Source: Streptomyces umbrinus (lineage in GTDB: Bacteria > Actinomycetota > Actinomycetes > Streptomycetales > Streptomycetaceae). Taken from it: a DNA stretch of 64,000 nucleotides. Shown here piece by piece: positions 1-64,000 of the stretch. Both the position numbers and the translations under genes were made by a program. Where the stretch lies: the NCBI RefSeq assembly GCF_030817415.1, contig NZ_JAUSZI010000002.1, forward strand, positions 7,998,001-8,062,000. Direction: 5' to 3'. The stretch's first letter is position 1. Each line of letters starts with the position of its first letter. The notes below the pieces were generated by a model, which saw only the letters and a list, made by a program, of their open reading frames with translations, was not told where the DNA came from and did no database searches.

Positions 1-398
1 CGCGCACCGAGCCCGACGAGCGTCTCGACGGCGGCGCGCTCCGCGAGCGGGTCGGCGTCGTGCGGGGTGCAGATGGCGGCCCGCAGCCGGGGCTTGCGGC
101 GCAGGGCGCGGCGGACCTTGTCGCCGAGCAGCTGGCGGAGCATGCGCTGGGCCATCTCGATGTCGACGACCGTGCCGCCGGAGACGGGCCGTACGACACG
201 GATGTAGTCGGGCGTGCGGCCCGTCATCTTCTCCGCGAACTCGCCGACGGCGATCAGGGCGCCGGTCTTCGTGTTCACGGCGGCGACGCTCGGCTGGTCC
301 ACGACGAGCCCGGCGCCCTTCACGAAGACACGTGTCCTCGCCGCCCCCATGTCGACGGCGAAATGGCAGCGGCGCAACTGCTCCAGGCTGGCGGTCAT
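1..398 (-). CDS. mbl: MreB/Mbl-like actin homologue, N-terminal part (runs off left edge)
   Basis: The first 132 residues of a bacterial actin-like protein; the rest lies beyond the left edge. After a short leader comes VDMGAARTRVFVKG (about residues 15-28), a divergent form of the phosphate-1 loop DLGTANTLVYVKG of MreB. It is followed by a conserved DQPSVAAVNTKTG stretch and GEFAEKMTGRTPDYIRVVRPVSGGTV. MreB-family proteins form membrane-associated filaments; in Streptomyces they act in spore-wall assembly. The ATG at 398 is preceded by GGAGGA at good spacing. The loop has Met and Ala-Arg in place of Leu and Thr-Ala, so this is probably the Mbl-type paralogue rather than MreB itself; the neighbours (trypsin/trypco pair, subtilase) fit that. 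The family call is firm; the paralogue is an inference. Confidence 0.75.
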   Translation of the reverse strand, partial: MTASLEQLRRCHFAVDMGAARTRVFVKGAGLVVDQPSVAAVNTKTGALIAVGEFAEKMTGRTPDYIRVVRPVSGGTVVDIEMAQRMLRQLLGDKVRRALRRKPRLRAAICTPHDADPLAERAAVETLVGLGA

Positions 399-607
399 GG
401 CGGGTCCTCCCGAGAGCACGGACGGTGGGACTCGGCCGGGCGGCGGTCCTCCTTCGCATCGTGGGGGACCTGACGGGGTGTCGCCTCTTGTGGTGGGCCG
501 GGTGGGGTGCCGCTGGACGGGTGGTCTTGGACGCCGGCCGGGCTCCGACGGGGACTCCGACGGGGACGCCGGTGGCGGACGGAGAGGCTCGGGCGGTCGG
601 CGGGGGC

Positions 608-1568
608 TCAGGTGTTGGGGAGTGCCTGGATCAGGGGCGCCCATGAGGCCGTGGTCAGCTCGCAGCCCGCGCGGAGCAGGCGCTGCTTGTGCGGCTCAGA
701 GCGGGTGTAGCCGAGGAAGCGGAAGGCCGATGGCGTTCGCGGCGGTCAGCTCGGCGACCGACGGCGACGCGCCGAGCTGGTCCAGGGCCCGCAGGAGGCA
801 GTCGGGGTTCGGCATCAGCCGGGAGGGGCGGGCGGTTCGGTTGTGTGTCTGCTGCGGGTGCGTGGGGGCTGGGCGCGCAGTTCCCCGCGCCCCTGAAGGG
901 GCGCCATCCCTTTCCGCTGCCTCCACCAGGCGGCGCAGGCGTTCCTTCTGGGGCTGGTCGTAGTCCGGGGTGGGGATCAGGTCGCCGAGGCGGGGCCAGT
1001 AGCGGGCCATGATCTGGGTGGGGAGCATGCGGCCGTTGCGGATCTCGGGGCTGCGGGCGGCGGCGGAGACCATGCCCACGACGCGGCCGGTCTCCGCGAG
1101 GGTCACCGCGGCGCCGCTGAAGCCGGGGGCCAGCGGCTGGCCGTGCGCGGCCCAAGCCTCCAGCTGGACCCACTCGCCGGCGATCAACTGGTCGGCGGTG
1201 GCCCGGTATTCGGCGAGCGTGCCCTCGTCGTACCGCTTCGGGAAGCCGTACGCGAGAAGCCTGCGCGGGGGATCCCCGTACGCGTCGGACGGTGTCGCGA
1301 ACTCCGCCGGCTTCAACGAGACCGGGCGGTCCAGTTCGAGTACGGCCAGGTCGCCCGGGTCGGTGTCTCGCCCGTCCCAGCCGCCGTGCGCGATCACCCG
1401 GGCGGGCACCTCTCCCTCGCCGCCGTGCGCGAAGGGCACGACGACCGGGGCCGCGTCGCTGTGCGCGACGACGTGGGCGCAGGTCAGGACGTGCTGCTCG
1501 GTGACGAGGAAGCCGGCACCGGTGTCGCGTCCGCAGTTGATTCTCGCGTGCCAGGAAGCGCTGCTCAT
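608..1568 (-). CDS. trypsin-like serine peptidase with C-terminal adaptor domain (frameshifted near 722-727)
   Basis: A chymotrypsin-fold peptidase without a signal peptide, so probably cytoplasmic. Visible catalytic residues are H32 (TCAHVVAH), D73 (DPGDLAVLEL) and S151 (PGFSGAAV), where the usual GDSGGP is replaced. The open frame from 1568 stops at 696, giving 290 residues. Dropping one base in the ggaaggcc stretch at about 722-727 lets it run to a TGA at 608-610, adding FRFLGYTRSEPHKQRLLRAG and a short tail that looks like a natural C-terminus. The C-terminal 40-80 residues resemble a small helical effector-associated domain. Residues about 225-240 are a translated copy of the genus-wide intergenic repeat. 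The start overlaps the stop of the trypco1-like gene upstream, so the two are translationally coupled. Such peptidase/partner pairs belong to predicted conflict-signalling systems; the substrate is unknown. Confidence 0.7.
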
Positions 1569-1956
1569 GAGACCGGGGTGGCCTCCGGGGAGCCCGGGGC
1601 GGGCCCGGGTGAACCGTCTGACCCACCGGAGCCACCGGAGGACCCATCGGGTGACCAGGAGAGCTTGACGACGAGATGGCCCTCGACCGCGCTCTTGGCG
1701 ATCAACGCGCCCGCCTCCGCGGTCAGTTTGACCCCGAACTCGATCTCCACGGTGTCGGGCTTCAGCGAGCCGTCCCGGAGACGCGGAGTGCCGACTCGGC
1801 GGCCGCCCGCACCCCTTCGAGGGAGCTCTCGAACGTACGGGCCGCCTGGACCGTGCCGTCCGCGCGCGCGACCAGCCGGGAGCCGGACTCGTCCTCGGCG
1901 CCTTCGACGACGATCACGGCACCGTCGTCGGTCTTGAACTCCACTAAACCGTCCAT
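1565..1956 (-). pseudogene. trypsin-co-occurring protein, trypco1/CU044_2847-like (frameshifted near 1775-1795)
   Basis: Two adjacent frames together give one small beta-rich protein of about 130 residues. The first (1956 to 1762) reads MDGLVEFKTDDGAVIVVEG and ends ESALRVSGTAR-stop. The second carries the hallmark block VEIEFGVKLTAEAGALIAKS and a strand ending HLVVKLSW, then a Gly/Ser/Pro tail. Adding one base near 1790 joins them as a continuous LRDGSLKPDTVEIEFGVKL reading. This is the usual organisation of the CU044_2847/trypco1 family, which is coded beside trypsin-like peptidases as here (4-bp overlap). The ATG at 1956 begins a typical family N-terminus. Its neighbour is also frameshifted. 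Sequencing error and true inactivation cannot be told apart from this sequence alone. Confidence 0.65.
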
Positions 1957-1976
1957 GGTGTGGCAGAACCCCCGTT

Positions 1977-2010
1977 GTCCGTGACTGCTGACCTACCCAT
2001 TGTCACGGAC
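1977..2010. promoter_or_regulatory. 9-bp inverted repeat between divergent genes
   Basis: GTCCGTGAC (1977-1985) and GTCACGGAC (2002-2010) form perfect 9-bp arms around a 16-base spacer. They lie in the 253-bp gap between the divergent trypco1-like gene and the secreted subtilase gene. This is a plausible operator for either promoter. No -35/-10 pair is clear enough to assign, and nothing else was recognised in the gap. Confidence 0.35.
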
Positions 2011-2209
2011 GGTAATTGGCGCTGTCGCGGTTTCCACAGGTCGTTCACCCGCTCTCTGGCGGAAAACCGCCAGGGCAGCTTTCCGCCAAGTCCGGTCGGC
2101 ACCGCCGCCACATCGGCCACCCGAGACTCTTCGCAGCACCCGGGCACCACCCCGGTCCGAGAAGCATCCGCGAAGAACCCGCGATGAATCCGAGATGAGA
2201 GAGGTACGG

Positions 2210-5200
2210 ATGACCAGAGGATCCGCGAGACGTGGGGCGGCGCTCGCGTCGGCCGGGCTCATGATCGCCCTGCTGCCCACGGGCGGCGCCGAGGCGCAGG
2301 ACGCCGAGGCACAGGACACCGGAACCCAGGCCCGTACCCGCGCCGCCTCCGCCGCCCACACCGTCACCCTCGTCACCGGCGACAAGGTGACCGTCACCGA
2401 CCTCGGCGGCGGCCGGAAGACGGTCACCGTCGAACGGCCGCGGGGCGCCACCGGAGCCGTCCGTACGCAGACGGCGAACGGCGCCGTCACCGTCGTTCCG
2501 GACGAGGCGCTGCCCCATCTGCGGGCGGGCACCCTCGACCAACGGCTGTTCGACGTCAGTGAGTTGATACGACAGGGCCTCACGGACCGGAAGACCGGCG
2601 AGCTGCCGCTGATCGTCACGTACGAGAAGGGCGCGCGCGTGGCGACTCCGCGCGGTGCCGAGAGGACGCGCGGGCTGCCCAGCGTCCACGGCGCGGCTGT
2701 CGACGCCGACAAGGGGCGGACGTTCTGGCGGGCGCTGACCCGGCAGGACGGGATCGACAAGGTCTGGCTCGACGGGCGGGTCCGCGCCGACATGGCCGAA
2801 AGCAATGCCCAGATCGGTACGCCGGAGGCGTGGGAGGCGGGACTGACCGGCAAGGGCGTCACGGTCGCCGTGCTGGACACGGGGGTGGACGTCGGGCATC
2901 CCGACCTCGACGGGCGGGTCTCCGCTACCCGGAGTTTCATCGAGGGCGAGGAGGTCGCCGACCGCAACGGCCATGGCACGCACGTCACTTCGACCGTCGG
3001 CGGCAGCGGCGCCGCGTCCGGCGGCAAGGAGAAGGGCGTCGCGCCCGGTGCCACGCTCGCCGTTGGGAAGGTCCTCAGCGACCAGGGCTCGGGCAGCGAG
3101 TCGCAGATCATCGCGGGCATGGAGTGGGCTGCGCGGGACGTCGGCGCCGAGGTCGTCTCGATGAGCCTCGGGTCGACCGAGCCCAGTGACGGCACCGATC
3201 CCATGGCCCAGGCCGTCGAGACCCTCTCGAAGGAGACCGGCGCCCTCTTCGTCGTGGCCGCGGGCAACACCGGCGCCCCTTCCTCCATCGGGTCGCCCGG
3301 CGCCGCCGACTCAGCGCTGACCGTCGGCGCGGTCGACTCCGCCGACGAGGCCGCGTACTTCACCAGCGCGGGCCCGCGGTACGGCGACAACGCCCTGAAG
3401 CCCGACCTGTCCGCCCCGGGCGTCGACATCCTCGCCGCCCGCTCCCGGCTCGCGGTCGGCAGCGGCGACTACACCGCCATGAGCGGTACGTCGATGGCGA
3501 CACCCCATGTCGCGGGCGTCGCCGCCCTCCTCGCCGAGCGGCACCCCGACTGGACCGGCGCACAGCTCAAGAACGCCCTGATGTCGACGTCGAAGCAACT
3601 CGACGCGTCCGCCTATGTGTTGGGGTCCGGGCGAGTGAGCGTGCCGGAGGCCGTGAAGGCGTCGGTCACCGCGACGGGAAGCGCCGATCTGGGCTTCTAC
3701 CAGTGGCCCTACGAGTCGAACGAGCCGGTCACCAGGACCGTCACCTACACCAACTCCTCCGACACGGCGGTCGAGTTGAGCCTCGCCGTGCGGGGAGCGC
3801 CCGAGGGGGTCGCGACACTCGCCGACTCCATGCTGACCGTGCCCGCGCACGGGGCGGCCTCCACGACCGTGACCGGGGACGGCGGCAAGGCTCCGGTGGG
3901 CAACACCAGCGGGCAGATCGTGGCCTCGGCGGCGGACGGCGCGACCGTCGCCCACACCGCCTTCGGCCTGGTCAAGGAGGAGGAGCGGTACACGCTCACC
4001 GTCCACGTCAAGGACCGCGCCGGGGACGCGACCGCCGCCGACCTCGTCGTGCAGCGGCTCGCCGAGGGCGTCGACCCGTTCCCGGCCCCGGTCGGTGACT
4101 CCGGCACGGTGGAACTGAGACTGAAGCCCGGCACGTACAGCCTGAACACCTTCCTCGACGTACGCGGCAGCCGTGGCGCCGACTCGCTCGGGCTCGGCTT
4201 CCTGGCCGCACCCGAGATCGACCTCGACCGGGACCGCGAAATCACCCTGGACGGACGCAGGTTGAGGGAGGTCGCGGCCCGTGTCGACCGGCGCACCGAG
4301 ACCCGGCAACTGCTCATGGAGTACGACCGCGCGGCCAACGGCTCGGACCTCTTCGGGGCCGTCCAGGTGCCGGTCAGGTACGACAGCGTCTTCGCGGCAC
4401 CCACGGCGAAGGTGACGAAGGGCAGCTTCGAGTACCGGACCGTGTGGCGGCTCGGAAAGCCGATGCTGGAGGTCAAGGGGGTCGGGGAGGCCGTCGTCCA
4501 GCCCGGCAGCACGCTCGTCGAGGGGCGCCGCAAGCTGCCGCTCGTCGATGTCGGCACCGGGGAGTACGGCGGAAAGGACGTACGGGGCAAGGCCGTTCTC
4601 GTCCGGATGCGGGAGGGGGCGGAGCCCGCCGCGATCGCGCAGGCCGCCCAGGACGCGGGCGCCGAGGCCCTGTTCGTGACGGACGACGTGCCCGGACGGC
4701 TCAACGCCTGGTTCGGCACCGACGACAACGCCGACCGGCCGATCCAGATCGCCACGGTGAACACGGCGGACGCTGCCCGCCTGCGCGCGGCCAAGAGGGC
4801 CGAGACGAACGGGACACGCAACACGCCCTACACGTACGACCTTTCGGAAGGGCATCGCGGGAGCATCCCGGCCCGGGATCTGACGTACGAGCCCTCGCGC
4901 GGCCAACTCGCCGTGCTGGACACCAGGTTCCATGCCGTGAAGCCCGTGTCCGGCAGCGAGTTCCGGTACTCGCTCACCGACGACTCCTTTCCCATGGGCA
5001 TCGGCTTCCAGGAGCGGATCGACTTCCCGGCCGAGCGCACCGAGTACGTGTCCACCGGCTCTGGCCAGCTGTGGCACGAGTCCGTCAACGTCGGCGCCGG
5101 GGACCTGGAGGAGCGCAGCGGGCTCGTCCGCTACCGCGGGGGTACGCGTCCGGACCTCGACTGGTTCCGGCCCGTCTGGCAGCCGTGGCTCGGCAGCGGG

Positions 5201-5875
5201 CTCGGCTGGGGGCAGCAACGGGCGGGCGGCCAGCTGCAGTTCAACACCCCGGGCTGGGGCGACTCCGGGCCCGACCACACGGGCTTCGGCAACGTGTGGA
5301 GCGATGAGACCGGCATGACCCAGTTCACCGAGGTGTACCTCGACGGGGAACTGGTCGACCGGCGGATGAGTTCCGGCGTCTACGTCTCGGACGCCCCCGC
5401 GGACGAGCACACGTACAAGGTCGTCACGGACACGACGCTGGACGCGGACCGCTGGAAGCTCTCCACCAAGGGCCACTCCGAGTGGACGTTCAGGTCGGCG
5501 GCCACACCCGAGGACCGCTGGACCGTACTGCCGCTGCTCAACCTCGGCTTCGACGTCGATACGGACCTCGCGGGGAACGTGCGGGGCGGGAGCCGGCTGC
5601 CGGTGGGGATCCACTCCTCGTACGTGGCGGGCGCGACCGACACCGGCGCCACGGGGACCATCGGCGGCGGGAAGCTCGAAGTCTCCTACGACGACGGGAA
5701 GTCGTGGCGGACGGTACGGCTGTCCGGCTCCGGTTCTGGCTCGGGTGAGGCTGAGTGGAAGGGGACGGTCACCGTGCCGCGCGGCGCGGAGTACGTGTCG
5801 CTGCGGGCCTCGGCGAGCGACGACCGGGGTGGTTCGGTGACGCAGGAGATCGTCCGGGCGGTGGGCGTGCGGTAG
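2210..5875 (+). CDS. secreted subtilisin-family serine peptidase (S8), about 1221 aa
   Basis: A large extracellular subtilase. The preferred start is the ATG at 2210, with GAGAGGT upstream. It gives MTRGSARRGAALASAGL with a hydrophobic core ending near AEA, a standard Sec signal. A pro-region follows (about residues 45-190). The catalytic domain shows the full triad: D223 in VLDTGVDVGHPDLDG, H255 in NGHGTHV and S428 in SGTSMATPHVAG. The roughly 700 residues after the catalytic core include a likely protease-associated insert (AVLVRMREGAEPAAIAQAAQ) and beta-sandwich stretches, so the C-terminal half probably binds substrate or wall. The protein is about twice the size of a simple subtilisin. 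The role is probably extracellular protein breakdown. A longer in-frame start near 2000 is possible but lacks a ribosome-binding site. It ends at a strong hairpin facing the convergent carboxyltransferase gene. Confidence 0.9.
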   Translation: MTRGSARRGAALASAGLMIALLPTGGAEAQDAEAQDTGTQARTRAASAAHTVTLVTGDKVTVTDLGGGRKTVTVERPRGATGAVRTQTANGAVTVVPDEALPHLRAGTLDQRLFDVSELIRQGLTDRKTGELPLIVTYEKGARVATPRGAERTRGLPSVHGAAVDADKGRTFWRALTRQDGIDKVWLDGRVRADMAESNAQIGTPEAWEAGLTGKGVTVAVLDTGVDVGHPDLDGRVSATRSFIEGEEVADRNGHGTHVTSTVGGSGAASGGKEKGVAPGATLAVGKVLSDQGSGSESQIIAGMEWAARDVGAEVVSMSLGSTEPSDGTDPMAQAVETLSKETGALFVVAAGNTGAPSSIGSPGAADSALTVGAVDSADEAAYFTSAGPRYGDNALKPDLSAPGVDILAARSRLAVGSGDYTAMSGTSMATPHVAGVAALLAERHPDWTGAQLKNALMSTSKQLDASAYVLGSGRVSVPEAVKASVTATGSADLGFYQWPYESNEPVTRTVTYTNSSDTAVELSLAVRGAPEGVATLADSMLTVPAHGAASTTVTGDGGKAPVGNTSGQIVASAADGATVAHTAFGLVKEEERYTLTVHVKDRAGDATAADLVVQRLAEGVDPFPAPVGDSGTVELRLKPGTYSLNTFLDVRGSRGADSLGLGFLAAPEIDLDRDREITLDGRRLREVAARVDRRTETRQLLMEYDRAANGSDLFGAVQVPVRYDSVFAAPTAKVTKGSFEYRTVWRLGKPMLEVKGVGEAVVQPGSTLVEGRRKLPLVDVGTGEYGGKDVRGKAVLVRMREGAEPAAIAQAAQDAGAEALFVTDDVPGRLNAWFGTDDNADRPIQIATVNTADAARLRAAKRAETNGTRNTPYTYDLSEGHRGSIPARDLTYEPSRGQLAVLDTRFHAVKPVSGSEFRYSLTDDSFPMGIGFQERIDFPAERTEYVSTGSGQLWHESVNVGAGDLEERSGLVRYRGGTRPDLDWFRPVWQPWLGSGLGWGQQRAGGQLQFNTPGWGDSGPDHTGFGNVWSDETGMTQFTEVYLDGELVDRRMSSGVYVSDAPADEHTYKVVTDTTLDADRWKLSTKGHSEWTFRSAATPEDRWTVLPLLNLGFDVDTDLAGNVRGGSRLPVGIHSSYVAGATDTGATGTIGGGKLEVSYDDGKSWRTVRLSGSGSGSGEAEWKGTVTVPRGAEYVSLRASASDDRGGSVTQEIVRAVGVR

Positions 5876-5903
5876 GCACGGCACGGACCGTACGGGCGCG
5901 GAC

Positions 5904-5938
5904 GGCGCCGCCTCCCCCTGGGGCCGGGAGGCGGCGCC
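5904..5938. terminator. bidirectional hairpin terminator
   Basis: GGCGCCGCCTCCC (5904-5916) pairs with GGGAGGCGGCGCC (5926-5938), giving perfect 13-bp arms around a 9-base loop. It lies in the 84-bp gap between the ends of the convergent subtilase and carboxyltransferase genes. There is no long T-run, as is usual in Streptomyces. Confidence 0.75.
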
Positions 5939-5959
5939 TTCGTTCCTGGAACGGGCCTG

Positions 5960-7363
5960 CTATGGCTGGGACTTCAGTGATTCCACGATGCCGCGTACGA
6001 CACCGAGGTCCACCAAGTCCTGGGGGCGGATGCGGAGTTGGTCCGCCGTGGCGCGTACCTCCTCCGGTGGTCGCTTGAGGATGGCCGCCGCGAGCTCGGG
6101 GGCGATGACGGAGAAGTAACTGTCCGGCGTGGCCCAGGTGTTGTCCGGTGCGGCGAGGGCCAGCGCGCCGCCCGAGCCGCCCTCGCCGAGCAGCAGCGTG
6201 GTGACGGGTGTTCCGGCGGCGGCCACGGCTCCGAACACGTCCGCGATCGCCGCGCCCGCGCCCTGCCGTTCCGCCTCCGCGTCGTTGGCGGCACCCGGGG
6301 TGTCCACCAACGTCAGTACGGGGATACGGAGTCGGTCCGCGAGCCGGATCAGCCGGGCGGCGGTGCGGTAGCCGGCCGGGCGGGTGGCCGTGCCGGTCTG
6401 GGCCGCGTAGGCGACGGTACGGCCGCCGTCCTTCAGTACGCCGAACCCGCAGAGCATCCCGTCGTCCGTGCCGCCGCAGCGGTCGCCGCTGATCTCCGCC
6501 CGACGGTCGAGGTAGGAGTCCAAGTAGGCGCTGGCGCGGGGGCGTTGCGATGAACGGGCGTTGCCCACGGCCTCCCAGCCGGTGGCCGGCAGGCCGGTGT
6601 CGGCCAGGGCGGGCGGGGGCGGGACCGGCTCGGCCGACGGGTGGCTCAACAGGTGAAGCCACAGCCCTAGTAGCCCGGGCAACTCCGCCGGTGGCACCAA
6701 CGCGTCGACCGCTCCCGCCGCCAACTGCGCCTCCGCCGTGTACGCCGCCGGGTCGGCCTCGGGCGGACGTACGCGTGAGCCCGCGAAGCCGACCTGGGCG
6801 CCCGGGAGGGCGAGGACGACATCGGCGCCCGCGCCCAGGGTGGCCCAGCCGCCGCCGGTCGTGGGGTCGCGCAGGACCGCGATCTGCGGCAGCCCTGCCG
6901 CGCGCGTGAGCGTCGACTGCCGTGCCACGCGCTGGAGTTGGACCAGCGCGCGCATGCCCTCCTGCATGCGGCTGCCGCCCGTGGCGACGAGGGAGACGAC
7001 CGGGAGCCGGTGCTCGCGCGCGTACGCGTAGGCCGCCTCCAGCCGGTCACCCGTGCGCTCGCCCAGCGATCCGCCGAGGAAGCCGAACTCGAAGGAGATC
7101 AGCACGGTTGCCGTCCCGCCGACGGTCGCCGTACCGCAGACGACCGACTCCTCCTCACCCGTGCGGGCGGCGGCGCGGGCACGCGAGGCCTCGTAACCCT
7201 GCCAGGACAGGGGACCGCCCGGCCCGTACTCCCTTACGGAGCTTGCCGTGCTCGCAGTGCCTGCGGGGCTCACTGGGCCCACGGGGCCGGTCAGTTCGGT
7301 GAACCCGGACGTGACCAGGTCGATCGCCTCGCGGGCCGTGTAACGCGGGACGCCCTCAGTCAT
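5960..7363 (-). CDS. fused carboxyltransferase (acetyl-CoA carboxylase beta+alpha type), 467 aa
   Basis: A crotonase-fold carboxyltransferase in which a beta-like half (about residues 1-240, with ATGGSRMQEGMRALVQL) is fused to an alpha-like half (about 255-467, with LTLVDTPGAANDAEAERQG and GEGGSGGALALAAPDNTWA). In acetyl-CoA carboxylases this subunit moves CO2 between carboxybiotin and acetyl-CoA. The Cys4 zinc ribbon that opens bacterial AccD is absent; the protein begins directly with the catalytic fold. No biotin carboxylase or biotin carrier gene lies nearby. Its ATG overlaps the end of matB by 8 bp, so it is translated with a malonyl-CoA synthetase. It might assist acyl-CoA carboxylation, or run in reverse on malonyl-CoA as in malonate decarboxylases; this part is inference. 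The family is certain, the reaction in this setting is not. Confidence 0.8.
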   Translation of the reverse strand: MTEGVPRYTAREAIDLVTSGFTELTGPVGPVSPAGTASTASSVREYGPGGPLSWQGYEASRARAAARTGEEESVVCGTATVGGTATVLISFEFGFLGGSLGERTGDRLEAAYAYAREHRLPVVSLVATGGSRMQEGMRALVQLQRVARQSTLTRAAGLPQIAVLRDPTTGGGWATLGAGADVVLALPGAQVGFAGSRVRPPEADPAAYTAEAQLAAGAVDALVPPAELPGLLGLWLHLLSHPSAEPVPPPPALADTGLPATGWEAVGNARSSQRPRASAYLDSYLDRRAEISGDRCGGTDDGMLCGFGVLKDGGRTVAYAAQTGTATRPAGYRTAARLIRLADRLRIPVLTLVDTPGAANDAEAERQGAGAAIADVFGAVAAAGTPVTTLLLGEGGSGGALALAAPDNTWATPDSYFSVIAPELAAAILKRPPEEVRATADQLRIRPQDLVDLGVVRGIVESLKSQP

Positions 7364-8885
7364 GGGTCAGCGCACGCTTCATGATCTTGCCCATGTCGTT
7401 GCGGGGCAGGGCGTCGAGGTGGTGGACGACGCGGGGCCGCTTGTGGGGCGCGAGGCGCCGGGCCACGTGATCCGCCAACTCATCGACGGAAGGTGGTGAT
7501 TGGGGATCCGAGGGCACGATCCACGCCACGATCCGCTCACCCAGGTCGGCGTCCGGTTCGCCGGTGACCGCGGCCTCGCGCACGCCCGGGTGTTCCAGCA
7601 GCGCGTTCTCGATCTCGCCCGCCCCGATCTTGTAACCGCCGCTCTTGATCAGGTCGGTGGCCTTCCGGCCGACGATGCGTACGTAGCCGTCGGGGTCGCG
7701 CACCGCCATGTCACCGGTGCGGAACCAGCCGTCCCCGGTGAAGGCCGCCGCGGTCGCCTCGGGGCGGTTCAGATACTCGGTGAAGAGGTTCGGCCCGCGG
7801 ACCTGGATCTCGCCGACGGTCTCCCCGTCGTACGCCTCCACGGCCGTGGTCCCGTCCTCCTCCGTCAGCCGCAGTTCGACGCCCGGAAGCGGGACGCCGA
7901 CCGTGCCCGCGCGCGGCTCACCGTCGGCGCGGACGCTGGTGTTCATCAGGGTCTCCGTCATCCCGTACCGCTCGATGACGCGTCGCCCGGTCGCCTCCGC
8001 GATCCGTTCGTGGTCGTGCACGGGCAGGGCCGCCGACCCCGACACGAGCAGCCGCGCCCTGGCCAGCGCCTTCGCGAGCGCGGGGTCGTCGGGCAGGGTC
8101 TCCGCGATCCGGTGGTACATCGTCGGCACCCCGAACAGCATGGTGGCGCCCTCGCTCAACTCCCTTGTCACGCCCGCCGTTTCGAAGCGACCCAGATGCC
8201 GTACGGAGCCGCCGCGGCGCAGCGGGCCGAGGATGCCCAGGATCAGGCCGTGCACATGGAAGAGGGGGAGACCGTGCACGAGGACGTCGTCACCGGTCCA
8301 CTGCCAGGCGTCCGCGAGGGCGTCGAGGGTGGTGGCGATGGCCCGGCGGGGGATGACGGCGCCCTTCGGGGGGCCGGTGGTGCCGGAGGTGTAGACGACG
8401 AGGGCGGGGGTTTCGGGGGTGAGGCCGGGGAGTCCGACGGTGGCGGGGGCGCCGGTGGCAGGAGATGCCGCCCCCGTTCCGCGTACGTCGATGTCCGCGT
8501 TGATGTCGATGTCGACGCGGTCCAACGCGGCGAGTGCGGGCGGGAGTTGGGTTCCCGGTGCGGCGAGCACCAGCGTCGGGGCGCTGTCCGAGACGATGTG
8601 TCCCAGCTCGCTCTCGCCCGACTTCGGGTTGAGCGGTACGGCGGGGACTCCGGCCAGCAGCGCGGCGACCACGGCGACGGCGGTCTCCAGGGTGGGGGTG
8701 GCCCAGACGGCGATCCGGCCGGCCTCCGCGACTCTGGCGGCGAGGGGGGACGCGATGGCCGCGAGCTCGCCGTAGGTCAGGGAGCGGTCGCCGAAGCGCA
8801 GGGCGGGCCGGTGCGCGCCGGGGCCGTCCGGGTCCGCCTGGGCCTCGGTCAGGGCCGGGAAGAGAACCGGGGAGAGAGGGGACAC
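7356..8885 (-). CDS. matB: malonyl-CoA synthetase (malonate-CoA ligase) MatB, 509 aa
   Basis: An ANL-superfamily adenylating enzyme that activates malonate (and often methylmalonate) with ATP and CoA. The signature YTSGTTGPPKG is at residues 165-175, the FRTGDMAVRDPDGYVRIVGR hinge region follows, and the catalytic lysine lies in PRNDMGKIMKRAL near the C-terminus. The sequence closely resembles the structurally studied MatB of S. coelicolor (SCO2444, from memory), including FEVHG-like LFHVHGLILGILG and the NTSVRADGEPRAGTVGVPLPG run. The GTG start at 8885 has AAGGAG upstream. It is followed by the overlapping carboxyltransferase gene and preceded by the malonate carrier gene. It supplies malonyl-CoA from external malonate, useful for fatty-acid or polyketide synthesis. 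Confidence 0.88.
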   Translation of the reverse strand: MSPLSPVLFPALTEAQADPDGPGAHRPALRFGDRSLTYGELAAIASPLAARVAEAGRIAVWATPTLETAVAVVAALLAGVPAVPLNPKSGESELGHIVSDSAPTLVLAAPGTQLPPALAALDRVDIDINADIDVRGTGAASPATGAPATVGLPGLTPETPALVVYTSGTTGPPKGAVIPRRAIATTLDALADAWQWTGDDVLVHGLPLFHVHGLILGILGPLRRGGSVRHLGRFETAGVTRELSEGATMLFGVPTMYHRIAETLPDDPALAKALARARLLVSGSAALPVHDHERIAEATGRRVIERYGMTETLMNTSVRADGEPRAGTVGVPLPGVELRLTEEDGTTAVEAYDGETVGEIQVRGPNLFTEYLNRPEATAAAFTGDGWFRTGDMAVRDPDGYVRIVGRKATDLIKSGGYKIGAGEIENALLEHPGVREAAVTGEPDADLGERIVAWIVPSDPQSPPSVDELADHVARRLAPHKRPRVVHHLDALPRNDMGKIMKRALTHD

Positions 8886-8985
8886 GCGTCGTACTCCTTA
8901 GTCGTTCGTCGAAGGTCGCCCGTAGGGAACCGCCGTAGGAAGCCGCCGTCGAAGGCCGCTGTCCACACGGTTGGCGCGGCCGGTG

Positions 8986-10386
8986 TCATCCCCAGCCGGG
9001 GACCACCAGCGCGAGCCACACCACGGCGGGGACCACGGCCACCACGATCCCTCCGTACATCATCAACTGCCGGAAGAAACGCTCCCGGTCGACGCCTGGT
9101 GCCGCCGCGAGCACCAACGCTCCGTTCGTCGAGAACGGGCTCACGTCCACCACGGTCGCCGACACCGCGAGCGCCGCCACCATGCCGACCGCCCCGATCT
9201 CGCCCTGCGCCAGGAACGGCACGGCCAGCGGGATCAGCGCTCCCATGATGCCGACGGACGAGGCGAACGCGGAGACCAGCGCGCCGATGTAGCAGAGGAG
9301 CACGGCGGACAGCAGCGGGACGCCGATGTCGCTGACGCCCTCGCCGGCCCAGTCGATCGTGCCCATCTCGTCCAGGACACCGACGTACGTCAGCACACCG
9401 CAGATCAGCAGGACCGTCGGCCAGGCGATCTGGGAAACGGCGTTGCGGCTGTCCTCCGGCCAGCAGGTGCTGAGGAGAACGGCGAGGGTGATCGAGGTGA
9501 GGCCGGCGTCGAGGTCGAAGGCGAGCACGGCCACGACCAGGGCGACGAGAGCGGCGAGGGTGGCCATACGGGCCGGGTTGAGCCGCGTGGTGTCGTCCGC
9601 GGGCTCCTCTGAAGGCTCCTCTTTTGAAGGGTCCTTTTTGCGGTCGGCTTCAGGGCCCTCGGGCTCGCTCTTCTCATCGGCGTCCGCGCCCGCGCTCGCC
9701 GACGACGAGGCCGAGGCCGAGACCGCCGACGACGCCGAGGAGGACGCCGAGACCGAGACCGTCTCCGTGACCGATTCGTCGTTCCGCAGCTTCAGCCCGC
9801 CGAACAGGACGAACACCACCCCCGCGATCACGAGGTTGACGACGAGCGAGGCGAGGAACAGGGCGATCTCGTTGCCGGGCAGCTTCTCGCGCTCGACGAT
9901 GCCGTTGACGATCGTCCCGTAGATGCTGATCGGGGAGAAGCCGCCGCCCTGCGCGCCGTGCACCACCATCGCGCCCATCAGCAGCGGGCTGATGTGGTAG
10001 CGCGCGGCGAAACTCAGCGCGATCGGCGCCACGATGGCGACGGCGGCCGGGCTGACCGCGCCGATCGCGGTGAGCGCGCCCGTCAGCACGAACATCACCC
10101 ACGGGATCAGTACGACCCGCCCGCGCACGAGCCGGATCGAGGCGTGCACCAGCCAGTCGGTGGTGCCGTTGGCGCGGGCGATCGCGAACAGATAGGTCAC
10201 GCCGACGAGTACGACGAAGAGGTCGCCGGGGAAACCGGCGAAGATCGTGTCGGTGTCGAAATCCGCGACGAGTTCGCCGACTCCGAAGGCGGCGGCGAAC
10301 GCGAGGGCGCCCATGTTGATGGAGCGGGTGGTGGCGATCACGAACACCACGACGAGCACAAGGATCGAGATCAGTTCGGCGGACAT
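8986..10386 (-). CDS. matC: MatC-type dicarboxylate (malonate) carrier, 466 aa
   Basis: A polytopic membrane transporter with the MatC N-terminal domain. About five hydrophobic segments lie in residues 1-190, then comes a long cytoplasmic loop (about 191-270) rich in Ser, Ala, Asp, Glu and Lys, and a second hydrophobic half ending VVAVVPAVVWLALVVPGWG. Re-entrant-like motifs include SPAAVAIVAPIALSF and GAQGGGFSPISIYG in the first half and SPFSTNGALVLAAAPG in the second. This is the inverted-repeat plan of ion-transporter-superfamily carboxylate carriers. The ATG at 10386 gives MSAELISILVLVVV; upstream in-frame codons fall in the control region. It lies beside matB and divergent from a GntR regulator, the classic matR-matB-matC arrangement, so malonate or a close analogue is the likely cargo. 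Confidence 0.8.
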   Translation of the reverse strand: MSAELISILVLVVVFVIATTRSINMGALAFAAAFGVGELVADFDTDTIFAGFPGDLFVVLVGVTYLFAIARANGTTDWLVHASIRLVRGRVVLIPWVMFVLTGALTAIGAVSPAAVAIVAPIALSFAARYHISPLLMGAMVVHGAQGGGFSPISIYGTIVNGIVEREKLPGNEIALFLASLVVNLVIAGVVFVLFGGLKLRNDESVTETVSVSASSSASSAVSASASSSASAGADADEKSEPEGPEADRKKDPSKEEPSEEPADDTTRLNPARMATLAALVALVVAVLAFDLDAGLTSITLAVLLSTCWPEDSRNAVSQIAWPTVLLICGVLTYVGVLDEMGTIDWAGEGVSDIGVPLLSAVLLCYIGALVSAFASSVGIMGALIPLAVPFLAQGEIGAVGMVAALAVSATVVDVSPFSTNGALVLAAAPGVDRERFFRQLMMYGGIVVAVVPAVVWLALVVPGWG

Positions 10387-10460
10387 ACGGGCTCCCGTCT
10401 TTGGGTCCCTTGTCGAGCGGGTGGCGAGTGGGTGGCGAGCGAGGTGGCCGATTGGCCAAG

Positions 10461-10527
10461 TGGCTGAACCACATTGGGTGGTGCTCGTGGAGAGCGTCAA
10501 GAGAAGTGACGTAAATTGGCTCAGCCA
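10461..10527. promoter_or_regulatory. paired palindromes, candidate GntR (MatR-like) operators
   Basis: TGGCTGAACCA (10461-10471) and TGGCTCAGCCA (10517-10527) are two near-identical 11-bp palindromes 56 bp apart. They sit in the 250-bp gap between divergent matC and the GntR gene. FadR/GntR-type dimers commonly bind such TGG-N5-CCA sites. This is the best operator candidate in the gap; no confident -10/-35 was assigned. Confidence 0.45.
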
Positions 10528-10636
10528 CTCATCCACTGGGCCACTTGTCCACAGAGGCGCTGAGCCGGTCACCCCCGGTGTTACGCTGCGCCACAGGGGG
10601 ACGAACCACCCGCAAGAGGTGACAAGGGGGACGGGC

Positions 10637-11359
10637 ATGACCGACGCGCTGCGCCCGATGACGGCCAAGCCGCGCCTGTACGAGCAGGTCCTCGACCGGT
10701 TGCGCAGTTACGCGGCCGAGGGCGGTCTTGGTGCCGGCGACCGACTCCCGCCCGAGCGCGACCTGGCGGCCCGCCTCGGCGTCAGCCGCGCCTCGGTGAA
10801 GCAGGCCATCGTGGTCCTGGAGGTGCAGGGCCTGGTCGAGGTCCGCCACGGCGGCGGGACCTACCTGGTCCGCGACACCCTCGACGCCGAACCGGTCGAG
10901 CAACTCGTGGAGCGGCGCCGCCGGTTGCCGGACGTGCTCGACGCCCGCGAGGCCCTGGAGACCAAGCTCGCCGAGCTGGCCGCCGAGCGCCGCACCGACG
11001 AGGACGTCGCCGCCATGGACTCCGCCCTTGTCCACATGCGGGACGAGATCCAGGCGGGCGGACACGGAATCGAGGGCGACCGGCTCTTCCACGCGGCGGT
11101 CACGGCCGCCGCGCACAGCGGCATCCTCGCCGAGTTCATGCGCTCCATCGCCGACCAGATCACCGAGAGCCGCCACGAGTCGCTGCGCCAGCCGAGCCGT
11201 CCCACCCGTTCACTCACGCAGCACCGCGCGATCTTCGACGCGATCGTCGCCCGGCAGCCGGGCCGGGCGGCCGCCGCGATGCGCCGGCACGTACAGACGG
11301 TGGCGAGGGTACGACTGCTGGACTGGGACCCGGAGGAGAACGACGAACAGGACCTCTGA
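10637..11359 (+). CDS. GntR/FadR-family regulator (FCD type), probable malonate regulator, 240 aa
   Basis: A winged helix-turn-helix at residues 12-80 (RDLAARLGVSRASVKQAIVV, then VRHGGGTYLVRD) is followed by an all-helical FCD ligand domain (about 95-235) with the helices DALVHMRDEIQAGGHGIEGD and ITESRHESLRQPSR. Family members bind carboxylate effectors and usually repress the divergent gene. The ATG at 10637 has a GGGGGA run 6 nt upstream; starts further upstream would run through the operator region. It is divergent from matC and next to the malonate activation genes, so it is the likely MatR-type regulator of matC-matB-carboxyltransferase. Family call is firm; the ligand is inferred from context. 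Confidence 0.82.
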   Translation: MTDALRPMTAKPRLYEQVLDRLRSYAAEGGLGAGDRLPPERDLAARLGVSRASVKQAIVVLEVQGLVEVRHGGGTYLVRDTLDAEPVEQLVERRRRLPDVLDAREALETKLAELAAERRTDEDVAAMDSALVHMRDEIQAGGHGIEGDRLFHAAVTAAAHSGILAEFMRSIADQITESRHESLRQPSRPTRSLTQHRAIFDAIVARQPGRAAAAMRRHVQTVARVRLLDWDPEENDEQDL

Positions 11360-11383
11360 CGGCCGTGGTTAGGATCCGGTGCC

Positions 11384-12195
11384 ATGACCGCGTCCGGCAC
11401 CACGCCCCATGCCTCCCCTGCATCCCATGATTCCCCCGCATCCACCGCGTCCCCTGTGAACGGGCGAGAGCCCACCATCCTCGCCACCTCCGGTGGTCAC
11501 CGGGCCGGGGGCGGCCGGACCATGGTGACGTTCAACTCCCTTGTGCATCACGCCGTCGAACTGTCGGGCGCCCACGGCCGCCGCCCCCGTGTCCTGTACG
11601 TGGGTACGGCCATAGGCGACGCGGAACACTTCACGGCCCGTATGACCGAGGCCGCACGCGTGGCGGGCTTCGACCTCACGCCCCTGAACCTCTTCCCGAT
11701 GCCGAATCTCGACGACGTCGAGGGCACCGTCCTCGACCAGGACGTCGTCTGGGTCATGGGCGGCTCGGTGGCGAACCTCCTCGCGGTCTGGCGGGTGCAC
11801 GGCCTCGACGACATCCTCCGCCGGGCCTGGCGCTCGGGCGTCGTCCTCAGCGGTGTCAGCGCGGGCTCGATCTGCTGGTTCCGGGGCGGCACCACGGACT
11901 CCTTCGGCCCCGAACTCCGCCCGGTGACCGACGCGTTGGGCTTCCTCCCCTACGGAACGGCGTCCACTACGACACCGACGCCGGCCGCCGCCCCCTGGTC
12001 CACGAACTCGTCGCGAACGGCACGCTCCCCACCACCCACTGCACCGACGACGGAGTGGGCCTGGTCTACCGCGGCACCGAACTGGTCGAGGCGGTCACCG
12101 AAGTCCCGGGCAAGGGCGCGTACATCGTGACCCGCGACGGCGACACGGCCGTCGAGGAACGCGTCGAGCCGCGCCGACTGCCGGATGTCTCCTAG
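11384..12195 (+). pseudogene. peptidase E (S51) family protein, frameshifted near 11954-11957
   Basis: The frame opening at the ATG 11384 encodes an S51-type dipeptidase: an N-terminal PTILATSGGHRAGG, a class-I amidotransferase-like core VVWVMGGSVANLLAVWRVHG, and the nucleophile elbow GVSAGSICWF. The frame is lost after LGFLPYG. Adding one base in ggaacgg (11954-11960) restores a clean continuation, NGVHYDTDAGRRPLVHELVA to DDGVGLVYRGTELVEAV, ending PRRLPDVS and a TAG at 12193-12195. The restored length of about 270 residues is normal for the family. S51 enzymes split Asp-Xaa dipeptides or process cyanophycin-like material. As written the product loses its last 80 or so residues, including the usual catalytic Glu/His region. 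It may be a sequencing slip. Confidence 0.7.
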
Positions 12196-12261
12196 CGTTC
12201 CGCGCCCGCCTCGCCGCTGATCCCGTCCCTGATCCCGTTTCCGACCTCGCCACTGGTCTCG

Positions 12262-12882
12262 CTACTGATCGCCGCGCAGATAGCGGGTGACCATGGCCAC
12301 CAGTTCGCTCTCGAACGTCTCGACCGGGATGGTCCGCGGGCCGGCCATGAGCATGTGCGTGTTCATCTCCACTGTGGTCACGATCAGTTCGGCCGCGGTG
12401 TCGAGGTCCCGCACGTGGACATCCGGGTGCCGGGCGAGGAGACCGCGCACCTGACCGACGCGCATCTCTCCGTGCCGTTCGATCGTGTCGAGCACTTCCT
12501 GCGAGAACGACGCCTCCTCGATCATGATCCGCAGCAGCTGTGGATCGTCGCGGTGGTTGTCGATCGCGTCGCGGACCAGCGCCCGCACCGTCGCCTCCAG
12601 GCTCCCGGGTGACAGATCGAGTTCGTCGGCCTGCGTCCACGTGCCACGGTCGATGTGCCGCACGAGCAGCTCGGCGAGGATGGCGTCCTTGTTCGGGAAG
12701 TACTGGTACAGCGAGCCGATGGAGATACGGGCGCGTTCGGCGATGCGGTTCGTGGTGCCCGCGGCGTAGCCGTACTCGGCGAAAACGTGAGCAGCGGCGG
12801 TGAGGATGCGGTCGCGGGTGAGCTCCGCGCGCACCTGGCGGGGCTTGCGACGTGGCTGAAGACGGCGGTCGGCCGACGGCAT
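12262..12882 (-). CDS. TetR-family transcriptional regulator, 206 aa
   Basis: An N-terminal TetR helix-turn-helix at about residues 20-66 (RDRILTAAAHVFAEYGYAAG, RIAERARISIGSLYQYFPNK) is followed by a helical ligand-binding domain. The ATG at 12882 has AGGAGG upstream. It is divergent from a flavin-barrel protein gene with only 67 bp between them, and a TATTG-N4-CAATA palindrome lies in that gap. It therefore probably represses both itself and the neighbour. The ligand is unknown. Confidence 0.88.
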   Translation of the reverse strand: MPSADRRLQPRRKPRQVRAELTRDRILTAAAHVFAEYGYAAGTTNRIAERARISIGSLYQYFPNKDAILAELLVRHIDRGTWTQADELDLSPGSLEATVRALVRDAIDNHRDDPQLLRIMIEEASFSQEVLDTIERHGEMRVGQVRGLLARHPDVHVRDLDTAAELIVTTVEMNTHMLMAGPRTIPVETFESELVAMVTRYLRGDQ

Positions 12883-12930
12883 CCGGGGTCCTCCTCAGGG
12901 CGCGAAAAGCGAGTAGCCAAAGAGCTGAGA

Positions 12931-12944
12931 TATTGCTCACAATA
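12931..12944. promoter_or_regulatory. TATTGCTCACAATA palindrome, candidate TetR operator
   Basis: Perfect 5-bp arms around four bases, in the short gap between the divergent TetR and flavoprotein genes. It lies 6 bases upstream of the flavoprotein ATG at 12950 and is AT-rich against a GC-rich background. Placement suggests steric blocking of transcription or initiation. Binding is inferred only. Confidence 0.45.
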
Positions 12945-12949
12945 GTGCC

Positions 12950-14155
12950 ATGACCTGGGAAAACAAGGCCACGTCCGATGTGCGGGAGAACCGGCTGAGC
13001 GCCCTGCGCCGGCTGACGACGGTGGACGATGTCGAGACGACCGTCGGCCGCCCGGCGTCGGCGGTCATGCTCAAGCAGATCGGCGCCCTCGACGAGGGCT
13101 GCCGGACCGTCCTCGCCCGGTGTCCGGTCGCGGCCTTCGGCTACCGCGACGCCGACGGCACCAGCAGGACGACCTTCATCGGCGGCACGCCGGGGTTCGC
13201 ACGCGTCCACTCGCCCACCCGGATCTCGTTCTCCCTGCCCGAGCCCGGCGACCCGCACGGTCCGGTCTCGTTCTTCTTCCTCCTGCCGGGCGTCGGGGAG
13301 ATCCTGCGCGTCAACGGTTCGGTGGCCGCGAGGAAGGGCGCGGAGACGACCGTCGACATCGCGGAGGCGTACGTGCACTGCGCACAGGCCGTCCTCCGGT
13401 CCCGCCTGTGGCAGCCGCCCGCCCCGGCCGAGTCGGCCACCGGGTTCGCCGGTGACGGACCCCTGCACCGGCCCGGCGTCGCCGAGTTCCTGGCCGCGGC
13501 GCCCTTCCTCGCGCTGTCCACCTGGGACTCGTCCGGCAGGAGCGACACGAGCCCGCGCGGGGACCGGCAGGAGGTGGCGCGGATCCTGGACGGCCGCACG
13601 CTCGTCATCCCGGACCGTAAGGGCAACAAGCGCGCCGACACGCTCCACAACCTGCTGAAGGACGACCGGCTTTCGTTCGCCGCGCTCGTCCCGGGGCGCA
13701 CCGGTGTGCTGCACGTCCGCGGCCGCGGCGCGATCACCGACGATCCCGCGCTGCTGGAGACGATGGCGCTGCGCGGGATGCCCCCGCACCTGGCGCTGCT
13801 CATCGACGTCGAGCACGCCGAGGTGACCGGCAACGACGCCGTGGCGCGCTCGCGGCTGTGGACCCCCGGCGCGCACGTGGACCGTGGCACGGTGCCGGAC
13901 CTGATGGCGCTGGCGGGAGAACACCTCGCCGCCGGCTCGGCCGCCGCCGAGGGCGGGCCACCCGCGTTCCTGCTGAAGGCCCTCGGGGCGATCCCGGGGC
14001 TGCCCCGCTTGCTGCGGCTGGTGATGAACCGTGCCTACCGCTCCGGGCTGCGGAAGGAGGGCTACGAGGACGTCGAACCCGGCGCGGACGGGCGGCGCCG
14101 TGGCTTCTTCCCGCGCCGACGCCCTGCCGACGACGGAGGAACCGCGGAACAGTGA
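12950..14155 (+). CDS. double split-barrel FMN-binding (pyridoxamine-phosphate-oxidase-like) protein, 401 aa
   Basis: Two PNPOx-like split barrels in tandem. The first is near residues 60-125 (VAAFGYRDADGTSRTTFIGG) and the second near 180-290 (FLALSTWDSSGRSDTSPRGD, LVIPDRKGNKRADTLHNLLK, LSFAALVPGRTGVLHVRGRG). The second half matches the pattern of flavin-reductase-like proteins that bind FMN through the RxDTLxNLL region. A C-terminal extension ends in a basic stretch. A cytoplasmic FMN or heme-linked redox role is likely; no substrate can be named. It is divergent from, and probably controlled by, the adjacent TetR regulator. The start is the first ATG and has little of a Shine-Dalgarno, consistent with a short or leaderless transcript. 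Confidence 0.65.
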   Translation: MTWENKATSDVRENRLSALRRLTTVDDVETTVGRPASAVMLKQIGALDEGCRTVLARCPVAAFGYRDADGTSRTTFIGGTPGFARVHSPTRISFSLPEPGDPHGPVSFFFLLPGVGEILRVNGSVAARKGAETTVDIAEAYVHCAQAVLRSRLWQPPAPAESATGFAGDGPLHRPGVAEFLAAAPFLALSTWDSSGRSDTSPRGDRQEVARILDGRTLVIPDRKGNKRADTLHNLLKDDRLSFAALVPGRTGVLHVRGRGAITDDPALLETMALRGMPPHLALLIDVEHAEVTGNDAVARSRLWTPGAHVDRGTVPDLMALAGEHLAAGSAAAEGGPPAFLLKALGAIPGLPRLLRLVMNRAYRSGLRKEGYEDVEPGADGRRRGFFPRRRPADDGGTAEQ

Positions 14156-14181
14156 TCGCCTGCTGAGACCCCGTGAGGAAC

Positions 14182-15288
14182 CTAATGGGATTCAGCGTTC
14201 ACGAGGTCGGCCACCACACAACTCACGTTGTCCGGGCCGCCGGAGTCGTTCGCCGCCCTGACGAGGGCCTGGGCGGCCTCGTCCGGTCCGGGGGCCGCCG
14301 CGAGCGTGTCCCTGATGGTGGCTTCGGGCACGACGGCCGACAGCCCGTCCGAGCACAGCAGATAGCGGTCGCCGACGAGGGCGTCGTGCAGCCGTACGTC
14401 GAGGTCCGGGGCGGGCCCGCTGCCCGTCAGCGCCTTGAGGAGCAGGGCGCGCTGGGGATGGGCGGTGGCCTCCTCCGGGGTCAGACGGCCTTCGTCGAGC
14501 ATCGACTGGACCATCGTGTGGTCGTGGGTGATCCGGAAGAGGCCGCCGTCACGGAGGAGATAGGCGCGGGAGTCGCCGATGTGGACCAGGGCCAGTTGGG
14601 AGCCCGTCCACACCATCGCGGTGAGGGTGGTGCCGATCTCGTTCGTCGGGCCCGCCACCTCCTGGACGGCCCGGGTGGCGCCCTGGACCGCGTCCTCCAG
14701 GAGGTTGAGGACGCTCCCGGCGGGGAGCGGCTCGCTGTCGAGGAACTTCAGGGCCTCGACGGCCGCGCTGCTCGCGGGCGCGCCCCCGGACCCGAAGCCG
14801 TCGGCGACGGCCAGGACGCGGGTGCCCGCGTAGGCGGTGTCCTGGTTGGCGGGGCGTACGCGGCCGGTGTCGGACAGGGCGGAGTAGCGGAGTTCCAGCA
14901 TCGTGGTGTCCTTACTCGGATTGCCCGGGTCACCCGGCTTACCTGGGTTTCCCGGGACGGTTCGTGACAGGTGGTCGACGAGGAAGGCGGCCAGGTCACG
15001 GCGTGTCGCCGTCTCCGACTCGGTCCGCGCCCAGAACGCACGGATCTCCCGCGCCGCTGCCGCCGGTTCCAACGCGCAGACCTCGCGGATCCCGGCCAGC
15101 GGCATGCCCAGCCGCCGCAGCCACGCCACCAGGCGTGCCTGCTCCAACTGCTCTGGCGCGTAGTAGCGGTACCCGGTCTCCGGGTCCACTCGCGCGGGGC
15201 GCAGCAGCTCCAGCTCGTCGTACAGCCGAAGTGCTTTCGGCGACAGCCTGGACGCCCTCGCGAACGCCCCGATCGTCAGCATCTCCAT
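14182..15288 (-). CDS. MerR-family DNA-binding domain fused to PP2C-type protein phosphatase, 368 aa
   Basis: Residues 1-70 are a MerR winged helix-turn-helix (LTIGAFARASRLSPKALRLY, then YRYYAPEQLEQARLVAWLR). A short helical linker and a Pro/Gly hinge (about 107-125) follow. A complete PP2C domain takes up residues about 130-365: NQDTAYAGTRVLAVADGFGS (metal-binding Asp), HIGDSRAYLLRDGGLFRITHDHT, LLCSDGLSAVVP and SGGPDNVSCVV (second metal Asp). PP2C enzymes remove phosphate from Ser/Thr residues using Mn/Mg. The fusion suggests a DNA-bound or ligand-gated phosphatase. The ATG at 15288 has GGGGGTG upstream. No kinase gene lies next to it. Both domains look intact, so this is a real two-domain protein and not a misread junction. 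Confidence 0.85.
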   Translation of the reverse strand: MEMLTIGAFARASRLSPKALRLYDELELLRPARVDPETGYRYYAPEQLEQARLVAWLRRLGMPLAGIREVCALEPAAAAREIRAFWARTESETATRRDLAAFLVDHLSRTVPGNPGKPGDPGNPSKDTTMLELRYSALSDTGRVRPANQDTAYAGTRVLAVADGFGSGGAPASSAAVEALKFLDSEPLPAGSVLNLLEDAVQGATRAVQEVAGPTNEIGTTLTAMVWTGSQLALVHIGDSRAYLLRDGGLFRITHDHTMVQSMLDEGRLTPEEATAHPQRALLLKALTGSGPAPDLDVRLHDALVGDRYLLCSDGLSAVVPEATIRDTLAAAPGPDEAAQALVRAANDSGGPDNVSCVVADLVNAESH

Positions 15289-15440
15289 GCGCGCACCCCC
15301 ATGAGCAGCCGTTCCTCGTCTCGCCACCGATGCTGTGGCCTCCCCAAAGGTGAAGGTCAAGCGGCCTGATCCGGTTCCCGATCCGGTTGTTAGTCTGCGA
15401 GCGGGATCACCGGAGCCGACGTACCCATGAGGAGCCCGCC

Positions 15441-16325
15441 GTGGCACGCACCGCCGCCCGCATCGCACTCGTCACCTGCCGGGAGGTAGCGGAGTCGGGG
15501 TACGACCGTGACCTGCCCGTTCTCGCGGACGCGGTGGAGCGGGCCGGGGCGGACGCCGTCGTCGTGTGCTGGGACGACCCCGAGGTCGAGTGGGACGGCT
15601 TCGACCTCGCCGTCATCCGCTCCACCTGGGACTACAGCTGGCGGGCGGCCGAGTTCGTGGCGTGGGCCGAGCGGTGCGGGGCGCTGACGGCACTGGCGAA
15701 CCCCGCGGCCGTCGTCCGCTGGAACACCGACAAGCGGTATCTCGGCGACCTCGCCGCCGCAGGCGTGCCCGTCGTCGACACCCGGTACCTCGCCCCCGGC
15801 GACCCGGCCGACCTGCCCGCCGACCGCGAGTACGTCGTCAAGCCCACCTCGGGGGCGGGGGCCCGGAACGCCGCCCGCTACACGCCCGAGGACCACGAGA
15901 GGGCCGTACGGCACCTGGAGTGGATGCACGCGGAAGGGCTGACCGCGATGGTGCAGCCGTACATGCGGAGCATCGACACGGCGGGCGAACGGGCGCTGCT
16001 GTTCTACGGCGGGCGCTTCCTGCATGCCATCCGCAAGGGCGCCGTCCTGGAACCCGGCACCGCCTACGACGCGGACAAGGTCCCGCACCCGAACCTGACG
16101 CCGTGGGAGCCGACGGCCGCCGAACTCGCCGTCGCCGAACGGGCGTTGGCCGCCGTCCCGGACGCCCTCGAACTGCTCTACGCCCGCGTGGACCTGGTGG
16201 ACGGCGACGACGGGGCACCCCGCGTCATGGAGCTGGAACTCGTCGAGCCCAATCTGTTCCTCTTCCTGCACGAGGCCTCGGTACCGGTCGTCGCCGAGGC
16301 CATCGTCAAGGCCGCCATCCGCTGA
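15441..16325 (+). CDS. ATP-grasp family protein, 294 aa
   Basis: A RimK/glutathione-synthetase-like ATP-grasp enzyme. Visible blocks are the N-terminal LAVIRSTWDYSWRAAEFVAW, the nucleotide-binding DREYVVKPTSGAGARNAARY, VQPYMRSIDTAGERALLFYG, and the metal-binding end MELELVEPNLFLFLHEAS. Such enzymes ligate a carboxylate to an amine through an acyl-phosphate. No amino-acid or peptide partner gene lies nearby, so the substrate is open. The GTG at 15441, with AGGAG 6 nt upstream, is preferred over an in-frame ATG at 15387, which would add 18 residues. It is divergent from the MerR-PP2C gene. Confidence 0.75.
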   Translation: MARTAARIALVTCREVAESGYDRDLPVLADAVERAGADAVVVCWDDPEVEWDGFDLAVIRSTWDYSWRAAEFVAWAERCGALTALANPAAVVRWNTDKRYLGDLAAAGVPVVDTRYLAPGDPADLPADREYVVKPTSGAGARNAARYTPEDHERAVRHLEWMHAEGLTAMVQPYMRSIDTAGERALLFYGGRFLHAIRKGAVLEPGTAYDADKVPHPNLTPWEPTAAELAVAERALAAVPDALELLYARVDLVDGDDGAPRVMELELVEPNLFLFLHEASVPVVAEAIVKAAIR

Positions 16326-16348
16326 GGGGCCCGCCGCCGCAGGCCAGC

Positions 16349-16471
16349 AGCTGTGGGCCCACGCTTGTGGGCCAACCGCTGTAGGCCCACAGCCGCAGGC
16401 CAACACCTGTAGACCCACAGCCGCAGCCCAACAGCGGTAGGCCCACGCCTGTAGGCCTACAGCCGCTGGCC
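16349..16471. repeat. 28-bp tandem repeat, four units plus partial copies
   Basis: Four consecutive 28-bp units (16349-16376, 16377-16404, 16405-16432, 16433-16460) share the pattern (T/G)GTAGGCCCAC-AGCCGC-AGGCCAAC with a few substitutions, flanked by partial units on both sides. They fill the 158-bp gap between the convergent ATP-grasp and 205-aa genes. There are no spacers, so this is not a CRISPR. The units contain GTGGGCC/GGCCCAC palindromic cores. Confidence 0.85.
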
Positions 16472-16483
16472 AGTTCCTCTACG

Positions 16484-17101
16484 TCAGCCGCGCGCCCCCG
16501 TGACCGCCATCCGCTGCAGCAACCCGTACGTGAACTCCGCCACGCAGTCGTGCGGTACGCCCGACGCGTCCGGTGCCGTGAACGCCAGCCCCCACCGCGT
16601 CGGAGCCGACCCCTCCAGCGGCCGGACGGGCGCGAAGGCGCGGGCCGCCTCGTCGACCGCGCAGGACCACGGGGTCAGGTCCTCCAGGGTGCGCAGCTCG
16701 GGGGAGGGGGCGCCCGGCGCGCGGACCAGCCACTCGTTCCAGGCCGCGCCGTTCGGTGCCACCAGCACCTCGAAGCGGAGGTCCGGCCAGAGGGGGACCG
16801 GCCACAGGAGCGCCTCGCAGGACAGGTCGCCGATCTGCCGGGGCGTGACCGACTCCGGTTCGCCGAGGATCGAGCGGTAGCGCGAGACGGTTCCCCGGCC
16901 CCGCGGCACATGCCGCATCGCCTGCCAACGGCGGTTGGCCTCGCGCATGTCCGCGATCGAGACGCCCAGCGCGTGGCGGGCGTCCTCCACGAGGTCCGGG
17001 TTGTGGTCGGCCATGCGGCGCAGCAGGACCAGCTGGAAGTCGAGCGGGGTGAACGGGCCGGCGGGCCTATCGGGTCGCTTGGCGGGAGGCATGCGTCCCA
17101 T
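16484..17101 (-). CDS. conserved hypothetical protein, 205 aa
   Basis: I do not recognise a named family. The protein is soluble, with no signal peptide or membrane segment. Residues 15-65 look helical (FTPLDFQLVLLRRMADHNPD, LGVSIADMREANRRWQAMRH). The rest is mixed, with several Trp residues (LLWPVPLWPDLRFEVLV, AAWNEWLVRAPG). Its start lies inside the 3' end of the FkbM methyltransferase gene (35-bp overlap), so it is probably the last gene of the minus-strand glycan operon. Coding use fits its neighbours. An enzymatic role cannot be inferred. Confidence 0.6.
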   Translation of the reverse strand: MGRMPPAKRPDRPAGPFTPLDFQLVLLRRMADHNPDLVEDARHALGVSIADMREANRRWQAMRHVPRGRGTVSRYRSILGEPESVTPRQIGDLSCEALLWPVPLWPDLRFEVLVAPNGAAWNEWLVRAPGAPSPELRTLEDLTPWSCAVDEAARAFAPVRPLEGSAPTRWGLAFTAPDASGVPHDCVAEFTYGLLQRMAVTGARG

Positions 17102-17903
17102 CGTGGCGTACGTGTCCCGCGCGGTGCGCGTCGCCCGGGGTGCGGCCCGTCGGGAGGAAGAGCACCGAGTTCACGTACCGGACGTACCCCGGGCTCCGGA
17201 AGGCCAGCACCCGCCGCAGCAGGCCCTGGGAGACCACGTGCGAGGCGTGGGCCTGGTGGGACTCCAGGTCGAAGGAGGCGAGGGGGAGCCAGGTGTCGTC
17301 GGGCAGGACCCAGCCCTTGTAGCCGCGCTCGGTGAGGAACGACACGACGGGCCTGATGGGCTGGATGCGGGCCTCCAGTTCGATGAACAGGGCCGGGCGG
17401 TCACGGGTGAGGAGGGTGGTCGCCCCGCGCAGCACCGCCAGTTCGTTGCCGTCCACGTCGATCTTGACGAAGCCGACGTCGTGGAGGTTCAGACTGTCGA
17501 GGGTGAGACAGGGGACGTCCAGGGCGCGGGCGTGGATGTCCCGCCGGACGAGTGAGGAGACACCCCGGTCGCCCTGGTCGCCGGACGGCAGCCACAGCCG
17601 GGCCGTGCCCCGGCGGTCGCTCGCGGCGGCCCGGACCACCCGGACGTTCCCGGGCGTCGCGGCGGTCAGCAGCCGGGCCAGATGCGGGACGGGCTCGACC
17701 GTCACCACGCGGTGCGCCCGCTGCGACAGACGGCGCGTCCAGGGGCCGTACCAGCCGCCGACGTCCACCGCCGTGCCGCAGCCGGGCGGGCAGAGATCGC
17801 CGAGCCGGGCCAGTTCGGGCTCGAAGCGCGGATAGACGAACCGGGCGGCGGCGGCGACCAGCCGCACCGGCACGAAGGGGGCCAGACGGGCTGCCAGGGT
17901 CAT
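17067..17903 (-). CDS. FkbM-family methyltransferase, 278 aa
   Basis: A SAM-dependent methyltransferase. AVDVGGWYGPWTRRL (about residues 45-59) is the SAM-binding motif I, followed by VVTVEPVPHLARLL. Then comes the FkbM signature LTLDSLNLHDVGFVKIDVDG with NELAVLRGATTLL and ALFIELEARI. FkbM enzymes O-methylate sugars or natural products. The start overlaps the end of the Trm112-family gene by 4 bp. Next to glycosyltransferases, a surface-glycan sugar is the most likely substrate, but this is inferred from context. Confidence 0.85.
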   Translation of the reverse strand: MTLAARLAPFVPVRLVAAAARFVYPRFEPELARLGDLCPPGCGTAVDVGGWYGPWTRRLSQRAHRVVTVEPVPHLARLLTAATPGNVRVVRAAASDRRGTARLWLPSGDQGDRGVSSLVRRDIHARALDVPCLTLDSLNLHDVGFVKIDVDGNELAVLRGATTLLTRDRPALFIELEARIQPIRPVVSFLTERGYKGWVLPDDTWLPLASFDLESHQAHASHVVSQGLLRRVLAFRSPGYVRYVNSVLFLPTGRTPGDAHRAGHVRHDGTHASRQATR

Positions 17904-18136
17904 GGGGTCAACATCCGTTTCAAGAGGGCCTCGTGTTCGTCGTCCGTCACCTGCTCGCCGGAGGACGGGAGGAGCTGCGGGATGCCGTCCACGATCGGAT
18001 AGCGGCGGCGCAGACGCGGGTTGTAGAGAGCGTCCTCAGTACTCTCCGGACCCTCCGTCTCCTTTTCGAGGAGATGCAGCGGCCCCTTGTCCAGCGGGCA
18101 CGCCAGTATCTTCAGCAACGGGTCGTCGGGGTTCAT
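17900..18136 (-). CDS. Trm112-family small protein, 78 aa
   Basis: A compact Trm112/YcaR-like zinc-ribbon-fold protein: LLKILACPLDKGPLHLLEKE at the start, RLRRRYPIVDGIPQLLP in the middle. Only one of the usual four cysteines is present (ACP), as in many bacterial members. Eukaryotic and archaeal Trm112 activate methyltransferases. Here it sits directly upstream of the FkbM methyltransferase with an ATGA-type overlap, and two further methyltransferases lie in the block, so a similar helper role is plausible. Its ATG overlaps a TGA in another frame of the preceding transporter gene. Confidence 0.85.
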   Translation of the reverse strand: MNPDDPLLKILACPLDKGPLHLLEKETEGPESTEDALYNPRLRRRYPIVDGIPQLLPSSGEQVTDDEHEALLKRMLTP

Positions 18137-19109
18137 CAGTGGTCAACTCCCTTGTGGGGGGCGGGGGTTGTGGCTCTTCCGGTGGATCGTGCTGTGATGG
18201 TGGATCGTGCTGTGATGGTGGACCGGGCTGCGCCGGCGGGTCGTGCTTGGGCATCGCCAGGAGTACGGACACCGCCAGCGCCGTACCGCCGATGCGCAGC
18301 GCCAGCCGCAGTGGATCCTCGGGCAGTGCCTCGCCGAACGCGAGCGTGCCGAGCACCGCGGTGAACAGGCAGGTCACCGTCGTGCAGACCGGCACGATCA
18401 GCGAGGCCCGGCAGCGCTGGAGGGCGGCCTGCGACATCACCAGGCCGAATGCGCCGGTGAACAGCAGGAGATAGGGGTACGGGGAGCGGAGCAGATCGAC
18501 CACCGCACCGCCGAGGCCGCTTGAGGTGAGGTAGCTCGACACGCCCTTGATGGCCAGCGAGCTGACCCCGTACAACAGGCCCACCGCCACGCCGTACTCG
18601 ACGCCCGTGGTCGGCATGCGGTGCCGGTGGCGGGCGCGGCGCTCGGCGGACGCGTACAGCCAGACGCCCATCGCGAGCGACGGTACGCAGACGAGCAGGA
18701 TCAGCGGGGCGGGAGCGCTGCGGCTGACCGTGTCGGAGCCCTCCTTGAGGGACAGGACCACCATGAGCAGCGCGACGAGGATCGCCCCGATCGCGTACCG
18801 CTCGCGGCCCGAGGTCTCCTCGCCGAGCAGCACCGAGGAGAGCAGGACGAGGATCACCAGGCCGGAGACGAAGATGCCCTGCGCGGCGGCGATCGGCAGC
18901 GTGCGGTAGACGACGAGCTGCGCGCCGAAGCCGGACGCCAGGGCGAGGGAGCCGCCGATCCACAGCGGACTGCCGAGGACCAGCCGCAGCAGCCGGGCGG
19001 GCTGCCGGACGGTCACCTCGGGCATCGCCGCCAACGCCCGTTTCTCCAGCACGAATCCGGTGCTGTAGAGCAGGTTCGCCAGCAGGGCCGCGGCCACCCC
19101 CCACCACAT
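18036..19109 (-). CDS. EamA/DMT-like membrane transporter with Pro/Gln-rich tail, 357 aa
   Basis: Nine to ten hydrophobic helices fill residues 1-290 (MWWGVAAALLANLLYSTGF, QGIFVSGLVILVLLSSVLLG), a drug/metabolite-transporter-like plan. Residues about 291-312 contain the short tandem repeat PPSQHD. The annotated end overlaps the Trm112 gene by 101 bp. A different frame ends at a TGA that overlaps the Trm112 ATG exactly, the more usual arrangement, so a slip in the C-rich stretch near 18150-18165 may have extended the tail. Cargo is unknown. Inside a glycan block, a lipid-linked sugar or polyprenyl carrier role is possible but unproven. Confidence 0.7.
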   Translation of the reverse strand: MWWGVAAALLANLLYSTGFVLEKRALAAMPEVTVRQPARLLRLVLGSPLWIGGSLALASGFGAQLVVYRTLPIAAAQGIFVSGLVILVLLSSVLLGEETSGRERYAIGAILVALLMVVLSLKEGSDTVSRSAPAPLILLVCVPSLAMGVWLYASAERRARHRHRMPTTGVEYGVAVGLLYGVSSLAIKGVSSYLTSSGLGGAVVDLLRSPYPYLLLFTGAFGLVMSQAALQRCRASLIVPVCTTVTCLFTAVLGTLAFGEALPEDPLRLALRIGGTALAVSVLLAMPKHDPPAQPGPPSQHDPPSQHDPPEEPQPPPPTRELTTDEPRRPVAEDTGVPAGQGAAASPRKGDGGSGEY

Positions 19110-19112
19110 GGC

Positions 19113-19868
19113 CTACGTCCTTCGCGCGTGCAGGAGCAGGATCGAGGACATCGACGGCACGGCACACGCCAGCCGGTCCAGGGGGCGCATGGGCCGGGGC
19201 ACGCCGTGGAAGGGCGCGCCCTTCAGCCGTACGACCTCGAAGCCCGACGCGGCCACGAACTCCCGCAGCGCGCGGGCCGTGTAGAGCCGCAGATGGCCCA
19301 CGACCTCCTTGCCGGGGCGGCCGTGGATGGCGCGCAGGCTCACCTCGGAGAAGACGGGCTGGACACCGGCGAGCAGCAGGGCGCGGTTGTACCAGGCGGC
19401 CAGGTTCGGTGTGGAGAGCATGAGATGGCCTCCCGGGCGGAGGATCCGGCGGATCTCGTCGAGCGCCGCGTCCGGGTCCACGAGGTGTTCGACGACCTCG
19501 CTGAACAGGACGGCGTCGGCGGAGGCGGACCTGAACGGCAGCCCGCCGTCGGTGAGTTCGCCGCGTACGGCGTACGGCAGGTGGGCGTGGGCGCGTCTGA
19601 GGGCGTCCTGGGACCAGTCGACGCCGACGATGCGATGGCCGGCCAGGAGCGGCGCCGCCGTCGCGGCCGCGGAGCCGTCGCCGCAGCCGATGTCGATGAC
19701 CGTCCGCGCACCGGACGTGGCCGGGCCGAGCGCGGCCGCCAGCATCCGGGCCTGGCGCAGACTGCGGGGCGCGCCGGAGGCGACCGGCACGGCCGGGTCC
19801 TCGTAGAAGTCCCGCAGCCCGTGCGGAGGTTGGCCGCCGGACGGCCGGCGGGGCGGAGCCGTGGTCAT
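19113..19868 (-). CDS. class I SAM-dependent methyltransferase, 251 aa
   Basis: A methyltransferase of the type 11/UbiE-like class: motif I VIDIGCGDGSAAATAAPLL (about residues 57-75), VVEHLVDPDAALDEIRRILR and PGGHLMLSTPNLAAWYNRAL. The C-terminal half (GRPGKEVVGHLRLYTARALR) is usual for sugar or lipid methyltransferases. The ATG at 19868 overlaps the stop of the acyltransferase gene, so the two are coupled. The acceptor is unknown; its place in the glycan block suggests a sugar or polyprenyl intermediate. Confidence 0.85.
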   Translation of the reverse strand: MTTAPPRRPSGGQPPHGLRDFYEDPAVPVASGAPRSLRQARMLAAALGPATSGARTVIDIGCGDGSAAATAAPLLAGHRIVGVDWSQDALRRAHAHLPYAVRGELTDGGLPFRSASADAVLFSEVVEHLVDPDAALDEIRRILRPGGHLMLSTPNLAAWYNRALLLAGVQPVFSEVSLRAIHGRPGKEVVGHLRLYTARALREFVAASGFEVVRLKGAPFHGVPRPMRPLDRLACAVPSMSSILLLHARRT

Positions 19869-21187
19869 GGGGCACTCTCCGTGGCGTGTTCCGTCGCGTG
19901 CAGGTAGTGCTCGAAGAGGTCGCGGAGATGGGAGCCGTCGCCGTGGCTGAGGAGCCTGCGGGACCAGCGGAACGCCACGTGCAGCCGGCCCGCGGTGGAC
20001 GCGGTCGTGACGGTGAGACCGCGCGGCATCCGGGCCGGCGCCGAGAACCACACCGCGTGCGCGCGCCCCGCCCCCTCGCCGAAGTCGAGGGCGTACGGAA
20101 TGCGGCCGATGTTGCTCAGCAGCGTGGTCGACGTCCAGGGCCCGGCGGCCCTCCGCAGCCCCCGGGTGAACGCGGCCCGCCACGTCACCGGTACCACCGG
20201 TGCCGTCAACAGGGCTGCCCCGTGCCCGAGTTGGGGCCGCGGCAGCGCCTTGAGCGCACGGGTGCGGTCCGCCGTGCGCCGCAGCAGGCCCGCCATGTCC
20301 GAGGCGTCCAACTCCTCGGGCGCGAAGGGGACTTCGACGAGCCGCGTGCCGTTGCCGATCGGCATGTCCGTGTCGCGCGTGCGGTCGTCCACCGGCATCG
20401 TGATGCGCAACGGGCGCGGCCGGGCGCCGTGTTCACGGTTCCAGTGGGTGATCATCAGGGCGGTGGCCACCATGAGCTGGTCGTTCACGGTGTACGGGGA
20501 GCCCTTGGGCCGGCGCGGGACGCCGAACTCGGCGACGAGCATGCCGTTGCCGGGCGAGGGCTCGGGCGCGCCGTGTGCCACCCGCGCGGGCGGGGCCCAG
20601 CTGGAGGGCGCGTCGATGGCGCCCGGCACCTCGGCCGTCGTACGGGTCGGGGGCGCCGCGGGGGAGTTGTCCCGGCCGCCGTACAGCTCGGCGGCGGTGG
20701 CGAGGACCCGCAGACAGGCCGGGCCGTCGAGGGCGGTGTGGTTGATGGTGACGAAGAGGACCGTGTCGTCGGCCTCCGGATCGAGGACGACCTCCAGGCG
20801 TATCGGCGGCGAGGCCGACAGCGGCGGGGCGTCCTGGAGCGCCCGGTCGCGGGCGTGCTTCAGGGCGTCCCGGTCCGGCGGCGGGAACAGCACGACCTCC
20901 ACGTCCGCGTCCGGGGTGAGCTCCCACTCGTACCGCCGCCCGTACCAGGGGCGCCGCGCCTCGCGCATCAGGATGCGGGGATGGCGGTGCAGGGCCCCGG
21001 TGAACGCCCTCCGCAGCCGGTCCGGGTCGAGACGGCCCGGCAGATGCACCTCGATGTGGACGGTCTCCGGTTCCTCCTCCTGGAGGCAGTGCCGGGCGAC
21101 CTCGTCCACGACGGGGAACGGGATCCGGGCGGGCGGCTTTATGGGGCCGTCCGTGCCGTCGCGTGCCGGGTGGTCCAGGGTGGTCAT
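19865..21187 (-). CDS. condensation-domain-fold acyltransferase (PapA/WES-like), 440 aa
   Basis: A CoA-dependent acyltransferase-fold protein. The active-site motif HxxxDG is HTALDG at residues 150-155. A second conserved DFGEGAGRAHAVWFSAP-like region lies about 370-390, in the position of the DFGWG motif of condensation domains. It resembles PapA-type or wax-ester-type enzymes that esterify sugars or alcohols. It is a single domain without a carrier protein. It lies between the AftD-like gene (4-bp overlap) and a methyltransferase, so O-acylation of a cell-surface glycan or glycolipid is a reasonable guess. Confidence 0.75.
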   Translation of the reverse strand: MTTLDHPARDGTDGPIKPPARIPFPVVDEVARHCLQEEEPETVHIEVHLPGRLDPDRLRRAFTGALHRHPRILMREARRPWYGRRYEWELTPDADVEVVLFPPPDRDALKHARDRALQDAPPLSASPPIRLEVVLDPEADDTVLFVTINHTALDGPACLRVLATAAELYGGRDNSPAAPPTRTTAEVPGAIDAPSSWAPPARVAHGAPEPSPGNGMLVAEFGVPRRPKGSPYTVNDQLMVATALMITHWNREHGARPRPLRITMPVDDRTRDTDMPIGNGTRLVEVPFAPEELDASDMAGLLRRTADRTRALKALPRPQLGHGAALLTAPVVPVTWRAAFTRGLRRAAGPWTSTTLLSNIGRIPYALDFGEGAGRAHAVWFSAPARMPRGLTVTTASTAGRLHVAFRWSRRLLSHGDGSHLRDLFEHYLHATEHATESAP

Positions 21188-24100
21188 GTGTGTTCGCCTT
21201 CCCCCGTCTCCTCGGGTCGTGCCGGCCTGGCATCCTCGGGGTCCGCGGGCCTCGCCCCTCCGGGCCGTTCCGGCCTCGGCTCCTCCGGTGGTGTCGCCCT
21301 GAACTTCGGCTTCCGGAAGCCGAACCGGGTGGTGGGCGGGTCGGGCTCCGGCTGCGCGGACCCCGGCCCGCGGGCGGAGATCGTCGGACCGGACGCCACG
21401 GTGGGGGCGGGCGGGGTCTCGGCCTCTCCGGGCGCGGGCCCGGCCCCTTGCTCCGGTGCGGTGCCGGGGGTCGGTGACGTGCCCGGGGCCGTAGGCGCTC
21501 CGGACGAACTGGCCGCTCCGGACGAGCCAGCCGCCCCTGCCGCCCCGGACACTCCAGGCATCCCGTGGTGTGCCTCGGGCGCCGGGGACGGTTCGGACGC
21601 GCCCGGCCCCGCGCTCTCACCCCGCCGCCGCTGCGGCAGCGGCTCGGTCGGCGCCTCCGTGCCCGGCGCCGGTGGTGGCAGCGCGCTGGCCCTGGGGGCG
21701 CCGGGATACCCCGGAGCGGCGGGAGTGCCTGCGCCGGGAGGAGCGCTGGGGGGAGTGCCGGGAGCACCGGGATACCCGTGGGCGCCGGAAGCCCCGAAGG
21801 CCTGACCTCCGCCGGGACCGCCGGGACCCCGGGTCCCGTACGAGGCCTCCCCCACCGACACCAACCCGGCGAACAGCCCGATCAGCGCCAGCAGTTGGGC
21901 CGTGGGCCCGAATGCCCCCGCGCCCTCGGAGACCGGCTCCCCGGCCCCGGTCGCGGCGGTGATCCCGGCCCCCGCGAGCGCGAGGAACGCGATGGGCACC
22001 AGCAGGGCGTGCCGCCGCCACGCGAGCAGCGCCAGCAGAGGCACCAGCAGCGCGAAGAATCCGGCGATCACGATCCCGACCAGCGTGAGCGCGACCGTAC
22101 CCAGGATCAGACCGGGCGGCGGCGGTACCGGCGAGGGCTCGTCCGTGTTGGGCGAGTTCCGCCGGTACAGCACGAGCCCCGCGAGCAGGAGCACGGCGAC
22201 ACCGCCGCCGATCAGCCCGGCCTCGTACAGCGTGGACGGCTCGTACGAGAGCTCGACCGTGCCGCCCGCACCCGCCGGGACCCGCCAGCCCTGCTGCCAG
22301 CCGTCGAGCCGCACCGGGTCGAGCTTCTTGCCGTTGAGCGTGGCCTTCCAGCCGTCGTTGAAGTTCTCGTACGTCGTCAGGTACGAGGCCGCGCCCGAGC
22401 CGACGCTCACCTCGCGGCGGTCGCCGAGCCAGTCCCGTATGCCGAGTTCACGGTCGAGCGCGGTGGGCGTGGTGGGCGTGCCGCGCGTCAGCGTGACGTC
22501 GGTGACGGCGAGCGGTCCCGCGTCGCCCGCCTCGACCCGGTGCGAGCCCGAGCCGAGGGACAACTCCGGATCGGTGCGCCCCTCCTGGCAGAGCGTCAGC
22601 TCGATGGGCCGCCGCTCGACGAGGTCCTGAACCGTGCCCTTCGCGCTGGTCTCGTACAGCTCGTCGTCGACGGCGAGCGTCGGGCCCTCGCCGCAGGGGA
22701 CGTCGAAGGTGCGGTCGGACCGGGGCTGCGGGGTGCGGTACTGGTCCAGGGCCGGGATGTACGCCTCGGTGAGGCCGACCGGCAGTTGCAGGTCCTCGTC
22801 GGCGAGCGGGTTGTGGACGGTCATCGGGGCCGTCTCGGTGATGGTGATGTCGAGCCGGTCCGTGGTGATCGGATCGAAGCGGACGACACCGTTCTCGTCG
22901 ACACCCGCGATCGTCGAGCCGTCCGGCGAGCTGATGTTGACCTCCGTCGGCCGGGTGGAGAGACCGCCCGCCGGAGCCAGCACGATCTCGCCCACGGCCT
23001 GCTTGTCCGGCCAGCGCAGATGGATGGTCGGGTTGTCCCCGGCGATCCAGGCCGTGGACAGGCTGCCGTCGGTGAGGTTGCGCGGCGAGAGCCCGGTGCC
23101 GAGCAGGGCCGTCGAGTCGGCGGTCGCCGTGATCCGGTTCCGCTGCTCGGGCGCGACCTTGTACAGCAGCGCGTCGAGCTCGTCGCTCGGCACGGGGACC
23201 GCGCTCGCCTTCACCTCGTACGTGCCCGCCGACTCCGAGGTCCAGCGGCGGTGCAGCCCGGCCTCCGTGCCCGTCGGCGAGAAGCCGCCCGGGTCGGTGG
23301 CGCGGTGCAGCGAGACGACCTCGGCGGCCGCGTCGGTGCGCTCGGCGTCCGTCGGGAGCCGCAGCATGCGGGTCACCTGGACGTCGGGAATGGTGATCTC
23401 GGAGAAGCCCGCGCCGGACAGGTCGGAGTGCCGGGCCGCCGAGTCGACGATGGTGACCTTCAGCCAACTGGTCGCCCCTTCAGGGGCCTTGATGCGCTGG
23501 CGCATGCCGTTGGCCTGGAGGGTGCTCGTCTCGGAGCCGCGCTCCGTCTCCACGCGCACCCGGGTCGGCGCCGACCGCACGCTGTCCTGCGGCAGCGGGG
23601 TGACCCGGATCGAGTCGGGGATCTCCGTCTCGTCCGTGAAGCCGATCCGCAGCCACTCCCCGTCCGCCGAACCCGCCGCGCCCTCGGCCCAGGCGGTGTT
23701 CGGATTTCCGTCGAAGGCGTTCACCGGGTCGTACTGCGGCAGATAGAACATCCAGTTCCCGCTCGACGACGCGGACACCGAGCGCGCGCCGCGCAGTTCG
23801 GCCACCGTCTGGTGCCCGATGCCCTCGGTCGGCAGGATCTGGTGCGGCTTCTCACCGGCGTCCTGGAAGCTGCCGGAGTGATTGCGTTCGTTGCGGGTGT
23901 ACGTGTACGAGGTGTTGGCGTTGACCAGGCCGAACCGTGTGTCGGCGCGCCGCAGTCCGTCGCCCACCACCTGCAACTCGGGCGCGCCGAGGCCGGGATG
24001 GTTGTCGCCGGTCAGTACGGCGGCCCGGTCCCGCATGGTCGGGTCGGCGGACAGCGGCAGCAGCGCCTCGGGCCCGCCGGAGACGACGGTCGTGTCGGCG

Positions 24101-25956
24101 ACCGCCTTCAGCCCGGCCTGCCCGGGCCGCGGCACGTCCGCGCTCGCCGGCTCGTAGATCTCGACGGCCCGCTGCCGCGGGTACAGCCCCTCTATCTGTA
24201 TGGGGGTGTTCTCCGCGATACGCCCGCCCGTCATCACCGGACCGAGGCCGGTCACCCGCCGGTAGCCCGACTCCTCCAGGGTGCGCTTGACGGTCGTGGT
24301 CGGTACGTAGCCGAGCTGGTCGGGGTCGAGATCGTTGCGCACGACGACGTAGTAGAGGCCGGCCCGGCTCAAGTAGTCGGCCAGGCCCGGGACTTCGCCG
24401 CCCGTCAGCAGGGACTGCTCGACCGCGTCCATCGCGCGCCGGTTGCCCGCGGTGCCGAACGGCACGTAGTCCCGCTGGGCCCAGCGGGATTCGGCGAGCA
24501 CGTCGAGCGGCTGGTCGATGGGCGAGCCCCAGGTGTAGATGCCGTGCGCGGTGGCGGGCACGACGAGGGCACGGGAGTCCGGCGAGTACTTCTCCAGCCA
24601 GTCGGCCGTGGACTGCCAGTACTTGGGAAGCTGCTGGAACGAACCCGGCTGCAGGATCGACCCGTTGAGGTAGGGCCAGGCGAGACCGGGGAGGATCAGG
24701 ATTGCCGCGACGAGGGTCACGTAGCGGCGGCCGCGGACCGGACGGGCGCCCCGTGTCCGGGAGGCGACGCCGACCAGGTGCATCAGCCCGAAGACGAGGG
24801 CGAGGGCCAGTCCGGTCTGGAACTTGTAGATGTTCCGGAAGGGCACGAGGCCGCCGTCCAGCCAGTCCTGGACGACCCCATGGAAGGGCGCGCCGAACGA
24901 ACCGCCGTACCCGGCAAGGGTGATGAGCGCGACCGACAGCACGGTCAGGACCAGCCAGCGCCGCTCGGGCAGGTCGCGGCGGGCCAGTCCGGCGAGACCG
25001 AGCCCGGCCGCGAGTGCCGACGAGACGATCACGACCACCGAGGCCGCGACGGTCCAGCCGGCCGGCAGCCAGGCCTCGCCGAAGTGCAGATACGCGACCC
25101 AGTTCCCTGCCCCGCGCAGGGCCTCAGTGGCCGCCATGGTGTCCGTCGTGGTCTGCGAACTCTCCACGTACGGAAGGAAGTTCTCGCCGTAGATGCCCAG
25201 CATGAGGAGGGGGACCACCCACCATGCGGTTGCCAGGAGCACGCCCGGCACCCACCAGGCGATCAGCTTGCGCTGTCGGGGGCCGCGCGGGCGGGAGAGG
25301 AGGTAGAGCCCGACTGGCAGCAGGGAGGCCAGGGTCGAGGCCGCGTTGACGCCGCCCATGAAGGGGATGACCAGCGCCGAGCGGAGTGCGGCGACTCGGG
25401 CGCTGTGGCGCTCGTTCGTCAGCGGCAGCAGCACCCATGGAAGGAAGGCGCCGGGGAGTGCGGCGGCGGAGGTCGAGCCGACGACGATCGTGAACACCGG
25501 CCACAGCGCGTACGCGACCGCGCCGAGGAGCCGGGACGCGTTGCTGCCGATGTCCAGCCGTTCGGCGAGCCGCAGCGCACCCCAGAAGGCGACCGCCACG
25601 ATCAGCGACATCCACAGCCGCTCGGCCAGCCACACCGGCAGGTTGATCAGCTCGCACAGGCCGTAGTACGGCAGCATCGGGAAGGCGTAGCCGACGTACT
25701 GGTCCGCTATGCCGCCGAAGCCGCCCCGGTCGTGCCACAACTGGCCCAGGTCGGACAGGAACTGCCACGGGTCGAGCGCGACGCCGAGCTTCGTGTCGAA
25801 GGTCTGCCGGCCCGGGTCCACGGCCAGGAACAGCACGAACACCACGGCCCAGAACCCCAGCAGCCACCGCCGCGACCGCGGGCCCCGGGCGGGGCCGGGG
25901 TCGGGGGCGAGCGGACGGGTGCGCGCCGGGGGAGGGGCCTGGACCGTGCTGGTCAT
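21184..25956 (-). CDS. AftD-like alpha-(1->3)-arabinofuranosyltransferase (DUF3367), 1590 aa
   Basis: A giant membrane glycosyltransferase. Residues about 25-440 hold ten or more transmembrane helices of the GT-C type, including FDTKLGVALDPWQFLSDLGQ and the loop ADQYVGYAFPMLPYYGLCEL, where the catalytic acidic residue is expected. Residues about 450-1290 form a large extracytoplasmic region with carbohydrate-binding-like beta modules (WLRIGFTDETEIPDSIRVTP, WIAGDNPTIHLRWPDKQAVG). More helices follow at about 1290-1430, then a low-complexity Pro/Gly/Ala tail to the end. In mycobacteria AftD adds arabinofuranose to arabinogalactan and lipoarabinomannan from decaprenyl-phospho-arabinose. Streptomyces lacks mycolate walls, so the acceptor is probably another arabinose- or furanose-containing glycan. 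The stop overlaps the acyltransferase start and the start overlaps a methyltransferase stop, so it is the core of a tightly packed operon. Confidence 0.88.
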   Translation of the reverse strand: MTSTVQAPPPARTRPLAPDPGPARGPRSRRWLLGFWAVVFVLFLAVDPGRQTFDTKLGVALDPWQFLSDLGQLWHDRGGFGGIADQYVGYAFPMLPYYGLCELINLPVWLAERLWMSLIVAVAFWGALRLAERLDIGSNASRLLGAVAYALWPVFTIVVGSTSAAALPGAFLPWVLLPLTNERHSARVAALRSALVIPFMGGVNAASTLASLLPVGLYLLSRPRGPRQRKLIAWWVPGVLLATAWWVVPLLMLGIYGENFLPYVESSQTTTDTMAATEALRGAGNWVAYLHFGEAWLPAGWTVAASVVVIVSSALAAGLGLAGLARRDLPERRWLVLTVLSVALITLAGYGGSFGAPFHGVVQDWLDGGLVPFRNIYKFQTGLALALVFGLMHLVGVASRTRGARPVRGRRYVTLVAAILILPGLAWPYLNGSILQPGSFQQLPKYWQSTADWLEKYSPDSRALVVPATAHGIYTWGSPIDQPLDVLAESRWAQRDYVPFGTAGNRRAMDAVEQSLLTGGEVPGLADYLSRAGLYYVVVRNDLDPDQLGYVPTTTVKRTLEESGYRRVTGLGPVMTGGRIAENTPIQIEGLYPRQRAVEIYEPASADVPRPGQAGLKAVADTTVVSGGPEALLPLSADPTMRDRAAVLTGDNHPGLGAPELQVVGDGLRRADTRFGLVNANTSYTYTRNERNHSGSFQDAGEKPHQILPTEGIGHQTVAELRGARSVSASSSGNWMFYLPQYDPVNAFDGNPNTAWAEGAAGSADGEWLRIGFTDETEIPDSIRVTPLPQDSVRSAPTRVRVETERGSETSTLQANGMRQRIKAPEGATSWLKVTIVDSAARHSDLSGAGFSEITIPDVQVTRMLRLPTDAERTDAAAEVVSLHRATDPGGFSPTGTEAGLHRRWTSESAGTYEVKASAVPVPSDELDALLYKVAPEQRNRITATADSTALLGTGLSPRNLTDGSLSTAWIAGDNPTIHLRWPDKQAVGEIVLAPAGGLSTRPTEVNISSPDGSTIAGVDENGVVRFDPITTDRLDITITETAPMTVHNPLADEDLQLPVGLTEAYIPALDQYRTPQPRSDRTFDVPCGEGPTLAVDDELYETSAKGTVQDLVERRPIELTLCQEGRTDPELSLGSGSHRVEAGDAGPLAVTDVTLTRGTPTTPTALDRELGIRDWLGDRREVSVGSGAASYLTTYENFNDGWKATLNGKKLDPVRLDGWQQGWRVPAGAGGTVELSYEPSTLYEAGLIGGGVAVLLLAGLVLYRRNSPNTDEPSPVPPPPGLILGTVALTLVGIVIAGFFALLVPLLALLAWRRHALLVPIAFLALAGAGITAATGAGEPVSEGAGAFGPTAQLLALIGLFAGLVSVGEASYGTRGPGGPGGGQAFGASGAHGYPGAPGTPPSAPPGAGTPAAPGYPGAPRASALPPPAPGTEAPTEPLPQRRRGESAGPGASEPSPAPEAHHGMPGVSGAAGAAGSSGAASSSGAPTAPGTSPTPGTAPEQGAGPAPGEAETPPAPTVASGPTISARGPGSAQPEPDPPTTRFGFRKPKFRATPPEEPRPERPGGARPADPEDARPARPEETGEGEHT

Positions 25957-26741
25957 GGATACCGCCGGAGAATGAGGAGGAGGTTCCAGGTGGCGAACTC
26001 GCGCAGCCCCGGCGCTTTCACGACGGCCTGGGCGAGGAACGGCCAGTAGCGGGAGCGCGCCGAGACGACCGTGACGTCGTCCCGGGCGCGCACCTGCCGC
26101 AGGGTGGATCCGATGTGTATGGCGAAGAGGTTCTCACCGAGGGTGTGCTTGGCGGGTCTGCCGGTACGACGGCTGTAGCGGGCGCGGGCCCGCTCGGCGC
26201 CCAGGTAGTGCAAGGGCGCCCACTCGTGACCGCCCCACGGGGACAGCCAGTTGGTGAACGACACGTAGATCAGGCCGCCGGGTTTCGTCACCCGCACCAT
26301 CTCGCTGAGGAAGGTCTGCGGGTCCGCCACGTGCTCCAGGACGTTGGAGGAGAAGCAGACGTCTGCCACCGCGTCGGCGAGCGGCAGCAGGTAGCCGTCG
26401 GCGACCACCGCGCCCTGCGGTGGTTTCGGTCCGAGTTCCCGCATGTCCGGCTCGAAGAGATAGCCCTGCGCGCCGCGCCGCCGGAACTCGTCCGTGAAGT
26501 AGCCGCCCCCGCCGCCTATGTCCACGACTGTCCGGCCCTTCACGGGGCCGTCGTACGCCTCCACCTGGTTCGCCGCGTCGCGTGCGAGCAGTGAGTAGCA
26601 GGCCTCGGGGTCGGCCTGCTCGTGGCGGAATGCGCGGAAGAGGGCCAGGGAGCGGCGTAGGGATGGGTCCTTGAAGCCTGTGTTTGGGGCTGTGTTTGGG
26701 GATGGGGCTGGGTTTGTGTTTTTCCCCCCGGCAGGCGTCAT
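25953..26741 (-). CDS. class I SAM-dependent methyltransferase, 262 aa
   Basis: Motif I is GRTVVDIGGGGGYFTDEFRR (about residues 68-87). Further blocks are VCFSSNVLEHVADPQTFLSE and VRVTKPGGLIYVSFTNWLSP. The first 20 residues are an Asn/Pro/Thr-rich leader. The ATG at 26741 overlaps the end of the GT4 gene by 4 bp and its own end overlaps the AftD-like gene, so it is co-translated with both. It is probably a sugar or polyprenol methyltransferase in surface-glycan assembly; the exact substrate is not visible. Confidence 0.85.
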   Translation of the reverse strand: MTPAGGKNTNPAPSPNTAPNTGFKDPSLRRSLALFRAFRHEQADPEACYSLLARDAANQVEAYDGPVKGRTVVDIGGGGGYFTDEFRRRGAQGYLFEPDMRELGPKPPQGAVVADGYLLPLADAVADVCFSSNVLEHVADPQTFLSEMVRVTKPGGLIYVSFTNWLSPWGGHEWAPLHYLGAERARARYSRRTGRPAKHTLGENLFAIHIGSTLRQVRARDDVTVVSARSRYWPFLAQAVVKAPGLREFATWNLLLILRRYP

Positions 26742-27886
26742 GGCCAGTTCCTCACCGCCTCCGTCGCCACCGCTCTGAACTGGCGGACCGTGCGGTGCCA
26801 GCGGAACTGGGTGGCGCGGTCGCCGGCCGCCTTGCCCATGAGCGTGCGACGGTGGGTGGACAGGGCGAGGGTGCACCAGGCCGCCGCGAACGAGGACTCG
26901 CCGCGGGCCAGCAGGCCCGTCTCGCCGTCCACGATCGAGTCGCGCAGACCGGGCACGTCGAAGGCGATGGCCGGGGTCTCGCGGGCCGCCGCCTCCGTCA
27001 CCACCAGGCCCCAGCCCTCGACCGCCGACGGGTGCAGCAGCAGCCAGGCCGCGCAGAGCAGCCGGTGCTTCTCCGTCTCGGAGACATGGCCCCTGAACTC
27101 GACGCCCGGGCCCGCGAGTTGTTCGAGCTTCTCCCGTTCAGGGCCGTCGCCCACTATGACCAGTCGGCCGCCGGTGACCGGGCGGACCCGTTCCCACAGC
27201 CGGAGCAGGAGATCTATCCGCTTGTACTCGACCAGTCGGCCCATCGCCAGGAACAGCGGTTCCGGTGAGCGTTCGGTGGGCGGGCCCGGCTCCTCGACGC
27301 CGTTGTGCACGACCCGGATGCGCTCGCGCTCGACCCCGATCGCGCGCAGCGCGTGTGCCGTCGACGGGGAGACGGCGACCAGCAGGTTGTGGCGCTGCGC
27401 GCCGGCGAGGGCCCAGTGTTCGAGTCTTCGGCCGAGCCGGGCGGCGGGCGCCAGCGGTCCGTTGAACCGCATCCGCCACAGGTCGGTGTGCACGTGGTTG
27501 ACCAGGCAGAGGGTCGGGCCGCGGTGCCACAGGGGGGCCAGGTACGGCATGCCGTTGCAGACCTCGACGAGCAGGTCGCAGTCGCCGATCTGGCGCTGGA
27601 ACGCCGATCTGGCGCGCAGGTAGTGGCCCAGGTCGCCGCCCGCCGACACGACACGGTAGTCGCGGTACGCGGCGGGGCCGCCGCACAACAGGGTGACCTG
27701 GTGGCCGAGGTGGGTCAGGCCCTCGGCGAGTCTGTCGACGAGGAGTTCGGAGCCGCCCGCGGCTTCGTTGCCGAAGTCACGACGGGCGAGGAAAACGATT
27801 CGGCGCGGCTGTGGGGGGAGCGCCGGGGGTCGCTGCGCGGAGCGGGGGAAGGCGGCGCGCAACGACGAAGGCACGTGCTGGGGCAT
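26738..27886 (-). CDS. GT4-family glycosyltransferase, 382 aa
   Basis: A GT-B fold enzyme: N-terminal IVFLARRDFGNEAAGGSELL (acceptor-side Rossmann loop), VAVSPSTAHALRAIGVERER, and the C-terminal donor site LFLAMGRLVEYKRIDLLLRL with the EX7E motif in PSAVEGWGLVVTEAAARETP. GT4 retaining enzymes use nucleotide sugars. It is soluble or peripheral. The chosen ATG at 27886 begins MPQHVPS; longer in-frame readings run into simple-sequence DNA and are rejected. It is the first gene of the operon leading to the methyltransferase and AftD-like enzyme, consistent with early steps on a lipid carrier. Confidence 0.88.
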   Translation of the reverse strand: MPQHVPSSLRAAFPRSAQRPPALPPQPRRIVFLARRDFGNEAAGGSELLVDRLAEGLTHLGHQVTLLCGGPAAYRDYRVVSAGGDLGHYLRARSAFQRQIGDCDLLVEVCNGMPYLAPLWHRGPTLCLVNHVHTDLWRMRFNGPLAPAARLGRRLEHWALAGAQRHNLLVAVSPSTAHALRAIGVERERIRVVHNGVEEPGPPTERSPEPLFLAMGRLVEYKRIDLLLRLWERVRPVTGGRLVIVGDGPEREKLEQLAGPGVEFRGHVSETEKHRLLCAAWLLLHPSAVEGWGLVVTEAAARETPAIAFDVPGLRDSIVDGETGLLARGESSFAAAWCTLALSTHRRTLMGKAAGDRATQFRWHRTVRQFRAVATEAVRNWP

Positions 27887-27925
27887 GTGTGCTCCAACTC
27901 GTCTCGGGGTGCGGAACCAGCGTGA

Positions 27926-28017
27926 GGGTGGGGTGGGGGGTGAGGTGGGGCTCGGTGGGGTGGAGTGGAGTGGGGTGTGGTGGGGTGTGGTGGGGTGTGG
28001 TGGGGCTCGGTGGTGGT
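27926..28017. repeat. G-rich simple repeat upstream of the GT4 gene
   Basis: A run of TGGGG-, TGGAG- and TGGGGTGTGG-type units with almost no C or A on the + strand, including three direct TGGGGTGTGG units. Many G-tracts of three to six bases lie close together, enough to form G-quadruplexes on the + strand; the minus-strand transcript would be C-rich. It lies in the 487-bp gap between the GT4 and DUF3068 genes. Confidence 0.8.
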
Positions 28018-28086
28018 CTCCCGGTGCGGGTTGGTTGTGGCTTGCGGTCCGGTGCGGATCGGTTTTTTCGCGGTGCGTTGTGGTAC

Positions 28087-28205
28087 GCGGGCCGTGCCGG
28101 TACGTCGAGCCCGCCGCACTCCGGGTGTACGGCTGTCGGTTTCGAAGGTGCTCCTCTTTTGGAGGAGCCCTACGCGGCGGGCTTCGACGTACCGGCACGG
28201 CCCGC
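28087..28205. repeat. long inverted repeat (31/32-bp arms) with nested hairpin
   Basis: The left arm (28087-28117) and right arm (28174-28205) are reverse complements except for one extra base. The 56-base interior contains a second hairpin, GCTCCTC-TTTTG-GAGGAGC (28150-28168). The 7-bp word CGTTGTG occurs just outside both arms (28076-28082 and 28209-28215), like a short target duplication. No gene fits inside. It could be a strong terminator of the DUF3068 gene, a structured leader for the GT4 operon, or a small non-coding mobile element. Confidence 0.75.
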
Positions 28206-28373
28206 TCCCGTTGTGTTGCGACTGCGGGGCTGATCTGTGCTGGTGATGCGGGCCGGCTGTGATGGGGATGTGGGCGGGCTGTGTTCGGGTGGGGTGGATA
28301 GTTTTCGCCCGCTGGTTCGATGCGGCTACTCACCGAAGTGATAATTTCGGGGCTTTATCCAGCTGACGTCTCA

Positions 28374-29351
28374 TCACATTGTGAGCGGCTGCTGGGAGCT
28401 CTCGGACGTTTCGGGATGCGGACGCCCTCGTACCACCAAAACGACCCCCACAAGTGCCAGCAGGAAGCCCGCCACACCGGCACCCAGGGGCAACGTCTGC
28501 CCCACCATGCGCAGTTGGCTGCTGTCCGTGTCGGCCAGGTCGACCTGTTCCTTCTGGGTCTTGGGTGTGAAGGCGATTCGCTTGCTGTCGAGCAGTACCA
28601 CGGCGTCCTTGTCGCCGCCGGGGGCCCGGAGCGTCTTGCGGGGGCCGATCGCCGCGTAGATGATCCGGCCCGTGCGCTGGTCGGCCACGAGCTCGATGCC
28701 GTGGTTGGCGTACCACTCCTCGGCGAGCACCTGACCGGCGTCCTTCTCGCCGACGATCGTGCCCGGCACCAGCCGGGTTCCGGTCTTGGTGGCGCGCACG
28801 GTTCCGGTGAAGCGGAGACCCTCGTACCCCTGGATCTTCTTCGTGCCCTTGTACGCCAGCGTGACGGTCGAGCCGAGCGTGCTGTCCCACCAGATGTAGG
28901 AGCGTTTCTGCACGTCGAAGGGGAACTTCAGGTAGGCCTCGCCCTCGTAGTACGGCTCCTCGTCGCAGCAGTGGACCGGCTTGTTCGTCTTGCGGTCGGT
29001 GACCCAGCGCTCCATGGTCCACTGCAGCGAGTCGTGGGGGTCGGCGGCGGGCAGCGACTTGGCGGTGTCCACGGAGGTGGACACGTCCCAGACGGCCCGG
29101 CCGCTCTTCTCGCTGTCGGCGACATCGCCGCGGACCTGTCGGGTGATGGTGATCTTCTTGTCGCGGACGGTTTCGATCTCGTCCGTGTCGAAATAGCTGC
29201 CCGTACCGGTGAAGACCGTCTTCGAGTCGATGTCGACGGGCGTGCGTTGAGCACGTGGCTCGACGTACCAGGCGAGCAGGGGGGCCAGGACGAGCAGGAA
29301 CACGCCCAGACCCAGGACGACCAGTGAAAAGGGAGTGGTTGTACGGCGCAT
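28374..29351 (-). CDS. DUF3068 (PorA-family-like) membrane-anchored protein, 325 aa
   Basis: One transmembrane helix at each end: residues about 8-28 (PFSLVVLGLGVFLLVLAPLL) and about 290-310 (LPLGAGVAGFLLALVGVVLV). The extracytoplasmic middle holds the DUF3068 pattern GTGSYFDTDEIETVRDKKIT, then TNKPVHCCDEEPYYEGEAYL and GTIVGEKDAGQVLAEEWYAN. The adjacent Cys-Cys pair is unusual. DUF3068 proteins are common in Actinobacteria; their biochemical role is not established. It is transcribed in the same direction as the glycan operon but separated from it by 487 bp of repeats. The ATG at 29351 gives a basic MRRTTTP start before the first helix. Confidence 0.8.
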   Translation of the reverse strand: MRRTTTPFSLVVLGLGVFLLVLAPLLAWYVEPRAQRTPVDIDSKTVFTGTGSYFDTDEIETVRDKKITITRQVRGDVADSEKSGRAVWDVSTSVDTAKSLPAADPHDSLQWTMERWVTDRKTNKPVHCCDEEPYYEGEAYLKFPFDVQKRSYIWWDSTLGSTVTLAYKGTKKIQGYEGLRFTGTVRATKTGTRLVPGTIVGEKDAGQVLAEEWYANHGIELVADQRTGRIIYAAIGPRKTLRAPGGDKDAVVLLDSKRIAFTPKTQKEQVDLADTDSSQLRMVGQTLPLGAGVAGFLLALVGVVLVVRGRPHPETSESSQQPLTM

Positions 29352-29521
29352 CCGGGCACTCCAGGGGCTCGTGGTGACACGGCACGGGCTGTGCCGGCAC
29401 GGTGGGAGAGGGTGCACGTGCGGTATGGGGCGGGAACCGTAGGCGCACCCTTGACGAAGTGTCAATGCGTTGTCGAGACTGGGGCTCGCCGGACGGGACC
29501 GGTGAAGGTGGGGATGTCCCG

Positions 29522-29552
29522 TGCCCCGAAGGGGTGCGGGGAACTGCGCGAT
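29522..29552 (+). repeat. interspersed palindromic repeat, core copy
   Basis: A copy of the window-wide repeat: CCCCGAAGGGGTGCGGGG, then AACTGCGCGA. It lies upstream of the small membrane-protein gene. It has one substitution (T for C) in the core GGGGCGCGGGGAACTG. Confidence 0.75.
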
Positions 29553-29638
29553 CGGCCATGAACGGCCCGCAGATTTCGGATGGCGCTCCCAGTGGAGCGC
29601 TTGGGTGGGACGACCTCCGACAGAGAGGCTGACCCGCG

Positions 29639-29791
29639 ATGCCCAGACTGCTAGCCGCCTTGTTGACCGTGGCGGCCGCCGCCGCACTAGCCGTGGGCGC
29701 CGCCCTCGGTATCGTCGCGCTGCTCGACGCGACCCCGGAACAGCCGAACACGCCGCTCATCACCTATGAGACGGCCGGCCAGGAGCGCTGA
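29639..29791 (+). CDS. small single-helix membrane protein (DUF2613-like), 50 aa
   Basis: The ATG at 29639 has GAGAGG upstream. It opens MPRLLAALLTVAAAAALAVG followed by AALGIVALLDATPEQPNT and a short polar tail ending ETAGQER. One N-terminal transmembrane helix with a small extracytoplasmic tail matches the layout of DUF2613 proteins of Actinobacteria. Its TGA ends two bases before the ATG of the PucR-type regulator, so the two are probably co-transcribed. Two CTA codons are rare here. It may be a membrane peptide linked to the regulator; function unknown. Confidence 0.65.
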   Translation: MPRLLAALLTVAAAAALAVGAALGIVALLDATPEQPNTPLITYETAGQER

Positions 29792-29793
29792 CC

Positions 29794-31035
29794 ATGGCCC
29801 TACGCCGGGGACCTGTCACCGTGCGCTCGGCCTGGCACGACGTGCCGCGCCTCCAGGTGCGCCAGTTCGCGGCGCTCGCCATGGCCGAGGCGCCCATACT
29901 CGCCGAGGAGATCCTTCAGGAAATACGTCATGAATATCCCCATCTGCCCGTCGTGCTCGACGACTCCGGCGAGCCGATGGCGCTGGTCGGGATCCGGCGG
30001 GCCATCGAGGTGTTCGTCCAGCACCTGGAGACCGCGGAGGGCCGCCCGCGCGTCCATCCCGAGGTCTTCCAGGAGTTCGGCCGCGGCGAGGGCCTGCACG
30101 GCCGCAGCCTCGATTCGCTCCAGGCGATCTACCGGCTCGGTGTACGGCTCGCCTGGCGCCGTTTCGCCGAGATCGGGACGCGCGTGGAGATCCCGCCGCC
30201 CGCGATGTACGAGCTGGTCGACGCCGGTTACGAGTATCTGGACGGGCTGGTCGACCAGTCCGTACGCGGATACGCCGAGGCCGCTGCCCGGCAGGCCGGC
30301 GAACGCCTGCGTCTGCAACGGCGGTTGATGGAACTGCTGCTCGCCGAGCACCACCGGGGCGATCCGGCCGAGGCGCTCTCGGAGCGGGCCGCGCGCATCG
30401 GCTGGCCGCTGCCGGACAAGGTCGCGGTGGGTGTGCTGCTGCGGCCCGCCCGCGAGGCCGTTGCCCCTGCTGTCGGACAGGGCGTGCTGCTCGACATGGA
30501 GTACGAGCAGCCCCGGATGGTCGTGCCCGAGCCGGACGCCGCCGGGCGCCCCGAGCTGCTGCACCGGGCGCTCACGGGGTGGGCCGGCGCGATCGGCCCG
30601 CCCGTTCCGCTGGCCGACGCGGCGAAGTCGCTGCGCTGGGCCGAGGCGGCGGTACGGCTCATGGAGCGCGGGCTGCTGCCGCCGGGTGAGGTGCTGTACT
30701 GCACCGAGCACACGGAGGCGCTGGTCCTGCTGCAGCCCGAGGAACTGATCGACGACCTGGCGCTGCGGTGTCTGGAGCCGCTCGCCCACTGCGGGCCCAC
30801 GCACGGGCGGCGGCTCGCTGAGACCCTGCTGGCGTGGCTGGAGACGCGGGGCGGGGCTCCCGAGGTGGCCGCGCGTCTTGGGGTCCATCCGCAGACCGTG
30901 CGGTATCGCCTTCGGCAGATCAGGGAGCTGTGGGGCGACGAGGTCGATGATCCGGATCGGCGGTTCGAGCTGGAGTTGGTGCTGCGCGCTCAGCGGCTTC
31001 GGGGGGAACTGGGTGATCCTCGCGCCCGGCGTTGA
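29794..31035 (+). CDS. PucR/CdaR-family transcriptional regulator, 413 aa
   Basis: A long N-terminal sensory region (residues about 1-170, helical, with LQAIYRLGVRLAWRRFAEIG), a GGDEF-like middle (about 195-310), and the PucR C-terminal helix-turn-helix EVAARLGVHPQTVRYRLRQI (about 362-381) after RRLAETLLAWLETRGGAPEV. Family members activate or repress purine, amino-acid or specialised metabolism genes. The ATG at 29794 lies 2 bp after the small membrane protein. The ligand and targets are not visible. Confidence 0.85.
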   Translation: MALRRGPVTVRSAWHDVPRLQVRQFAALAMAEAPILAEEILQEIRHEYPHLPVVLDDSGEPMALVGIRRAIEVFVQHLETAEGRPRVHPEVFQEFGRGEGLHGRSLDSLQAIYRLGVRLAWRRFAEIGTRVEIPPPAMYELVDAGYEYLDGLVDQSVRGYAEAAARQAGERLRLQRRLMELLLAEHHRGDPAEALSERAARIGWPLPDKVAVGVLLRPAREAVAPAVGQGVLLDMEYEQPRMVVPEPDAAGRPELLHRALTGWAGAIGPPVPLADAAKSLRWAEAAVRLMERGLLPPGEVLYCTEHTEALVLLQPEELIDDLALRCLEPLAHCGPTHGRRLAETLLAWLETRGGAPEVAARLGVHPQTVRYRLRQIRELWGDEVDDPDRRFELELVLRAQRLRGELGDPRARR

Positions 31036-31186
31036 GTGACTTCCTTTCCCGCCCGCCCGTTCACTGCGTGCCCTCGGGTGGTCGTTCGACCCGCCCCCAC
31101 CCGTAACCGCTCGCCCACCCATTGTCGCAAGGCCATTGCCCGGCCGTAATCGGTATGAGTAGCCTGTGTTCGCTATGCCGATCGTC

Positions 31187-31203
31187 TGTTGAAATTTCGA
31201 ACA
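31187..31203. promoter_or_regulatory. candidate IclR operator upstream of iclR-type gene
   Basis: TGTTGAAATTTCGAACA is palindromic at all but one pair of positions and is the best single match to the shared motif GTTCGAAATTTCGAAC. It lies 19 bases upstream of the GTG start at 31222, suggesting autoregulation. Confidence 0.6.
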
Positions 31204-31221
31204 CAAGGGAGGGGGCCAGTT

Positions 31222-31995
31222 GTGGGACGCCTCGTACCTGCCGTAACCAGGGCTCTCGACATACTCGAGCTTTTCCTCGACGGAGACGGCACGCTCTCCG
31301 CCCCCGACATCGTGCGCAAGCTCCAGTTGCCGCGCACCACGGTGCATGAGCTGGTGACGACACTTGCCGCCCGTTCGTACATCACGCCCGTACCGGGTCA
31401 GCCGGGACGTTACCGGCTCGGGGTGCGCCCGTACCAGCTCGGCAGCCGTTATTCCGAGCAGCTCGACCTCGCCGCCGAGGGGCAGCAGGTCGCCCGGTCC
31501 GTCGCGGAGACCTGTGACGAGACCGTGCACGTGGCGATCCTGGAGGGCACGGACGTCATCTACATCGCCAAGGTCGACTCCACGCACGCCGTGCGCATGG
31601 TGTCCGCCGCGGGCCGCAGGCTGCCCGCCCACTGCACCTCCGTGGGCAAGATGCTGCTCGCCTCGCTCTCCGAGCCCGAGCTGACCTCGCGGATCCCCGA
31701 CGACGCCGACCTGGTCCGGATGACGCCGAACAGCATCACCGAGCCGGCCGCCCTGCGCGAGGCCCTCACCGAGATCCGCGCCCGCGGCATCGCGGTGGAG
31801 AGCCGCGAGTCGAACCCCGACGTCAGCTGTGTCGCCGCGCCGGTGCGCGACCGTACGGGCCAGGTCGTGTCCGCGCTCTCCATCTCCGTACCGATGATCC
31901 GCTGGAGCGACGAGCGCCGCGCCGAGCTGGAGCAGCTCGCCGTGAAGGGCGCCGCCGAGCTGTCGGAGCGGCTCGGGTACCGGAGCGTGGGATGA
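31222..31995 (+). CDS. IclR-family transcriptional regulator, 257 aa
   Basis: Winged helix-turn-helix at residues 5-65 (VTRALDILELFLDGDGTLSA, IVRKLQLPRTTVHELVTTLA) and IclR effector domain at about 75-250 (SVAETCDETVHVAILEGTDV, ESNPDVSCVAAPVRDRTGQV). The GTG at 31222 has GGGAGGGGG upstream; a TTG at 31189 is in frame but lies inside the operator-like palindrome. The stop overlaps the SMP-30 lactonase start (ATGA). IclR proteins commonly regulate sugar-acid and aromatic catabolism. The palindrome in front of this gene recurs at the importer/GH51, arabinanase and dehydratase promoters, making this the best candidate regulator of arabinan/arabinose use. Confidence 0.85.
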   Translation: MGRLVPAVTRALDILELFLDGDGTLSAPDIVRKLQLPRTTVHELVTTLAARSYITPVPGQPGRYRLGVRPYQLGSRYSEQLDLAAEGQQVARSVAETCDETVHVAILEGTDVIYIAKVDSTHAVRMVSAAGRRLPAHCTSVGKMLLASLSEPELTSRIPDDADLVRMTPNSITEPAALREALTEIRARGIAVESRESNPDVSCVAAPVRDRTGQVVSALSISVPMIRWSDERRAELEQLAVKGAAELSERLGYRSVG

Positions 31996-32861
31996 CGTAC
32001 GCATTCGAGGTGGCCGTCCAGGCGGAGGCGGCCCTCGGCGAAGGACCCACCTGGGACGCTGATGCCCAGCGGCTCATCTGGATCGACATCCTCGGCTCCC
32101 GGGTGCATATGTACGACCCGGTGTCCGGCCGAAGTGTGGTCATGGTGACCGAGCAGCATGTGGGGGCGGCGAAGCCGCGCGTGGGGGGTGGGCTGGTCGT
32201 CAACCTCCGTGACGGCGTGGGGCTTTACGGTCCCGGCGGGGGGTCCTCCAGCGGTCCGGGCGACTTTCGGTGGTTGTGGCGGGAGGTCGTTCCCGGCCGT
32301 CGCGCCAACGACGCGGCGGTCGCGCCCGACGGTGCCCTGTGGGCGGGCACCATGCGCTACGACGAGGCGCCGGGCGGCGGAACCCTTTCCCGTATCGCCC
32401 CGGACGGCACGGTCGAGACGGTCCTCGACGACGTGGCGGTGAGCAACGGCACGGGCTGGAGCCCCGACGGCCGCCTCATGTACTACATCGACTCGCCGAC
32501 CCGCCGGATCGACGTCTTCGACTTCGACGGCCGACGGGTCACCGGCAGGCGTGAGCTGGCGGTTGTCGAGGAGGGCGACGGGTTCCCCGACGGCCTCACC
32601 GTCGACGCCGACGGCTGCGTCTGGGTCGCCCTGTGGGACGGCGGCGCGGTCCGCCGGTACACCCCGGACGGGAAGCTGGACCGTGTCGTCGAGCTGCCGG
32701 TGCCGCGCCCCACGGCCTGCACGTTCGGCGGCGCCGACCTGACCGATCTGTACATCACGACAGCCCGTACGGGTCTGGAGGCGCCGCATCCGCTCGCCGG
32801 CTCGGTGCTCGTCGTCCCGGGCGCGGGCAAGGGCCTGCCCCAGCCCGCGTTCGCCGGCTGA
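31992..32861 (+). CDS. SMP-30/gluconolactonase-family lactonase, 289 aa
   Basis: A six-bladed beta-propeller lactonase. Metal-site motifs are all present: the N-terminal LGEGPTWD (Glu), GRRANDAAVAPDGALWAGTM (Asn), VSNGTGWSPDGRLMYYIDSP (Asn) and FPDGLTVDADGCVWVALWDG (Asp). Such enzymes open sugar lactones to aldonic acids. It is translationally coupled to the IclR gene and followed by a terminator, then the arabinose importer operon. In an oxidative arabinose or galactose route it would act between a sugar dehydrogenase (candidate at 60091-61101) and a sugar-acid dehydratase (61415-62575). Substrate assignment is inferred. Confidence 0.85.
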   Translation: MTYAFEVAVQAEAALGEGPTWDADAQRLIWIDILGSRVHMYDPVSGRSVVMVTEQHVGAAKPRVGGGLVVNLRDGVGLYGPGGGSSSGPGDFRWLWREVVPGRRANDAAVAPDGALWAGTMRYDEAPGGGTLSRIAPDGTVETVLDDVAVSNGTGWSPDGRLMYYIDSPTRRIDVFDFDGRRVTGRRELAVVEEGDGFPDGLTVDADGCVWVALWDGGAVRRYTPDGKLDRVVELPVPRPTACTFGGADLTDLYITTARTGLEAPHPLAGSVLVVPGAGKGLPQPAFAG

Positions 32862-32894
32862 CCTCGCGGCCGACGTTCCGCAAGCCCAACCGAA

Positions 32895-32935
32895 GCCCCC
32901 GTCCGATCGCCGGACGGGGGCCGCTGTTTTTGCGC
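32895..32935 (+). terminator. rho-independent terminator after the lactonase
   Basis: GCCCCCGTCCG (32895-32905) pairs with CGGACGGGGGC (32911-32921), 11-bp arms and a 5-base loop, followed by CGCTGTTTTT. It is one of the few hairpins in the window with a T-run. It separates iclR-lactonase from the importer operon. Confidence 0.85.
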
Positions 32936-32941
32936 GAACCA

Positions 32942-33009
32942 TTGACTAGTAAGCGCTTCCTATCTACGGTCCCGTTCGAAGTTGCGAGCATCCATCGAAA
33001 TCTCGAACA
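32942..33009 (+). promoter_or_regulatory. promoter with two IclR-type operators and a LacI-like palindrome
   Basis: TTGACT (32942-32947), 17 bases, then TACGGT (32965-32970) makes a vegetative-type promoter. Four bases after the -10 lies GTTCGAAGTTGCGAGC (32974-32989), and a second copy, ATCGAAATCTCGAACA, is at 32994-33009, with centres 20 bp apart. Between -35 and -10 sits AAGCGCTT (32951-32958), the core of LacI-type operators. The layout implies repression by an IclR dimer pair, plus a possible second sugar-responsive layer. It is a near twin of the arabinanase promoter at 50619-50686. Confidence 0.65.
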
Positions 33010-33021
33010 GTTAGGCAAGGT

Positions 33022-34380
33022 ATGGGACGACCTGGCCTGAATCGCAGGCAGATCCTGGCGGGACTGAGCGGGCTGACGGTCGCGGGCAGCCTCGGGTTCG
33101 CCGCACTCGGCACCGGGGCGGACGCGCTCGCCTCCGGTGCGGACACCCGCGTCCGCTACTGGAACCTCTTCAGCGGCGGCGACGGGTACAACATGATCGC
33201 GATGCTGGACGCCTTCCGTAAGGCGAACCCCGGCATCGACGTGAAGGACTCCACCCTCCAGTGGGGGAGCCCCTTCTACACCAAGCTGGCCATGGCGGCG
33301 GCGGGCAGCCGCGCACCCGACCTCGGCGTCATGCACCTGGGCCGGGTCCCCGGCTTCTCCCCGGGCCGGCTCCTGGACCCCTGGGACGCCGGCCTGCTGG
33401 CCAAGTACGGCGTGCGGGAGGCGGACTTCAACCCCGAGCTGTGGAAGCGAGCCGTCATCGACGGCACGCTGTACGCCCTCCCGCTCGACATCCACGTACA
33501 ACTCTGCTTCTACCGCAAGGACGTGCTGAAGAAGGCGGGCCTGCTCGGCGACGACGGCCGCATCGTGCCGGTCACCTCCGTCGACGAATGGTTCGACGTG
33601 CTCAAGGAGGCCAAGAAGGCCACCAGGAAGGGCCTGCAGACCATCGGCATGTGGTCCAGCGACCAGAACTTCCAGTGGTGGTTCTTCGTCGCCTTCTACA
33701 CCCAGCTCGGCGGCACCTGGTTCGACGACGCCAACGGCGAGGTCACCTTCGACACCGACAAGGCCACCCAGGTACTGGAGTTCCTGCGCCGGCACATCAC
33801 CGACGGGTACGTCGACCCGGGCTTCGCGGGCGGCGCGGGCGCCGAACAGTTCGTCAACGGCGGCCCCTTCGTCTGGGAGGGCAACTGGTCGGTGCCCGTC
33901 TTCGACAGCGCGAAGCTCGACTACGGTGCCACCCCGCTGCCGCCCGTCTTCGGCAGGCCGGCCACCCACGCCGAGTCGCACTCGTTCGTGCTGCCGCACC
34001 AGTCCGACCGCGGCGGAGCCGCCAACGAGGCCGCGCACCAGCTCGCCGCCCACATCGTCCGGCACGCCCAGCAGTGGGCGGGCGGCGGCCACATCCCCGC
34101 CTACACGCCCACCCTGTCCACGGACGCCTACGAGAAGCTGAACCCGCAGAGCGAGTACGTCTCGGCGATGGACCACCAGGCCACCGAGCCGAAGGTGTGG
34201 TTCGCCGGGTCCACCGGCATCCTGGCCCAGCGCGTCGGCCCGGTCGTCGTCTCCTCGACGATGGGCTCCGCCAAGCCGGACACCGCCGCCCGCCGGATGA
34301 GGAGCACGCTCACCGAACTGCTCGCCATGAAGAACCCCATGGACGGCCAAACCGCCGCGCAGGGAGGTGCGGTCGCATGA
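33022..34380 (+). CDS. ABC sugar importer, extracellular binding protein, 452 aa
   Basis: A family-1 (MalE-like) solute-binding protein. The N-terminus NRRQILAGLSGLTVAGSLGF has a twin-arginine-like signal, with no lipobox Cys seen. The mature region opens VRYWNLFSGGDGYNMIAMLD and carries typical features such as KANPGIDVKDSTLQWG and GPFVWEGNWSVPVF. The start is the ATG at 33022, just after the paired operators. It is followed by two permeases and a GH51 arabinofuranosidase in one operon, so the ligand is probably an arabino-oligosaccharide. No ATPase is coded here; in Streptomyces such importers commonly share the MsiK ATPase. Confidence 0.88.
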   Translation: MGRPGLNRRQILAGLSGLTVAGSLGFAALGTGADALASGADTRVRYWNLFSGGDGYNMIAMLDAFRKANPGIDVKDSTLQWGSPFYTKLAMAAAGSRAPDLGVMHLGRVPGFSPGRLLDPWDAGLLAKYGVREADFNPELWKRAVIDGTLYALPLDIHVQLCFYRKDVLKKAGLLGDDGRIVPVTSVDEWFDVLKEAKKATRKGLQTIGMWSSDQNFQWWFFVAFYTQLGGTWFDDANGEVTFDTDKATQVLEFLRRHITDGYVDPGFAGGAGAEQFVNGGPFVWEGNWSVPVFDSAKLDYGATPLPPVFGRPATHAESHSFVLPHQSDRGGAANEAAHQLAAHIVRHAQQWAGGGHIPAYTPTLSTDAYEKLNPQSEYVSAMDHQATEPKVWFAGSTGILAQRVGPVVVSSTMGSAKPDTAARRMRSTLTELLAMKNPMDGQTAAQGGAVA

Positions 34381-35318
34381 CGGCGACCAGTGCACAGACC
34401 GTCATCGCTCCGACGCGCGCGAGGACCGCCGCGGCCGGCGCCACCGTCCGCCGCAGGCAGGGCTTCCAGCACGGCGCCTGGTTCGTCGCCCCGTTCCTCG
34501 TCCTGTTCGCGCTGTTCGTGATCTGGCCGCTGTTGCGCGGCCTCTACCTCAGCTTCACGGACGCCAACATCTCCGGCGACGCCACGAGCTTCATCGGCCT
34601 CGACAACTACCGCGAGGCCCTGGACGACCCGCTGGTGTGGGAATCGCTGGGCCACAGCGCGTACTTCACGCTCCTGGTCGTGCCCTGCATCACGGTCCTC
34701 GCCTTCCTCCTCGCGATGCTGGCCCACCACATCGAACGCGTCACATGGCTGTGGCGGCTGTGCTTCTTCGCTCCGTTCCTGCTGCCGTCCACCGTCGCCG
34801 CCAACCTGTGGCAGTGGCTGTTCAACCCCGGCACCGGGATGATCAACCACGTCTTCGGCATCGAGACGGCGTGGCTGACCGACAAGTCGTACGCCATGCT
34901 CGCCGTCGTCGTCTGCACCCTGTGGTGGACGGTCGGCTTCAGCTTCCTGCTCTACCTCGCCGCCCTCCAGGGCATCCCCGCGCACCTCTACGAGGCAGCC
35001 AAGCTGGACGGCGCGAACGCCTGGCACCGCATGGTCCACATCACCCTGCCGATGCTGCGGAACATCACCGGCCTCGTCGTCGCCCTGCAGATCCTCGCCT
35101 CGCTCCAGGTCTTCGACCAGGCCGTGGTGATGATGGACTTCCTGCCCGGACCCGAGGGATCCACCAGGACGTTCGTGCAGTACACCCTCGAAGAGGGCTT
35201 CACCAGCTACCGCGTCGGCTACGCCTCGGCGATCTCCATCATCTTCTTCGTGATCATCGCGGCCGTCGCCCTCGCCCGGATGTGGCTGCTGCGCAACCGT
35301 GAGGAGGGCGGCCGATGA
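34377..35318 (+). CDS. ABC sugar importer permease (MalF-like), 313 aa
   Basis: Six transmembrane helices starting WFVAPFLVLFALFVIWPLLR. The inner-membrane-component loop EAAKLDGANAWHRMVHITLP is the EAA motif that docks the ATPase. The ATG at 34377 overlaps the binding-protein stop (ATGA). It pairs with the next gene as a heterodimeric channel for the arabino-oligosaccharide importer. Confidence 0.9.
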   Translation: MTATSAQTVIAPTRARTAAAGATVRRRQGFQHGAWFVAPFLVLFALFVIWPLLRGLYLSFTDANISGDATSFIGLDNYREALDDPLVWESLGHSAYFTLLVVPCITVLAFLLAMLAHHIERVTWLWRLCFFAPFLLPSTVAANLWQWLFNPGTGMINHVFGIETAWLTDKSYAMLAVVVCTLWWTVGFSFLLYLAALQGIPAHLYEAAKLDGANAWHRMVHITLPMLRNITGLVVALQILASLQVFDQAVVMMDFLPGPEGSTRTFVQYTLEEGFTSYRVGYASAISIIFFVIIAAVALARMWLLRNREEGGR

Positions 35319-36199
35319 GCACCGCCGCACAGATTCGCGTCAAGACGCGCAAGACGACCGGCAAGGCGCCCCGTAAGCCCTGGACGGCCAGCCAGATCGT
35401 GCTCACCCTCCTCGGCGCCGCCGTCTCCGCGGTGTTCCTCGCGCCGCTCGCCTGGGCGCTGTTCACCTCGCTCAAGTCGGAGACCGAGGCCGTCGAGGTG
35501 CCGACGCACTGGCTTCCGAAGGACTGGACGACCCAGGCATGGTCGGCGATCTTCGAGACCGGCAACATCACCAACTGGTTCGTGAACTCGCTGGTGGTCT
35601 CGGTGTGCGTGACAGCCGTGGTGCTGAGCGTCAGCGCACTCGCCGGATACGGCTTCGCCCGCACGGAGTTCCGCGGCAAGAACGCCCTTCTGGGCCTGGT
35701 CATGACCGGCCTGATGGTCTCGCCCGCGGTCCTCGGTGTCCCCCTCTTCACCACGGTCCAGCAGATGGGGATGGTCGACACCTACTGGGGCATGATCCTG
35801 CCGCAGTGCGCGCCCGCCGCGATGGTCTACATCCTCTACAAGTTCTTCCAGGGCATCCCGCGCGAACTGGAGGAGGCCGCCTTCATCGACGGCGCGGGCC
35901 GCTGGAGGGTCTTCTTCACCATCGTGCTCCCGCTCTCCCGCCCCTCCCTCGCCGCGGTCGGCATCTTCACCTTCATCGCGTCCTGGAACAACTTCCTGTG
36001 GCCCTACATGGTGACCAACAACCCCGACCTGATGACCATGCCGAACGGCATCGCGACCGTCATGAACTCCTACGGCATCCAGTGGGCCCAGCTCATGGCC
36101 GGCGGCCTCATGGCGGGCCTGCCCCTGATCATCGTCTTCGTCTTCTTCCAACGCCAGATAGTCACCGGCATCGCCCACACGGGCCTCGCGGGCCAGTGA
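35315..36199 (+). CDS. ABC sugar importer permease (MalG-like), 294 aa
   Basis: Six transmembrane helices, the first at about residues 30-50 (IVLTLLGAAVSAVFLAPLAW). The EAA loop is ELEEAAFIDGAGRWRVFFTI, followed by PLSRPSLAAVGIFTFIASWN, a MalG signature. The start overlaps the previous permease (ATGA). It completes the membrane part of the importer. Confidence 0.9.
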   Translation: MSTAAQIRVKTRKTTGKAPRKPWTASQIVLTLLGAAVSAVFLAPLAWALFTSLKSETEAVEVPTHWLPKDWTTQAWSAIFETGNITNWFVNSLVVSVCVTAVVLSVSALAGYGFARTEFRGKNALLGLVMTGLMVSPAVLGVPLFTTVQQMGMVDTYWGMILPQCAPAAMVYILYKFFQGIPRELEEAAFIDGAGRWRVFFTIVLPLSRPSLAAVGIFTFIASWNNFLWPYMVTNNPDLMTMPNGIATVMNSYGIQWAQLMAGGLMAGLPLIIVFVFFQRQIVTGIAHTGLAGQ

Positions 36200-36262
36200 A
36201 CTCCCTTACATATCCCTCCAGTTGAGTCGCCCGAGCTGGAAAGTCCCGGTCGGTCCCTCGCT

Positions 36263-36310
36263 TTTAGGGGCGCGGGGAACTGCGCGACCAGCCCCCACCC
36301 ACCCGCACCC
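36263..36310 (+). repeat. interspersed repeat copy inside the arabinose operon
   Basis: TTTAGGGGCGCGGGGAACTG and the following GCGCGACCAGCCCCCACCC match the window consensus. It lies in the 149-bp gap between the second permease and the GH51 gene. It may reduce read-through or set a processing point within the operon. Confidence 0.85.
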
Positions 36311-36348
36311 GCCAACGAAACAGGAACCACCCACCCCGAAAGGCGACC

Positions 36349-37863
36349 ATGCAAGACAAGGCCCGCTTCACCCTCGACCCCGCCTTCACCATCGGCGAAG
36401 TCAACCCCCGTCTCTTCGGCTCGTTCGTAGAACACCTGGGCCGCTGCGTCTACACCGGCATCTTCGAGCCCGGCCACCCCGAGGCCGACGAAGCGGGCCT
36501 GCGGACGGACGTACTGGAACTCGTCCGCGAACTCGGCGTCACAGCCGTCCGCTACCCCGGCGGCAACTTCGTCTCCGGCTACAAGTGGGAGGACTCGGTC
36601 GGCCCGGCCGAGGACCGGCCGCGCCGGCTGGACCTCGCCTGGCGGTCGACGGAGTCCAACCGCTTCGGGCTCTCCGAGTACATCGGCTTCCTGAAGAAGA
36701 TCGGTCCGCAGGCCGAGCCGATGATGGCGGTCAACCTCGGGACCAGGGGTGTGGCGGAGGCCCTGGAACTCCAGGAGTACGCCAACCACCCGGCCGGCAC
36801 CGCCCTTTCCGAGCAGCGGATCGCCCACGGTGACAAGGACCCGTTCGGCATCAGAATGTGGTGCCTCGGCAACGAGATGGACGGCCCCTGGCAGACCGGC
36901 CACAAGACCGCCGAGGAGTACGGACGGGTCGCCGCCGAGACCGCCCGCGCGATGCGGCAGATCGACCCCTCCGTCGAACTGGTCGCCTGCGGCTCCTCCA
37001 ACCAGTCCATGCCGACCTTCGCCGAGTGGGAGGCGACGGTTCTGGCGGAGACGTACGACCTCGTCGACTACGTCTCCCTGCACGCCTACTACGAGCCCCA
37101 GGACGGCGATGTCGACTCCTTCCTGGCCTCCGCCGTGGACATGGAGTCGTTCATCGAGAACGTCGTCGCCACCTGCGACCACATCGGCGCGAGGCTCAAG
37201 TCGAAGAAGAAGATCAACCTCTCCTTCGACGAGTGGAACGTCTGGTACATGTCGCGGTGGCACGAGATCGAGAACTCCGCCGAGCGGGACTGGCCGGAGG
37301 CGCCCCGCCTGCTGGAGGACAACTACAGCGTCATGGACGCGGTCGTCTTCGGCTCGCTCCTCATCGCGCTGCTGCGGCACGCCGACCGCGTGACCGTCGC
37401 CTGTCTCGCCCAGCTCGTCAACGTCATCGCGCCGATCATGACCGAGCCGGGCGACCCGGCCTGGCGGCAGACGACGTTCTTCCCGTTCGCGCAGGCCTCG
37501 CGGTACGGGCGCGGGGAGGTTCTCGACGTACGGGTCGACTCGCCCACGTACGAGACGAGGAAGTACGGGGAGACCGACCTGCTGCACGCCACCGCCGTGC
37601 GCGCGGAGGACGGCTCGGTCACCGTCTTCGCGGTCAACCGCAGCCGGACGGAGGCGCTGCCGCTCGAAGTCACCCTGAACGGGCTGGAGTTGACCTCTGT
37701 CGTCGAGCACGGTGTGCTCGCGGACGCAGATCCGGACGCCCGCAACACGCTCGCCGAGCCGGACCGGGTCGCGCCGCGGGCCGTGCAGGGGACCACGCTC
37801 CAGGACGGCACCCTGGGGGCCGTCCTGGAGCCGCTGTCCTGGAACGTGATCCGGCTGGCCTGA
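36349..37863 (+). CDS. abfA: alpha-L-arabinofuranosidase, GH51, 504 aa
   Basis: An intracellular (no signal peptide) retaining arabinofuranosidase. The acid/base is E176 in WCLGNEMDGPW and the nucleophile E295 in LSFDEWNVWY, matching the family's spacing. Other conserved runs are FGSFVEHLGRCVYTGIFEPG, VRYPGGNFVSGYKWEDSVGP and YVSLHAYYEP. Length is standard. It releases L-arabinose from imported arabino-oligosaccharides. The start is the ATG at 36349 with AAAGGCGACC upstream, and it is the last gene of the importer operon before a strong hairpin. Control by the IclR-type operators at 32974-33009 is likely. Confidence 0.92.
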   Translation: MQDKARFTLDPAFTIGEVNPRLFGSFVEHLGRCVYTGIFEPGHPEADEAGLRTDVLELVRELGVTAVRYPGGNFVSGYKWEDSVGPAEDRPRRLDLAWRSTESNRFGLSEYIGFLKKIGPQAEPMMAVNLGTRGVAEALELQEYANHPAGTALSEQRIAHGDKDPFGIRMWCLGNEMDGPWQTGHKTAEEYGRVAAETARAMRQIDPSVELVACGSSNQSMPTFAEWEATVLAETYDLVDYVSLHAYYEPQDGDVDSFLASAVDMESFIENVVATCDHIGARLKSKKKINLSFDEWNVWYMSRWHEIENSAERDWPEAPRLLEDNYSVMDAVVFGSLLIALLRHADRVTVACLAQLVNVIAPIMTEPGDPAWRQTTFFPFAQASRYGRGEVLDVRVDSPTYETRKYGETDLLHATAVRAEDGSVTVFAVNRSRTEALPLEVTLNGLELTSVVEHGVLADADPDARNTLAEPDRVAPRAVQGTTLQDGTLGAVLEPLSWNVIRLA

Positions 37864-37902
37864 GGGCCGGTCCGCCCGGCGGCCGCTCGTCCGACGGTTT
37901 GT

Positions 37903-37932
37903 GGTGCCCCGGTCCCCTCCGGCCGGGGCACC
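37903..37932 (+). terminator. hairpin terminator after GH51
   Basis: GGTGCCCCGG (37903-37912) pairs with CCGGGGCACC (37923-37932), 10-bp perfect arms and a 10-base loop, 40 bp after the GH51 stop. No T-run. Confidence 0.7.
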
Positions 37933-38067
37933 CGTATGTGGGGCCGGTGACGGTGTCTGTGCCGTGTGCTCATCTCCCGCTCAGGCAATCCTCAGCTTCG
38001 GCACCTACCGTCCCGTGCGTCCCTTCCACCTTTCGGGGGGACAACGCGAGAAGACGGGACGGACACG

Positions 38068-38976
38068 ATGCGCACGCTGGTACTGCTCGCCCTGGCGGGC
38101 CTCGGTGCCCAGCTGGTGGACGGCAGCCTCGGCATGGCCTACGGCGTGACCTCGACCACCATGCTGCTCTCGATGGGCACCAACCCGGCCGCCGCCTCGG
38201 TCACCGTCCACCTCGCCGAGATCGGTACGACGCTGATGTCCGGCGCCTCGCACTGGCGGTTCGGGAACGTGGACTGGAAGGTCGTCGCGAAGATCGGCGT
38301 CCCCGGTGCGGTCGGGGCCTTCCTCGGCGCGACCGTGCTGTCCGGGCTGTCCACCGGGACCGCCGAGCCGGTGATGTCGCTGATCCTGCTGGGGCTCGGG
38401 CTGTATGTGCTGTCCCGGTTCACGTTCCGCGGCCTGCCCAAGGGAAATCTCGGCAAGCCGCTGCGCAAACGGTTCCTGTCGCCGCTCGGTCTGGTCGCCG
38501 GGTTCCTGGACGCGACCGGGGGTGGCGGCTGGGGGCCGGTCGGTACGCCGGCGTTGCTGGCCGGTGGCCGGATGGAGCCGCGCAAGGTGATCGGGTCCAT
38601 CGACACGAGCGAGTTCCTCGTGGCCGTGGCCGCGAGTCTCGGGTTTCTCTTCTCGCTCGGCTCCCAGGGGCTGAACCGGGGGTGGGTCGCCGCGTTTCTG
38701 CTCGGCGGGATGGTGGCGGCGCCGGTGGCGGCCTGGCTGGTGCGGTTGCTGCCCGCGCGGGTGCTGGGGTCTGCGGTGGGCGGGGTCATCGTCGTCACCA
38801 ACGTGCGTACGTTGCTGAGGAGCGACTGGGCCGGGGCGTCGGGTGTGGTCAGTGGGGTCGTTTATGGCCTGGTCTATGTGGTGTGGGCTGCGGCGCTGAC
38901 GTACTCGATCCGGGCGCATCGGAGGGAGAAGGTGCCGGAGGGGGATGCGGGGGAGCGGCGGGTCGTTGCCGTGTAG
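38068..38976 (+). CDS. TauE/SafE-family membrane transporter, 302 aa
   Basis: Eight or so hydrophobic helices in two halves of the TauE/SafE fold. The opening MRTLVLLALAGLGAQLVDGS contains the family's short Q-x-D-x-x-x-G motif (LVDGSLGMAYG), and the mirrored half contains VAGFLDATGGGGWGPVGTPA. Members export sulfite, sulfonates or related organic anions. The ATG at 38068 is chosen because the preceding in-frame residues are not hydrophobic; the upstream GGGACGGAC is a weak ribosome site. It stands alone between two terminator/repeat regions, so the substrate is open. Confidence 0.82.
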   Translation: MRTLVLLALAGLGAQLVDGSLGMAYGVTSTTMLLSMGTNPAAASVTVHLAEIGTTLMSGASHWRFGNVDWKVVAKIGVPGAVGAFLGATVLSGLSTGTAEPVMSLILLGLGLYVLSRFTFRGLPKGNLGKPLRKRFLSPLGLVAGFLDATGGGGWGPVGTPALLAGGRMEPRKVIGSIDTSEFLVAVAASLGFLFSLGSQGLNRGWVAAFLLGGMVAAPVAAWLVRLLPARVLGSAVGGVIVVTNVRTLLRSDWAGASGVVSGVVYGLVYVVWAAALTYSIRAHRREKVPEGDAGERRVVAV

Positions 38977-39000
38977 GGGGCCTCGGGTTGTTCGTTTCCT

Positions 39001-39053
39001 GCGGGTGCGTGCGGGCTGGTCGCGCAGTTCTCCGCGCCCCTGACGGGGCGGGC
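39001..39053 (-). repeat. interspersed repeat copy
   Basis: CGGGCTGGTCGCGCAGTTCT and CCGCGCCCCTGACGGGGCG repeat the reverse orientation of the core. It fills the convergent gap between the TauE-like gene and the 506-aa regulator and may terminate both. Confidence 0.8.
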
Positions 39054-39136
39054 GGCGAATGGTCTCCCCCGTGGACCATTCGCCGCTGCACCGGATGGGT
39101 GGGGCGTCGGTGCCGACTGCCCCTCCAGTGAGCACG

Positions 39137-40657
39137 TTAGGAGGCGGCGTGCTTCGGCGACCACCGTGCACGGTGGCCAGATTCGTCCGTGGGGTGTGCA
39201 CGGTGCGCAGTCGTGACGCGCAGGGCGTGCACGAGGTCGTGAATGCCGGAACCGGTGGTCAGCAGGTCGCGGTTGAGGAGGCGCTCGGCGGCGCGCAGAT
39301 GGGTGCGGACCGTGTTGCGGCTCAGACCCACCCGCGCGGCCGTCCGCTGGGCATCGGTGTTGGCGTCGATCCAGGCCTCCACCGTGCGGTAGAGATCGCG
39401 GTGCCGGGTGTCGTGGAGGGGGCGGAGGAAGGGTTCCGCCCAGGCGGTGGCGGGAGCGGTGCGCAGGAGTTCGCCGAGCGGTGGCGCGACGGGCTGGACG
39501 GCGTCGGTGGGATCGGGCTGGAGCGGGCTGAGGGACAGGGCCAGATCAAGCGTGGCACGGGTGCGTACCTCGCCCAGGTCGATGCCCAGGGCTTCCTCCG
39601 CCCGGCGGCAGTGGGCCGTGACGGTGGTGCGGCTGAGGTGCAGCAGACGGGCCACACCGGACCGGGTGAACGTCACGGCCAGGCGGATGACGTCCACGGT
39701 GGGCTTGGGTGCGTCGTGCAGCGGCTCCAGGTAGGCGCGCGCCCAGGCGAGGGCCGCCCGGCGGGGCAGTACGTGCACCAGCGAGGGCCGTCCCCGGTAG
39801 GCGGCCAGCCGGTCGGGGGAGTTGCGGGCGACGGCGAGGGCGTGCACGGCCTCGCCGTAGGCCTCGCCCGTGGCGGCCAGCGGGTGCGGTCTGCTGACGC
39901 CCAGCGCGTACCCGGGGTTGTCCCTGACCAGCCGCCGCAGCATCTCGCCCTGCTGGAAACGGCCGCCGAGTTCCGGGTCCTCGGCGACGGGGCAGATCAG
40001 CTGCTCCTTGAACACCGGGCAGTTCACCATCAGCCCCGGGCCGTGATAGCCCGACGAGTCCAGATAGGTCCTGGTCAGCCGGTCACGGTCGTCCGGCGGG
40101 CAGTGCAGGAGATGGACCCGTACGCGCTCCGCGTTCAGCAGCGGCGGTACGTCACCCGTGGTCATCCGCCGCGCCATGGTGACGTCCCCGGCGAGCAGGG
40201 CGGTCAGGACCGCGAACCGCAGCTGCGCCGCCTTCGCCTCGTAGCCGCGTGAGCCGGCGTCGCCCTCCGACGCCCGTCCCAGCAGTTCGACGAGGCCACC
40301 GGCCTGCGACGCCAGCAGTACGGCTTCCCGGGGCAGTGGCGAGGCGCTGACCGTCACCAGCACCGGACGCGGCTCGAGCGCGCCGAAGGCCTCCAGATGC
40401 ACCTCCAGCTCGCCGGCCTGCGTCGTGGCCGCGGCCAGCCGACCGTGGGTCAGGCGTACCACCTGGTCACGCAGCTCGTCGGCGACCTGCCGGGGGAATC
40501 CCGCCGTCGCCGCCTCGATCGCGCCCTGGCGTCCGATCCACGCGGCGTCCGCCCCGATCCGCCGGCCGAGCCACCTCAGCACTTCCGTGGGGCTCCCGTG
40601 CCGCCGTACGAGCCGCAGCAGCTCGTCGAGACTCTCCGCCTGCCCCAGCGCCTCCAC
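39137..40657 (-). CDS. PucR-like helix-turn-helix regulator with two HTH regions, 506 aa
   Basis: A large cytoplasmic regulator. A sensory N-terminal region of about 270 residues precedes two helix-turn-helix units. The first is VARLLHLSRTTVTAHCRRAE (about residues 338-357) and the second TAARVGLSRNTVRTHLRAAE (about 449-468). Both follow the PucR C-terminal pattern, so the DNA-binding region seems duplicated. The GTG start at 40657 has a weak GGTGAG upstream. Adjacent genes are a divergent-facing LysR regulator and a transporter; targets are not evident. Confidence 0.72.
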   Translation of the reverse strand: MEALGQAESLDELLRLVRRHGSPTEVLRWLGRRIGADAAWIGRQGAIEAATAGFPRQVADELRDQVVRLTHGRLAAATTQAGELEVHLEAFGALEPRPVLVTVSASPLPREAVLLASQAGGLVELLGRASEGDAGSRGYEAKAAQLRFAVLTALLAGDVTMARRMTTGDVPPLLNAERVRVHLLHCPPDDRDRLTRTYLDSSGYHGPGLMVNCPVFKEQLICPVAEDPELGGRFQQGEMLRRLVRDNPGYALGVSRPHPLAATGEAYGEAVHALAVARNSPDRLAAYRGRPSLVHVLPRRAALAWARAYLEPLHDAPKPTVDVIRLAVTFTRSGVARLLHLSRTTVTAHCRRAEEALGIDLGEVRTRATLDLALSLSPLQPDPTDAVQPVAPPLGELLRTAPATAWAEPFLRPLHDTRHRDLYRTVEAWIDANTDAQRTAARVGLSRNTVRTHLRAAERLLNRDLLTTGSGIHDLVHALRVTTAHRAHPTDESGHRARWSPKHAAS

Positions 40658-40727
40658 AGCTCAACTCACCTTCCCGCCACCGCGACGAACCTCCAATTCG
40701 GAACCATAAAGGCTGTTCCTGTCGACG

Positions 40728-41633
40728 TCAGGCCACCGCCGTCGGCGCGAGAGATCGCAGCTCGCCCAACGCCGCGGCGACGGCCGGGCGTTCGTGGCCG
40801 CCGGCGCGGGTGCAGGTGAGGAGCTTGCGGTGCGGGTCGCCGGTGCACCGGACGCGGGTGATGGGCAGGTGCGGGGTCAGATGGGCGAGCCGGGGGATGA
40901 GGGCGACCCCCAGACCGTGGGCGACGAGGTGGGCCATGACGTTCCAGTCCAGCGCGTGGTGGACGACGTCGGGGGTGAAGCCGGCCGCGCCGCACGCCGA
41001 GAGCACGTGCACCCGGCAGGGGCTGTCCTGGACCGGCGCGATCCAGTCCTCGCGCGCCGCCTCCGAGAGATCGACCCTGCGCAGCCCCGCCAGCCGGTGA
41101 CGGTCGGGCACGACCAGGTCGAACGGGTCGTCCAGGAGCGGCTGCTGGTCGAAGCGGGCGTCGCCGAGCGGCGGGTTGCGCGGGGTCGCCTCGACGACCG
41201 CGAGATCGGTCTCGCCCTCGAAGAGCAGGTCGAAGCTCGACGGGACCTCCGCCTCCTGTATCCGTACGGAGAGCCGGGGGTGGCGTTCCCGCAGCCGGGC
41301 CGCCATCGGGGCGAGCAGCACCGAGATCGCCATCGGGAAGCCGCTCACCCGCAGCAGCCCGGCCGGATCGCCGTGGTCGGCCCGCAGATCCAGTTCGGCC
41401 CGTTCCCAGCGGGCCTGGATCGCGTCGGCGTGCGTGATCAGACTCCGCGCGGCCTGGGTGAGCCGTACGCCGCGGCCCTGGGGTTCCAGCAGATCGACGC
41501 CCAGCTCACGCGCGAGCTGGCGGACCTGCTGCGAGGCGGCGGACGTCGTGAGGTGCAGGGCGCGGGCGGCGGCGGTCACCGTGCCGTAGTGCTCGACGGC
41601 CCGCAGTACGTGTAGCCGGCGCAGATCAATCAT
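40728..41633 (-). CDS. LysR-family transcriptional regulator, 301 aa
   Basis: Standard LysR layout: helix-turn-helix at residues 1-60 (MIDLRRLHVLRAVEHYGTVT, LTTSAASQQVRQLARELGVD), then a two-lobed effector domain (LLRVSGFPMAISVLLAPMAA, ALDWNVMAHLVAHGLGVALI). The ATG at 41633 is the usual family start; a GTG three codons upstream is possible. It is divergent from a small cysteine-rich protein gene, which is its likeliest target. Confidence 0.87.
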   Translation of the reverse strand: MIDLRRLHVLRAVEHYGTVTAAARALHLTTSAASQQVRQLARELGVDLLEPQGRGVRLTQAARSLITHADAIQARWERAELDLRADHGDPAGLLRVSGFPMAISVLLAPMAARLRERHPRLSVRIQEAEVPSSFDLLFEGETDLAVVEATPRNPPLGDARFDQQPLLDDPFDLVVPDRHRLAGLRRVDLSEAAREDWIAPVQDSPCRVHVLSACGAAGFTPDVVHHALDWNVMAHLVAHGLGVALIPRLAHLTPHLPITRVRCTGDPHRKLLTCTRAGGHERPAVAAALGELRSLAPTAVA

Positions 41634-41754
41634 GAAGTCCACGCTTCAAGGTGAGGTCCAGAAAGTCAACCTGGACGTACACGAAGGTCCGTTACACGCT
41701 GGAGGTGTCGCGACGGTCCACCACCCGACCACCCGCACGAGGAGTTGCAGACAG

Positions 41755-42003
41755 ATGACCAGCACAGCCCACCCCCATGGCCGGCCCGCCGGCGACGCGT
41801 GCCCGTACTGCGGCTGGCCCGACCGTGCGGAGCCCTTCCAGGTGGTGTCCCGGCACGGCACCGCGGCGGGCCACACGGTGTGGACCCGCTGCGGGTGCGG
41901 TTCGCTTCAGATGCGTGTCGTGGATGCGGGCGGTATGAACGTCGTCTCGCGGAGTCGGCCCGCGGCCGAGGGGGCCACCGATGTCCGTTCCGGCGTGGTG
42001 TGA
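41755..42003 (+). CDS. small cysteine-rich (zinc-ribbon-like) protein, 82 aa
   Basis: The ATG at 41755 lies after GAGGAG. The core CPYCGW and, later, RCGCGS with HGTAAGHTVWT between could coordinate a metal through Cys and His. No membrane segment or signal. It is divergent from the LysR regulator and ends at a palindromic repeat. No named family is recognised; coding status is supported by the clear ribosome site and its conserved-looking Cys/His spacing. Confidence 0.55.
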   Translation: MTSTAHPHGRPAGDACPYCGWPDRAEPFQVVSRHGTAAGHTVWTRCGCGSLQMRVVDAGGMNVVSRSRPAAEGATDVRSGVV

Positions 42004-42004
42004 G

Positions 42005-42084
42005 CTGCGGGCCGGTGGGGGCGGGCCGCGCAGTTCCCCGCGCCCCTGAAGGGCGCCGCTTCGCGCGCCCCCACCGGCCCGCAG
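42005..42084. repeat. complete palindromic interspersed element with 19-bp arms
   Basis: CTGCGGGCCGGTGGGGGCG (42005-42023) and its exact reverse complement (42066-42084) bracket the common core GCGCAGTTCCCCGCGCCCCT. This is the most complete element in the window. It lies exactly between the convergent stops at 42003 and 42092, so it probably acts as a bidirectional terminator. Confidence 0.85.
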
Positions 42085-42091
42085 GCGGTAC

Positions 42092-42862
42092 TCAGCCCGT
42101 CTCGACGCCCAGTGTCAGCGTGCCCGCGTAGCCGGACGACGCCGAGCTGCCCAGCGCTGTGAGCGTCAGCAGGCCGGACGCGGCGCCTCCCTCGTCGTAG
42201 ACGGAATCCTGCGCGAGGGTCGTCCGGGGCACGGTGTTGGCGGCGTACGCGGCCACCTCCGCCACGTCCTCGGTGATCCCCTCGTCGAAGAACAGCTGCC
42301 CGGTGTGCAGCTCCTGACCGCCCTCGAAGGAGCCGTCGGAGGTCAGCGTGACGTCGGTGTGCACCTTCACGTGGATGTGGATGCACCGCCCCCGGTACCA
42401 GCCGGGATAGACGCTGGTGATCCGGGCGACCCCGTCGGAGCCGGTCAGCACCCCGCCCCGCAGGAACGTCCCGTTGTCCGGCTCGTCGTGCCCGTTGCCC
42501 CCGACGAAACCGGAGTACTCGCCGAGCGCGTCGCAGTGCCAGATCTCCACGAGCGCGTTGCCGAGCGGGGCGCACGTGTCGTCGTCGACGACGGTGAGCG
42601 TGAGTTTCAGCGGGACACCGGTCTTGTCCTCGCTGACATCGGCGCGGACGAGCTGTCCGTCGAGGTAGTAGGGGCCTTCGGTCATCTCCTTGGTGAGGGT
42701 GCAGACGGCCGCGGCTGCCACGGGGGCCGTGTCGGCCGCCTCGGCTGTGGGGGCTTCGGGCGCGGCGGCGGTGATGGCCAGGGAGGCGGCCGTGGCGCCG
42801 GTGGCGATCAGTACGGTGCGGCGACCGAACGCGGTGGGGGTTGCCTTCGAAGTGTCTGTCAT
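42092..42862 (-). CDS. secreted intradiol ring-cleavage dioxygenase, 256 aa
   Basis: A catechol/protocatechuate-type dioxygenase fold preceded by a twin-arginine-like signal (FGRRTVLIATGATAASLAIT), so it is probably exported folded with its iron. Ligand candidates are the Tyr pair in MTEGPYYLDGQ, the Tyr in SVYPGWYRGR, and the two His in RCIHIHVKVH, the expected Tyr2His2 Fe(III) site. NALVEIWHCDALGEYSGF is a family hallmark. The ATG at 42862 begins MTDTSKAT. Secreted members attack lignin-derived catechols. No carbohydrate-binding domain follows. It is convergent with the small cysteine-rich gene. Confidence 0.82.
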   Translation of the reverse strand: MTDTSKATPTAFGRRTVLIATGATAASLAITAAAPEAPTAEAADTAPVAAAAVCTLTKEMTEGPYYLDGQLVRADVSEDKTGVPLKLTLTVVDDDTCAPLGNALVEIWHCDALGEYSGFVGGNGHDEPDNGTFLRGGVLTGSDGVARITSVYPGWYRGRCIHIHVKVHTDVTLTSDGSFEGGQELHTGQLFFDEGITEDVAEVAAYAANTVPRTTLAQDSVYDEGGAASGLLTLTALGSSASSGYAGTLTLGVETG

Positions 42863-42884
42863 GAACACGGCACCGTAGGAAGGG

Positions 42885-43676
42885 ATGCTGTTGACGGGCT
42901 GTCGGTTAGGCAAAGTGGGCAGCCGTCAAGTTCGTTGCAGGACAGGTGAGTTCGATTCGATCCGGATCGAAGGCGGGTGCGTGGCGTGGTGTACGGACCG
43001 CAGGCTGGTCGCCGTCTTCGGCGGCTGGCGGCACAGGGTGCGCCGCGAACTGCCCGCTGGCGTACGCCCGCTGCTCCGCCTGGCTCCGCCCGTCGGCTAC
43101 TCGGCGGACTTCCTCACCCAGGCGGTCGGCACGGGCGGCCTGGACGCCGGGATCGGCGCCCTGCTGTCCACGCGGCGGCAGCGGTTCCGGGGCGATTTGG
43201 TGGAACTGTCCCGCGCGGGCCGACGACTGCCGCCGTGGGCGGGGCTGCTCGCCGACAGGGACAGGGAGGCCGTGGGACATCTGGCGCGTACGTTCAGGAG
43301 CTACTTCGGCTGTGCTCCGACCCTTTGGCGGAACGGCATCCGCGCCCGCTTCGACGCCGGACGCGCCGCCCACGGCCGGTAGTGCGCCGTGGTCTGTCCG
43401 ATGACCCACGAGGCGGTACCGGGCGGCGGCGCACCTGGACTCCGCGCCCTGAACGCCCTCCTCGGCGTACCCGTGCCGGGATCCTGGAATCGGTCGCGGA
43501 ACATGGGAGTCACGACGACCGAACTCGCCCACGACGCGGGCATCTCCCCGGCCACGGCCGGCCATCACGTCGGCATCCTGCGCAAGGCGGGGAAGGCCGT
43601 ACTGCACTCGGTCACGCCGCTGGGGCCGGCGCTGCTGGACGGCCATTCGGCTTCGCGACCACGGCGGTTGGCGTGA
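42885..43676 (+). pseudogene. decayed ArsR-type helix-turn-helix regulator
   Basis: Two open stretches are remnants of one regulator. The first (to 43382) reads WRHRVRRELPAGVRPLLRLA, PPVGYSADFLTQAV and a helical region ending TLWRNGIRARFDAGRAAHGR, like the N-terminal part of DUF5937-type ArsR regulators. After a stop, the second (43389-43676) holds LRALNALLGVPVPGS, then VTTTELAHDAGISPATAGHH and VGILRKAGKAVLHSVTPLGP, the winged helix-turn-helix end. The middle of the expected 330-residue protein (about 130 residues) is missing and the N-terminus lacks its usual opening. This is true decay, unlike the single-base slips elsewhere in the window. Confidence 0.6.
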
Positions 43677-43718
43677 ACCGATGGCGGCGGACGCCAACGG
43701 CTCTCTAGCGTTGGTCAC

Positions 43719-44057
43719 ATGACCGACAACCGGATTGAACTGGCCGACGCCGTGCAGGCTGTACGGGACGAACTGATCACAGCGGCGGGGCGTTCGTCCG
43801 GGCAGGACGTGACCTTCGAAGTGGGCGACATCGAGCTGGAGTTCAGCGTTGAGCTGCGTAAGGAGGTCGCGGGCGGGGTCAAGGTGAAGGCTTGGGTGGT
43901 GGAGGCCGGGGTTGACGGGGGCGGAGTTACGACTCGGACGCATCGGGTGGCGATGACGCTCAAAGCGCTGGACGCGCGGACCGGGGAGCCGTGGAAGGTG
44001 CGGAATGAGAGCAGGGGGAGTGTGGCTCGGTTCGGTAGGGGTGGCGACGAGCAGTGA
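43719..44057 (+). CDS. trypsin-co-occurring protein, trypco2 family, 112 aa
   Basis: A small soluble protein with the trypco2 layout: IELADAVQAVRDELITAAGR, a beta strand VTFEVGDIELEFSVELRKEV, and VKVKAWVVEAG with a C-terminal strand HRVAMTLKAL. The family is found beside trypsin-like peptidases and NTPases in predicted conflict systems. Its TGA overlaps the GTG of the trypsin-NACHT gene (GTGA), so the two are made together, probably as a sensor or adaptor pair. Confidence 0.82.
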   Translation: MTDNRIELADAVQAVRDELITAAGRSSGQDVTFEVGDIELEFSVELRKEVAGGVKVKAWVVEAGVDGGGVTTRTHRVAMTLKALDARTGEPWKVRNESRGSVARFGRGGDEQ

Positions 44058-46936
44058 TCGCGGGCGGGGTTGCGGACCTGGTCGTGGCGGTCCTTGGGGA
44101 GGGGCAGGGCAGCGGAGTACTGCTCGGCCTCAACCTGGTGCTCACTGCGCGGCACGTGGCGGACGGCAGCGGTGTCGTGGAGGTGATCCATCCGTCGAGC
44201 AGGAGGCCGGTGGAATGCGAGGTCATCTGGGCTGACGAGGTCCTCGATGCCGCTCTGCTGAGGGCTGAGTCGGCGGTGATCAGCGCCGAGCATGCCGCGC
44301 CTTTGGGGCGGCCCCGGGTGGGCCGCGTTGCCCTGGCATCTCCGCTGTCGCACTGCCAGATCGTCGGGTTCCCCCAGATCCAGCGCTATGGGGACCAGGG
44401 CGACGACCTCGAGTACGAGCAGTATCGCGGGACCGTGCTGCCCATGGCCGGACGCATGCGGAACGTCCTGGTCTGTGAACTCGACGTGCCTGCCGCAGAC
44501 GAGCGAGGTAGTGAGGTATCACCGCTGGCGGGGCTGTCGGGGGCTCCGGTCTTCGCCGGAGCGGTGCTCCTCGGGGTGGTGACCCAGGTGCCCCGGAGCC
44601 GCTCCCACTTCAGGATCGAGGCGGCCCCGATCGACGCCGCGATGACATCGGTTCGGCGGATCCGCTGGAATCCCACGTTCGAGGAGATCACCGATGTCCA
44701 CCCCAAGGACGAGCTGTTCGAAGCCCGGTACGCCAAGGACCTGGCGGCGCAGTACCGCAAGACGGAGATCTTCGGCATCGAGGAACTCGGCCGTACCGAG
44801 TCCCGCTGGGATCTCGACACGGCCTATCTGAGTCTGGAGGCCGAGGCCGCCACCCCGGACGGACGCCCGGAAGCAAGGCCCTCCGCGCAGCGCATCGAGT
44901 CCCTGTTGAAGACACGCCCTCGCGCCCTGCTACGCGGTCAGGCGGGCGCCGGCAAGACCACTCTCGTCTGGTGGCTGGCAGCCCACGCGGCGAACGGCAC
45001 CCTCAACATGAAGCTCGCCCAGTTGAACGGCCTGGTGCCCTTCGTCATCCCGATGCGCGAGGTGTACGCGCGGGGCGGACGGTTCCCGGCGGTGTCGGAA
45101 CTCCTGTCCGCCGGACGAGTCATCTCGGACGATGCCCCCGAAGGCTGGGCCGGTCGAGTCCTGGAGGCCGGCCGAGGGCTGCTCCTGGTGGACGGCCTGG
45201 ACGAAGTCCCGCCGGAGGAACGGGAGAAGGCCCGCCGCTGGCTCTCCGCACTGCTCGACCGGTACCCGGAAACCCGGTGCCTGGCCACCGTCCGCCCCGA
45301 CGCGGTCGAGGAGGACTGGCTCCGTTCCGAGGGCTTCACCGAACTGACACTGCTGCCCATGAGCGACGAGGACATCCAGTCCTTCGTCACCGCCTGGCAC
45401 AACGCCGCGCGCTTGGAGGCCGAGCGCGTCTACGACGCCCACCGGTGCGGCGACGAGAGGCAACTCCTCACCTCCCTGGAACAGGACCTTGCCCACCAGC
45501 TGCGGCAGAACCCGGCACTGCGCGATCTCGCCCGCACCCCGCTCCTCTGCGCCGTGATCTGCGCCCTGCACCGGCGCCGCCGCGGCCTCCTGCCCACAAC
45601 GCGCTGGTCCCTGTACCGAGCTGCCCTGGCCATGCTTCTCGGCGGCCGCGACGCCGCACGTGGCGTGCCCCACCCCGATGACATCAGCCTCGACTCGGAC
45701 GAACAGCACGCCCTGCTCCAACGGCTCGCCATCTGGCTGGTGCGGACCGAGCAGCAGCAGATGACCCATGAGCAGGCGACGCAACAACTCGACCTCGCGA
45801 TGCGGGACATGTCGCAGATCCGTACCCAGACGACACCTGAGCGAGCGCTGCGTTTTCTTGTCGCACGCAGTGGTCTGCTGCAGGAGCGGACGGACGACGC
45901 GATCCAGTTCATCCACCGGACGTTCCAGGATTTCCTCGCGGCGAAGGAGTTCCACGAGAGCGGGTATGTCCTCGAACTTCTGAATCACGGGGGCGACGAG
46001 GCCTGGCGGGACGTGATCGTGCTGGCCGTCGGCCACGCGACGCGGACGGATGCGCAGCTGCTCATCGAGAGGCTGGTCCAGTTCGGGGACGTCGTGGAAG
46101 GGCGGGAGGAGAAGTGGTACCTCCATGTGTTGGCCGCCCAGTGCGCCACCAGCCTTTTGTCACTGGACGCGGCGCTGATGGAGGTCGTGAGGGGGCGCGT
46201 TCGAGCCCTGCTGCCTCCGCAGAACCACTCAGAAGCCGGAGACATCGCGAGCCTGGCTGCTTGGGCCGTCGAACTGTTGCCGGGGCCGGGGGAGAAGGAC
46301 GGTTTCGGCGAGTACATCGTCGAGGCTCTCACGAGGATCCGTACGGCGGACGCACGGCAGAAGCTGAAGCAGTTCGCGTTGCATCCCGGGATCGACGTTG
46401 GGGTCCCGATCGCTCTGGGTTGGATTCACCAGCCCGCAGAGGAGTACGCCCGCGAAGTGCTGGCCGACTCCGGTATTTACTCGCTGTATGTTCAGAACAG
46501 CTCGCAGCTGGCTCAGCTGCCACACTTGGAACCGATCCCCAGCATCATCGTGGACGGGTCCTACACCGCGGAAGAACTCGACGCTCATCTGCCCACGAGG
46601 TACGTCGAAGTGATCAGCCTGAGGAACAACCGGAAGATCACCCATCTTGACTTCCTGCGGACCCGGGAGCAGCTGCACGCATTGGATCTCGACCTGCCGG
46701 TGGGAACGCTGGACCTACTGACCGCCCTTGCGCCGCTGCCCAGTGTTCGGCGTCTGAAACTCAACGGGCTGCGGGACTACGCGGACATGAGCCAGTTGCC
46801 TCGTGTCTTTCCGGGCCTGACAGGACTGACACTGCAACTGGAGGAAGGCGCCGCGGAACCGCCCGACCCGAAGGTTCTGGGCGCCGAAGCGCTCGGCGCC
46901 CTCTTCGGGCGTCAGCTGCGGGTGGTGGTGCAGTAG
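44054..46936 (+). CDS. trypsin-NACHT-LRR protein (STAND NTPase, predicted conflict system), 960 aa
   Basis: Residues 1-190 are a trypsin-like domain with all catalytic residues: H34 (LTARHVAD), D65 (VLDAALLR) and S162 (AGLSGAPVF). Residues about 285-450 form a NACHT ATPase: Walker A GQAGAGKT (295-302), Walker B GLLLVDGLDEVP (D380, D383, E384), and CLATVRPDAVEE as sensor region. A helical NACHT-associated region follows (about 450-780, with IHRTFQDFLAAKEF), then leucine-rich-like strands to the C-terminus (THLDFLRTREQLHALDLDLP, SVRRLKLNGLRDY, LTGLTLQLEE). The plan is that of a bacterial NLR: a sensor repeat, an ATP-driven switch and a protease effector. The GTG start overlaps the trypco2 stop. 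The predicted role is abortive-infection-like defence or kin signalling; this is inferred from architecture. Confidence 0.85.
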   Translation: MIAGGVADLVVAVLGEGQGSGVLLGLNLVLTARHVADGSGVVEVIHPSSRRPVECEVIWADEVLDAALLRAESAVISAEHAAPLGRPRVGRVALASPLSHCQIVGFPQIQRYGDQGDDLEYEQYRGTVLPMAGRMRNVLVCELDVPAADERGSEVSPLAGLSGAPVFAGAVLLGVVTQVPRSRSHFRIEAAPIDAAMTSVRRIRWNPTFEEITDVHPKDELFEARYAKDLAAQYRKTEIFGIEELGRTESRWDLDTAYLSLEAEAATPDGRPEARPSAQRIESLLKTRPRALLRGQAGAGKTTLVWWLAAHAANGTLNMKLAQLNGLVPFVIPMREVYARGGRFPAVSELLSAGRVISDDAPEGWAGRVLEAGRGLLLVDGLDEVPPEEREKARRWLSALLDRYPETRCLATVRPDAVEEDWLRSEGFTELTLLPMSDEDIQSFVTAWHNAARLEAERVYDAHRCGDERQLLTSLEQDLAHQLRQNPALRDLARTPLLCAVICALHRRRRGLLPTTRWSLYRAALAMLLGGRDAARGVPHPDDISLDSDEQHALLQRLAIWLVRTEQQQMTHEQATQQLDLAMRDMSQIRTQTTPERALRFLVARSGLLQERTDDAIQFIHRTFQDFLAAKEFHESGYVLELLNHGGDEAWRDVIVLAVGHATRTDAQLLIERLVQFGDVVEGREEKWYLHVLAAQCATSLLSLDAALMEVVRGRVRALLPPQNHSEAGDIASLAAWAVELLPGPGEKDGFGEYIVEALTRIRTADARQKLKQFALHPGIDVGVPIALGWIHQPAEEYAREVLADSGIYSLYVQNSSQLAQLPHLEPIPSIIVDGSYTAEELDAHLPTRYVEVISLRNNRKITHLDFLRTREQLHALDLDLPVGTLDLLTALAPLPSVRRLKLNGLRDYADMSQLPRVFPGLTGLTLQLEEGAAEPPDPKVLGAEALGALFGRQLRVVVQ

Positions 46937-47099
46937 GAGACGAACGCCCCCCCCACGCTTCAGGCGAAAGCGCCAGCCGACGCTCCTCCGTGATCTTGGA
47001 GTCGCGTACATGGATGATGCGGGGGCAGGTGGCGACCTCGACGCAGTCGCCGTCGCTGCTGTAGCTGCTCTTGAACCAGGCCAGTTCGCCGGTGCTCAT
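46912..47099 (-). CDS. DUF397 protein (frameshifted in a G8 tract near 46947-46954)
   Basis: MSTGELAWFKSSYSSDGDCV followed by EVATCPRIIHVRDSKITEER is the complete DUF397 core, a 55-65-residue partner of WhiJ-like regulators. As written the frame goes astray after SPEAWGG and runs to 46761. One more G in the eight-G run (46947-46954) gives AFVSYCTTTRS and a stop at 46912, the normal length. The ATG at 47099 overlaps the end of the XRE regulator. The real 3' end overlaps the NACHT gene on the other strand by 25 bp. Confidence 0.7.
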
Positions 47100-47866
47100 A
47101 GCTCTCCTCGCATGCGCTGCAACAGGCTCACGGAGTCTTCAAGGGTGAGAGCCTGCGCAAGCATCCTGGCATACCGCCTTTGGAGGACGCTGGCCTCTTT
47201 CGGGTCGGAGATGAGCAGGCCGCCTCGCTGTCCCTCGCAGTAGGCGAACCACTTGTTCTCCGGGGTCTCCAGGAGCTGCATCGGGCCGTCGAGCCCTGCG
47301 TGCGTCTCCCGCGCTGTCGGCATGATCTGGATCTCCACGTTCCGCAGCTCGGCGATCTCCAGTACGTGGTCGATGAGCTCCCGAGTGACCTCCACGCCGC
47401 CCGTTCGCCGCCGGAACAGGTGCTCCTCCAGGACGAAGGCGAACGCGGTGTTCGGCCGTTCCCGCAGCAGTCGTTGCCGTTCCGCTCGCGCTGCCCACTG
47501 AGCCTCGATCTGTTCGTCGCTCAGCGGCGGGAGCTGGTTCGTGAACAGGGTCCGCGCGTACGCCTCCGTCTGCAACAGCCCCGGAATCAACCGGCATTCG
47601 TACGTGTACAGCGTGATTGCCATGCCCTCCAACTGTGCCCACCGCCGAAACCACGCCGCCAGTCCCGGCTGCCGAGCCAGATGCTGTGCCGCCCGTGTCA
47701 GCACCCCCGTATTCCCCAGCACCGCCTCCGACCGCTCCGCGAACGTCGGATCCGGCATCCGCCTCCCCAACTCCACCGAAGCCACCGTGTGCTTGGAGAG
47801 CCCACCTGATCCCCGAACTCCTCCCGGTTCACCACCCGCACCCGTACCCACCACGCCCTCGACCAC
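47096..47866 (-). CDS. WhiJ-like XRE/DUF5753 regulator with damaged N-terminus
   Basis: Residues about 20-45 retain only the recognition half of the helix-turn-helix, LSKHTVASVELGRRMPDPTF. The rest is an intact DUF5753 domain (LYTYECRLIPGLLQTEAYAR, EIQIMPTARETHAGLDGPMQ, ADGGLLISD-like LLISDPKEASVLQRRYARML). Normal members begin REEFG, then about 25 residues of helices 1-2. Here REEFGDQVG occurs in another frame directly before LSKHTV, so helices 1-2 are deleted and the frame is shifted. DNA binding is probably lost. It overlaps the DUF397 gene. Confidence 0.65.
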   Translation of the reverse strand: MVEGVVGTGAGGEPGGVRGSGGLSKHTVASVELGRRMPDPTFAERSEAVLGNTGVLTRAAQHLARQPGLAAWFRRWAQLEGMAITLYTYECRLIPGLLQTEAYARTLFTNQLPPLSDEQIEAQWAARAERQRLLRERPNTAFAFVLEEHLFRRRTGGVEVTRELIDHVLEIAELRNVEIQIMPTARETHAGLDGPMQLLETPENKWFAYCEGQRGGLLISDPKEASVLQRRYARMLAQALTLEDSVSLLQRMRGEL

Positions 47867-48037
47867 CGACGGTCACCTCCCGCACACATGGTCACGGCCA
47901 GTCACAAGTACTGTCCACCCCGTAACCGCGTACGCTCCCGCAGCGTACGCACCTCCCACCTGGTGAACTGCCCCGCGCACCCGCCAGATTGAGGGCATGC
48001 CCGCACCCCGCACCCCCAACCCCCGGTCACCCTACGT

Positions 48038-48476
48038 ATGTTCACCCAGCGCCTCAGCGTCACCCCACGCGGCGCCCGCCTCGCCCGGCACCTCGCACTG
48101 AACCAGCTCCAGGCCTGGGGCATCCCGTACGACAGTGACGCCTCCGAGGCGGTCGCGCTGATCGTCGCCGAGCTGGCGGCCAACGCGGTGACCCACGGCC
48201 GAGTCCCCGGCCGGGACTTCGAGCTGCGCCTGTCGCTTCCCACAGGCAGCATCCGCATTGAGGTCAGCGATACCCGTACCGAACCCCGCCCCCCCCGAAA
48301 CCCGGCGACGTACCTCCCCCGCACCCCTCGACGAACACGGCCGCGGACTCGTCCTCGTCGACGCGCTCGCCGACCGCTGGGAGGTGCTGGACCGTCAGCC
48401 GCCCGGCACGACGGTCCGCGCGGAGGTCGACGTGCCGTACTGGTCTGCCCTCTTCAGGCCTCCGGCCGTACGGTGA
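48038..48476 (+). pseudogene. anti-sigma-factor-like ATPase (HATPase_c), frameshifted twice
   Basis: The frame opening MFTQRLSVTPRGARLARHLA has the N-box VALIVAELAANAVTHGRVPG of RsbW/SpoIIAB-like ATPases. It loses register in an eight-C run at 48289-48296. PKPGDVPPP appears in a second frame and PLDEHGRGLVLVDALADRWE (the ATP-lid and final strand) in a third, ending at 48476. One added C in the run and one more near 48315-48320 restore a normal protein of about 145 residues. It is the third member of the WhiJ-like trio (ATPase, XRE, DUF397), divergent from the regulator. Confidence 0.65.
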
Positions 48477-48480
48477 ACAG

Positions 48481-50523
48481 TCAGGCCGACCGGTTGCGGT
48501 CGAGCAGGTCCTGGATGCGGGTGGCGACGGCGTGGCCCGCCTCGTCGACCGGCGTGAGGCGTTCGACGATCGCACGGCTCCTGGCCGTGTCGTCCGCGTT
48601 GATGCGGTGCACCACCTCGTCCAGCGTCGAGCGCAGACGGGCCCTGTGCCGCTGATGGTGCTCCTCGGCCGCGTCGATCAGGAGCCGGCCCTGGCCCCGC
48701 ACCATCTCCTCGAAGCCGTTACGGGCCTGCTTCGCCTGCTCGTCGATCATGGCCTTGCGTTCCTGGCGGGCCTGCTGGATCTTGGACTCCCGTTCCTTGA
48801 GAACGTCCGTGATCCTGGCGATGCCGATGGCGGCGATGACGGCCGCTCCCACGGGGAGCGCGATGGTGGCGAGACTGAGACTGGTCGTCAGCCAGACGGC
48901 TCCGCCGGCGAGGGGGCTGGCCACACCGAGTGTGTTCGCCGCGGTCTGGACCATGGAGTACGCCCGCCAGGGGCGACCCAGCTCCGTCTGCGCCGGGATG
49001 GTCTCGGGGTCGAGCGACTCGGGCGCGACCAGTTCGGATCCGGCGTCCTCGTCCTCGAGCTCCGACCGCAGGATCTGCCGGGCGAGCTGGTCGAGTGCCT
49101 CGCGTTCGCCCTCCCAGAGGGTGCCGGGTCCTTCGGGCCCGGTCATCCACTCGTTGAAGAGCTGGACATAGCGGACGTCGATGTCGTGGGCGTGCTCGGC
49201 GCTCAGGTTGCCCGAATCGATGAACTCGTCCAGGCCCCGGTGCAGTTCGTCCGCCAGGCCGCCGAACGGCCGCTGGGCGATACGGATCCTGCGGTCCAGT
49301 TCGTCGTTCAGTTCCGCCCGCATCCGTACGACGGAGTCGTCCATGCCGTCCAGACGGTCACGGAGATGGTCGCGCTGCGTCTCCAGGTCGTCGACGGTCA
49401 CGCGATGCGCCTCGAGCATGTCGGTGATGCTTCGCCGTCGTCGCCGCACGAGCCAGCCCGCCTCTTCACCGACCTGCTTCAGGTGCTTGTAGCCGGCGCC
49501 GGACTCCAACAGGGCCTGGAGGCGCTCGCGCAACTCGCCCATGCGGCTGCGTCGTCTGAGCACGCTTCCGTCTCCGTTGTGGGCCTCCTCGTGCTCGGCC
49601 CTGGCCTCCAATGCCGCCGAGACGGGGAGGAACCCGTCATTGACGAAGTCCCCGGCTCCGCGGTGACGGTCGCGCAGATACTGATTGTTGGTGGTCAGCA
49701 CGTTCTTCCAGGCAGCCTGGCCGTGCTCGCGCTGTGCGGCCCGGTCGATCCCGGACAGGACCCAGAGCACCGGCTTGCCTCCGGGTTCCGCGTGGGCGTA
49801 CAGATCCTTGATCAGGCTCAGTTCGTGGGAGGTCAGGGCCTCGGTGGCCTGGCTCACGTAGATGAAGCAGTCGGCCTCCTTCCATGCCTCGTACAGGATG
49901 TCGTCGTGTGTCTCGTTCTCGGACTCCGAGCCGGGCAGGTCGAAGAGCTTGATCGGCAGACGGGTCCGGGAGAGGAGCAGCTCGATCCGCTCGACCTGGC
50001 GGTTGACGTGGTCGGGGTGGCGATCGGTGACGTTGCCGTCCGCCGCCACGTAGGCGGCCACTTCGGCGCGGTGCAGATTCGTGCCGATCTCCACCCAGTC
50101 GGCGATCCCCTTGAACTTCACCTGCAGCAGCCCGCGGCCCGTCGCGTCGACCTTGGGATCGTCTCCCACGGGGACGATCGTCGAAGGGCAGGCGGTGTTC
50201 GGGCTCGCGGACGAGGGGAGGAGGCCGAGGTACTCGTCCGACTGCTCGCCGTCCTCGTCGATGATCGGCACGTACTCGAGGTGGCCTTGGAGACCGCTGA
50301 TCAGGAAGCTCTTCCCGGAGGACTGCCGCCCCAGCAGTGCCACGTTGAGCATGGCCGACAGGGCGCGGGTGCTCATGGCCTGGATGCGCTCGACATCCGA
50401 CTCGAGATCGGCGGTCGCCGACTCCGGAAGGATCTCCGAGACCTCGGCAACCGTGCCCAGCCACTGTTCGCAGCGGTCCAAGAGGTGCTTCAGCTCGTCC
50501 CTTGCTTCTTCCACCGGCATCAT
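48481..50523 (-). CDS. dynamin-like large GTPase, 680 aa
   Basis: A bacterial dynamin-family protein. P-loop GRQSSGKS is at residues 65-72; the switch region TACPSTIVPVG carries the G2 Thr; the G3 motif is LFDLPGSES (D195-G198); VLWVLSGIDRAA is the likely G4 region. Long helices fill residues about 300-520. A hydrophobic hairpin at about 560-610 (GGAVWLTTSLSLATIALPVG, AAVIAAIGIA) would insert in the membrane, followed by a charged coiled coil (about 610-680). The start is taken at the Met-Met at 50523; longer starts are possible. Bacterial dynamins remodel membranes, support septation or protect against phage lysis. It lies beside the NACHT and WhiJ-like genes and is single, without the usual paired dynamin gene. 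Confidence 0.82.
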   Translation of the reverse strand: MMPVEEARDELKHLLDRCEQWLGTVAEVSEILPESATADLESDVERIQAMSTRALSAMLNVALLGRQSSGKSFLISGLQGHLEYVPIIDEDGEQSDEYLGLLPSSASPNTACPSTIVPVGDDPKVDATGRGLLQVKFKGIADWVEIGTNLHRAEVAAYVAADGNVTDRHPDHVNRQVERIELLLSRTRLPIKLFDLPGSESENETHDDILYEAWKEADCFIYVSQATEALTSHELSLIKDLYAHAEPGGKPVLWVLSGIDRAAQREHGQAAWKNVLTTNNQYLRDRHRGAGDFVNDGFLPVSAALEARAEHEEAHNGDGSVLRRRSRMGELRERLQALLESGAGYKHLKQVGEEAGWLVRRRRRSITDMLEAHRVTVDDLETQRDHLRDRLDGMDDSVVRMRAELNDELDRRIRIAQRPFGGLADELHRGLDEFIDSGNLSAEHAHDIDVRYVQLFNEWMTGPEGPGTLWEGEREALDQLARQILRSELEDEDAGSELVAPESLDPETIPAQTELGRPWRAYSMVQTAANTLGVASPLAGGAVWLTTSLSLATIALPVGAAVIAAIGIARITDVLKERESKIQQARQERKAMIDEQAKQARNGFEEMVRGQGRLLIDAAEEHHQRHRARLRSTLDEVVHRINADDTARSRAIVERLTPVDEAGHAVATRIQDLLDRNRSA

Positions 50524-50618
50524 GAGCCCACTTGTACCCCTGGGGGCCGTCGCCCGACCGGGGAACGGCCCCAGGCTTCCCTGAACCCACACCTCGGTGA
50601 CACCGGTTGTGAGAACCA

Positions 50619-50686
50619 TTGACGCGCAAGAGGTTCGATTCTACGGTCCCGTCCGAAGTGGCGATCGATGGTCGAAATGTCGAACG
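50619..50686 (+). promoter_or_regulatory. arabinanase promoter with two IclR-type operators
   Basis: TTGACG (50619-50624), 17 bases, TACGGT (50642-50647). GTCCGAAGTGGCGATC starts at 50651 and GTCGAAATGTCGAACG at 50671, with the same +4 and +24 offsets from the -10 as in the importer promoter at 32942. The shared wording CTACGGTCCCGT shows common origin or strong shared selection. There is no LacI-like AAGCGCTT here. Confidence 0.65.
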
Positions 50687-50721
50687 TTACATGAACTCCC
50701 CCCACCGCAAGGAGGATTCAC

Positions 50722-51723
50722 GTGAGCCGCACCTCCCGTACCTCCCGTACTCCGCGCATGTCCCGCCGAACCGCCCTCCTCGCCCTCCTCACCGCCGTCC
50801 TGCTCGCCCTCATCCCGTCCTCGGCGTCGGCGTACCCCAACCCCGGCCGGGTCACCGGCTCCGTCGTCACCCACGACCCGACGATGATCCGCACCTCGTC
50901 CGGCCAGTACCTGCTGTACGCCACCGGCGGCGGCATCGCCAACAAGACGTCGTCCGACCGCACCGCCTTCAGCGCGGGTGCCGACGTCTTCTTCTCCCGG
51001 CCGAGTTGGTGGCGGAACTACTCCTCCGTCCCCGAGGCCTGGGCGCCGGACATCTCGTACCAGGGCGGCAAGTACCTGCTGTACTACTCCGTCTCGTCGT
51101 TCGGTTCGAACACGTCCGCCATCGGCTTCGCCACCTCCAGCACCGGCCAGCCCGGCAGCTGGACCGACCAGGGGACCGTCTACGCGTCCACCACCTCCAG
51201 CGACTACAACGCCATCGACCCGAACCTCTTCGTGGACGACGACGGCAAGTGGTGGCTGTCCTTCGGCAGTTGGTGGACCGGGCTCAAGATGATCCAGATC
51301 AACCCGTCGACCGGCAAGCAGCTCTCGTCGAACACGACGCGTTATTCGATCGCCTCCCGCCCGACCGGCACGAAGGCCGTCGAGGCGCCGTCGATCGTCA
51401 AACGGGGCGGCTACTACTACCTGTTCGCCTCGTACGACACCTGCTGTGCCGGCACCAGCTCCACGTACAAGGTCAAGGTGGGCCGGGCGACCAGTGTCAC
51501 CGGGCCCTACTACGACAAGAGTGGCGTCGCGATGACGAACAACGGCGGGACGCCCGTGTTGGAGTCGCACGGGCGGTACGTCGGGCCCGGCGGGCAGTCG
51601 ATCCTGGCGGACTCGGACGGGGACCTGATCGTGTACCACTACTACGACGGCCAGGACAACGGCACGCCCAAGCTCGGGATCAACCTGCTGAACTGGAGCA
51701 GTGGGTGGCCTGTGGCCTACTGA
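50722..51723 (+). CDS. secreted endo-arabinanase, GH43, 333 aa
   Basis: A five-bladed-propeller GH43 enzyme that cuts alpha-1,5-arabinan. Catalytic residues fit the family: base D52 (VTHDPTMIR), modulator D166 (NAIDPNLF) and acid E221 (KAVEAPSIV). SSVPEAWAPDISYQGGKYLL is a conserved run. A Sec signal at residues 1-37 (RRTALLALLTAVLLALIPSS, ending ASA) sends it outside. No binding module follows. The GTG start at 50722 has a perfect AAGGAGG. Paired IclR-type operators lie in front, so it should be co-induced with the importer and GH51 enzyme that handle its products. Confidence 0.92.
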   Translation: MSRTSRTSRTPRMSRRTALLALLTAVLLALIPSSASAYPNPGRVTGSVVTHDPTMIRTSSGQYLLYATGGGIANKTSSDRTAFSAGADVFFSRPSWWRNYSSVPEAWAPDISYQGGKYLLYYSVSSFGSNTSAIGFATSSTGQPGSWTDQGTVYASTTSSDYNAIDPNLFVDDDGKWWLSFGSWWTGLKMIQINPSTGKQLSSNTTRYSIASRPTGTKAVEAPSIVKRGGYYYLFASYDTCCAGTSSTYKVKVGRATSVTGPYYDKSGVAMTNNGGTPVLESHGRYVGPGGQSILADSDGDLIVYHYYDGQDNGTPKLGINLLNWSSGWPVAY

Positions 51724-51729
51724 CCCTGC

Positions 51730-51800
51730 CGGCCGGTGGGGGCTGGTCGCGCAGTTCCCCGCGCCCCTAAAAGATTGCGCCGTTCCCCGCGCCCCTGAAG
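51730..51800 (-). repeat. interspersed repeat, full copy plus a second core
   Basis: GGCCGGTGGGGGCTGGTCGC, GCAGTTCCCCGCGCCCCT, then a second CGTTCCCCGCGCCCCTGAAG 45 bp on. Two cores in tandem look like a small local duplication. Confidence 0.85.
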
Positions 51801-51806
51801 GTAAGA

Positions 51807-51847
51807 GGTGCGGGCCCGCGGCTCCCCTCCGGGCGCGGGCCCGCACC
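51807..51847. terminator. bidirectional hairpin terminator
   Basis: GGTGCGGGCCCGCG (51807-51820) and CGCGGGCCCGCACC (51834-51847) give perfect 14-bp arms around 13 bases. It lies between the convergent arabinanase and aminotransferase genes. Confidence 0.8.
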
Positions 51848-51937
51848 CCCTGTGCCGGGGCCGGGAGGGTCCTGGACCTCCCGGCCGGCGAGGGCCCCGT
51901 TGCGGGATGCGGGGACCTCGGGCAACCGGTCCGGTGG

Positions 51938-53617
51938 TCAGCCGACCCGGTCGACAGCGGCGGCCGGCCAGCCGGCGCCGTTCGGCGGCGTGTTGGGCCA
52001 GCCGGTGGCCTGCTGCGGCACGGGTTGGGGCACCGGCTGCGGCATGGCCTGGGGCTGCGGTTGCGGGAACCCCTGCGGCTGACCCTGTGCGTTCACGGCG
52101 GTCAGCCCTCCCGGCATGCCCGTCGTGCCACGGGTCTGGGCGGCCGTGAGCGGCTGCGGCTGCCCGGGTATCCCGTTCGCCGCGGCGGTGAACTGCTGCG
52201 GCTGTCCGACCATTCCGTTGGCGGGGGCGGTGAACTGCTGGGCCTGTCCGCCCATTCCGTTGGCCGCGGCGGTCAGCGGCTGAGGCTGTCCCCCCCTTCC
52301 GTTGGCGGCGGCCGTGAGCGGCTGGGGCTGTCCGACCATTCCGTTGGCGGCGGCCGTGAGCGGCTGGGGCTGCCCGGCCATCCCGTTGGCCGCGGCGGCG
52401 ATCCCCGGATAGCCCTGCCCGCTCGTCGAACTGACGAGCCGGTCCACCGCCGCCGTACCCGAGCTGTAGCTGGTCCCTGTGCTCAGCTCGGGCACGGCGG
52501 CTCCCCTCCTGTTCCCGTAGAGCACCGACTCCAGGCCGGACACCAGGCGACGCACGTCCACCTGGGGGCGCACCACGAGCCGCAGGAAGCGACTGGACGA
52601 GCCGATCTTGTTGCCGCACTCGCGGACCAGGATCCGGTGCTCGGTGAGCAGGCGGTCCCGGACCACGGTGCCCTCGGCACCCACGGGGAGGCGCACGAAG
52701 AGGAAGTTGCCCTGCGAGGGGTAGACCGTGAGGCCGGGCAGTGTGGAGAGCTGGCGCGCCATGTCGAGCCGGTCGCGGCGCACCATGTGCAGGCTCTCCG
52801 CGTACTCGGGACCGTGGTCCCTGAGCATGAACACCACGGTCTCCGCGAAGGCGTTCAGGTTCCACTTCGGCAGCATCGAACGGACTCTGCCCGCCAGGCC
52901 CGGGTTGGCCACCATGTAGCCGAACCGCACGCCGTGCAGCCCGAAGTTCTTGCCGAGACTGCGCAGCACGATGACGTTGGGCCGCATCACCGCCTCGTCG
53001 ACGACGCTCGGCTCGTTCTCCGCGTCGGCGAACTCCAGGAACGACTCGTCGATGACGATCAGGTCCAGGTCCGCGAGCGCGTCGCAGAAGGCCAGGATCG
53101 TCTGCTTGGGCAGAAAGCCGCCGTCGGGGTTGTTCGGGTTGCAGATGACGGCCGCGCGGGTGCCACGGGAGCGGATGAACTGGATGTACTGAGCCGGGTC
53201 GAGGGCGAAGCCGTTGCTCTCCTGGAGCGGGAACATGTCGACGCGCTTGCCGGTCTCCAGCGGCTGGTCGGTCCAGCGGCCGAAGGTGGGGACGGGGATG
53301 GCGAGCGATTCGCGGACCAGCAGGTGGTCGATCCAGGTGATGAGCTCCGTCGAGCCGTTGCCCATCGCCACGCACTGCGGGGGGAGTTGGAGCAGGTTGC
53401 ACAGCTCACCCGTGATGGTGTCCGCGCTGCTCGGGTAGTACGTGATGATGTCGCGCAACCGGTGGGTCAGCTCATCGAACATCGCGGGCGTGGGGAAATA
53501 CGGATTGCACGGGATGCAGAAGTCCAGCGGACCCGCCTCCCCGCTCTCGCGTGCCAGCGCGGCCATCGAGGGGCTGTGCGCGCCGGTGCGGAACAGCGAG
53601 GTGACATTGTCGGCCAT
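51938..53617 (-). CDS. class I/II aminotransferase (HisC/CobD-like) with tandem-repeat C-terminal tail, 559 aa
   Basis: Residues 1-370 form a PLP-dependent fold I enzyme: GNGSTELITWIDHLL, AAVICNPNNPDGGFLP, IDESFLEFADAE, and the PLP lysine K223 in LRSLGKNFGLHGVRFGY, close to histidinol-phosphate aminotransferase or threonine-phosphate decarboxylase. Residues 408-491 are six 14-residue repeats of the form AAANGMxGQPQPLT, then a Gln/Pro-rich tail with PQPVPQPVPQQ. The tail is not needed for the fold and is probably flexible. The start 53617 has GGAGGG upstream, with a 12-bp stem-loop just before it. A phosphorylated amino-alcohol or amino-acid substrate is likely, not provable. Confidence 0.8.
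   Translation of the reverse strand: MADNVTSLFRTGAHSPSMAALARESGEAGPLDFCIPCNPYFPTPAMFDELTHRLRDIITYYPSSADTITGELCNLLQLPPQCVAMGNGSTELITWIDHLLVRESLAIPVPTFGRWTDQPLETGKRVDMFPLQESNGFALDPAQYIQFIRSRGTRAAVICNPNNPDGGFLPKQTILAFCDALADLDLIVIDESFLEFADAENEPSVVDEAVMRPNVIVLRSLGKNFGLHGVRFGYMVANPGLAGRVRSMLPKWNLNAFAETVVFMLRDHGPEYAESLHMVRRDRLDMARQLSTLPGLTVYPSQGNFLFVRLPVGAEGTVVRDRLLTEHRILVRECGNKIGSSSRFLRLVVRPQVDVRRLVSGLESVLYGNRRGAAVPELSTGTSYSSGTAAVDRLVSSTSGQGYPGIAAAANGMAGQPQPLTAAANGMVGQPQPLTAAANGRGGQPQPLTAAANGMGGQAQQFTAPANGMVGQPQQFTAAANGIPGQPQPLTAAQTRGTTGMPGGLTAVNAQGQPQGFPQPQPQAMPQPVPQPVPQQATGWPNTPPNGAGWPAAAVDRVG
52145..52396 (-). repeat. in-frame minisatellite, six 42-bp units in the aminotransferase gene
   Basis: Six units of 42 bp encode 14-residue repeats (AAANGMAGQPQPLT and five variants). 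Units differ mainly at positions 6-7 and 10-13. In-frame copy number could vary by slippage without ending translation. Confidence 0.9.
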
Positions 53618-53633
53618 GGACCCTCCGTCCTTG

Positions 53634-53669
53634 AGGGGCGGCCCGAGCGGGGATACGCGGGCCGCCCCT
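53634..53669 (-). promoter_or_regulatory. stem-loop directly before the aminotransferase ribosome site
   Basis: AGGGGCGGCCCG (53634-53645) and CGGGCCGCCCCT (53658-53669) form a perfect 12-bp stem. On the minus strand it ends about 8 bases before the ribosome site. It may be the terminator of galM or a leader element of the aminotransferase mRNA. Upstream (53703-53740) two 11-bp-spaced units, GTTCACAACTT and CTTCACAGTTG, resemble a weak PHO-box. Confidence 0.5.
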
Positions 53670-53745
53670 TAGTACGGGCGGCTGTGTGTCTCTGTTCAAC
53701 GACTGTGAATCGATGTGGAAGTTGTGAACCAACTGTGAAGGTCGA

Positions 53746-54792
53746 TCACGAGTTGAACGAGTGGACCGTCGTCGAGCGGTACGTCTCGCCCGGCCTGAGC
53801 ACGGTCGACGGGAACTCCGGGCGGTTCGGCGAGTCCGGGAAGTGCTGGGTCTCCAGGCACAGCGCGCTGCCAGGACCGTATGCCTGGCCGCCGGGGCCCA
53901 CCAGGGTGCCGTCCAGGAAGTTGCCCGAGTAGAACTGCACACCGGGCTCGGTCGTCGCGATCCTCAGGGTGCGGCCGGAGACCGGTTCGCGGAGGGTCGC
54001 GAAGTGCTCGGGCCGCTGCGTGAGCCCCTTGTCGAGGACCAGGTTGTGGTCGAACCCCTTGGTGTGCAGGAGTTGTTGCTCGGGCCGGCCGAGATCCTCG
54101 CCGACGGTCTTCGGCGTACGGAAGTCGAAGGCGGTGCCCGTGACCTCGGCGAGTTCGCCGGTGGGGACGAGGCTCGCGTCGACCGGTGTGAAGCGGGACG
54201 CGGCGACCGTCAACTCGTGGTCGTGGACCGGGCCGCCGCTCTCGCCCGCCAGGTTCCAGTACACGTGGTTGGTGAGGTTGACGACCGTGGCCCGGTCGGT
54301 GGTGGCCGCGTAGTCGATGCGCCAGTCGCCGTCACCGGTGAGCGTGTACGTGACCTTCGCCGTCAGCGTGCCGGGGTAGCCCATCTCGCCGTCGGGGCTG
54401 GTGCGGCGCAGGACCAGGCCCACGTCGGAGCCGGAGGTGAACTCCTCCACGGCCCACACATGTTTGTCGAAGCCGTCGGGTCCGCCGTGCAGGTTGTTCC
54501 CGCCGTCGTTGACGGGGAGTCGGTGATCCTCGCCGTCGAGGGTGAACCTGCCGCCGGCGATGCGGTTGCCGTACCGGCCGATGACGGCGCCGAAGTACGG
54601 GCTGGACGCCTCGTACTCCTCGATCGTCCCGAAACCGAGCGACACGTTCGCGTACCGGCCGTGGCGGTCCGGGAGTTCGAGCGACTGGACGACTCCGCCG
54701 TACGAGAGGACCTTCAGCCGGGTGCCGCCGTTCTCCAGCGACCACCGGTGGACCTTCGTGCCGTCGGCGAGTGTTCCGAAAAGTTCCTTCAC
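53746..54792 (-). CDS. galM: galactose mutarotase (aldose 1-epimerase), 348 aa
   Basis: Interconverts alpha and beta anomers of aldoses such as galactose, arabinose or glucose. Conserved blocks are YFGAVIGRYGNRIAGGRFTL, NNLHGGPDGFDKHVW (catalytic His), NLTNHVYWNLAG and GFDHNLVLDKG; GVQFYSGNFLDG is near the end. The GTG at 54792 has AGGAC upstream; a Met in the reading upstream lies beyond the terminator hairpin at 54869 and is rejected. It is next to the ChvE-type importer and therefore probably prepares imported sugar for the dehydrogenase. Confidence 0.9.
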   Translation of the reverse strand: MKELFGTLADGTKVHRWSLENGGTRLKVLSYGGVVQSLELPDRHGRYANVSLGFGTIEEYEASSPYFGAVIGRYGNRIAGGRFTLDGEDHRLPVNDGGNNLHGGPDGFDKHVWAVEEFTSGSDVGLVLRRTSPDGEMGYPGTLTAKVTYTLTGDGDWRIDYAATTDRATVVNLTNHVYWNLAGESGGPVHDHELTVAASRFTPVDASLVPTGELAEVTGTAFDFRTPKTVGEDLGRPEQQLLHTKGFDHNLVLDKGLTQRPEHFATLREPVSGRTLRIATTEPGVQFYSGNFLDGTLVGPGGQAYGPGSALCLETQHFPDSPNRPEFPSTVLRPGETYRSTTVHSFNS

Positions 54793-54868
54793 GGTCGTCC
54801 TGTCTTCCAACTGTCTTACAGAGCTTGGCTGCTGCCGCGGTACGTAAAGAAGCCGTACACAGAGAAAT

Positions 54869-54901
54869 GGGGCCCCACGGGCATGCCGCCCGCGGGGCCC
54901 C
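54869..54901 (-). terminator. hairpin terminator at the end of the ChvE-type importer operon
   Basis: GGGGCCCC-A-CGGGC and GCCCG-C-GGGGCCCC pair as 13 of 14 bp around ATGCC. It is 10 bp after the permease stop on the minus strand and just upstream of galM. Confidence 0.8.
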
Positions 54902-54911
54902 ACCGAGAGCG

Positions 54912-56156
54912 CTAGGAACCGACCTTGCGCTTGTTCCACACGTCGAAGCCGACCGCCGCGAGGAGCACCAGGCCCTTGATGACCTGCTGCCAGTCGCTGC
55001 CGACGCCGACGAGGTTCATGCCGTTGTTCAGGACACCGAGGACGACACCACCGATGATCGCGCCGAGGACCGTGCCCACGCCGCCGCTCATCGACGCGCC
55101 GCCGATGAACGACGCGGCGATCGCCTCGAGTTCGAAGTTCACACCGGCCTTGGGCGAGGCCGCGTTGAAGCGGGCCGCGAAGACCAGACCGGCCAGCGCC
55201 GCGAGCATGCCCATGTTGAGGAAGACCAGGAAGGTGACCTTCTTGTCCCGCACACCGGACAGCTTCGCCGCGGGCAGGTTGCCGCCGATCGCGTACACGT
55301 GGCGGCCGATGACGGCGTTGCGCATCACATAGCCGAAGCCCACGACCAGGGCGCCGAGGATGATCAGCACCACCGGGGCACCCTTGTAACTGGCGAGCAT
55401 CATCGTCACCGTGAGCACGGCGGCGACCAGGGCCACGATCTTCAGCAGGAAGAGCTTGGCGGGCGGCACCTCCAGTGCGAACTCCTGCTGGCGCCTGCGG
55501 TCACGGACCTCCTGCAGCACCACGAACGCGATCACCGCGAAGCCGAGCAGCAGTGTGAGGTTGTGGTAGTTGGTGTCCGGGCCGACCTCGGGAAGGAAGC
55601 CGTTGGAGACGTCCTGCAGACCCTTGGGGAACGGGCCGATGGTCTGGCCCTCCAGGAAGATCTCGGTCAGACCGCGGAAGAGCAGCATGCCCGCGAGGGT
55701 GACGATGAACGAGGGTATGCCGAGATAGGCGATGAAGAACCCCTGCACGGCCCCCGCGGCGGCGCCCAGGAGCAGGCACATCACCACGGCCACCGGCCAG
55801 GCGATGTCGTGGTTGACCATCAGTACGGCCGCCACCGCGCCCACGAAGGCGGTGAGCGAGCCGACCGACAGGTCGATGTGGCCCGCGATGATGACGAGCA
55901 TCATGCCGATCGCGAGGATCAGGATGTAGCTGTTCTGCAGCACCAGGTTGGAGACGTTGCGCGGCAGCAGCAGGTCGCCGTCCGTCCACACCGCGAACAG
56001 CACCACGATCAGACCGAGAGCGATCAGCATGCCGTACTGCCGCATGTTGCGGCGCATACCGTCGATCATCAGCTGCAGCAGGCCGTCGCCCCCGGTCGAG
56101 TCGCCCTTGCCGGCGGGCGCCGGCGCGGGGGACTTGGCGGTCACGTTCGTGCTCAT
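54912..56156 (-). CDS. multiple-monosaccharide ABC importer permease (MmsB/GguB-like), 414 aa
   Basis: A ten-helix permease of the RbsC/XylH class (MLIALGLIVVLFAVWTDGDL, NSYILILAIGMMLVIIAGHI), with the signature GHIDLSVGSLTAFVGAVAAV and the C-terminal SMSGGVGTVLGAIIGGVVLG. The stop lies before a hairpin. It follows the ATPase gene by 5 bp. With the ATPase and ChvE-type binding protein it imports aldoses such as arabinose, galactose or xylose. Confidence 0.9.
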   Translation of the reverse strand: MSTNVTAKSPAPAPAGKGDSTGGDGLLQLMIDGMRRNMRQYGMLIALGLIVVLFAVWTDGDLLLPRNVSNLVLQNSYILILAIGMMLVIIAGHIDLSVGSLTAFVGAVAAVLMVNHDIAWPVAVVMCLLLGAAAGAVQGFFIAYLGIPSFIVTLAGMLLFRGLTEIFLEGQTIGPFPKGLQDVSNGFLPEVGPDTNYHNLTLLLGFAVIAFVVLQEVRDRRRQQEFALEVPPAKLFLLKIVALVAAVLTVTMMLASYKGAPVVLIILGALVVGFGYVMRNAVIGRHVYAIGGNLPAAKLSGVRDKKVTFLVFLNMGMLAALAGLVFAARFNAASPKAGVNFELEAIAASFIGGASMSGGVGTVLGAIIGGVVLGVLNNGMNLVGVGSDWQQVIKGLVLLAAVGFDVWNKRKVGS

Positions 56157-56161
56157 CGCTC

Positions 56162-57703
56162 TTACCTCTTGTCCTTCGTCATCTGGCGCATCAGCACTTC
56201 CTGCGTGGCCTCGGCCCGCGGGACCTCACCGGTCAGCCGTCCGGCGGCCATCGTGTAGATGCGGTCGCACATTCCGAGCAGTTCGGGCAGCTCGGAGGAG
56301 ATGAAGACGACCGCCTTGCCCTCGGCGGCCAGTTTGTCGATGACCGTGTAGATCTCGAACTTGGCGCCCACGTCGATCCCGCGCGTCGGCTCGTCCAGGA
56401 TCAGCACGTCCGGACCCGCGAAGATCCACTTGCTGAGGACGACCTTCTGCTGGTTGCCGCCCGACAGCTTGCCGACCGGTTCGAAGACCGTCGGCGCCTT
56501 GATGTTCATCGACTTGCGGAAGCGCTCGGCGACCTGCCGCTCCTCGTGCTCGTTCACGACACCGCGCTTGGCCACCTTCCCCAGAGCACTGAGGGAGATG
56601 TTGCGGTTGATCGTGTCGATGAGGTTGAGGCCGTAGTGCTTGCGGTCCTCCGTCACGTACGCGATCCCGTGCTTGACCGCCTCGGGCACGGTCTTCGTAC
56701 GGATCTCCGTACCGTCCTTGAGGACGGTGCCGCTCGCGTACCGGCCGTAGGTGCGCCCGAACACGCTCATCGCGAGCTCGGTGCGCCCGGCGCCCATGAG
56801 CCCGGCGATGCCGACGATCTCCCCGCGGCGCACCTGGATCGACACGTCGTCGACGACCTTGCGCTGCTGGTCGATCGGGTGGTGGACGGTCCAGTTGCGG
56901 ATCTCCAGGGCCGGAGCCGCGCCCACCTCCGTGTCGTGCGGGGTGCGCTCCGGGAAGCGGTGGTCGAGGTCGCGCCCGACCATGCCGTTGATGATCCGGT
57001 CCTCGGTGGTCTCCGCGGCCTTCACGTCGAGGGTCTCGATGGACCGCCCGTCGCGCAGGATCGTCACCGAGTCGGCGACCGCCTCGATCTCGTTGAGCTT
57101 GTGCGAGATGATGATCGAGGTGATGCCCTGGTCCTTCAGACCTCGGATGAGTTCCAGCAGCTTGCCGCTGTCCTCGTCGTTCAGAGCCGCCGTCGGCTCG
57201 TCGAGGATCAGCAGCTTCACCTTCTTCGACAGCGCCTTCGCGATCTCGACGAGCTGCTGCTTGCCCACGCCGATGTCGGCGACCCGGGTCTCCGGGTGAT
57301 CGCTCAGCCCGACCCGCCGAAGCAGTTCGGTCGCGTGCTTGAGCGTCTCGCTCCAGCTGATGAAGCCGCGCGTGGCGTGCTCGTTGCCGAGGAAGATGTT
57401 CTCCGCGATGGAGAGGTACGGCACCAGCGCGAGCTCCTGGTGGATGATCACAATGCCGTGCTGCTCGCTCGCCCGGATGTCCTTGAACTGGCAGGACTCG
57501 CCCTCGAAGAGGATGTCCCCGTCGTAGGTTCCGTGCGGATGGACGCCGGAGAGGACCTTCATGAGGGTCGACTTTCCGGCGCCGTTCTCACCGCAGATGG
57601 CGTGGACCTCGCCCGGCCGGACGCTCAGGGAGACGTCCGACAGCGCCTTGACGCCGGGAAAGGTCTTGACGATCGAGCGCATTTCCAGGACGGGTCCCGC
57701 CAT
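56162..57703 (-). CDS. multiple-monosaccharide ABC importer ATPase (MmsA/GguA-like), 513 aa
   Basis: A double-cassette sugar ATPase. First Walker [15 protein letters not shown] (about residues 38-51), first signature [20 protein letters not shown] with [15 protein letters not shown]; second cassette with [20 protein letters not shown], the degenerate Walker A usual for the class, and [20 protein letters not shown]. The ATG at 57703 has GGAAGG upstream. It lies between the binding protein and permease genes. Confidence 0.92.
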
Positions 57704-57735
57704 GGTCGTGCCTTCCAATCCCTAGGGGGTGGCGG

Positions 57736-58846
57736 TTAGTTGACCGCGTCGGCCTTGACGTAACCGGAGTCGATGACGACCTTCTGGTAGTTGGTCTTGT
57801 CGACGCTCACCGGGGTCAGCAGGTACGCGGGCACGACCTTCGAGCCGTTGTTGTACGACTTGGTGTCGTTGATCTCGGGCTTCTTGTCGTTGAGCACCGA
57901 GTCGACCATGTTCGCGGCGACCTTCGCGAGCTCGCGGGTGTCCTTGAAGACGGTCGCCGTCTGCTCGCCCCGCCTTGATCGACTTCAGCGACGCGACCTC
58001 GGCGTCCTGGCCGGTGACGACCGGCATCGGCTTGCTCTTGCCGTAGTCGTCCGACTTCAGCGCCGACAGGATGCCGATGGAGATGCCGTCGTACGGCGAG
58101 AGCACCGCGTCGACCTTGCCCTTCCGGTAGGCCGCGGTCAGGAGCTCCTCCATGCGCTTCTGGGCGGTGCCACCGTCCCAGCGCAGCGTGGTGACCTGGG
58201 TCAGCTTCGTCTGGCCCGACTTGACCACCAGCTGCTTCTTGTCGATGAAGGGCTGCAGGACCTTCATCGCGCCGTTGAAGAAGTACTGGGTGTTGTTGTC
58301 GTCGTTCGAACCCGCGAAGAGCTCGACGTTGAACGGGCCCTTCTTGGAGCCGTCCTTCAGACCGAGCTTCTCGACGATCTGGGTGCCCTGCAGCTCGCCG
58401 ACCTTCTCGTTGTCGAACGACGCGTAGTAATCGACGTTCGGCGAGTTGAGGATCAGGCGGTCGTAGGAGATGACCGGGATCTTGGCGTCCTTGGCCTGCT
58501 GGAGAACGTTGTCGAGCGACTTGTTGTCGATCGCCGCGATGATCAGGGCGGAGACGCCCTGCGTGATCATGTTCTCGATCTGCGAGACCTGGGTGTCCGG
58601 GTCGTCCTCGCCGTAGGCCAGCTTGGTCTTGTAGCCGGCGGCCTTCAGGTTCTTCTCCACGTTGGCGCCGTCGGCGATCCACCGCTCGGAGGACTTCGTC
58701 GGCATCGCGATGCCGACGGTGGAGCCCTTGGCGTCTCCCTTGGTGTCCTCACTGCCGCCGTCGCTGTCCTGCCCGCAGGCGGAGAGGGTGAGGGCCAGGG
58801 AGGCGGCCGCGGCTATGGCGGAAAGCGCTGCTTTGCGATTGCGCAT
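57736..58846 (-). pseudogene. ChvE-type multiple-monosaccharide-binding lipoprotein, frameshifted near 57970
   Basis: A periplasmic-binding-protein-like lipoprotein: signal [20 protein letters not shown], lipobox LSAC, mature [58 protein letters not shown]. Register is lost at GCGGGGCGAGC (about 57968-57975). Removing one G restores [20 protein letters not shown] and the standard ending [10 protein letters not shown] with TAA at 57736-57738. The ATG at 58846 has GGAAG 6 nt upstream. As written, the last 80 or so residues are replaced by an Arg-rich stretch. Since the ATPase and permease are intact, a sequencing slip is likely. Confidence 0.8.
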
Positions 58847-58979
58847 GATCATCTTCCTTGATGTTCTGACGGGGCTCGGTCTGGAGCTGCGAGCAGGTGG
58901 AGCGAGGTTCGACCGAGAGGAGGTGTGTGGGATTGTGTTCGGCCGCGTCGTCTTTTGTGAAGGGGGTGTGTTCGGAACG

Positions 58980-59948
58980 TTATGAGGGAATGTCAAACCG
59001 TTGGAGTGCGCCCGGAAGCCGGGAGCCGAGCGGCGCCATGTCGCCGTCCGCCCCGTGCCGCGCGAGCAGGTCCAGGGCGAGCCGGCCGCGCCGCACCCTT
59101 TCCCGGGCCGTGGACAGCGTCACGTCCCGCATGTGGTGGCCGTACGGGTAGATCCCGGGAGCCTTGGACAGGCCGAACTTCAGGTACAGCGGGGCGCCGC
59201 GGCGGATCAGCTCGGCGACCTCGTACATGCGCACATACCCGCCGAGATCGTCGGGGGCCTCGATGTACATGTCCATGGGGGCTGCACTGACCCGGCGGAT
59301 CTCCGTCAGGTGGTCGAGCGTGAGATCGCTCGGCACGTTGATGGAGTCCCCGCCCAGTTGCTCGTACACGGCGTACGCGGCCGGGTTGACCGGGCCTATC
59401 AGCGCCGAGACCTTCAGTGTCGTGTCCGCCGGGATGATCCCGGCGACCCGGGCCCGGTGCAGGGTCCAGAGCACGCCTTCGTCAGCCACGAGGAGGCACT
59501 TTACGCCCAACTCCGTTGCACGGATGGCGTCTTCGAGACAACCTGCGACCGCATCGTGACCACGGGCGCGCAGCCCGCCGCCCCGCGAGTCGGTCCGGGT
59601 CGAGCCGCCGATGTCCCACGTGCCGCGCGGGCCCGTGAAGAGGCAGAGCTCGATGTCGCGCTCTTCGGTGGCCTCGACCATCTCGGTGATCTCGGCGTCG
59701 GTCAGCATCCAGACACCGCTGCCCTGGCTGATCCGGTGGATCGGCACATCGAGCCGCGAGGACTCCTTGAGGACCACGGCGAGCGCCTCCGGCCCCTCGC
59801 ACGAGGGGATCTCGGTGCGCCAGCGGCCGCCCTCCGGGAAGGCGTGCGGTGAGGCGTCGGCGGGGGAGAGGGCGGGCGCGCCCAGGCCGAGCGCGGCGAG
59901 CGCCTGCTCACCGGGTCGACGGGCCGCCTTGGGAGAAGCGTCGGTCAC
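58980..59948 (-). CDS. U32-peptidase-like/TIM-barrel protein of unknown function, 322 aa
   Basis: No well-characterised family is recognised. The sequence alternates strands and helices as in a beta/alpha barrel: [120 protein letters not shown]. The INVPSDLT and MYIEAPDD strands resemble U32 peptidase-like barrels; acidic residues (E in YIEAPDD, D in NVPSDLT) could bind a metal. It lies between the ChvE-type importer and a sugar dehydrogenase. An isomerase, aldolase or lyase step in sugar catabolism is as likely as peptidase activity. Confidence 0.6.
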
Positions 59949-60022
59949 GAGCTGTCCTTAGCTGGAGCTGGCTTTGGCGGGATGTGTGTTCGATGTGCCG
60001 GACGTGGTTCGTGGCGGTGGAT

Positions 60023-60062
60023 GTACGCCGGTACGGAGCGTCAGGTCTCCGTACCGGCGTAC
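60023..60062 (-). terminator. 16-bp perfect hairpin between dehydrogenase and barrel-protein genes
   Basis: GTACGCCGGTACGGAG (60023-60038) and CTCCGTACCGGCGTAC (60047-60062) with an 8-base loop. It follows the dehydrogenase stop on the minus strand, so the barrel-protein gene probably has its own promoter; a half-site-like TGTTCGATG lies at 59987-59995. Confidence 0.8.
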
Positions 60063-60090
60063 GGATCGGGGGCGGCCGGTACCGCGGGCC

Positions 60091-61101
60091 CTAGGGCCGC
60101 AGCAGCACCTTGCCGACCTTCGGGTCGCCGGACCCCACCAGCTCGATCGCGTGAGCGAACTCGTCCAGCGGCAGCTCGTGCGTGACCAGCGGAAGAGGAT
60201 CGAGGAGACCGGCACCGAAGACCCGCACCGTGTGCGCCCAGGCCTCCGGCGGCGCCCCGAACACGGTGTGCACCTCCAGCTGCCGTACGACGAGATCGGT
60301 GGGGTCAAGTCCCTCGGCACCCGGAGCCGGGATCCCGGTGAGGACGAGCCGTCCGCCGCGCCGCAGCAGCGAGGCGGCCGTGGTCGCGGCGGTCGCCGAC
60401 CCGGCGGTCTCGATGACCACGTCGAAGTCGTCGGGCAACTCCTGGTCCCGGGTACGGAAGTCGGTCGCGCCGAACGTCTTCGAGAGCTCCTCGCGGTCCG
60501 GGCGGGTGCCGACCACGAGCAGCTCCGAGGGCGAACCCGCCTTCAGGAACTGCACGGCGAACATGCCGAGCGTCCCGGTGCCGACGACGGCCACCCGCTC
60601 GCCGGGCCGCGCGTTCGCCTTGAGCGCCGCCGCCGCGATGCAGGCCGCGGGCTCGAGCAGCGCCGCCGCCGTCAGATCGGCGTCCTCCGGCAGGATGTGC
60701 AGCAGCCGGGCGGGCAGCGTGAGCGTGGTGGCCATGGCGCCGGGCTGGGTGAAGCCCGTCTCCTCGTAGCCGGCCGTGCACAACGTTGTCTCGCCCTCGT
60801 GGCAACGGTCGCAGACCTGGCAGTTGCGGAAGCCCTCACCGACCACCTTGCGGCCCACCAGGCCCTCGGGGACCCCGGGACCGACCGCCTCGACCGTGCC
60901 GGACCACTCGTGCCCCGGCGTCAGCGGATAGCGGACGTACCCCTCGGGCCGGTTGCCCTGGTACACCTCGCGGTCACTGCCGCAGATACCGCTCGCGTGA
61001 ACCCGCACGAGGGCTTGGCCCGCGGCGGGCGCCACGGACTCGTGGGGGACCAGCCGGTGCTCGCCGGGGCCCTCGATCACGACGGCCTGCGCGGCGCTCA
61101 T
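60091..61101 (-). CDS. zinc-dependent medium-chain dehydrogenase (sugar/polyol type), 336 aa
   Basis: A GroES-like plus Rossmann enzyme. The catalytic zinc site is C40 (SGICGSD) and H64/E65 (PGHEW). The structural zinc cysteines are C94, C97, C100 and C108 (NCQVCDRCHEGETTLC). The nucleotide-binding glycines lie in VAVVGTGTLGMFAVQFLKAG. The ATG at 61101 has GGAG upstream. Close relatives oxidise polyols, L-threonine or aldoses. Between a sugar-acid dehydratase and a sugar importer, oxidation of an aldose (arabinose, galactose) is the favoured reading. Confidence 0.85.
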   Translation of the reverse strand: MSAAQAVVIEGPGEHRLVPHESVAPAAGQALVRVHASGICGSDREVYQGNRPEGYVRYPLTPGHEWSGTVEAVGPGVPEGLVGRKVVGEGFRNCQVCDRCHEGETTLCTAGYEETGFTQPGAMATTLTLPARLLHILPEDADLTAAALLEPAACIAAAALKANARPGERVAVVGTGTLGMFAVQFLKAGSPSELLVVGTRPDREELSKTFGATDFRTRDQELPDDFDVVIETAGSATAATTAASLLRRGGRLVLTGIPAPGAEGLDPTDLVVRQLEVHTVFGAPPEAWAHTVRVFGAGLLDPLPLVTHELPLDEFAHAIELVGSGDPKVGKVLLRP

Positions 61102-61414
61102 GACTGCTCCGTGTCGGTGAGGCGGGTCAAGTCCACGGCGGTGCCGCGTGCCGGGGCTTCGAAGGGGTGGCCGGCACCCCTTCGATCCGCCGCGGCGCTG
61201 CTCGACCACAGCGGCGCGTTGCGGCCGTGCCCGAACACTCCGCGGGAAACGTGGCGGTGAAGCCGTGAGCGGTTGTCCCTCGCCGCCGGCGCCGCCGCGG
61301 TGGAGCCGCACAGGGCACAGCCGTGCACGCGCCCGGGCGCGCGGTACTCCCCTGGACCTCGGCGGGTCCGCTCGGCCGTCCGCGGCCCTTGGCCCACCCC
61401 GGTGCCGGGCGCCG
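61102..61414. other. 313-bp intergenic stretch, no gene seen
   Basis: Between the dehydrogenase start and dehydratase stop. GC-rich with CGCGG-type short repeats. One CCGAACA half-site of the IclR-type motif occurs near 61231-61237. Short open readings here lack ribosome sites and natural codon use. It probably holds the dehydrogenase promoter. Confidence 0.5.
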
Positions 61415-62575
61415 TCACTTGCCACCGCCCTTCGGCTTGCGCTGCTCCCAGCCGTCCGCCCACAGGTCGAAGCGGGCCTGCTGCTGAGGGAACTCGGCCG
61501 CCGCGTCCGTGTCCAGCTCGACGCCGAGACCCGGCTCGTGCGACAGCTCGAAGTAGCCGTCGACGACCTGCGGGGCACCCTTCACGACCTTCTTGATCTC
61601 CGCGTCCGCGAAGTCGTTGAAGTGCTCCAGGATCTTGAAGTTCGGGGAGGTGAAGCCGACCTGGAGCGAGGCGGCGGTGAGGACCGGGCCGCCCACGTTG
61701 TGCGGCGCCACGAGTACGTAGTGGGCCTCGGCGGTCGCCGCCAGCTTCCGGGTCTCCCAGATGCCGCCGATGTGGCCGACATCCGGCTGGATGATGTCCA
61801 CGGCCTGGCTCTCGAAGAGCTCGCGGAACTCGATGCGGTCGTGGATGCGCTCACCGGTCGCGACCGGGATGTCGACCTTCGCCGCCACCTTCTCCAGCGC
61901 CTTCAGGTTCTCCGGCGGGACCGGCTCCTCCAGCCAGGCCGGCTTGAAGGGCGCGAGCTCGCGCGCGAGACGGATCGCCGTGGCCGGCGAGAAGCGGCCG
62001 TGCATCTCCAGCATCAGCTCGGCCTCGGGGCCGATCGCGTCCCGGACCGCCTCGATCAGCGAGACCGCGTACAGCGACTGCTCGTGGTCGAGCTCGAAGT
62101 GACCCGTCCCGAACGGGTCGATCTTCAGCGCCTTGTACCCGCGCGCGACGACCTCCTGAGCGGCCTTGTGGTAGGCCTCCGGAGTGCGCTCCGTGGTGTA
62201 CCAGCCGTTCGCGTACGCCTTCACCCGGTCGGTGACCTTGCCGCCCAGCAACTGCCACACCGGTACGCCCAGGGCCTTGCCCTTGATGTCCCAGCACGCC
62301 ATCTCGATCACGGCGATGCCGGACATCACGATCTCGCCGGCCCGCCCGTAGTCGCCGTACTTCATGCGACGCACGAGGTCCTCGACAGCGAAGGGGTCGG
62401 AACCGAGAATGTGGTTGGCCTCCGCCTCCCGCAGATAGCCGAGCAGCGCGTCGGTGTGCCCCAGCATGCGGGTCTCACCGACTCCGGTGATGCCCTCGTC
62501 GGTGTGCACCTGGACATAGGTCAGGTTGCGCCACGGCGTCCCGACCACGTGTGTGCTGATTCCGGTGATGCGCAC
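61415..62575 (-). CDS. galactonate-type sugar-acid dehydratase (enolase superfamily), 386 aa
   Basis: A mandelate-racemase/enolase-superfamily enzyme. The catalytic base is in the KxD motif K151-I-D153 (ALKIDPFG). Metal ligand candidates are E190 (MLEMHGRF), E216/E217 (WLEEPVPPE) and E242 (TGERIHDR). The opposing base lies in PDVGHIGG with the PHNVGGPV loop. Such dehydratases convert aldonates (D-galactonate, gluconate or pentonates) to 2-keto-3-deoxy acids. Its promoter carries two IclR-type operators, linking it to the arabinose genes. L-arabonate-type or galactonate substrates both fit; no 2-keto-3-deoxy-acid kinase/aldolase is in the window. Confidence 0.86.
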   Translation of the reverse strand: MRITGISTHVVGTPWRNLTYVQVHTDEGITGVGETRMLGHTDALLGYLREAEANHILGSDPFAVEDLVRRMKYGDYGRAGEIVMSGIAVIEMACWDIKGKALGVPVWQLLGGKVTDRVKAYANGWYTTERTPEAYHKAAQEVVARGYKALKIDPFGTGHFELDHEQSLYAVSLIEAVRDAIGPEAELMLEMHGRFSPATAIRLARELAPFKPAWLEEPVPPENLKALEKVAAKVDIPVATGERIHDRIEFRELFESQAVDIIQPDVGHIGGIWETRKLAATAEAHYVLVAPHNVGGPVLTAASLQVGFTSPNFKILEHFNDFADAEIKKVVKGAPQVVDGYFELSHEPGLGVELDTDAAAEFPQQQARFDLWADGWEQRKPKGGGK

Positions 62576-62604
62576 GGAAATTGCCCCTTGTGGCTCTACG
62601 GCTC

Positions 62605-62672
62605 TGTTCGAAATTTCGTCACACGTTCGAAATGCTGGCCAGACAGTAAGGATTCGGCGGCGGCAGTGTCAA
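62605..62672 (-). promoter_or_regulatory. dehydratase promoter with two IclR-type operators
   Basis: On the minus strand TTGACA (62672-62667), 17 bases, TTACTG (62649-62644), then two operator copies. The promoter-distal one, at 62605-62620 on the + strand, is TGTTCGAAATTTCGTC; the other is CGTTCGAAATGC at 62624-62635. Half-sites are 19 bp apart. This matches the -10/operator geometry at the importer and arabinanase promoters. Confidence 0.65.
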
Positions 62673-62830
62673 TGGGTCGAACGCACAACGGTTTCGACGC
62701 GATGGCACTGGAAGGCGGCGAATGGTCCGGCCTGTCCTCAACTCGCCCAACCGGAACGGGCAGTTCAGCACAGAACTTTCACAGCTGTGACTGTGAACGT
62801 GACCTGCGCGGAGTTTAGTCTTCCGGCGTC

Positions 62831-63541
62831 ATGGACTACTGCCACCCGTGCCAACGGCACCTCAATGGCGCCCTCGCTTGCCCGGGGTGCGGTACATCGG
62901 CCGAAGCGTGCCGGGAGTACGCGGCTTCCCTGGAGGACCGCGAGGACGCCGTCGACGAGCTCGACGACGACCCCGAGAGTGACGAACCGGCGGGTGGCGG
63001 GCGCCGGTCCCGGCGCCGGGGCGGCCGCGGGGTCCGGGCGAGCCGGCGTGACCGGCGTGCCGCGCTGCACCGGCGGCGGCGCAAGCGGGTGCTGCTCGTG
63101 GGGGCGGGGCTGTTGCTCGCGGCGGGCGGGCTCAGTCTGGCCGAGCTGGGTATAGAGGCCCCCTCGTCCGAGCCGAAGGCGGCAGCGGCGGACGAGGCGT
63201 CGTCCGGTTCCTCGGCCTCCGCGGACGGTTCGTCGTCGTCCGACGGCGACGGCTCCTCCGGCGGGTCCAGCTCGGAGTCCCCGGACGCGTCTGCCTCCCC
63301 CTCGGCCTCGGAGTCGAAGAAGTCCAAGAAGGACAAGGACGACGAGGACAAGAAGGAATCGCCCGACCCGTCCCGCTCGACCGACCCCAGGACCTCGGCT
63401 CCCGCCCCGGACGAGACCACCCCGGGCGGCACGACCCCCTCGGACCCCGGCACCCAGGCCCCGGCCCCCACGGCAGAGGACCCCACCCCGGACCCGACCC
63501 CCACAGAAACGTGCACACGTTTCCTGTGGTGGTGCTCGTAG
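62831..63541 (+). CDS. SCO2400-family membrane protein, 236 aa
   Basis: Known as a Streptomyces-conserved family without a function. An N-terminal CxxC...CxxC zinc-ribbon (CHPCQRHLNGALACPGCG, residues 4-21) is followed by an acidic then very basic linker. One transmembrane helix (about residues 86-106, RVLLVGAGLLLAAGGLSLAEL) leads to a Ser/Asp-rich, then Pro/Thr-rich extracytoplasmic tail ending with Cys residues (TCTRFLWWCS). It resembles a single-pass anchor with a cytoplasmic metal-binding head. The start at 62831 is preceded by little Shine-Dalgarno. It is divergent from the dehydratase gene. Confidence 0.8.
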   Translation: MDYCHPCQRHLNGALACPGCGTSAEACREYAASLEDREDAVDELDDDPESDEPAGGGRRSRRRGGRGVRASRRDRRAALHRRRRKRVLLVGAGLLLAAGGLSLAELGIEAPSSEPKAAAADEASSGSSASADGSSSSDGDGSSGGSSSESPDASASPSASESKKSKKDKDDEDKKESPDPSRSTDPRTSAPAPDETTPGGTTPSDPGTQAPAPTAEDPTPDPTPTETCTRFLWWCS

Positions 63542-63582
63542 CCTGCGGCTCCCTGGAGGCGGGGCGCCCGAGGTTGATTCGC

Positions 63583-63672
63583 CGGGTGCGGGCCGGTGAG
63601 GGCTTGTCGCGCAGTTCCCCGCGCCCCTGAAGGGGCGCGGCTCGACCTGAGGTGCCCCTTCAGGGGCGCGGG
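63583..63672 (-). repeat. interspersed repeat copy with partial second core
   Basis: GTGCGGGCCGGTGAGGGCTT, GTCGCGCAGTTCCCCGCGCC, then a second inverted core CCCCTTCAGGGGCGCGGGCA at 63655-63674. It leads into the tandem array. Confidence 0.8.
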
Positions 63673-63706
63673 CAACCGAAGCCGACGGTCACGCGACGTA
63701 CGGCCC

Positions 63707-64000
63707 GGTTTTTCAGGGGCGCGGGGAACTGTGCGAGCAACCCAAGGTGGGCCGTCACGTGGCAAACGGGCCGGGCCGCCGGTTTTTCAGGGGCGCGGGG
63801 AACTGTGCGAGCAACCCAAGGCGGGCCGTCACGTGGCAAACGGGCCGGGGCACCGGTTTTTCAGGGGGGCGGGGAACTGTGCGAGTAACCCAAGGTGGGC
63901 CGTCACGTGGCAAACGGGCCGGGCCGCCGGTTTTTCAGGGGGGCGGGGAACTGTGCGAGCAACCCAAGGCGGGCCGTCACGTGGCAAACGGGCCGGGCCG
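63707..64000 (+). repeat. 74-bp tandem repeat array, four units, continues past the window
   Basis: Units begin GGTTTTTCAGGGGCGCGGGG at 63707, 63781, 63855 and 63929, exactly 74 bp apart, and end in CACGTGGCAAACGGGCCGGG. They differ at a few positions (AAGGTGG/AAGGCGG, GGGGCGC/GGGGGGC). Each unit contains the core of the interspersed repeat (GGGGCGCGGGGAACTG). The fourth unit is cut by the window edge. Confidence 0.92.

Follow-up and report, generated by a model that had tools for sequence, protein, structure and literature searches.

A 64,000-nucleotide stretch of the Streptomyces umbrinus genome (hereafter the window) carries near-copies of one palindrome upstream of four separated sets of genes, which raises the question of which protein reads them and what that protein controls. 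Scanning the window sequence, we found 16-bp palindromes at all four loci, two per locus and 19 bp apart. Operator A (31168..31202, plus strand; palindromes 31168-31183 and 31187-31202) lies 5′ of an iclR-lactonase pair, operator B (32974..33008, plus; 32974-32989 and 32993-33008) precedes genes for an importer and a GH51 enzyme, operator C (50651..50685, plus; 50651-50666 and 50670-50685) precedes a GH43 gene, and operator D (62606..62640, minus; 62640-62625 and 62621-62606 in gene orientation) precedes a dehydratase gene. A preliminary description had listed seven half sites. All seven are real, and 31187, 32974 and 50651 stand as given, but four were one position off (32994, 50671, 62605 and 62624 are correctly 32993, 50670, 62606 and 62625) and an eighth half at 31168, the partner of 31187, was missing.

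These matches are not due to chance. With up to three mismatches, the single 16-mer matches the window five times against 0.03 expected, a count reached by none of 100 shuffles, and it matches the 12.4-Mb genome at 26 places compared with one for a reversed control. Single palindromes were nonetheless dropped as regulon markers, as they are too loose: one of the 26 places is near a LacI gene and has no tandem match. We therefore used a tandem matrix built from 80 A, 72 B and 30 D sites, on which the window sites score 49.4 (A), 42.8 (B), 37.5 (C, not used in the matrix) and 49.5 (D, itself one of the 30). In 200 simulated 64-kb Markov sequences a score of 20 was reached by one of 25.6 million positions. 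No window position outside operators A-D reaches a score of 8, which bears out the earlier remark that the window holds no other site of similar quality; further sites do occur elsewhere in the genome.

The genes behind the four operators share a theme. Downstream of operator A is an IclR-family regulator (31222..31995, plus), with both HTH_IclR and IclR_C above cut-off and solved relatives that are mostly named IclR-family proteins, followed by an SMP-30/SGL lactonase (31992..32861, plus; best solved relative 7plb), a predicted pentonolactonase. Operator B is followed by a sugar ABC importer (33022..36199, plus), comprising a solute-binding protein (33022-34380), a permease (35315-36199) and a likely permease (34367-35302) for which the domain search gave no family match, and then by a GH51 alpha-L-arabinofuranosidase (36349..37863, plus; NF051901 at 737.8 bits, cut-off 625) that is near intracellular enzymes in the PDB. 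By domain and homology searches, the gene after operator C encodes a GH43 endo-1,5-alpha-L-arabinanase-like protein (50722..51723, plus), and its translation begins with a signal-like N-terminus, suggesting that it is exported. Operator D precedes a sugar-acid dehydratase of the enolase superfamily (MR_MLE; 61415..62575, minus), which is galactonate-dehydratase-like and a predicted L-arabinonate dehydratase. The same gene run continues with a zinc-type medium-chain dehydrogenase (60091..61101, minus; candidate L-arabinose 1-dehydrogenase), an orphan TIM-barrel protein that we call U322 (58980..59948, minus; a candidate enzyme for the 2-keto-3-deoxy-arabinonate step), a ChvE-GguA-GguB-type monosaccharide importer of the multi-sugar type (54912..58846, minus; assigned by homology) and, last, an aldose 1-epimerase (53746..54939, minus). 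The ChvE reading frame seems to be shifted close to its end.

The regulon had been described as spread over 31 kb. That view is too narrow, and we rejected a local regulon because the tandem sites recur megabases away. Allowing up to three mismatches, the tandem pattern occurs at six places in the S. umbrinus genome and at none in the control, and three of the six, before GH51-type, AbfB and GH27/GH127 genes, are more than 1 megabase away. All six lie 5′ of arabinose-linked genes, the opposite of a motif scattered over hundreds of unrelated promoters. At further tandem sites, Pfam assigned 32 of 37 proteins, drawn from the fetched loci and so a subset of the places, to GH51-type, GH43, GH62, GH54, GH27, GH127 or AbfB, one to an importer and two to IclR; one gene product (L240) has a CBM35 domain only. 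Outside these 37, the assignment of loci L144, L147 and L259 rests on position or tblastn instead of Pfam. The arabinan/arabinose theme of the preliminary description thus stands, but not arabinan alone, since the targets belong to general L-arabinose-releasing families (GH51, GH43, GH62, GH54, GH127 and GH27). Judged by homology, the targets match release, import and catabolism of L-arabinose.

Conservation ties the sites to the neighboring iclR gene, in support of the earlier proposal that they form its regulon. The tandem pair 5′ of iclR is kept in 80 of 80 Streptomyces loci. A second tandem site is present before the importer gene in 51 of these loci and within 500 bp before the GH51 gene in 20 (71/80); one locus (L078) has a second tandem site with neither gene nearby, and six have none, including two in which the GH51 gene is present (L053 and L076). 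We checked the dehydratase upstream region in 37 of 40 orthologs (G008, G037 and G052 were left out) and found the operator in 35, that is in the 30 best loci, S. umbrinus included, and in strong form in five of seven others; the site is weak in G004 and G015 (scores of 20.3 and 16.9). Operator C is less stable, being found in 7 of 19 GH43 loci, our own included.

Across 61 Streptomyces genomes, an IclR ortholog was found in 42. Tandem-pattern matches occur in 35 of these 42 genomes and in none of the 19 others (p=2e-10, relatedness not factored in). The strict pattern has no match in seven IclR-bearing genomes; L229 and L230, from this group, have sites before iclR scoring just 16 and 13. The dehydratase ortholog follows the regulator in the same way (40/42 versus 0/19; p=7e-14, relatedness not factored in), with matches at 41-44% identity uncounted (G010, G047 and second matches in G019, G053 and G059) and the G008 gene, split over two contigs, counted. 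So do U322 (41/42 versus 0/19, counting partial matches in G015 and G050) and the lactonase at a minimum of 66% identity (39/42 versus 0/19, leaving out matches at 51-52% in G023 and second matches in G036 and G048). The iclR and dehydratase genes are adjacent and divergent in 9 of 40 genomes, at most 45 kb apart in 22 more, and megabases apart in G052 and G057.

What route would the imported sugar take? No match to L-arabinose isomerase (AraA_N) was found in the S. umbrinus genome, which fits oxidative catabolism, and candidates for the dehydrogenase, lactonase and dehydratase of such a route are all present. The isomerase was likewise without a match in 39 of the 42 IclR-bearing genomes; its absence is not a specific marker, as 15 of the 19 genomes lacking IclR have no isomerase either (p=0.19). 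L-arabinose and D-galactose are alike in their C2-C4 configuration. The catabolic arm could then serve D-galactose and galactonate, with the arabinose enzymes under the same control because arabinogalactan yields both sugars: the dehydratase looks like a galactonate dehydratase, though at 303.6 bits it stays under the model's cut-off of 311, the ChvE-type importer is of the multi-sugar type, and GH27, called alpha-galactosidase in Pfam, recurs among the targets. We consider this unlikely, however, as the remaining glycosidase families among the targets include enzymes that release L-arabinose and the GH27 protein of S. umbrinus is itself closest to 3a21, which we take to be the S. avermitilis beta-L-arabinopyranosidase. 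PMC8424115 cites a paper on that enzyme.

Given these results, we consider it very likely that the IclR protein (31222-31995) acts as dedicated repressor of an L-arabinose regulon that spans the genome, with paired operators and a predicted oxidative route. The sites, their spacing and conservation, the families of the target genes and the co-occurrence with IclR are direct observations; promoters, repression, effector, enzyme activities and pathway are predictions. Excerpts of PMC8222616 describe IclR proteins with the motif class NGTYCRAW4TYGRACN and tandem spacings of 18-22 nt, and the sites at all four window loci are of this GTYCRA-N4-TYGRAC type with centers 19 bp apart. The protein would probably bind the two palindromes as a pair of dimers, and, at about two helical turns, 19 bp would place both on the same face of the DNA. 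Promoters were called as consensus guesses: the predicted -10 of operator A, TAGCCT, ends 2 bp upstream of it, and operators B, C and D lie downstream of predicted TTGACT-17-TACGGT, TTGACG-17-TACGGT and TTGACA-18-TACTGT. At seven of eight such promoters in this genome, including all four in the window, the predicted -10 is followed after 2-3 bp by the operator, an arrangement that suggests repression. Bound IclR would cover the transcription start and block RNA polymerase. The protein might instead be an activator of these units, since a review title cited in PMC12772271, as excerpted, has IclR proteins capable of either role, but the polymerase-blocking position of the operators makes this quite improbable. 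As a repressor, it may be released by L-arabinose or, likelier given the IclR family, by an early oxidation product such as arabinonolactone, arabinonate or 2-keto-3-deoxy-arabinonate. Derepression would then supply extracellular and intracellular enzymes for L-arabinose release, along with two importers and the oxidative dehydrogenase, lactonase, dehydratase and possibly U322.

It is very improbable that a LacI-type xylan regulator (BxlR-like) reads the palindromes with IclR as a bystander, for although CGAANNTTTCG at Streptomyces xylanase promoters is assigned to a LacI protein in excerpts of PMC12772271, the half sites here include CGAAATTTCG, and the single-palindrome match at 3209905 lies near a LacI gene, that match has no tandem match, and the fixed 19-bp tandem, its presence before iclR at 80 of 80 loci, its co-occurrence with IclR (35/42 versus 0/19) and the lack of any GH10/GH11 xylanase domain in the 37 further-site proteins run against Pfam all argue against this reading.

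The IclR regulon resembles known tandem-operator systems (KdgR-type; the NGT-12-ACN class in excerpts of PMC8222616) in family domains, motif class, 19-bp spacing and sugar-acid theme; it differs in its targets, which are L-arabinose-releasing enzyme families genome-wide, and "arabin" is absent from the main text of PMC8222616. As far as their excerpts go, the LacI-type AraR (PMC10766802), the bifidobacterial arabinose regulators (PMC5928203) and the NrtR-type AraR of Bacteroides (PMC4666351) likewise govern how arabinose is released, taken up and catabolized, but all are from different protein families, whereas the IclR system is tied to a predicted oxidative pathway in a genome where no isomerase match was found. 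Among the matches listed from the open-licence literature, supplements of PMC8222616 aside, none describes a Streptomyces arabinose regulon under an IclR protein. In another Streptomyces, the arabinofuranosidase SACTE_1901 and the neighboring permease SACTE_1900 are raised on xylose (PMC12772271, in excerpt), an observation that would count against the IclR protein as an arabinose repressor if these genes are orthologs of the GH51 operon. The enzymes that release arabinose in this genus of major plant-litter degraders and enzyme producers may have their master switch in the IclR protein, and the regulon offers a possible answer to how streptomycetes without L-arabinose isomerase might use arabinose.

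The predicted route shares its dehydrogenase, lactonase and dehydratase steps with the oxidative (Weimberg-type) L-arabinose pathway. Its dehydratase is from the enolase superfamily, whereas the L-arabinonate dehydratase described in the excerpted PMC4973301 is IlvD/EDD. Within the gene run, neither of the usual types, an IlvD/EDD dehydratase and a recognized keto-deoxy-arabinonate dehydratase, was found beside the candidate dehydratase, and no semialdehyde dehydrogenase was recognized; the run does contain the orphan TIM barrel U322. This protein has no Pfam or NCBIfam match above cut-off, and fold searches with its model (pLDDT 75) returned many TIM barrels, namely aldolases, RuBisCO-like proteins, CutC and one U32 peptidase, none of which settles its function, as a U32 peptidase or otherwise. 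We can only tentatively suggest, and lean somewhat against, U322 as founder of an unrecognized TIM-barrel family that cleaves or dehydrates 2-keto-3-deoxy-L-arabinonate and, with the enolase-type L-arabinonate dehydratase, forms an undescribed oxidative pathway replacing the isomerase route in about two thirds of Streptomyces under genome-wide IclR control. The regulon does give this conserved protein a context; in the databases, it is named only as a hypothetical protein or a U32 peptidase.

Judged from sequence comparison, the regulon is real, larger than first stated and linked to the IclR protein; new here are a genome-wide arabinose theme, a tandem architecture at four window loci and U322 (an orphan TIM-barrel protein, 58980..59948) as a strict companion protein. 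All seven palindromes of the preliminary description exist, although four had been placed one base off. Six form pairs spaced exactly 19 bp, at 32974/32993 (operator B, importer-GH51 operon), 50651/50670 (C, GH43 gene) and 62606/62625 (D, dehydratase gene). The seventh, at 31187 upstream of iclR and the lactonase gene (A), has a weaker partner 19 bp away at 31168, giving a single architecture common to all four loci. A tandem matrix built from relatives' sites (80 A, 72 B and 30 D, with one D site the window's own and C sites left out) scored A, B, C and D at 49.4, 42.8, 37.5 and 49.5. As first noticed, nothing of similar quality lies elsewhere in the window (score <8 at all positions not overlapping the four sites), and 1 of 25.6 million positions in simulated sequence scored at least 20.

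We collected 80 Streptomyces loci by match to the IclR protein (31222..31995, + strand). Every one has a tandem site upstream of iclR, and 74 have a second site scoring at least 20, at distances from iclR of about 1.7 to 9.5 kb. The second site is at most 500 bp from the start of an importer binding-protein gene in 51 loci, a GH51 gene lies within 500 bp in 20 and 1.4 to 2.1 kb off in two (L043, L081), and L078 has neither gene nearby. Six loci lack a second site of at least 20, two of them (L026, L092) short records; L053 and L076 have the GH51 gene yet no second site, which counts against constancy of this site. Twenty divergent IclR loci (69-84% identity) all carry an operator-like pair upstream of iclR, scoring 13 to 41 in the better of two orientations. 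The dehydratase upstream pair is present in 30 of the 30 best loci, the window's own among them, and seven further loci score at least 40 (five), 20.3 (G004) and 16.9 (G015). The GH43 pair occurs in just 7 of 19 loci, own included, making GH43 a less stable target.

The tie to the IclR protein is supported by co-occurrence. An ortholog is found in 42 of 61 Streptomyces genomes, and as raw counts that ignore kinship, genomes with versus without IclR contain tandem-pattern matches in 35/42 versus 0/19, dehydratase orthologs in 40/42 versus 0/19, U322 in 41/42 versus 0/19, lactonase orthologs in 39/42 versus 0/19 and GH43 matches in 16/42 versus 0/19. A reversed control pattern matched nowhere in the 61 genomes. 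Where iclR and the dehydratase gene are both present (40 genomes), they are adjacent and divergent in nine, at most 45 kb apart in 22, megabases apart in two and on separate contigs in seven. In the compact loci L220, L223 and L234, one flank holds the lactonase gene and iclR, and the other the dehydratase, dehydrogenase, U322 and ChvE genes. Two genomes also have pectate lyase and pectinesterase genes in the vicinity of iclR-lactonase (L220:11403-12224, L234:5103-7923).

The regulon, first described as spread over 31 kb, also has sites in the own genome beyond that stretch. With at most three mismatches, the tandem pattern occurs at six places there: A, B, C and three sites preceding arabinose-linked genes, namely 960230, upstream of an AbfB-domain protein (L132); 9377472, upstream of a GH51-type arabinofuranosidase with CBM_4_9 (L131); and 11227107, upstream of a GH27 protein that, among solved structures, matches 3a21 best (1061.5 bits). 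Operator D escapes this pattern despite its matrix score. Another operator, at 11226892 (28.4), faces a divergent GH127 gene, and a ninth candidate, G000:C2:3198114 (L141:8115; 30.4/19.9 by orientation), is upstream of a GH43 gene. This candidate has a poor partner palindrome, and its GH43 gene adjoins a GH43-ricin lectin gene. Among 37 proteins encoded at additional tandem sites and searched with Pfam, 32 carry GH51-type, GH43, GH62, GH54, GH127, GH27 or AbfB domains; since GH43 and GH27 also include other specificities, we infer the activity of these proteins. The other five are one importer protein, two IclR proteins, one CBM35 alone (L240) and one methyltransferase (L247), the last encoded beyond a site that has GH43 on its other side.

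In seven of eight own promoters examined, the operator starts 2-3 bp past the best -10-like hexamer; at the GH27 promoter this gap is 13 bp. These hexamers each have a -35-like counterpart at 17-18 bp (TTGAC in seven, TTGCCC at A). A protein on an operator just past the -10 would cover the start site. PMC8222616 describes IclR proteins with this motif class and with tandem sites spaced 18-22 nt, and connects this spacing with tetramer binding. Given the operator position just past the predicted -10, repression is the likeliest mode of control at these predicted promoters. The spacer of promoter B contains AAGCGCTT (32951-32958), which 9 of 11 relatives compared share (L021 and L037 differ), possibly a LacI-type site forming a second control layer. 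A weak operator-like motif lies in the dehydrogenase-U322 gap of three genomes (L229:15984, 21.0; L230:7064, 18.8; L220:5730, 10.9); its window counterpart, between 60091 and 59948, scores under 8.

Besides the enolase-superfamily dehydratase, genes of the D run encode a dehydrogenase, U322, an aldose epimerase and a ChvE-GguAB-type importer, and the iclR operon supplies a lactonase related to the xylonolactonase 7plb. The L-arabinose isomerase domain AraA_N has no match in the own genome, while the same search was positive in 5 of 14 control genomes, and it is found in just three of 42 IclR-bearing genomes (G004, G013, G015). AraA is also missing from 15 of the 19 genomes without IclR, so its absence alone is weak evidence. 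G004 and G015, with AraA_N, lack the lactonase ortholog, and both have weak dehydratase operators. No recognised enzyme for the keto-deoxy-arabinonate step is among the genes identified in the compact loci, a subset of open frames. U322 is the sole D-run member without an assigned role, and its predicted model is a medium-confidence TIM barrel with generic structural matches; from gene context, we propose it as a candidate for this step. In the ChvE-like binding protein (57725-58846, minus strand), the family match ends at about position 250 of 324 and an unrelated tail follows, likely a frameshift or assembly error near the 3′ end.
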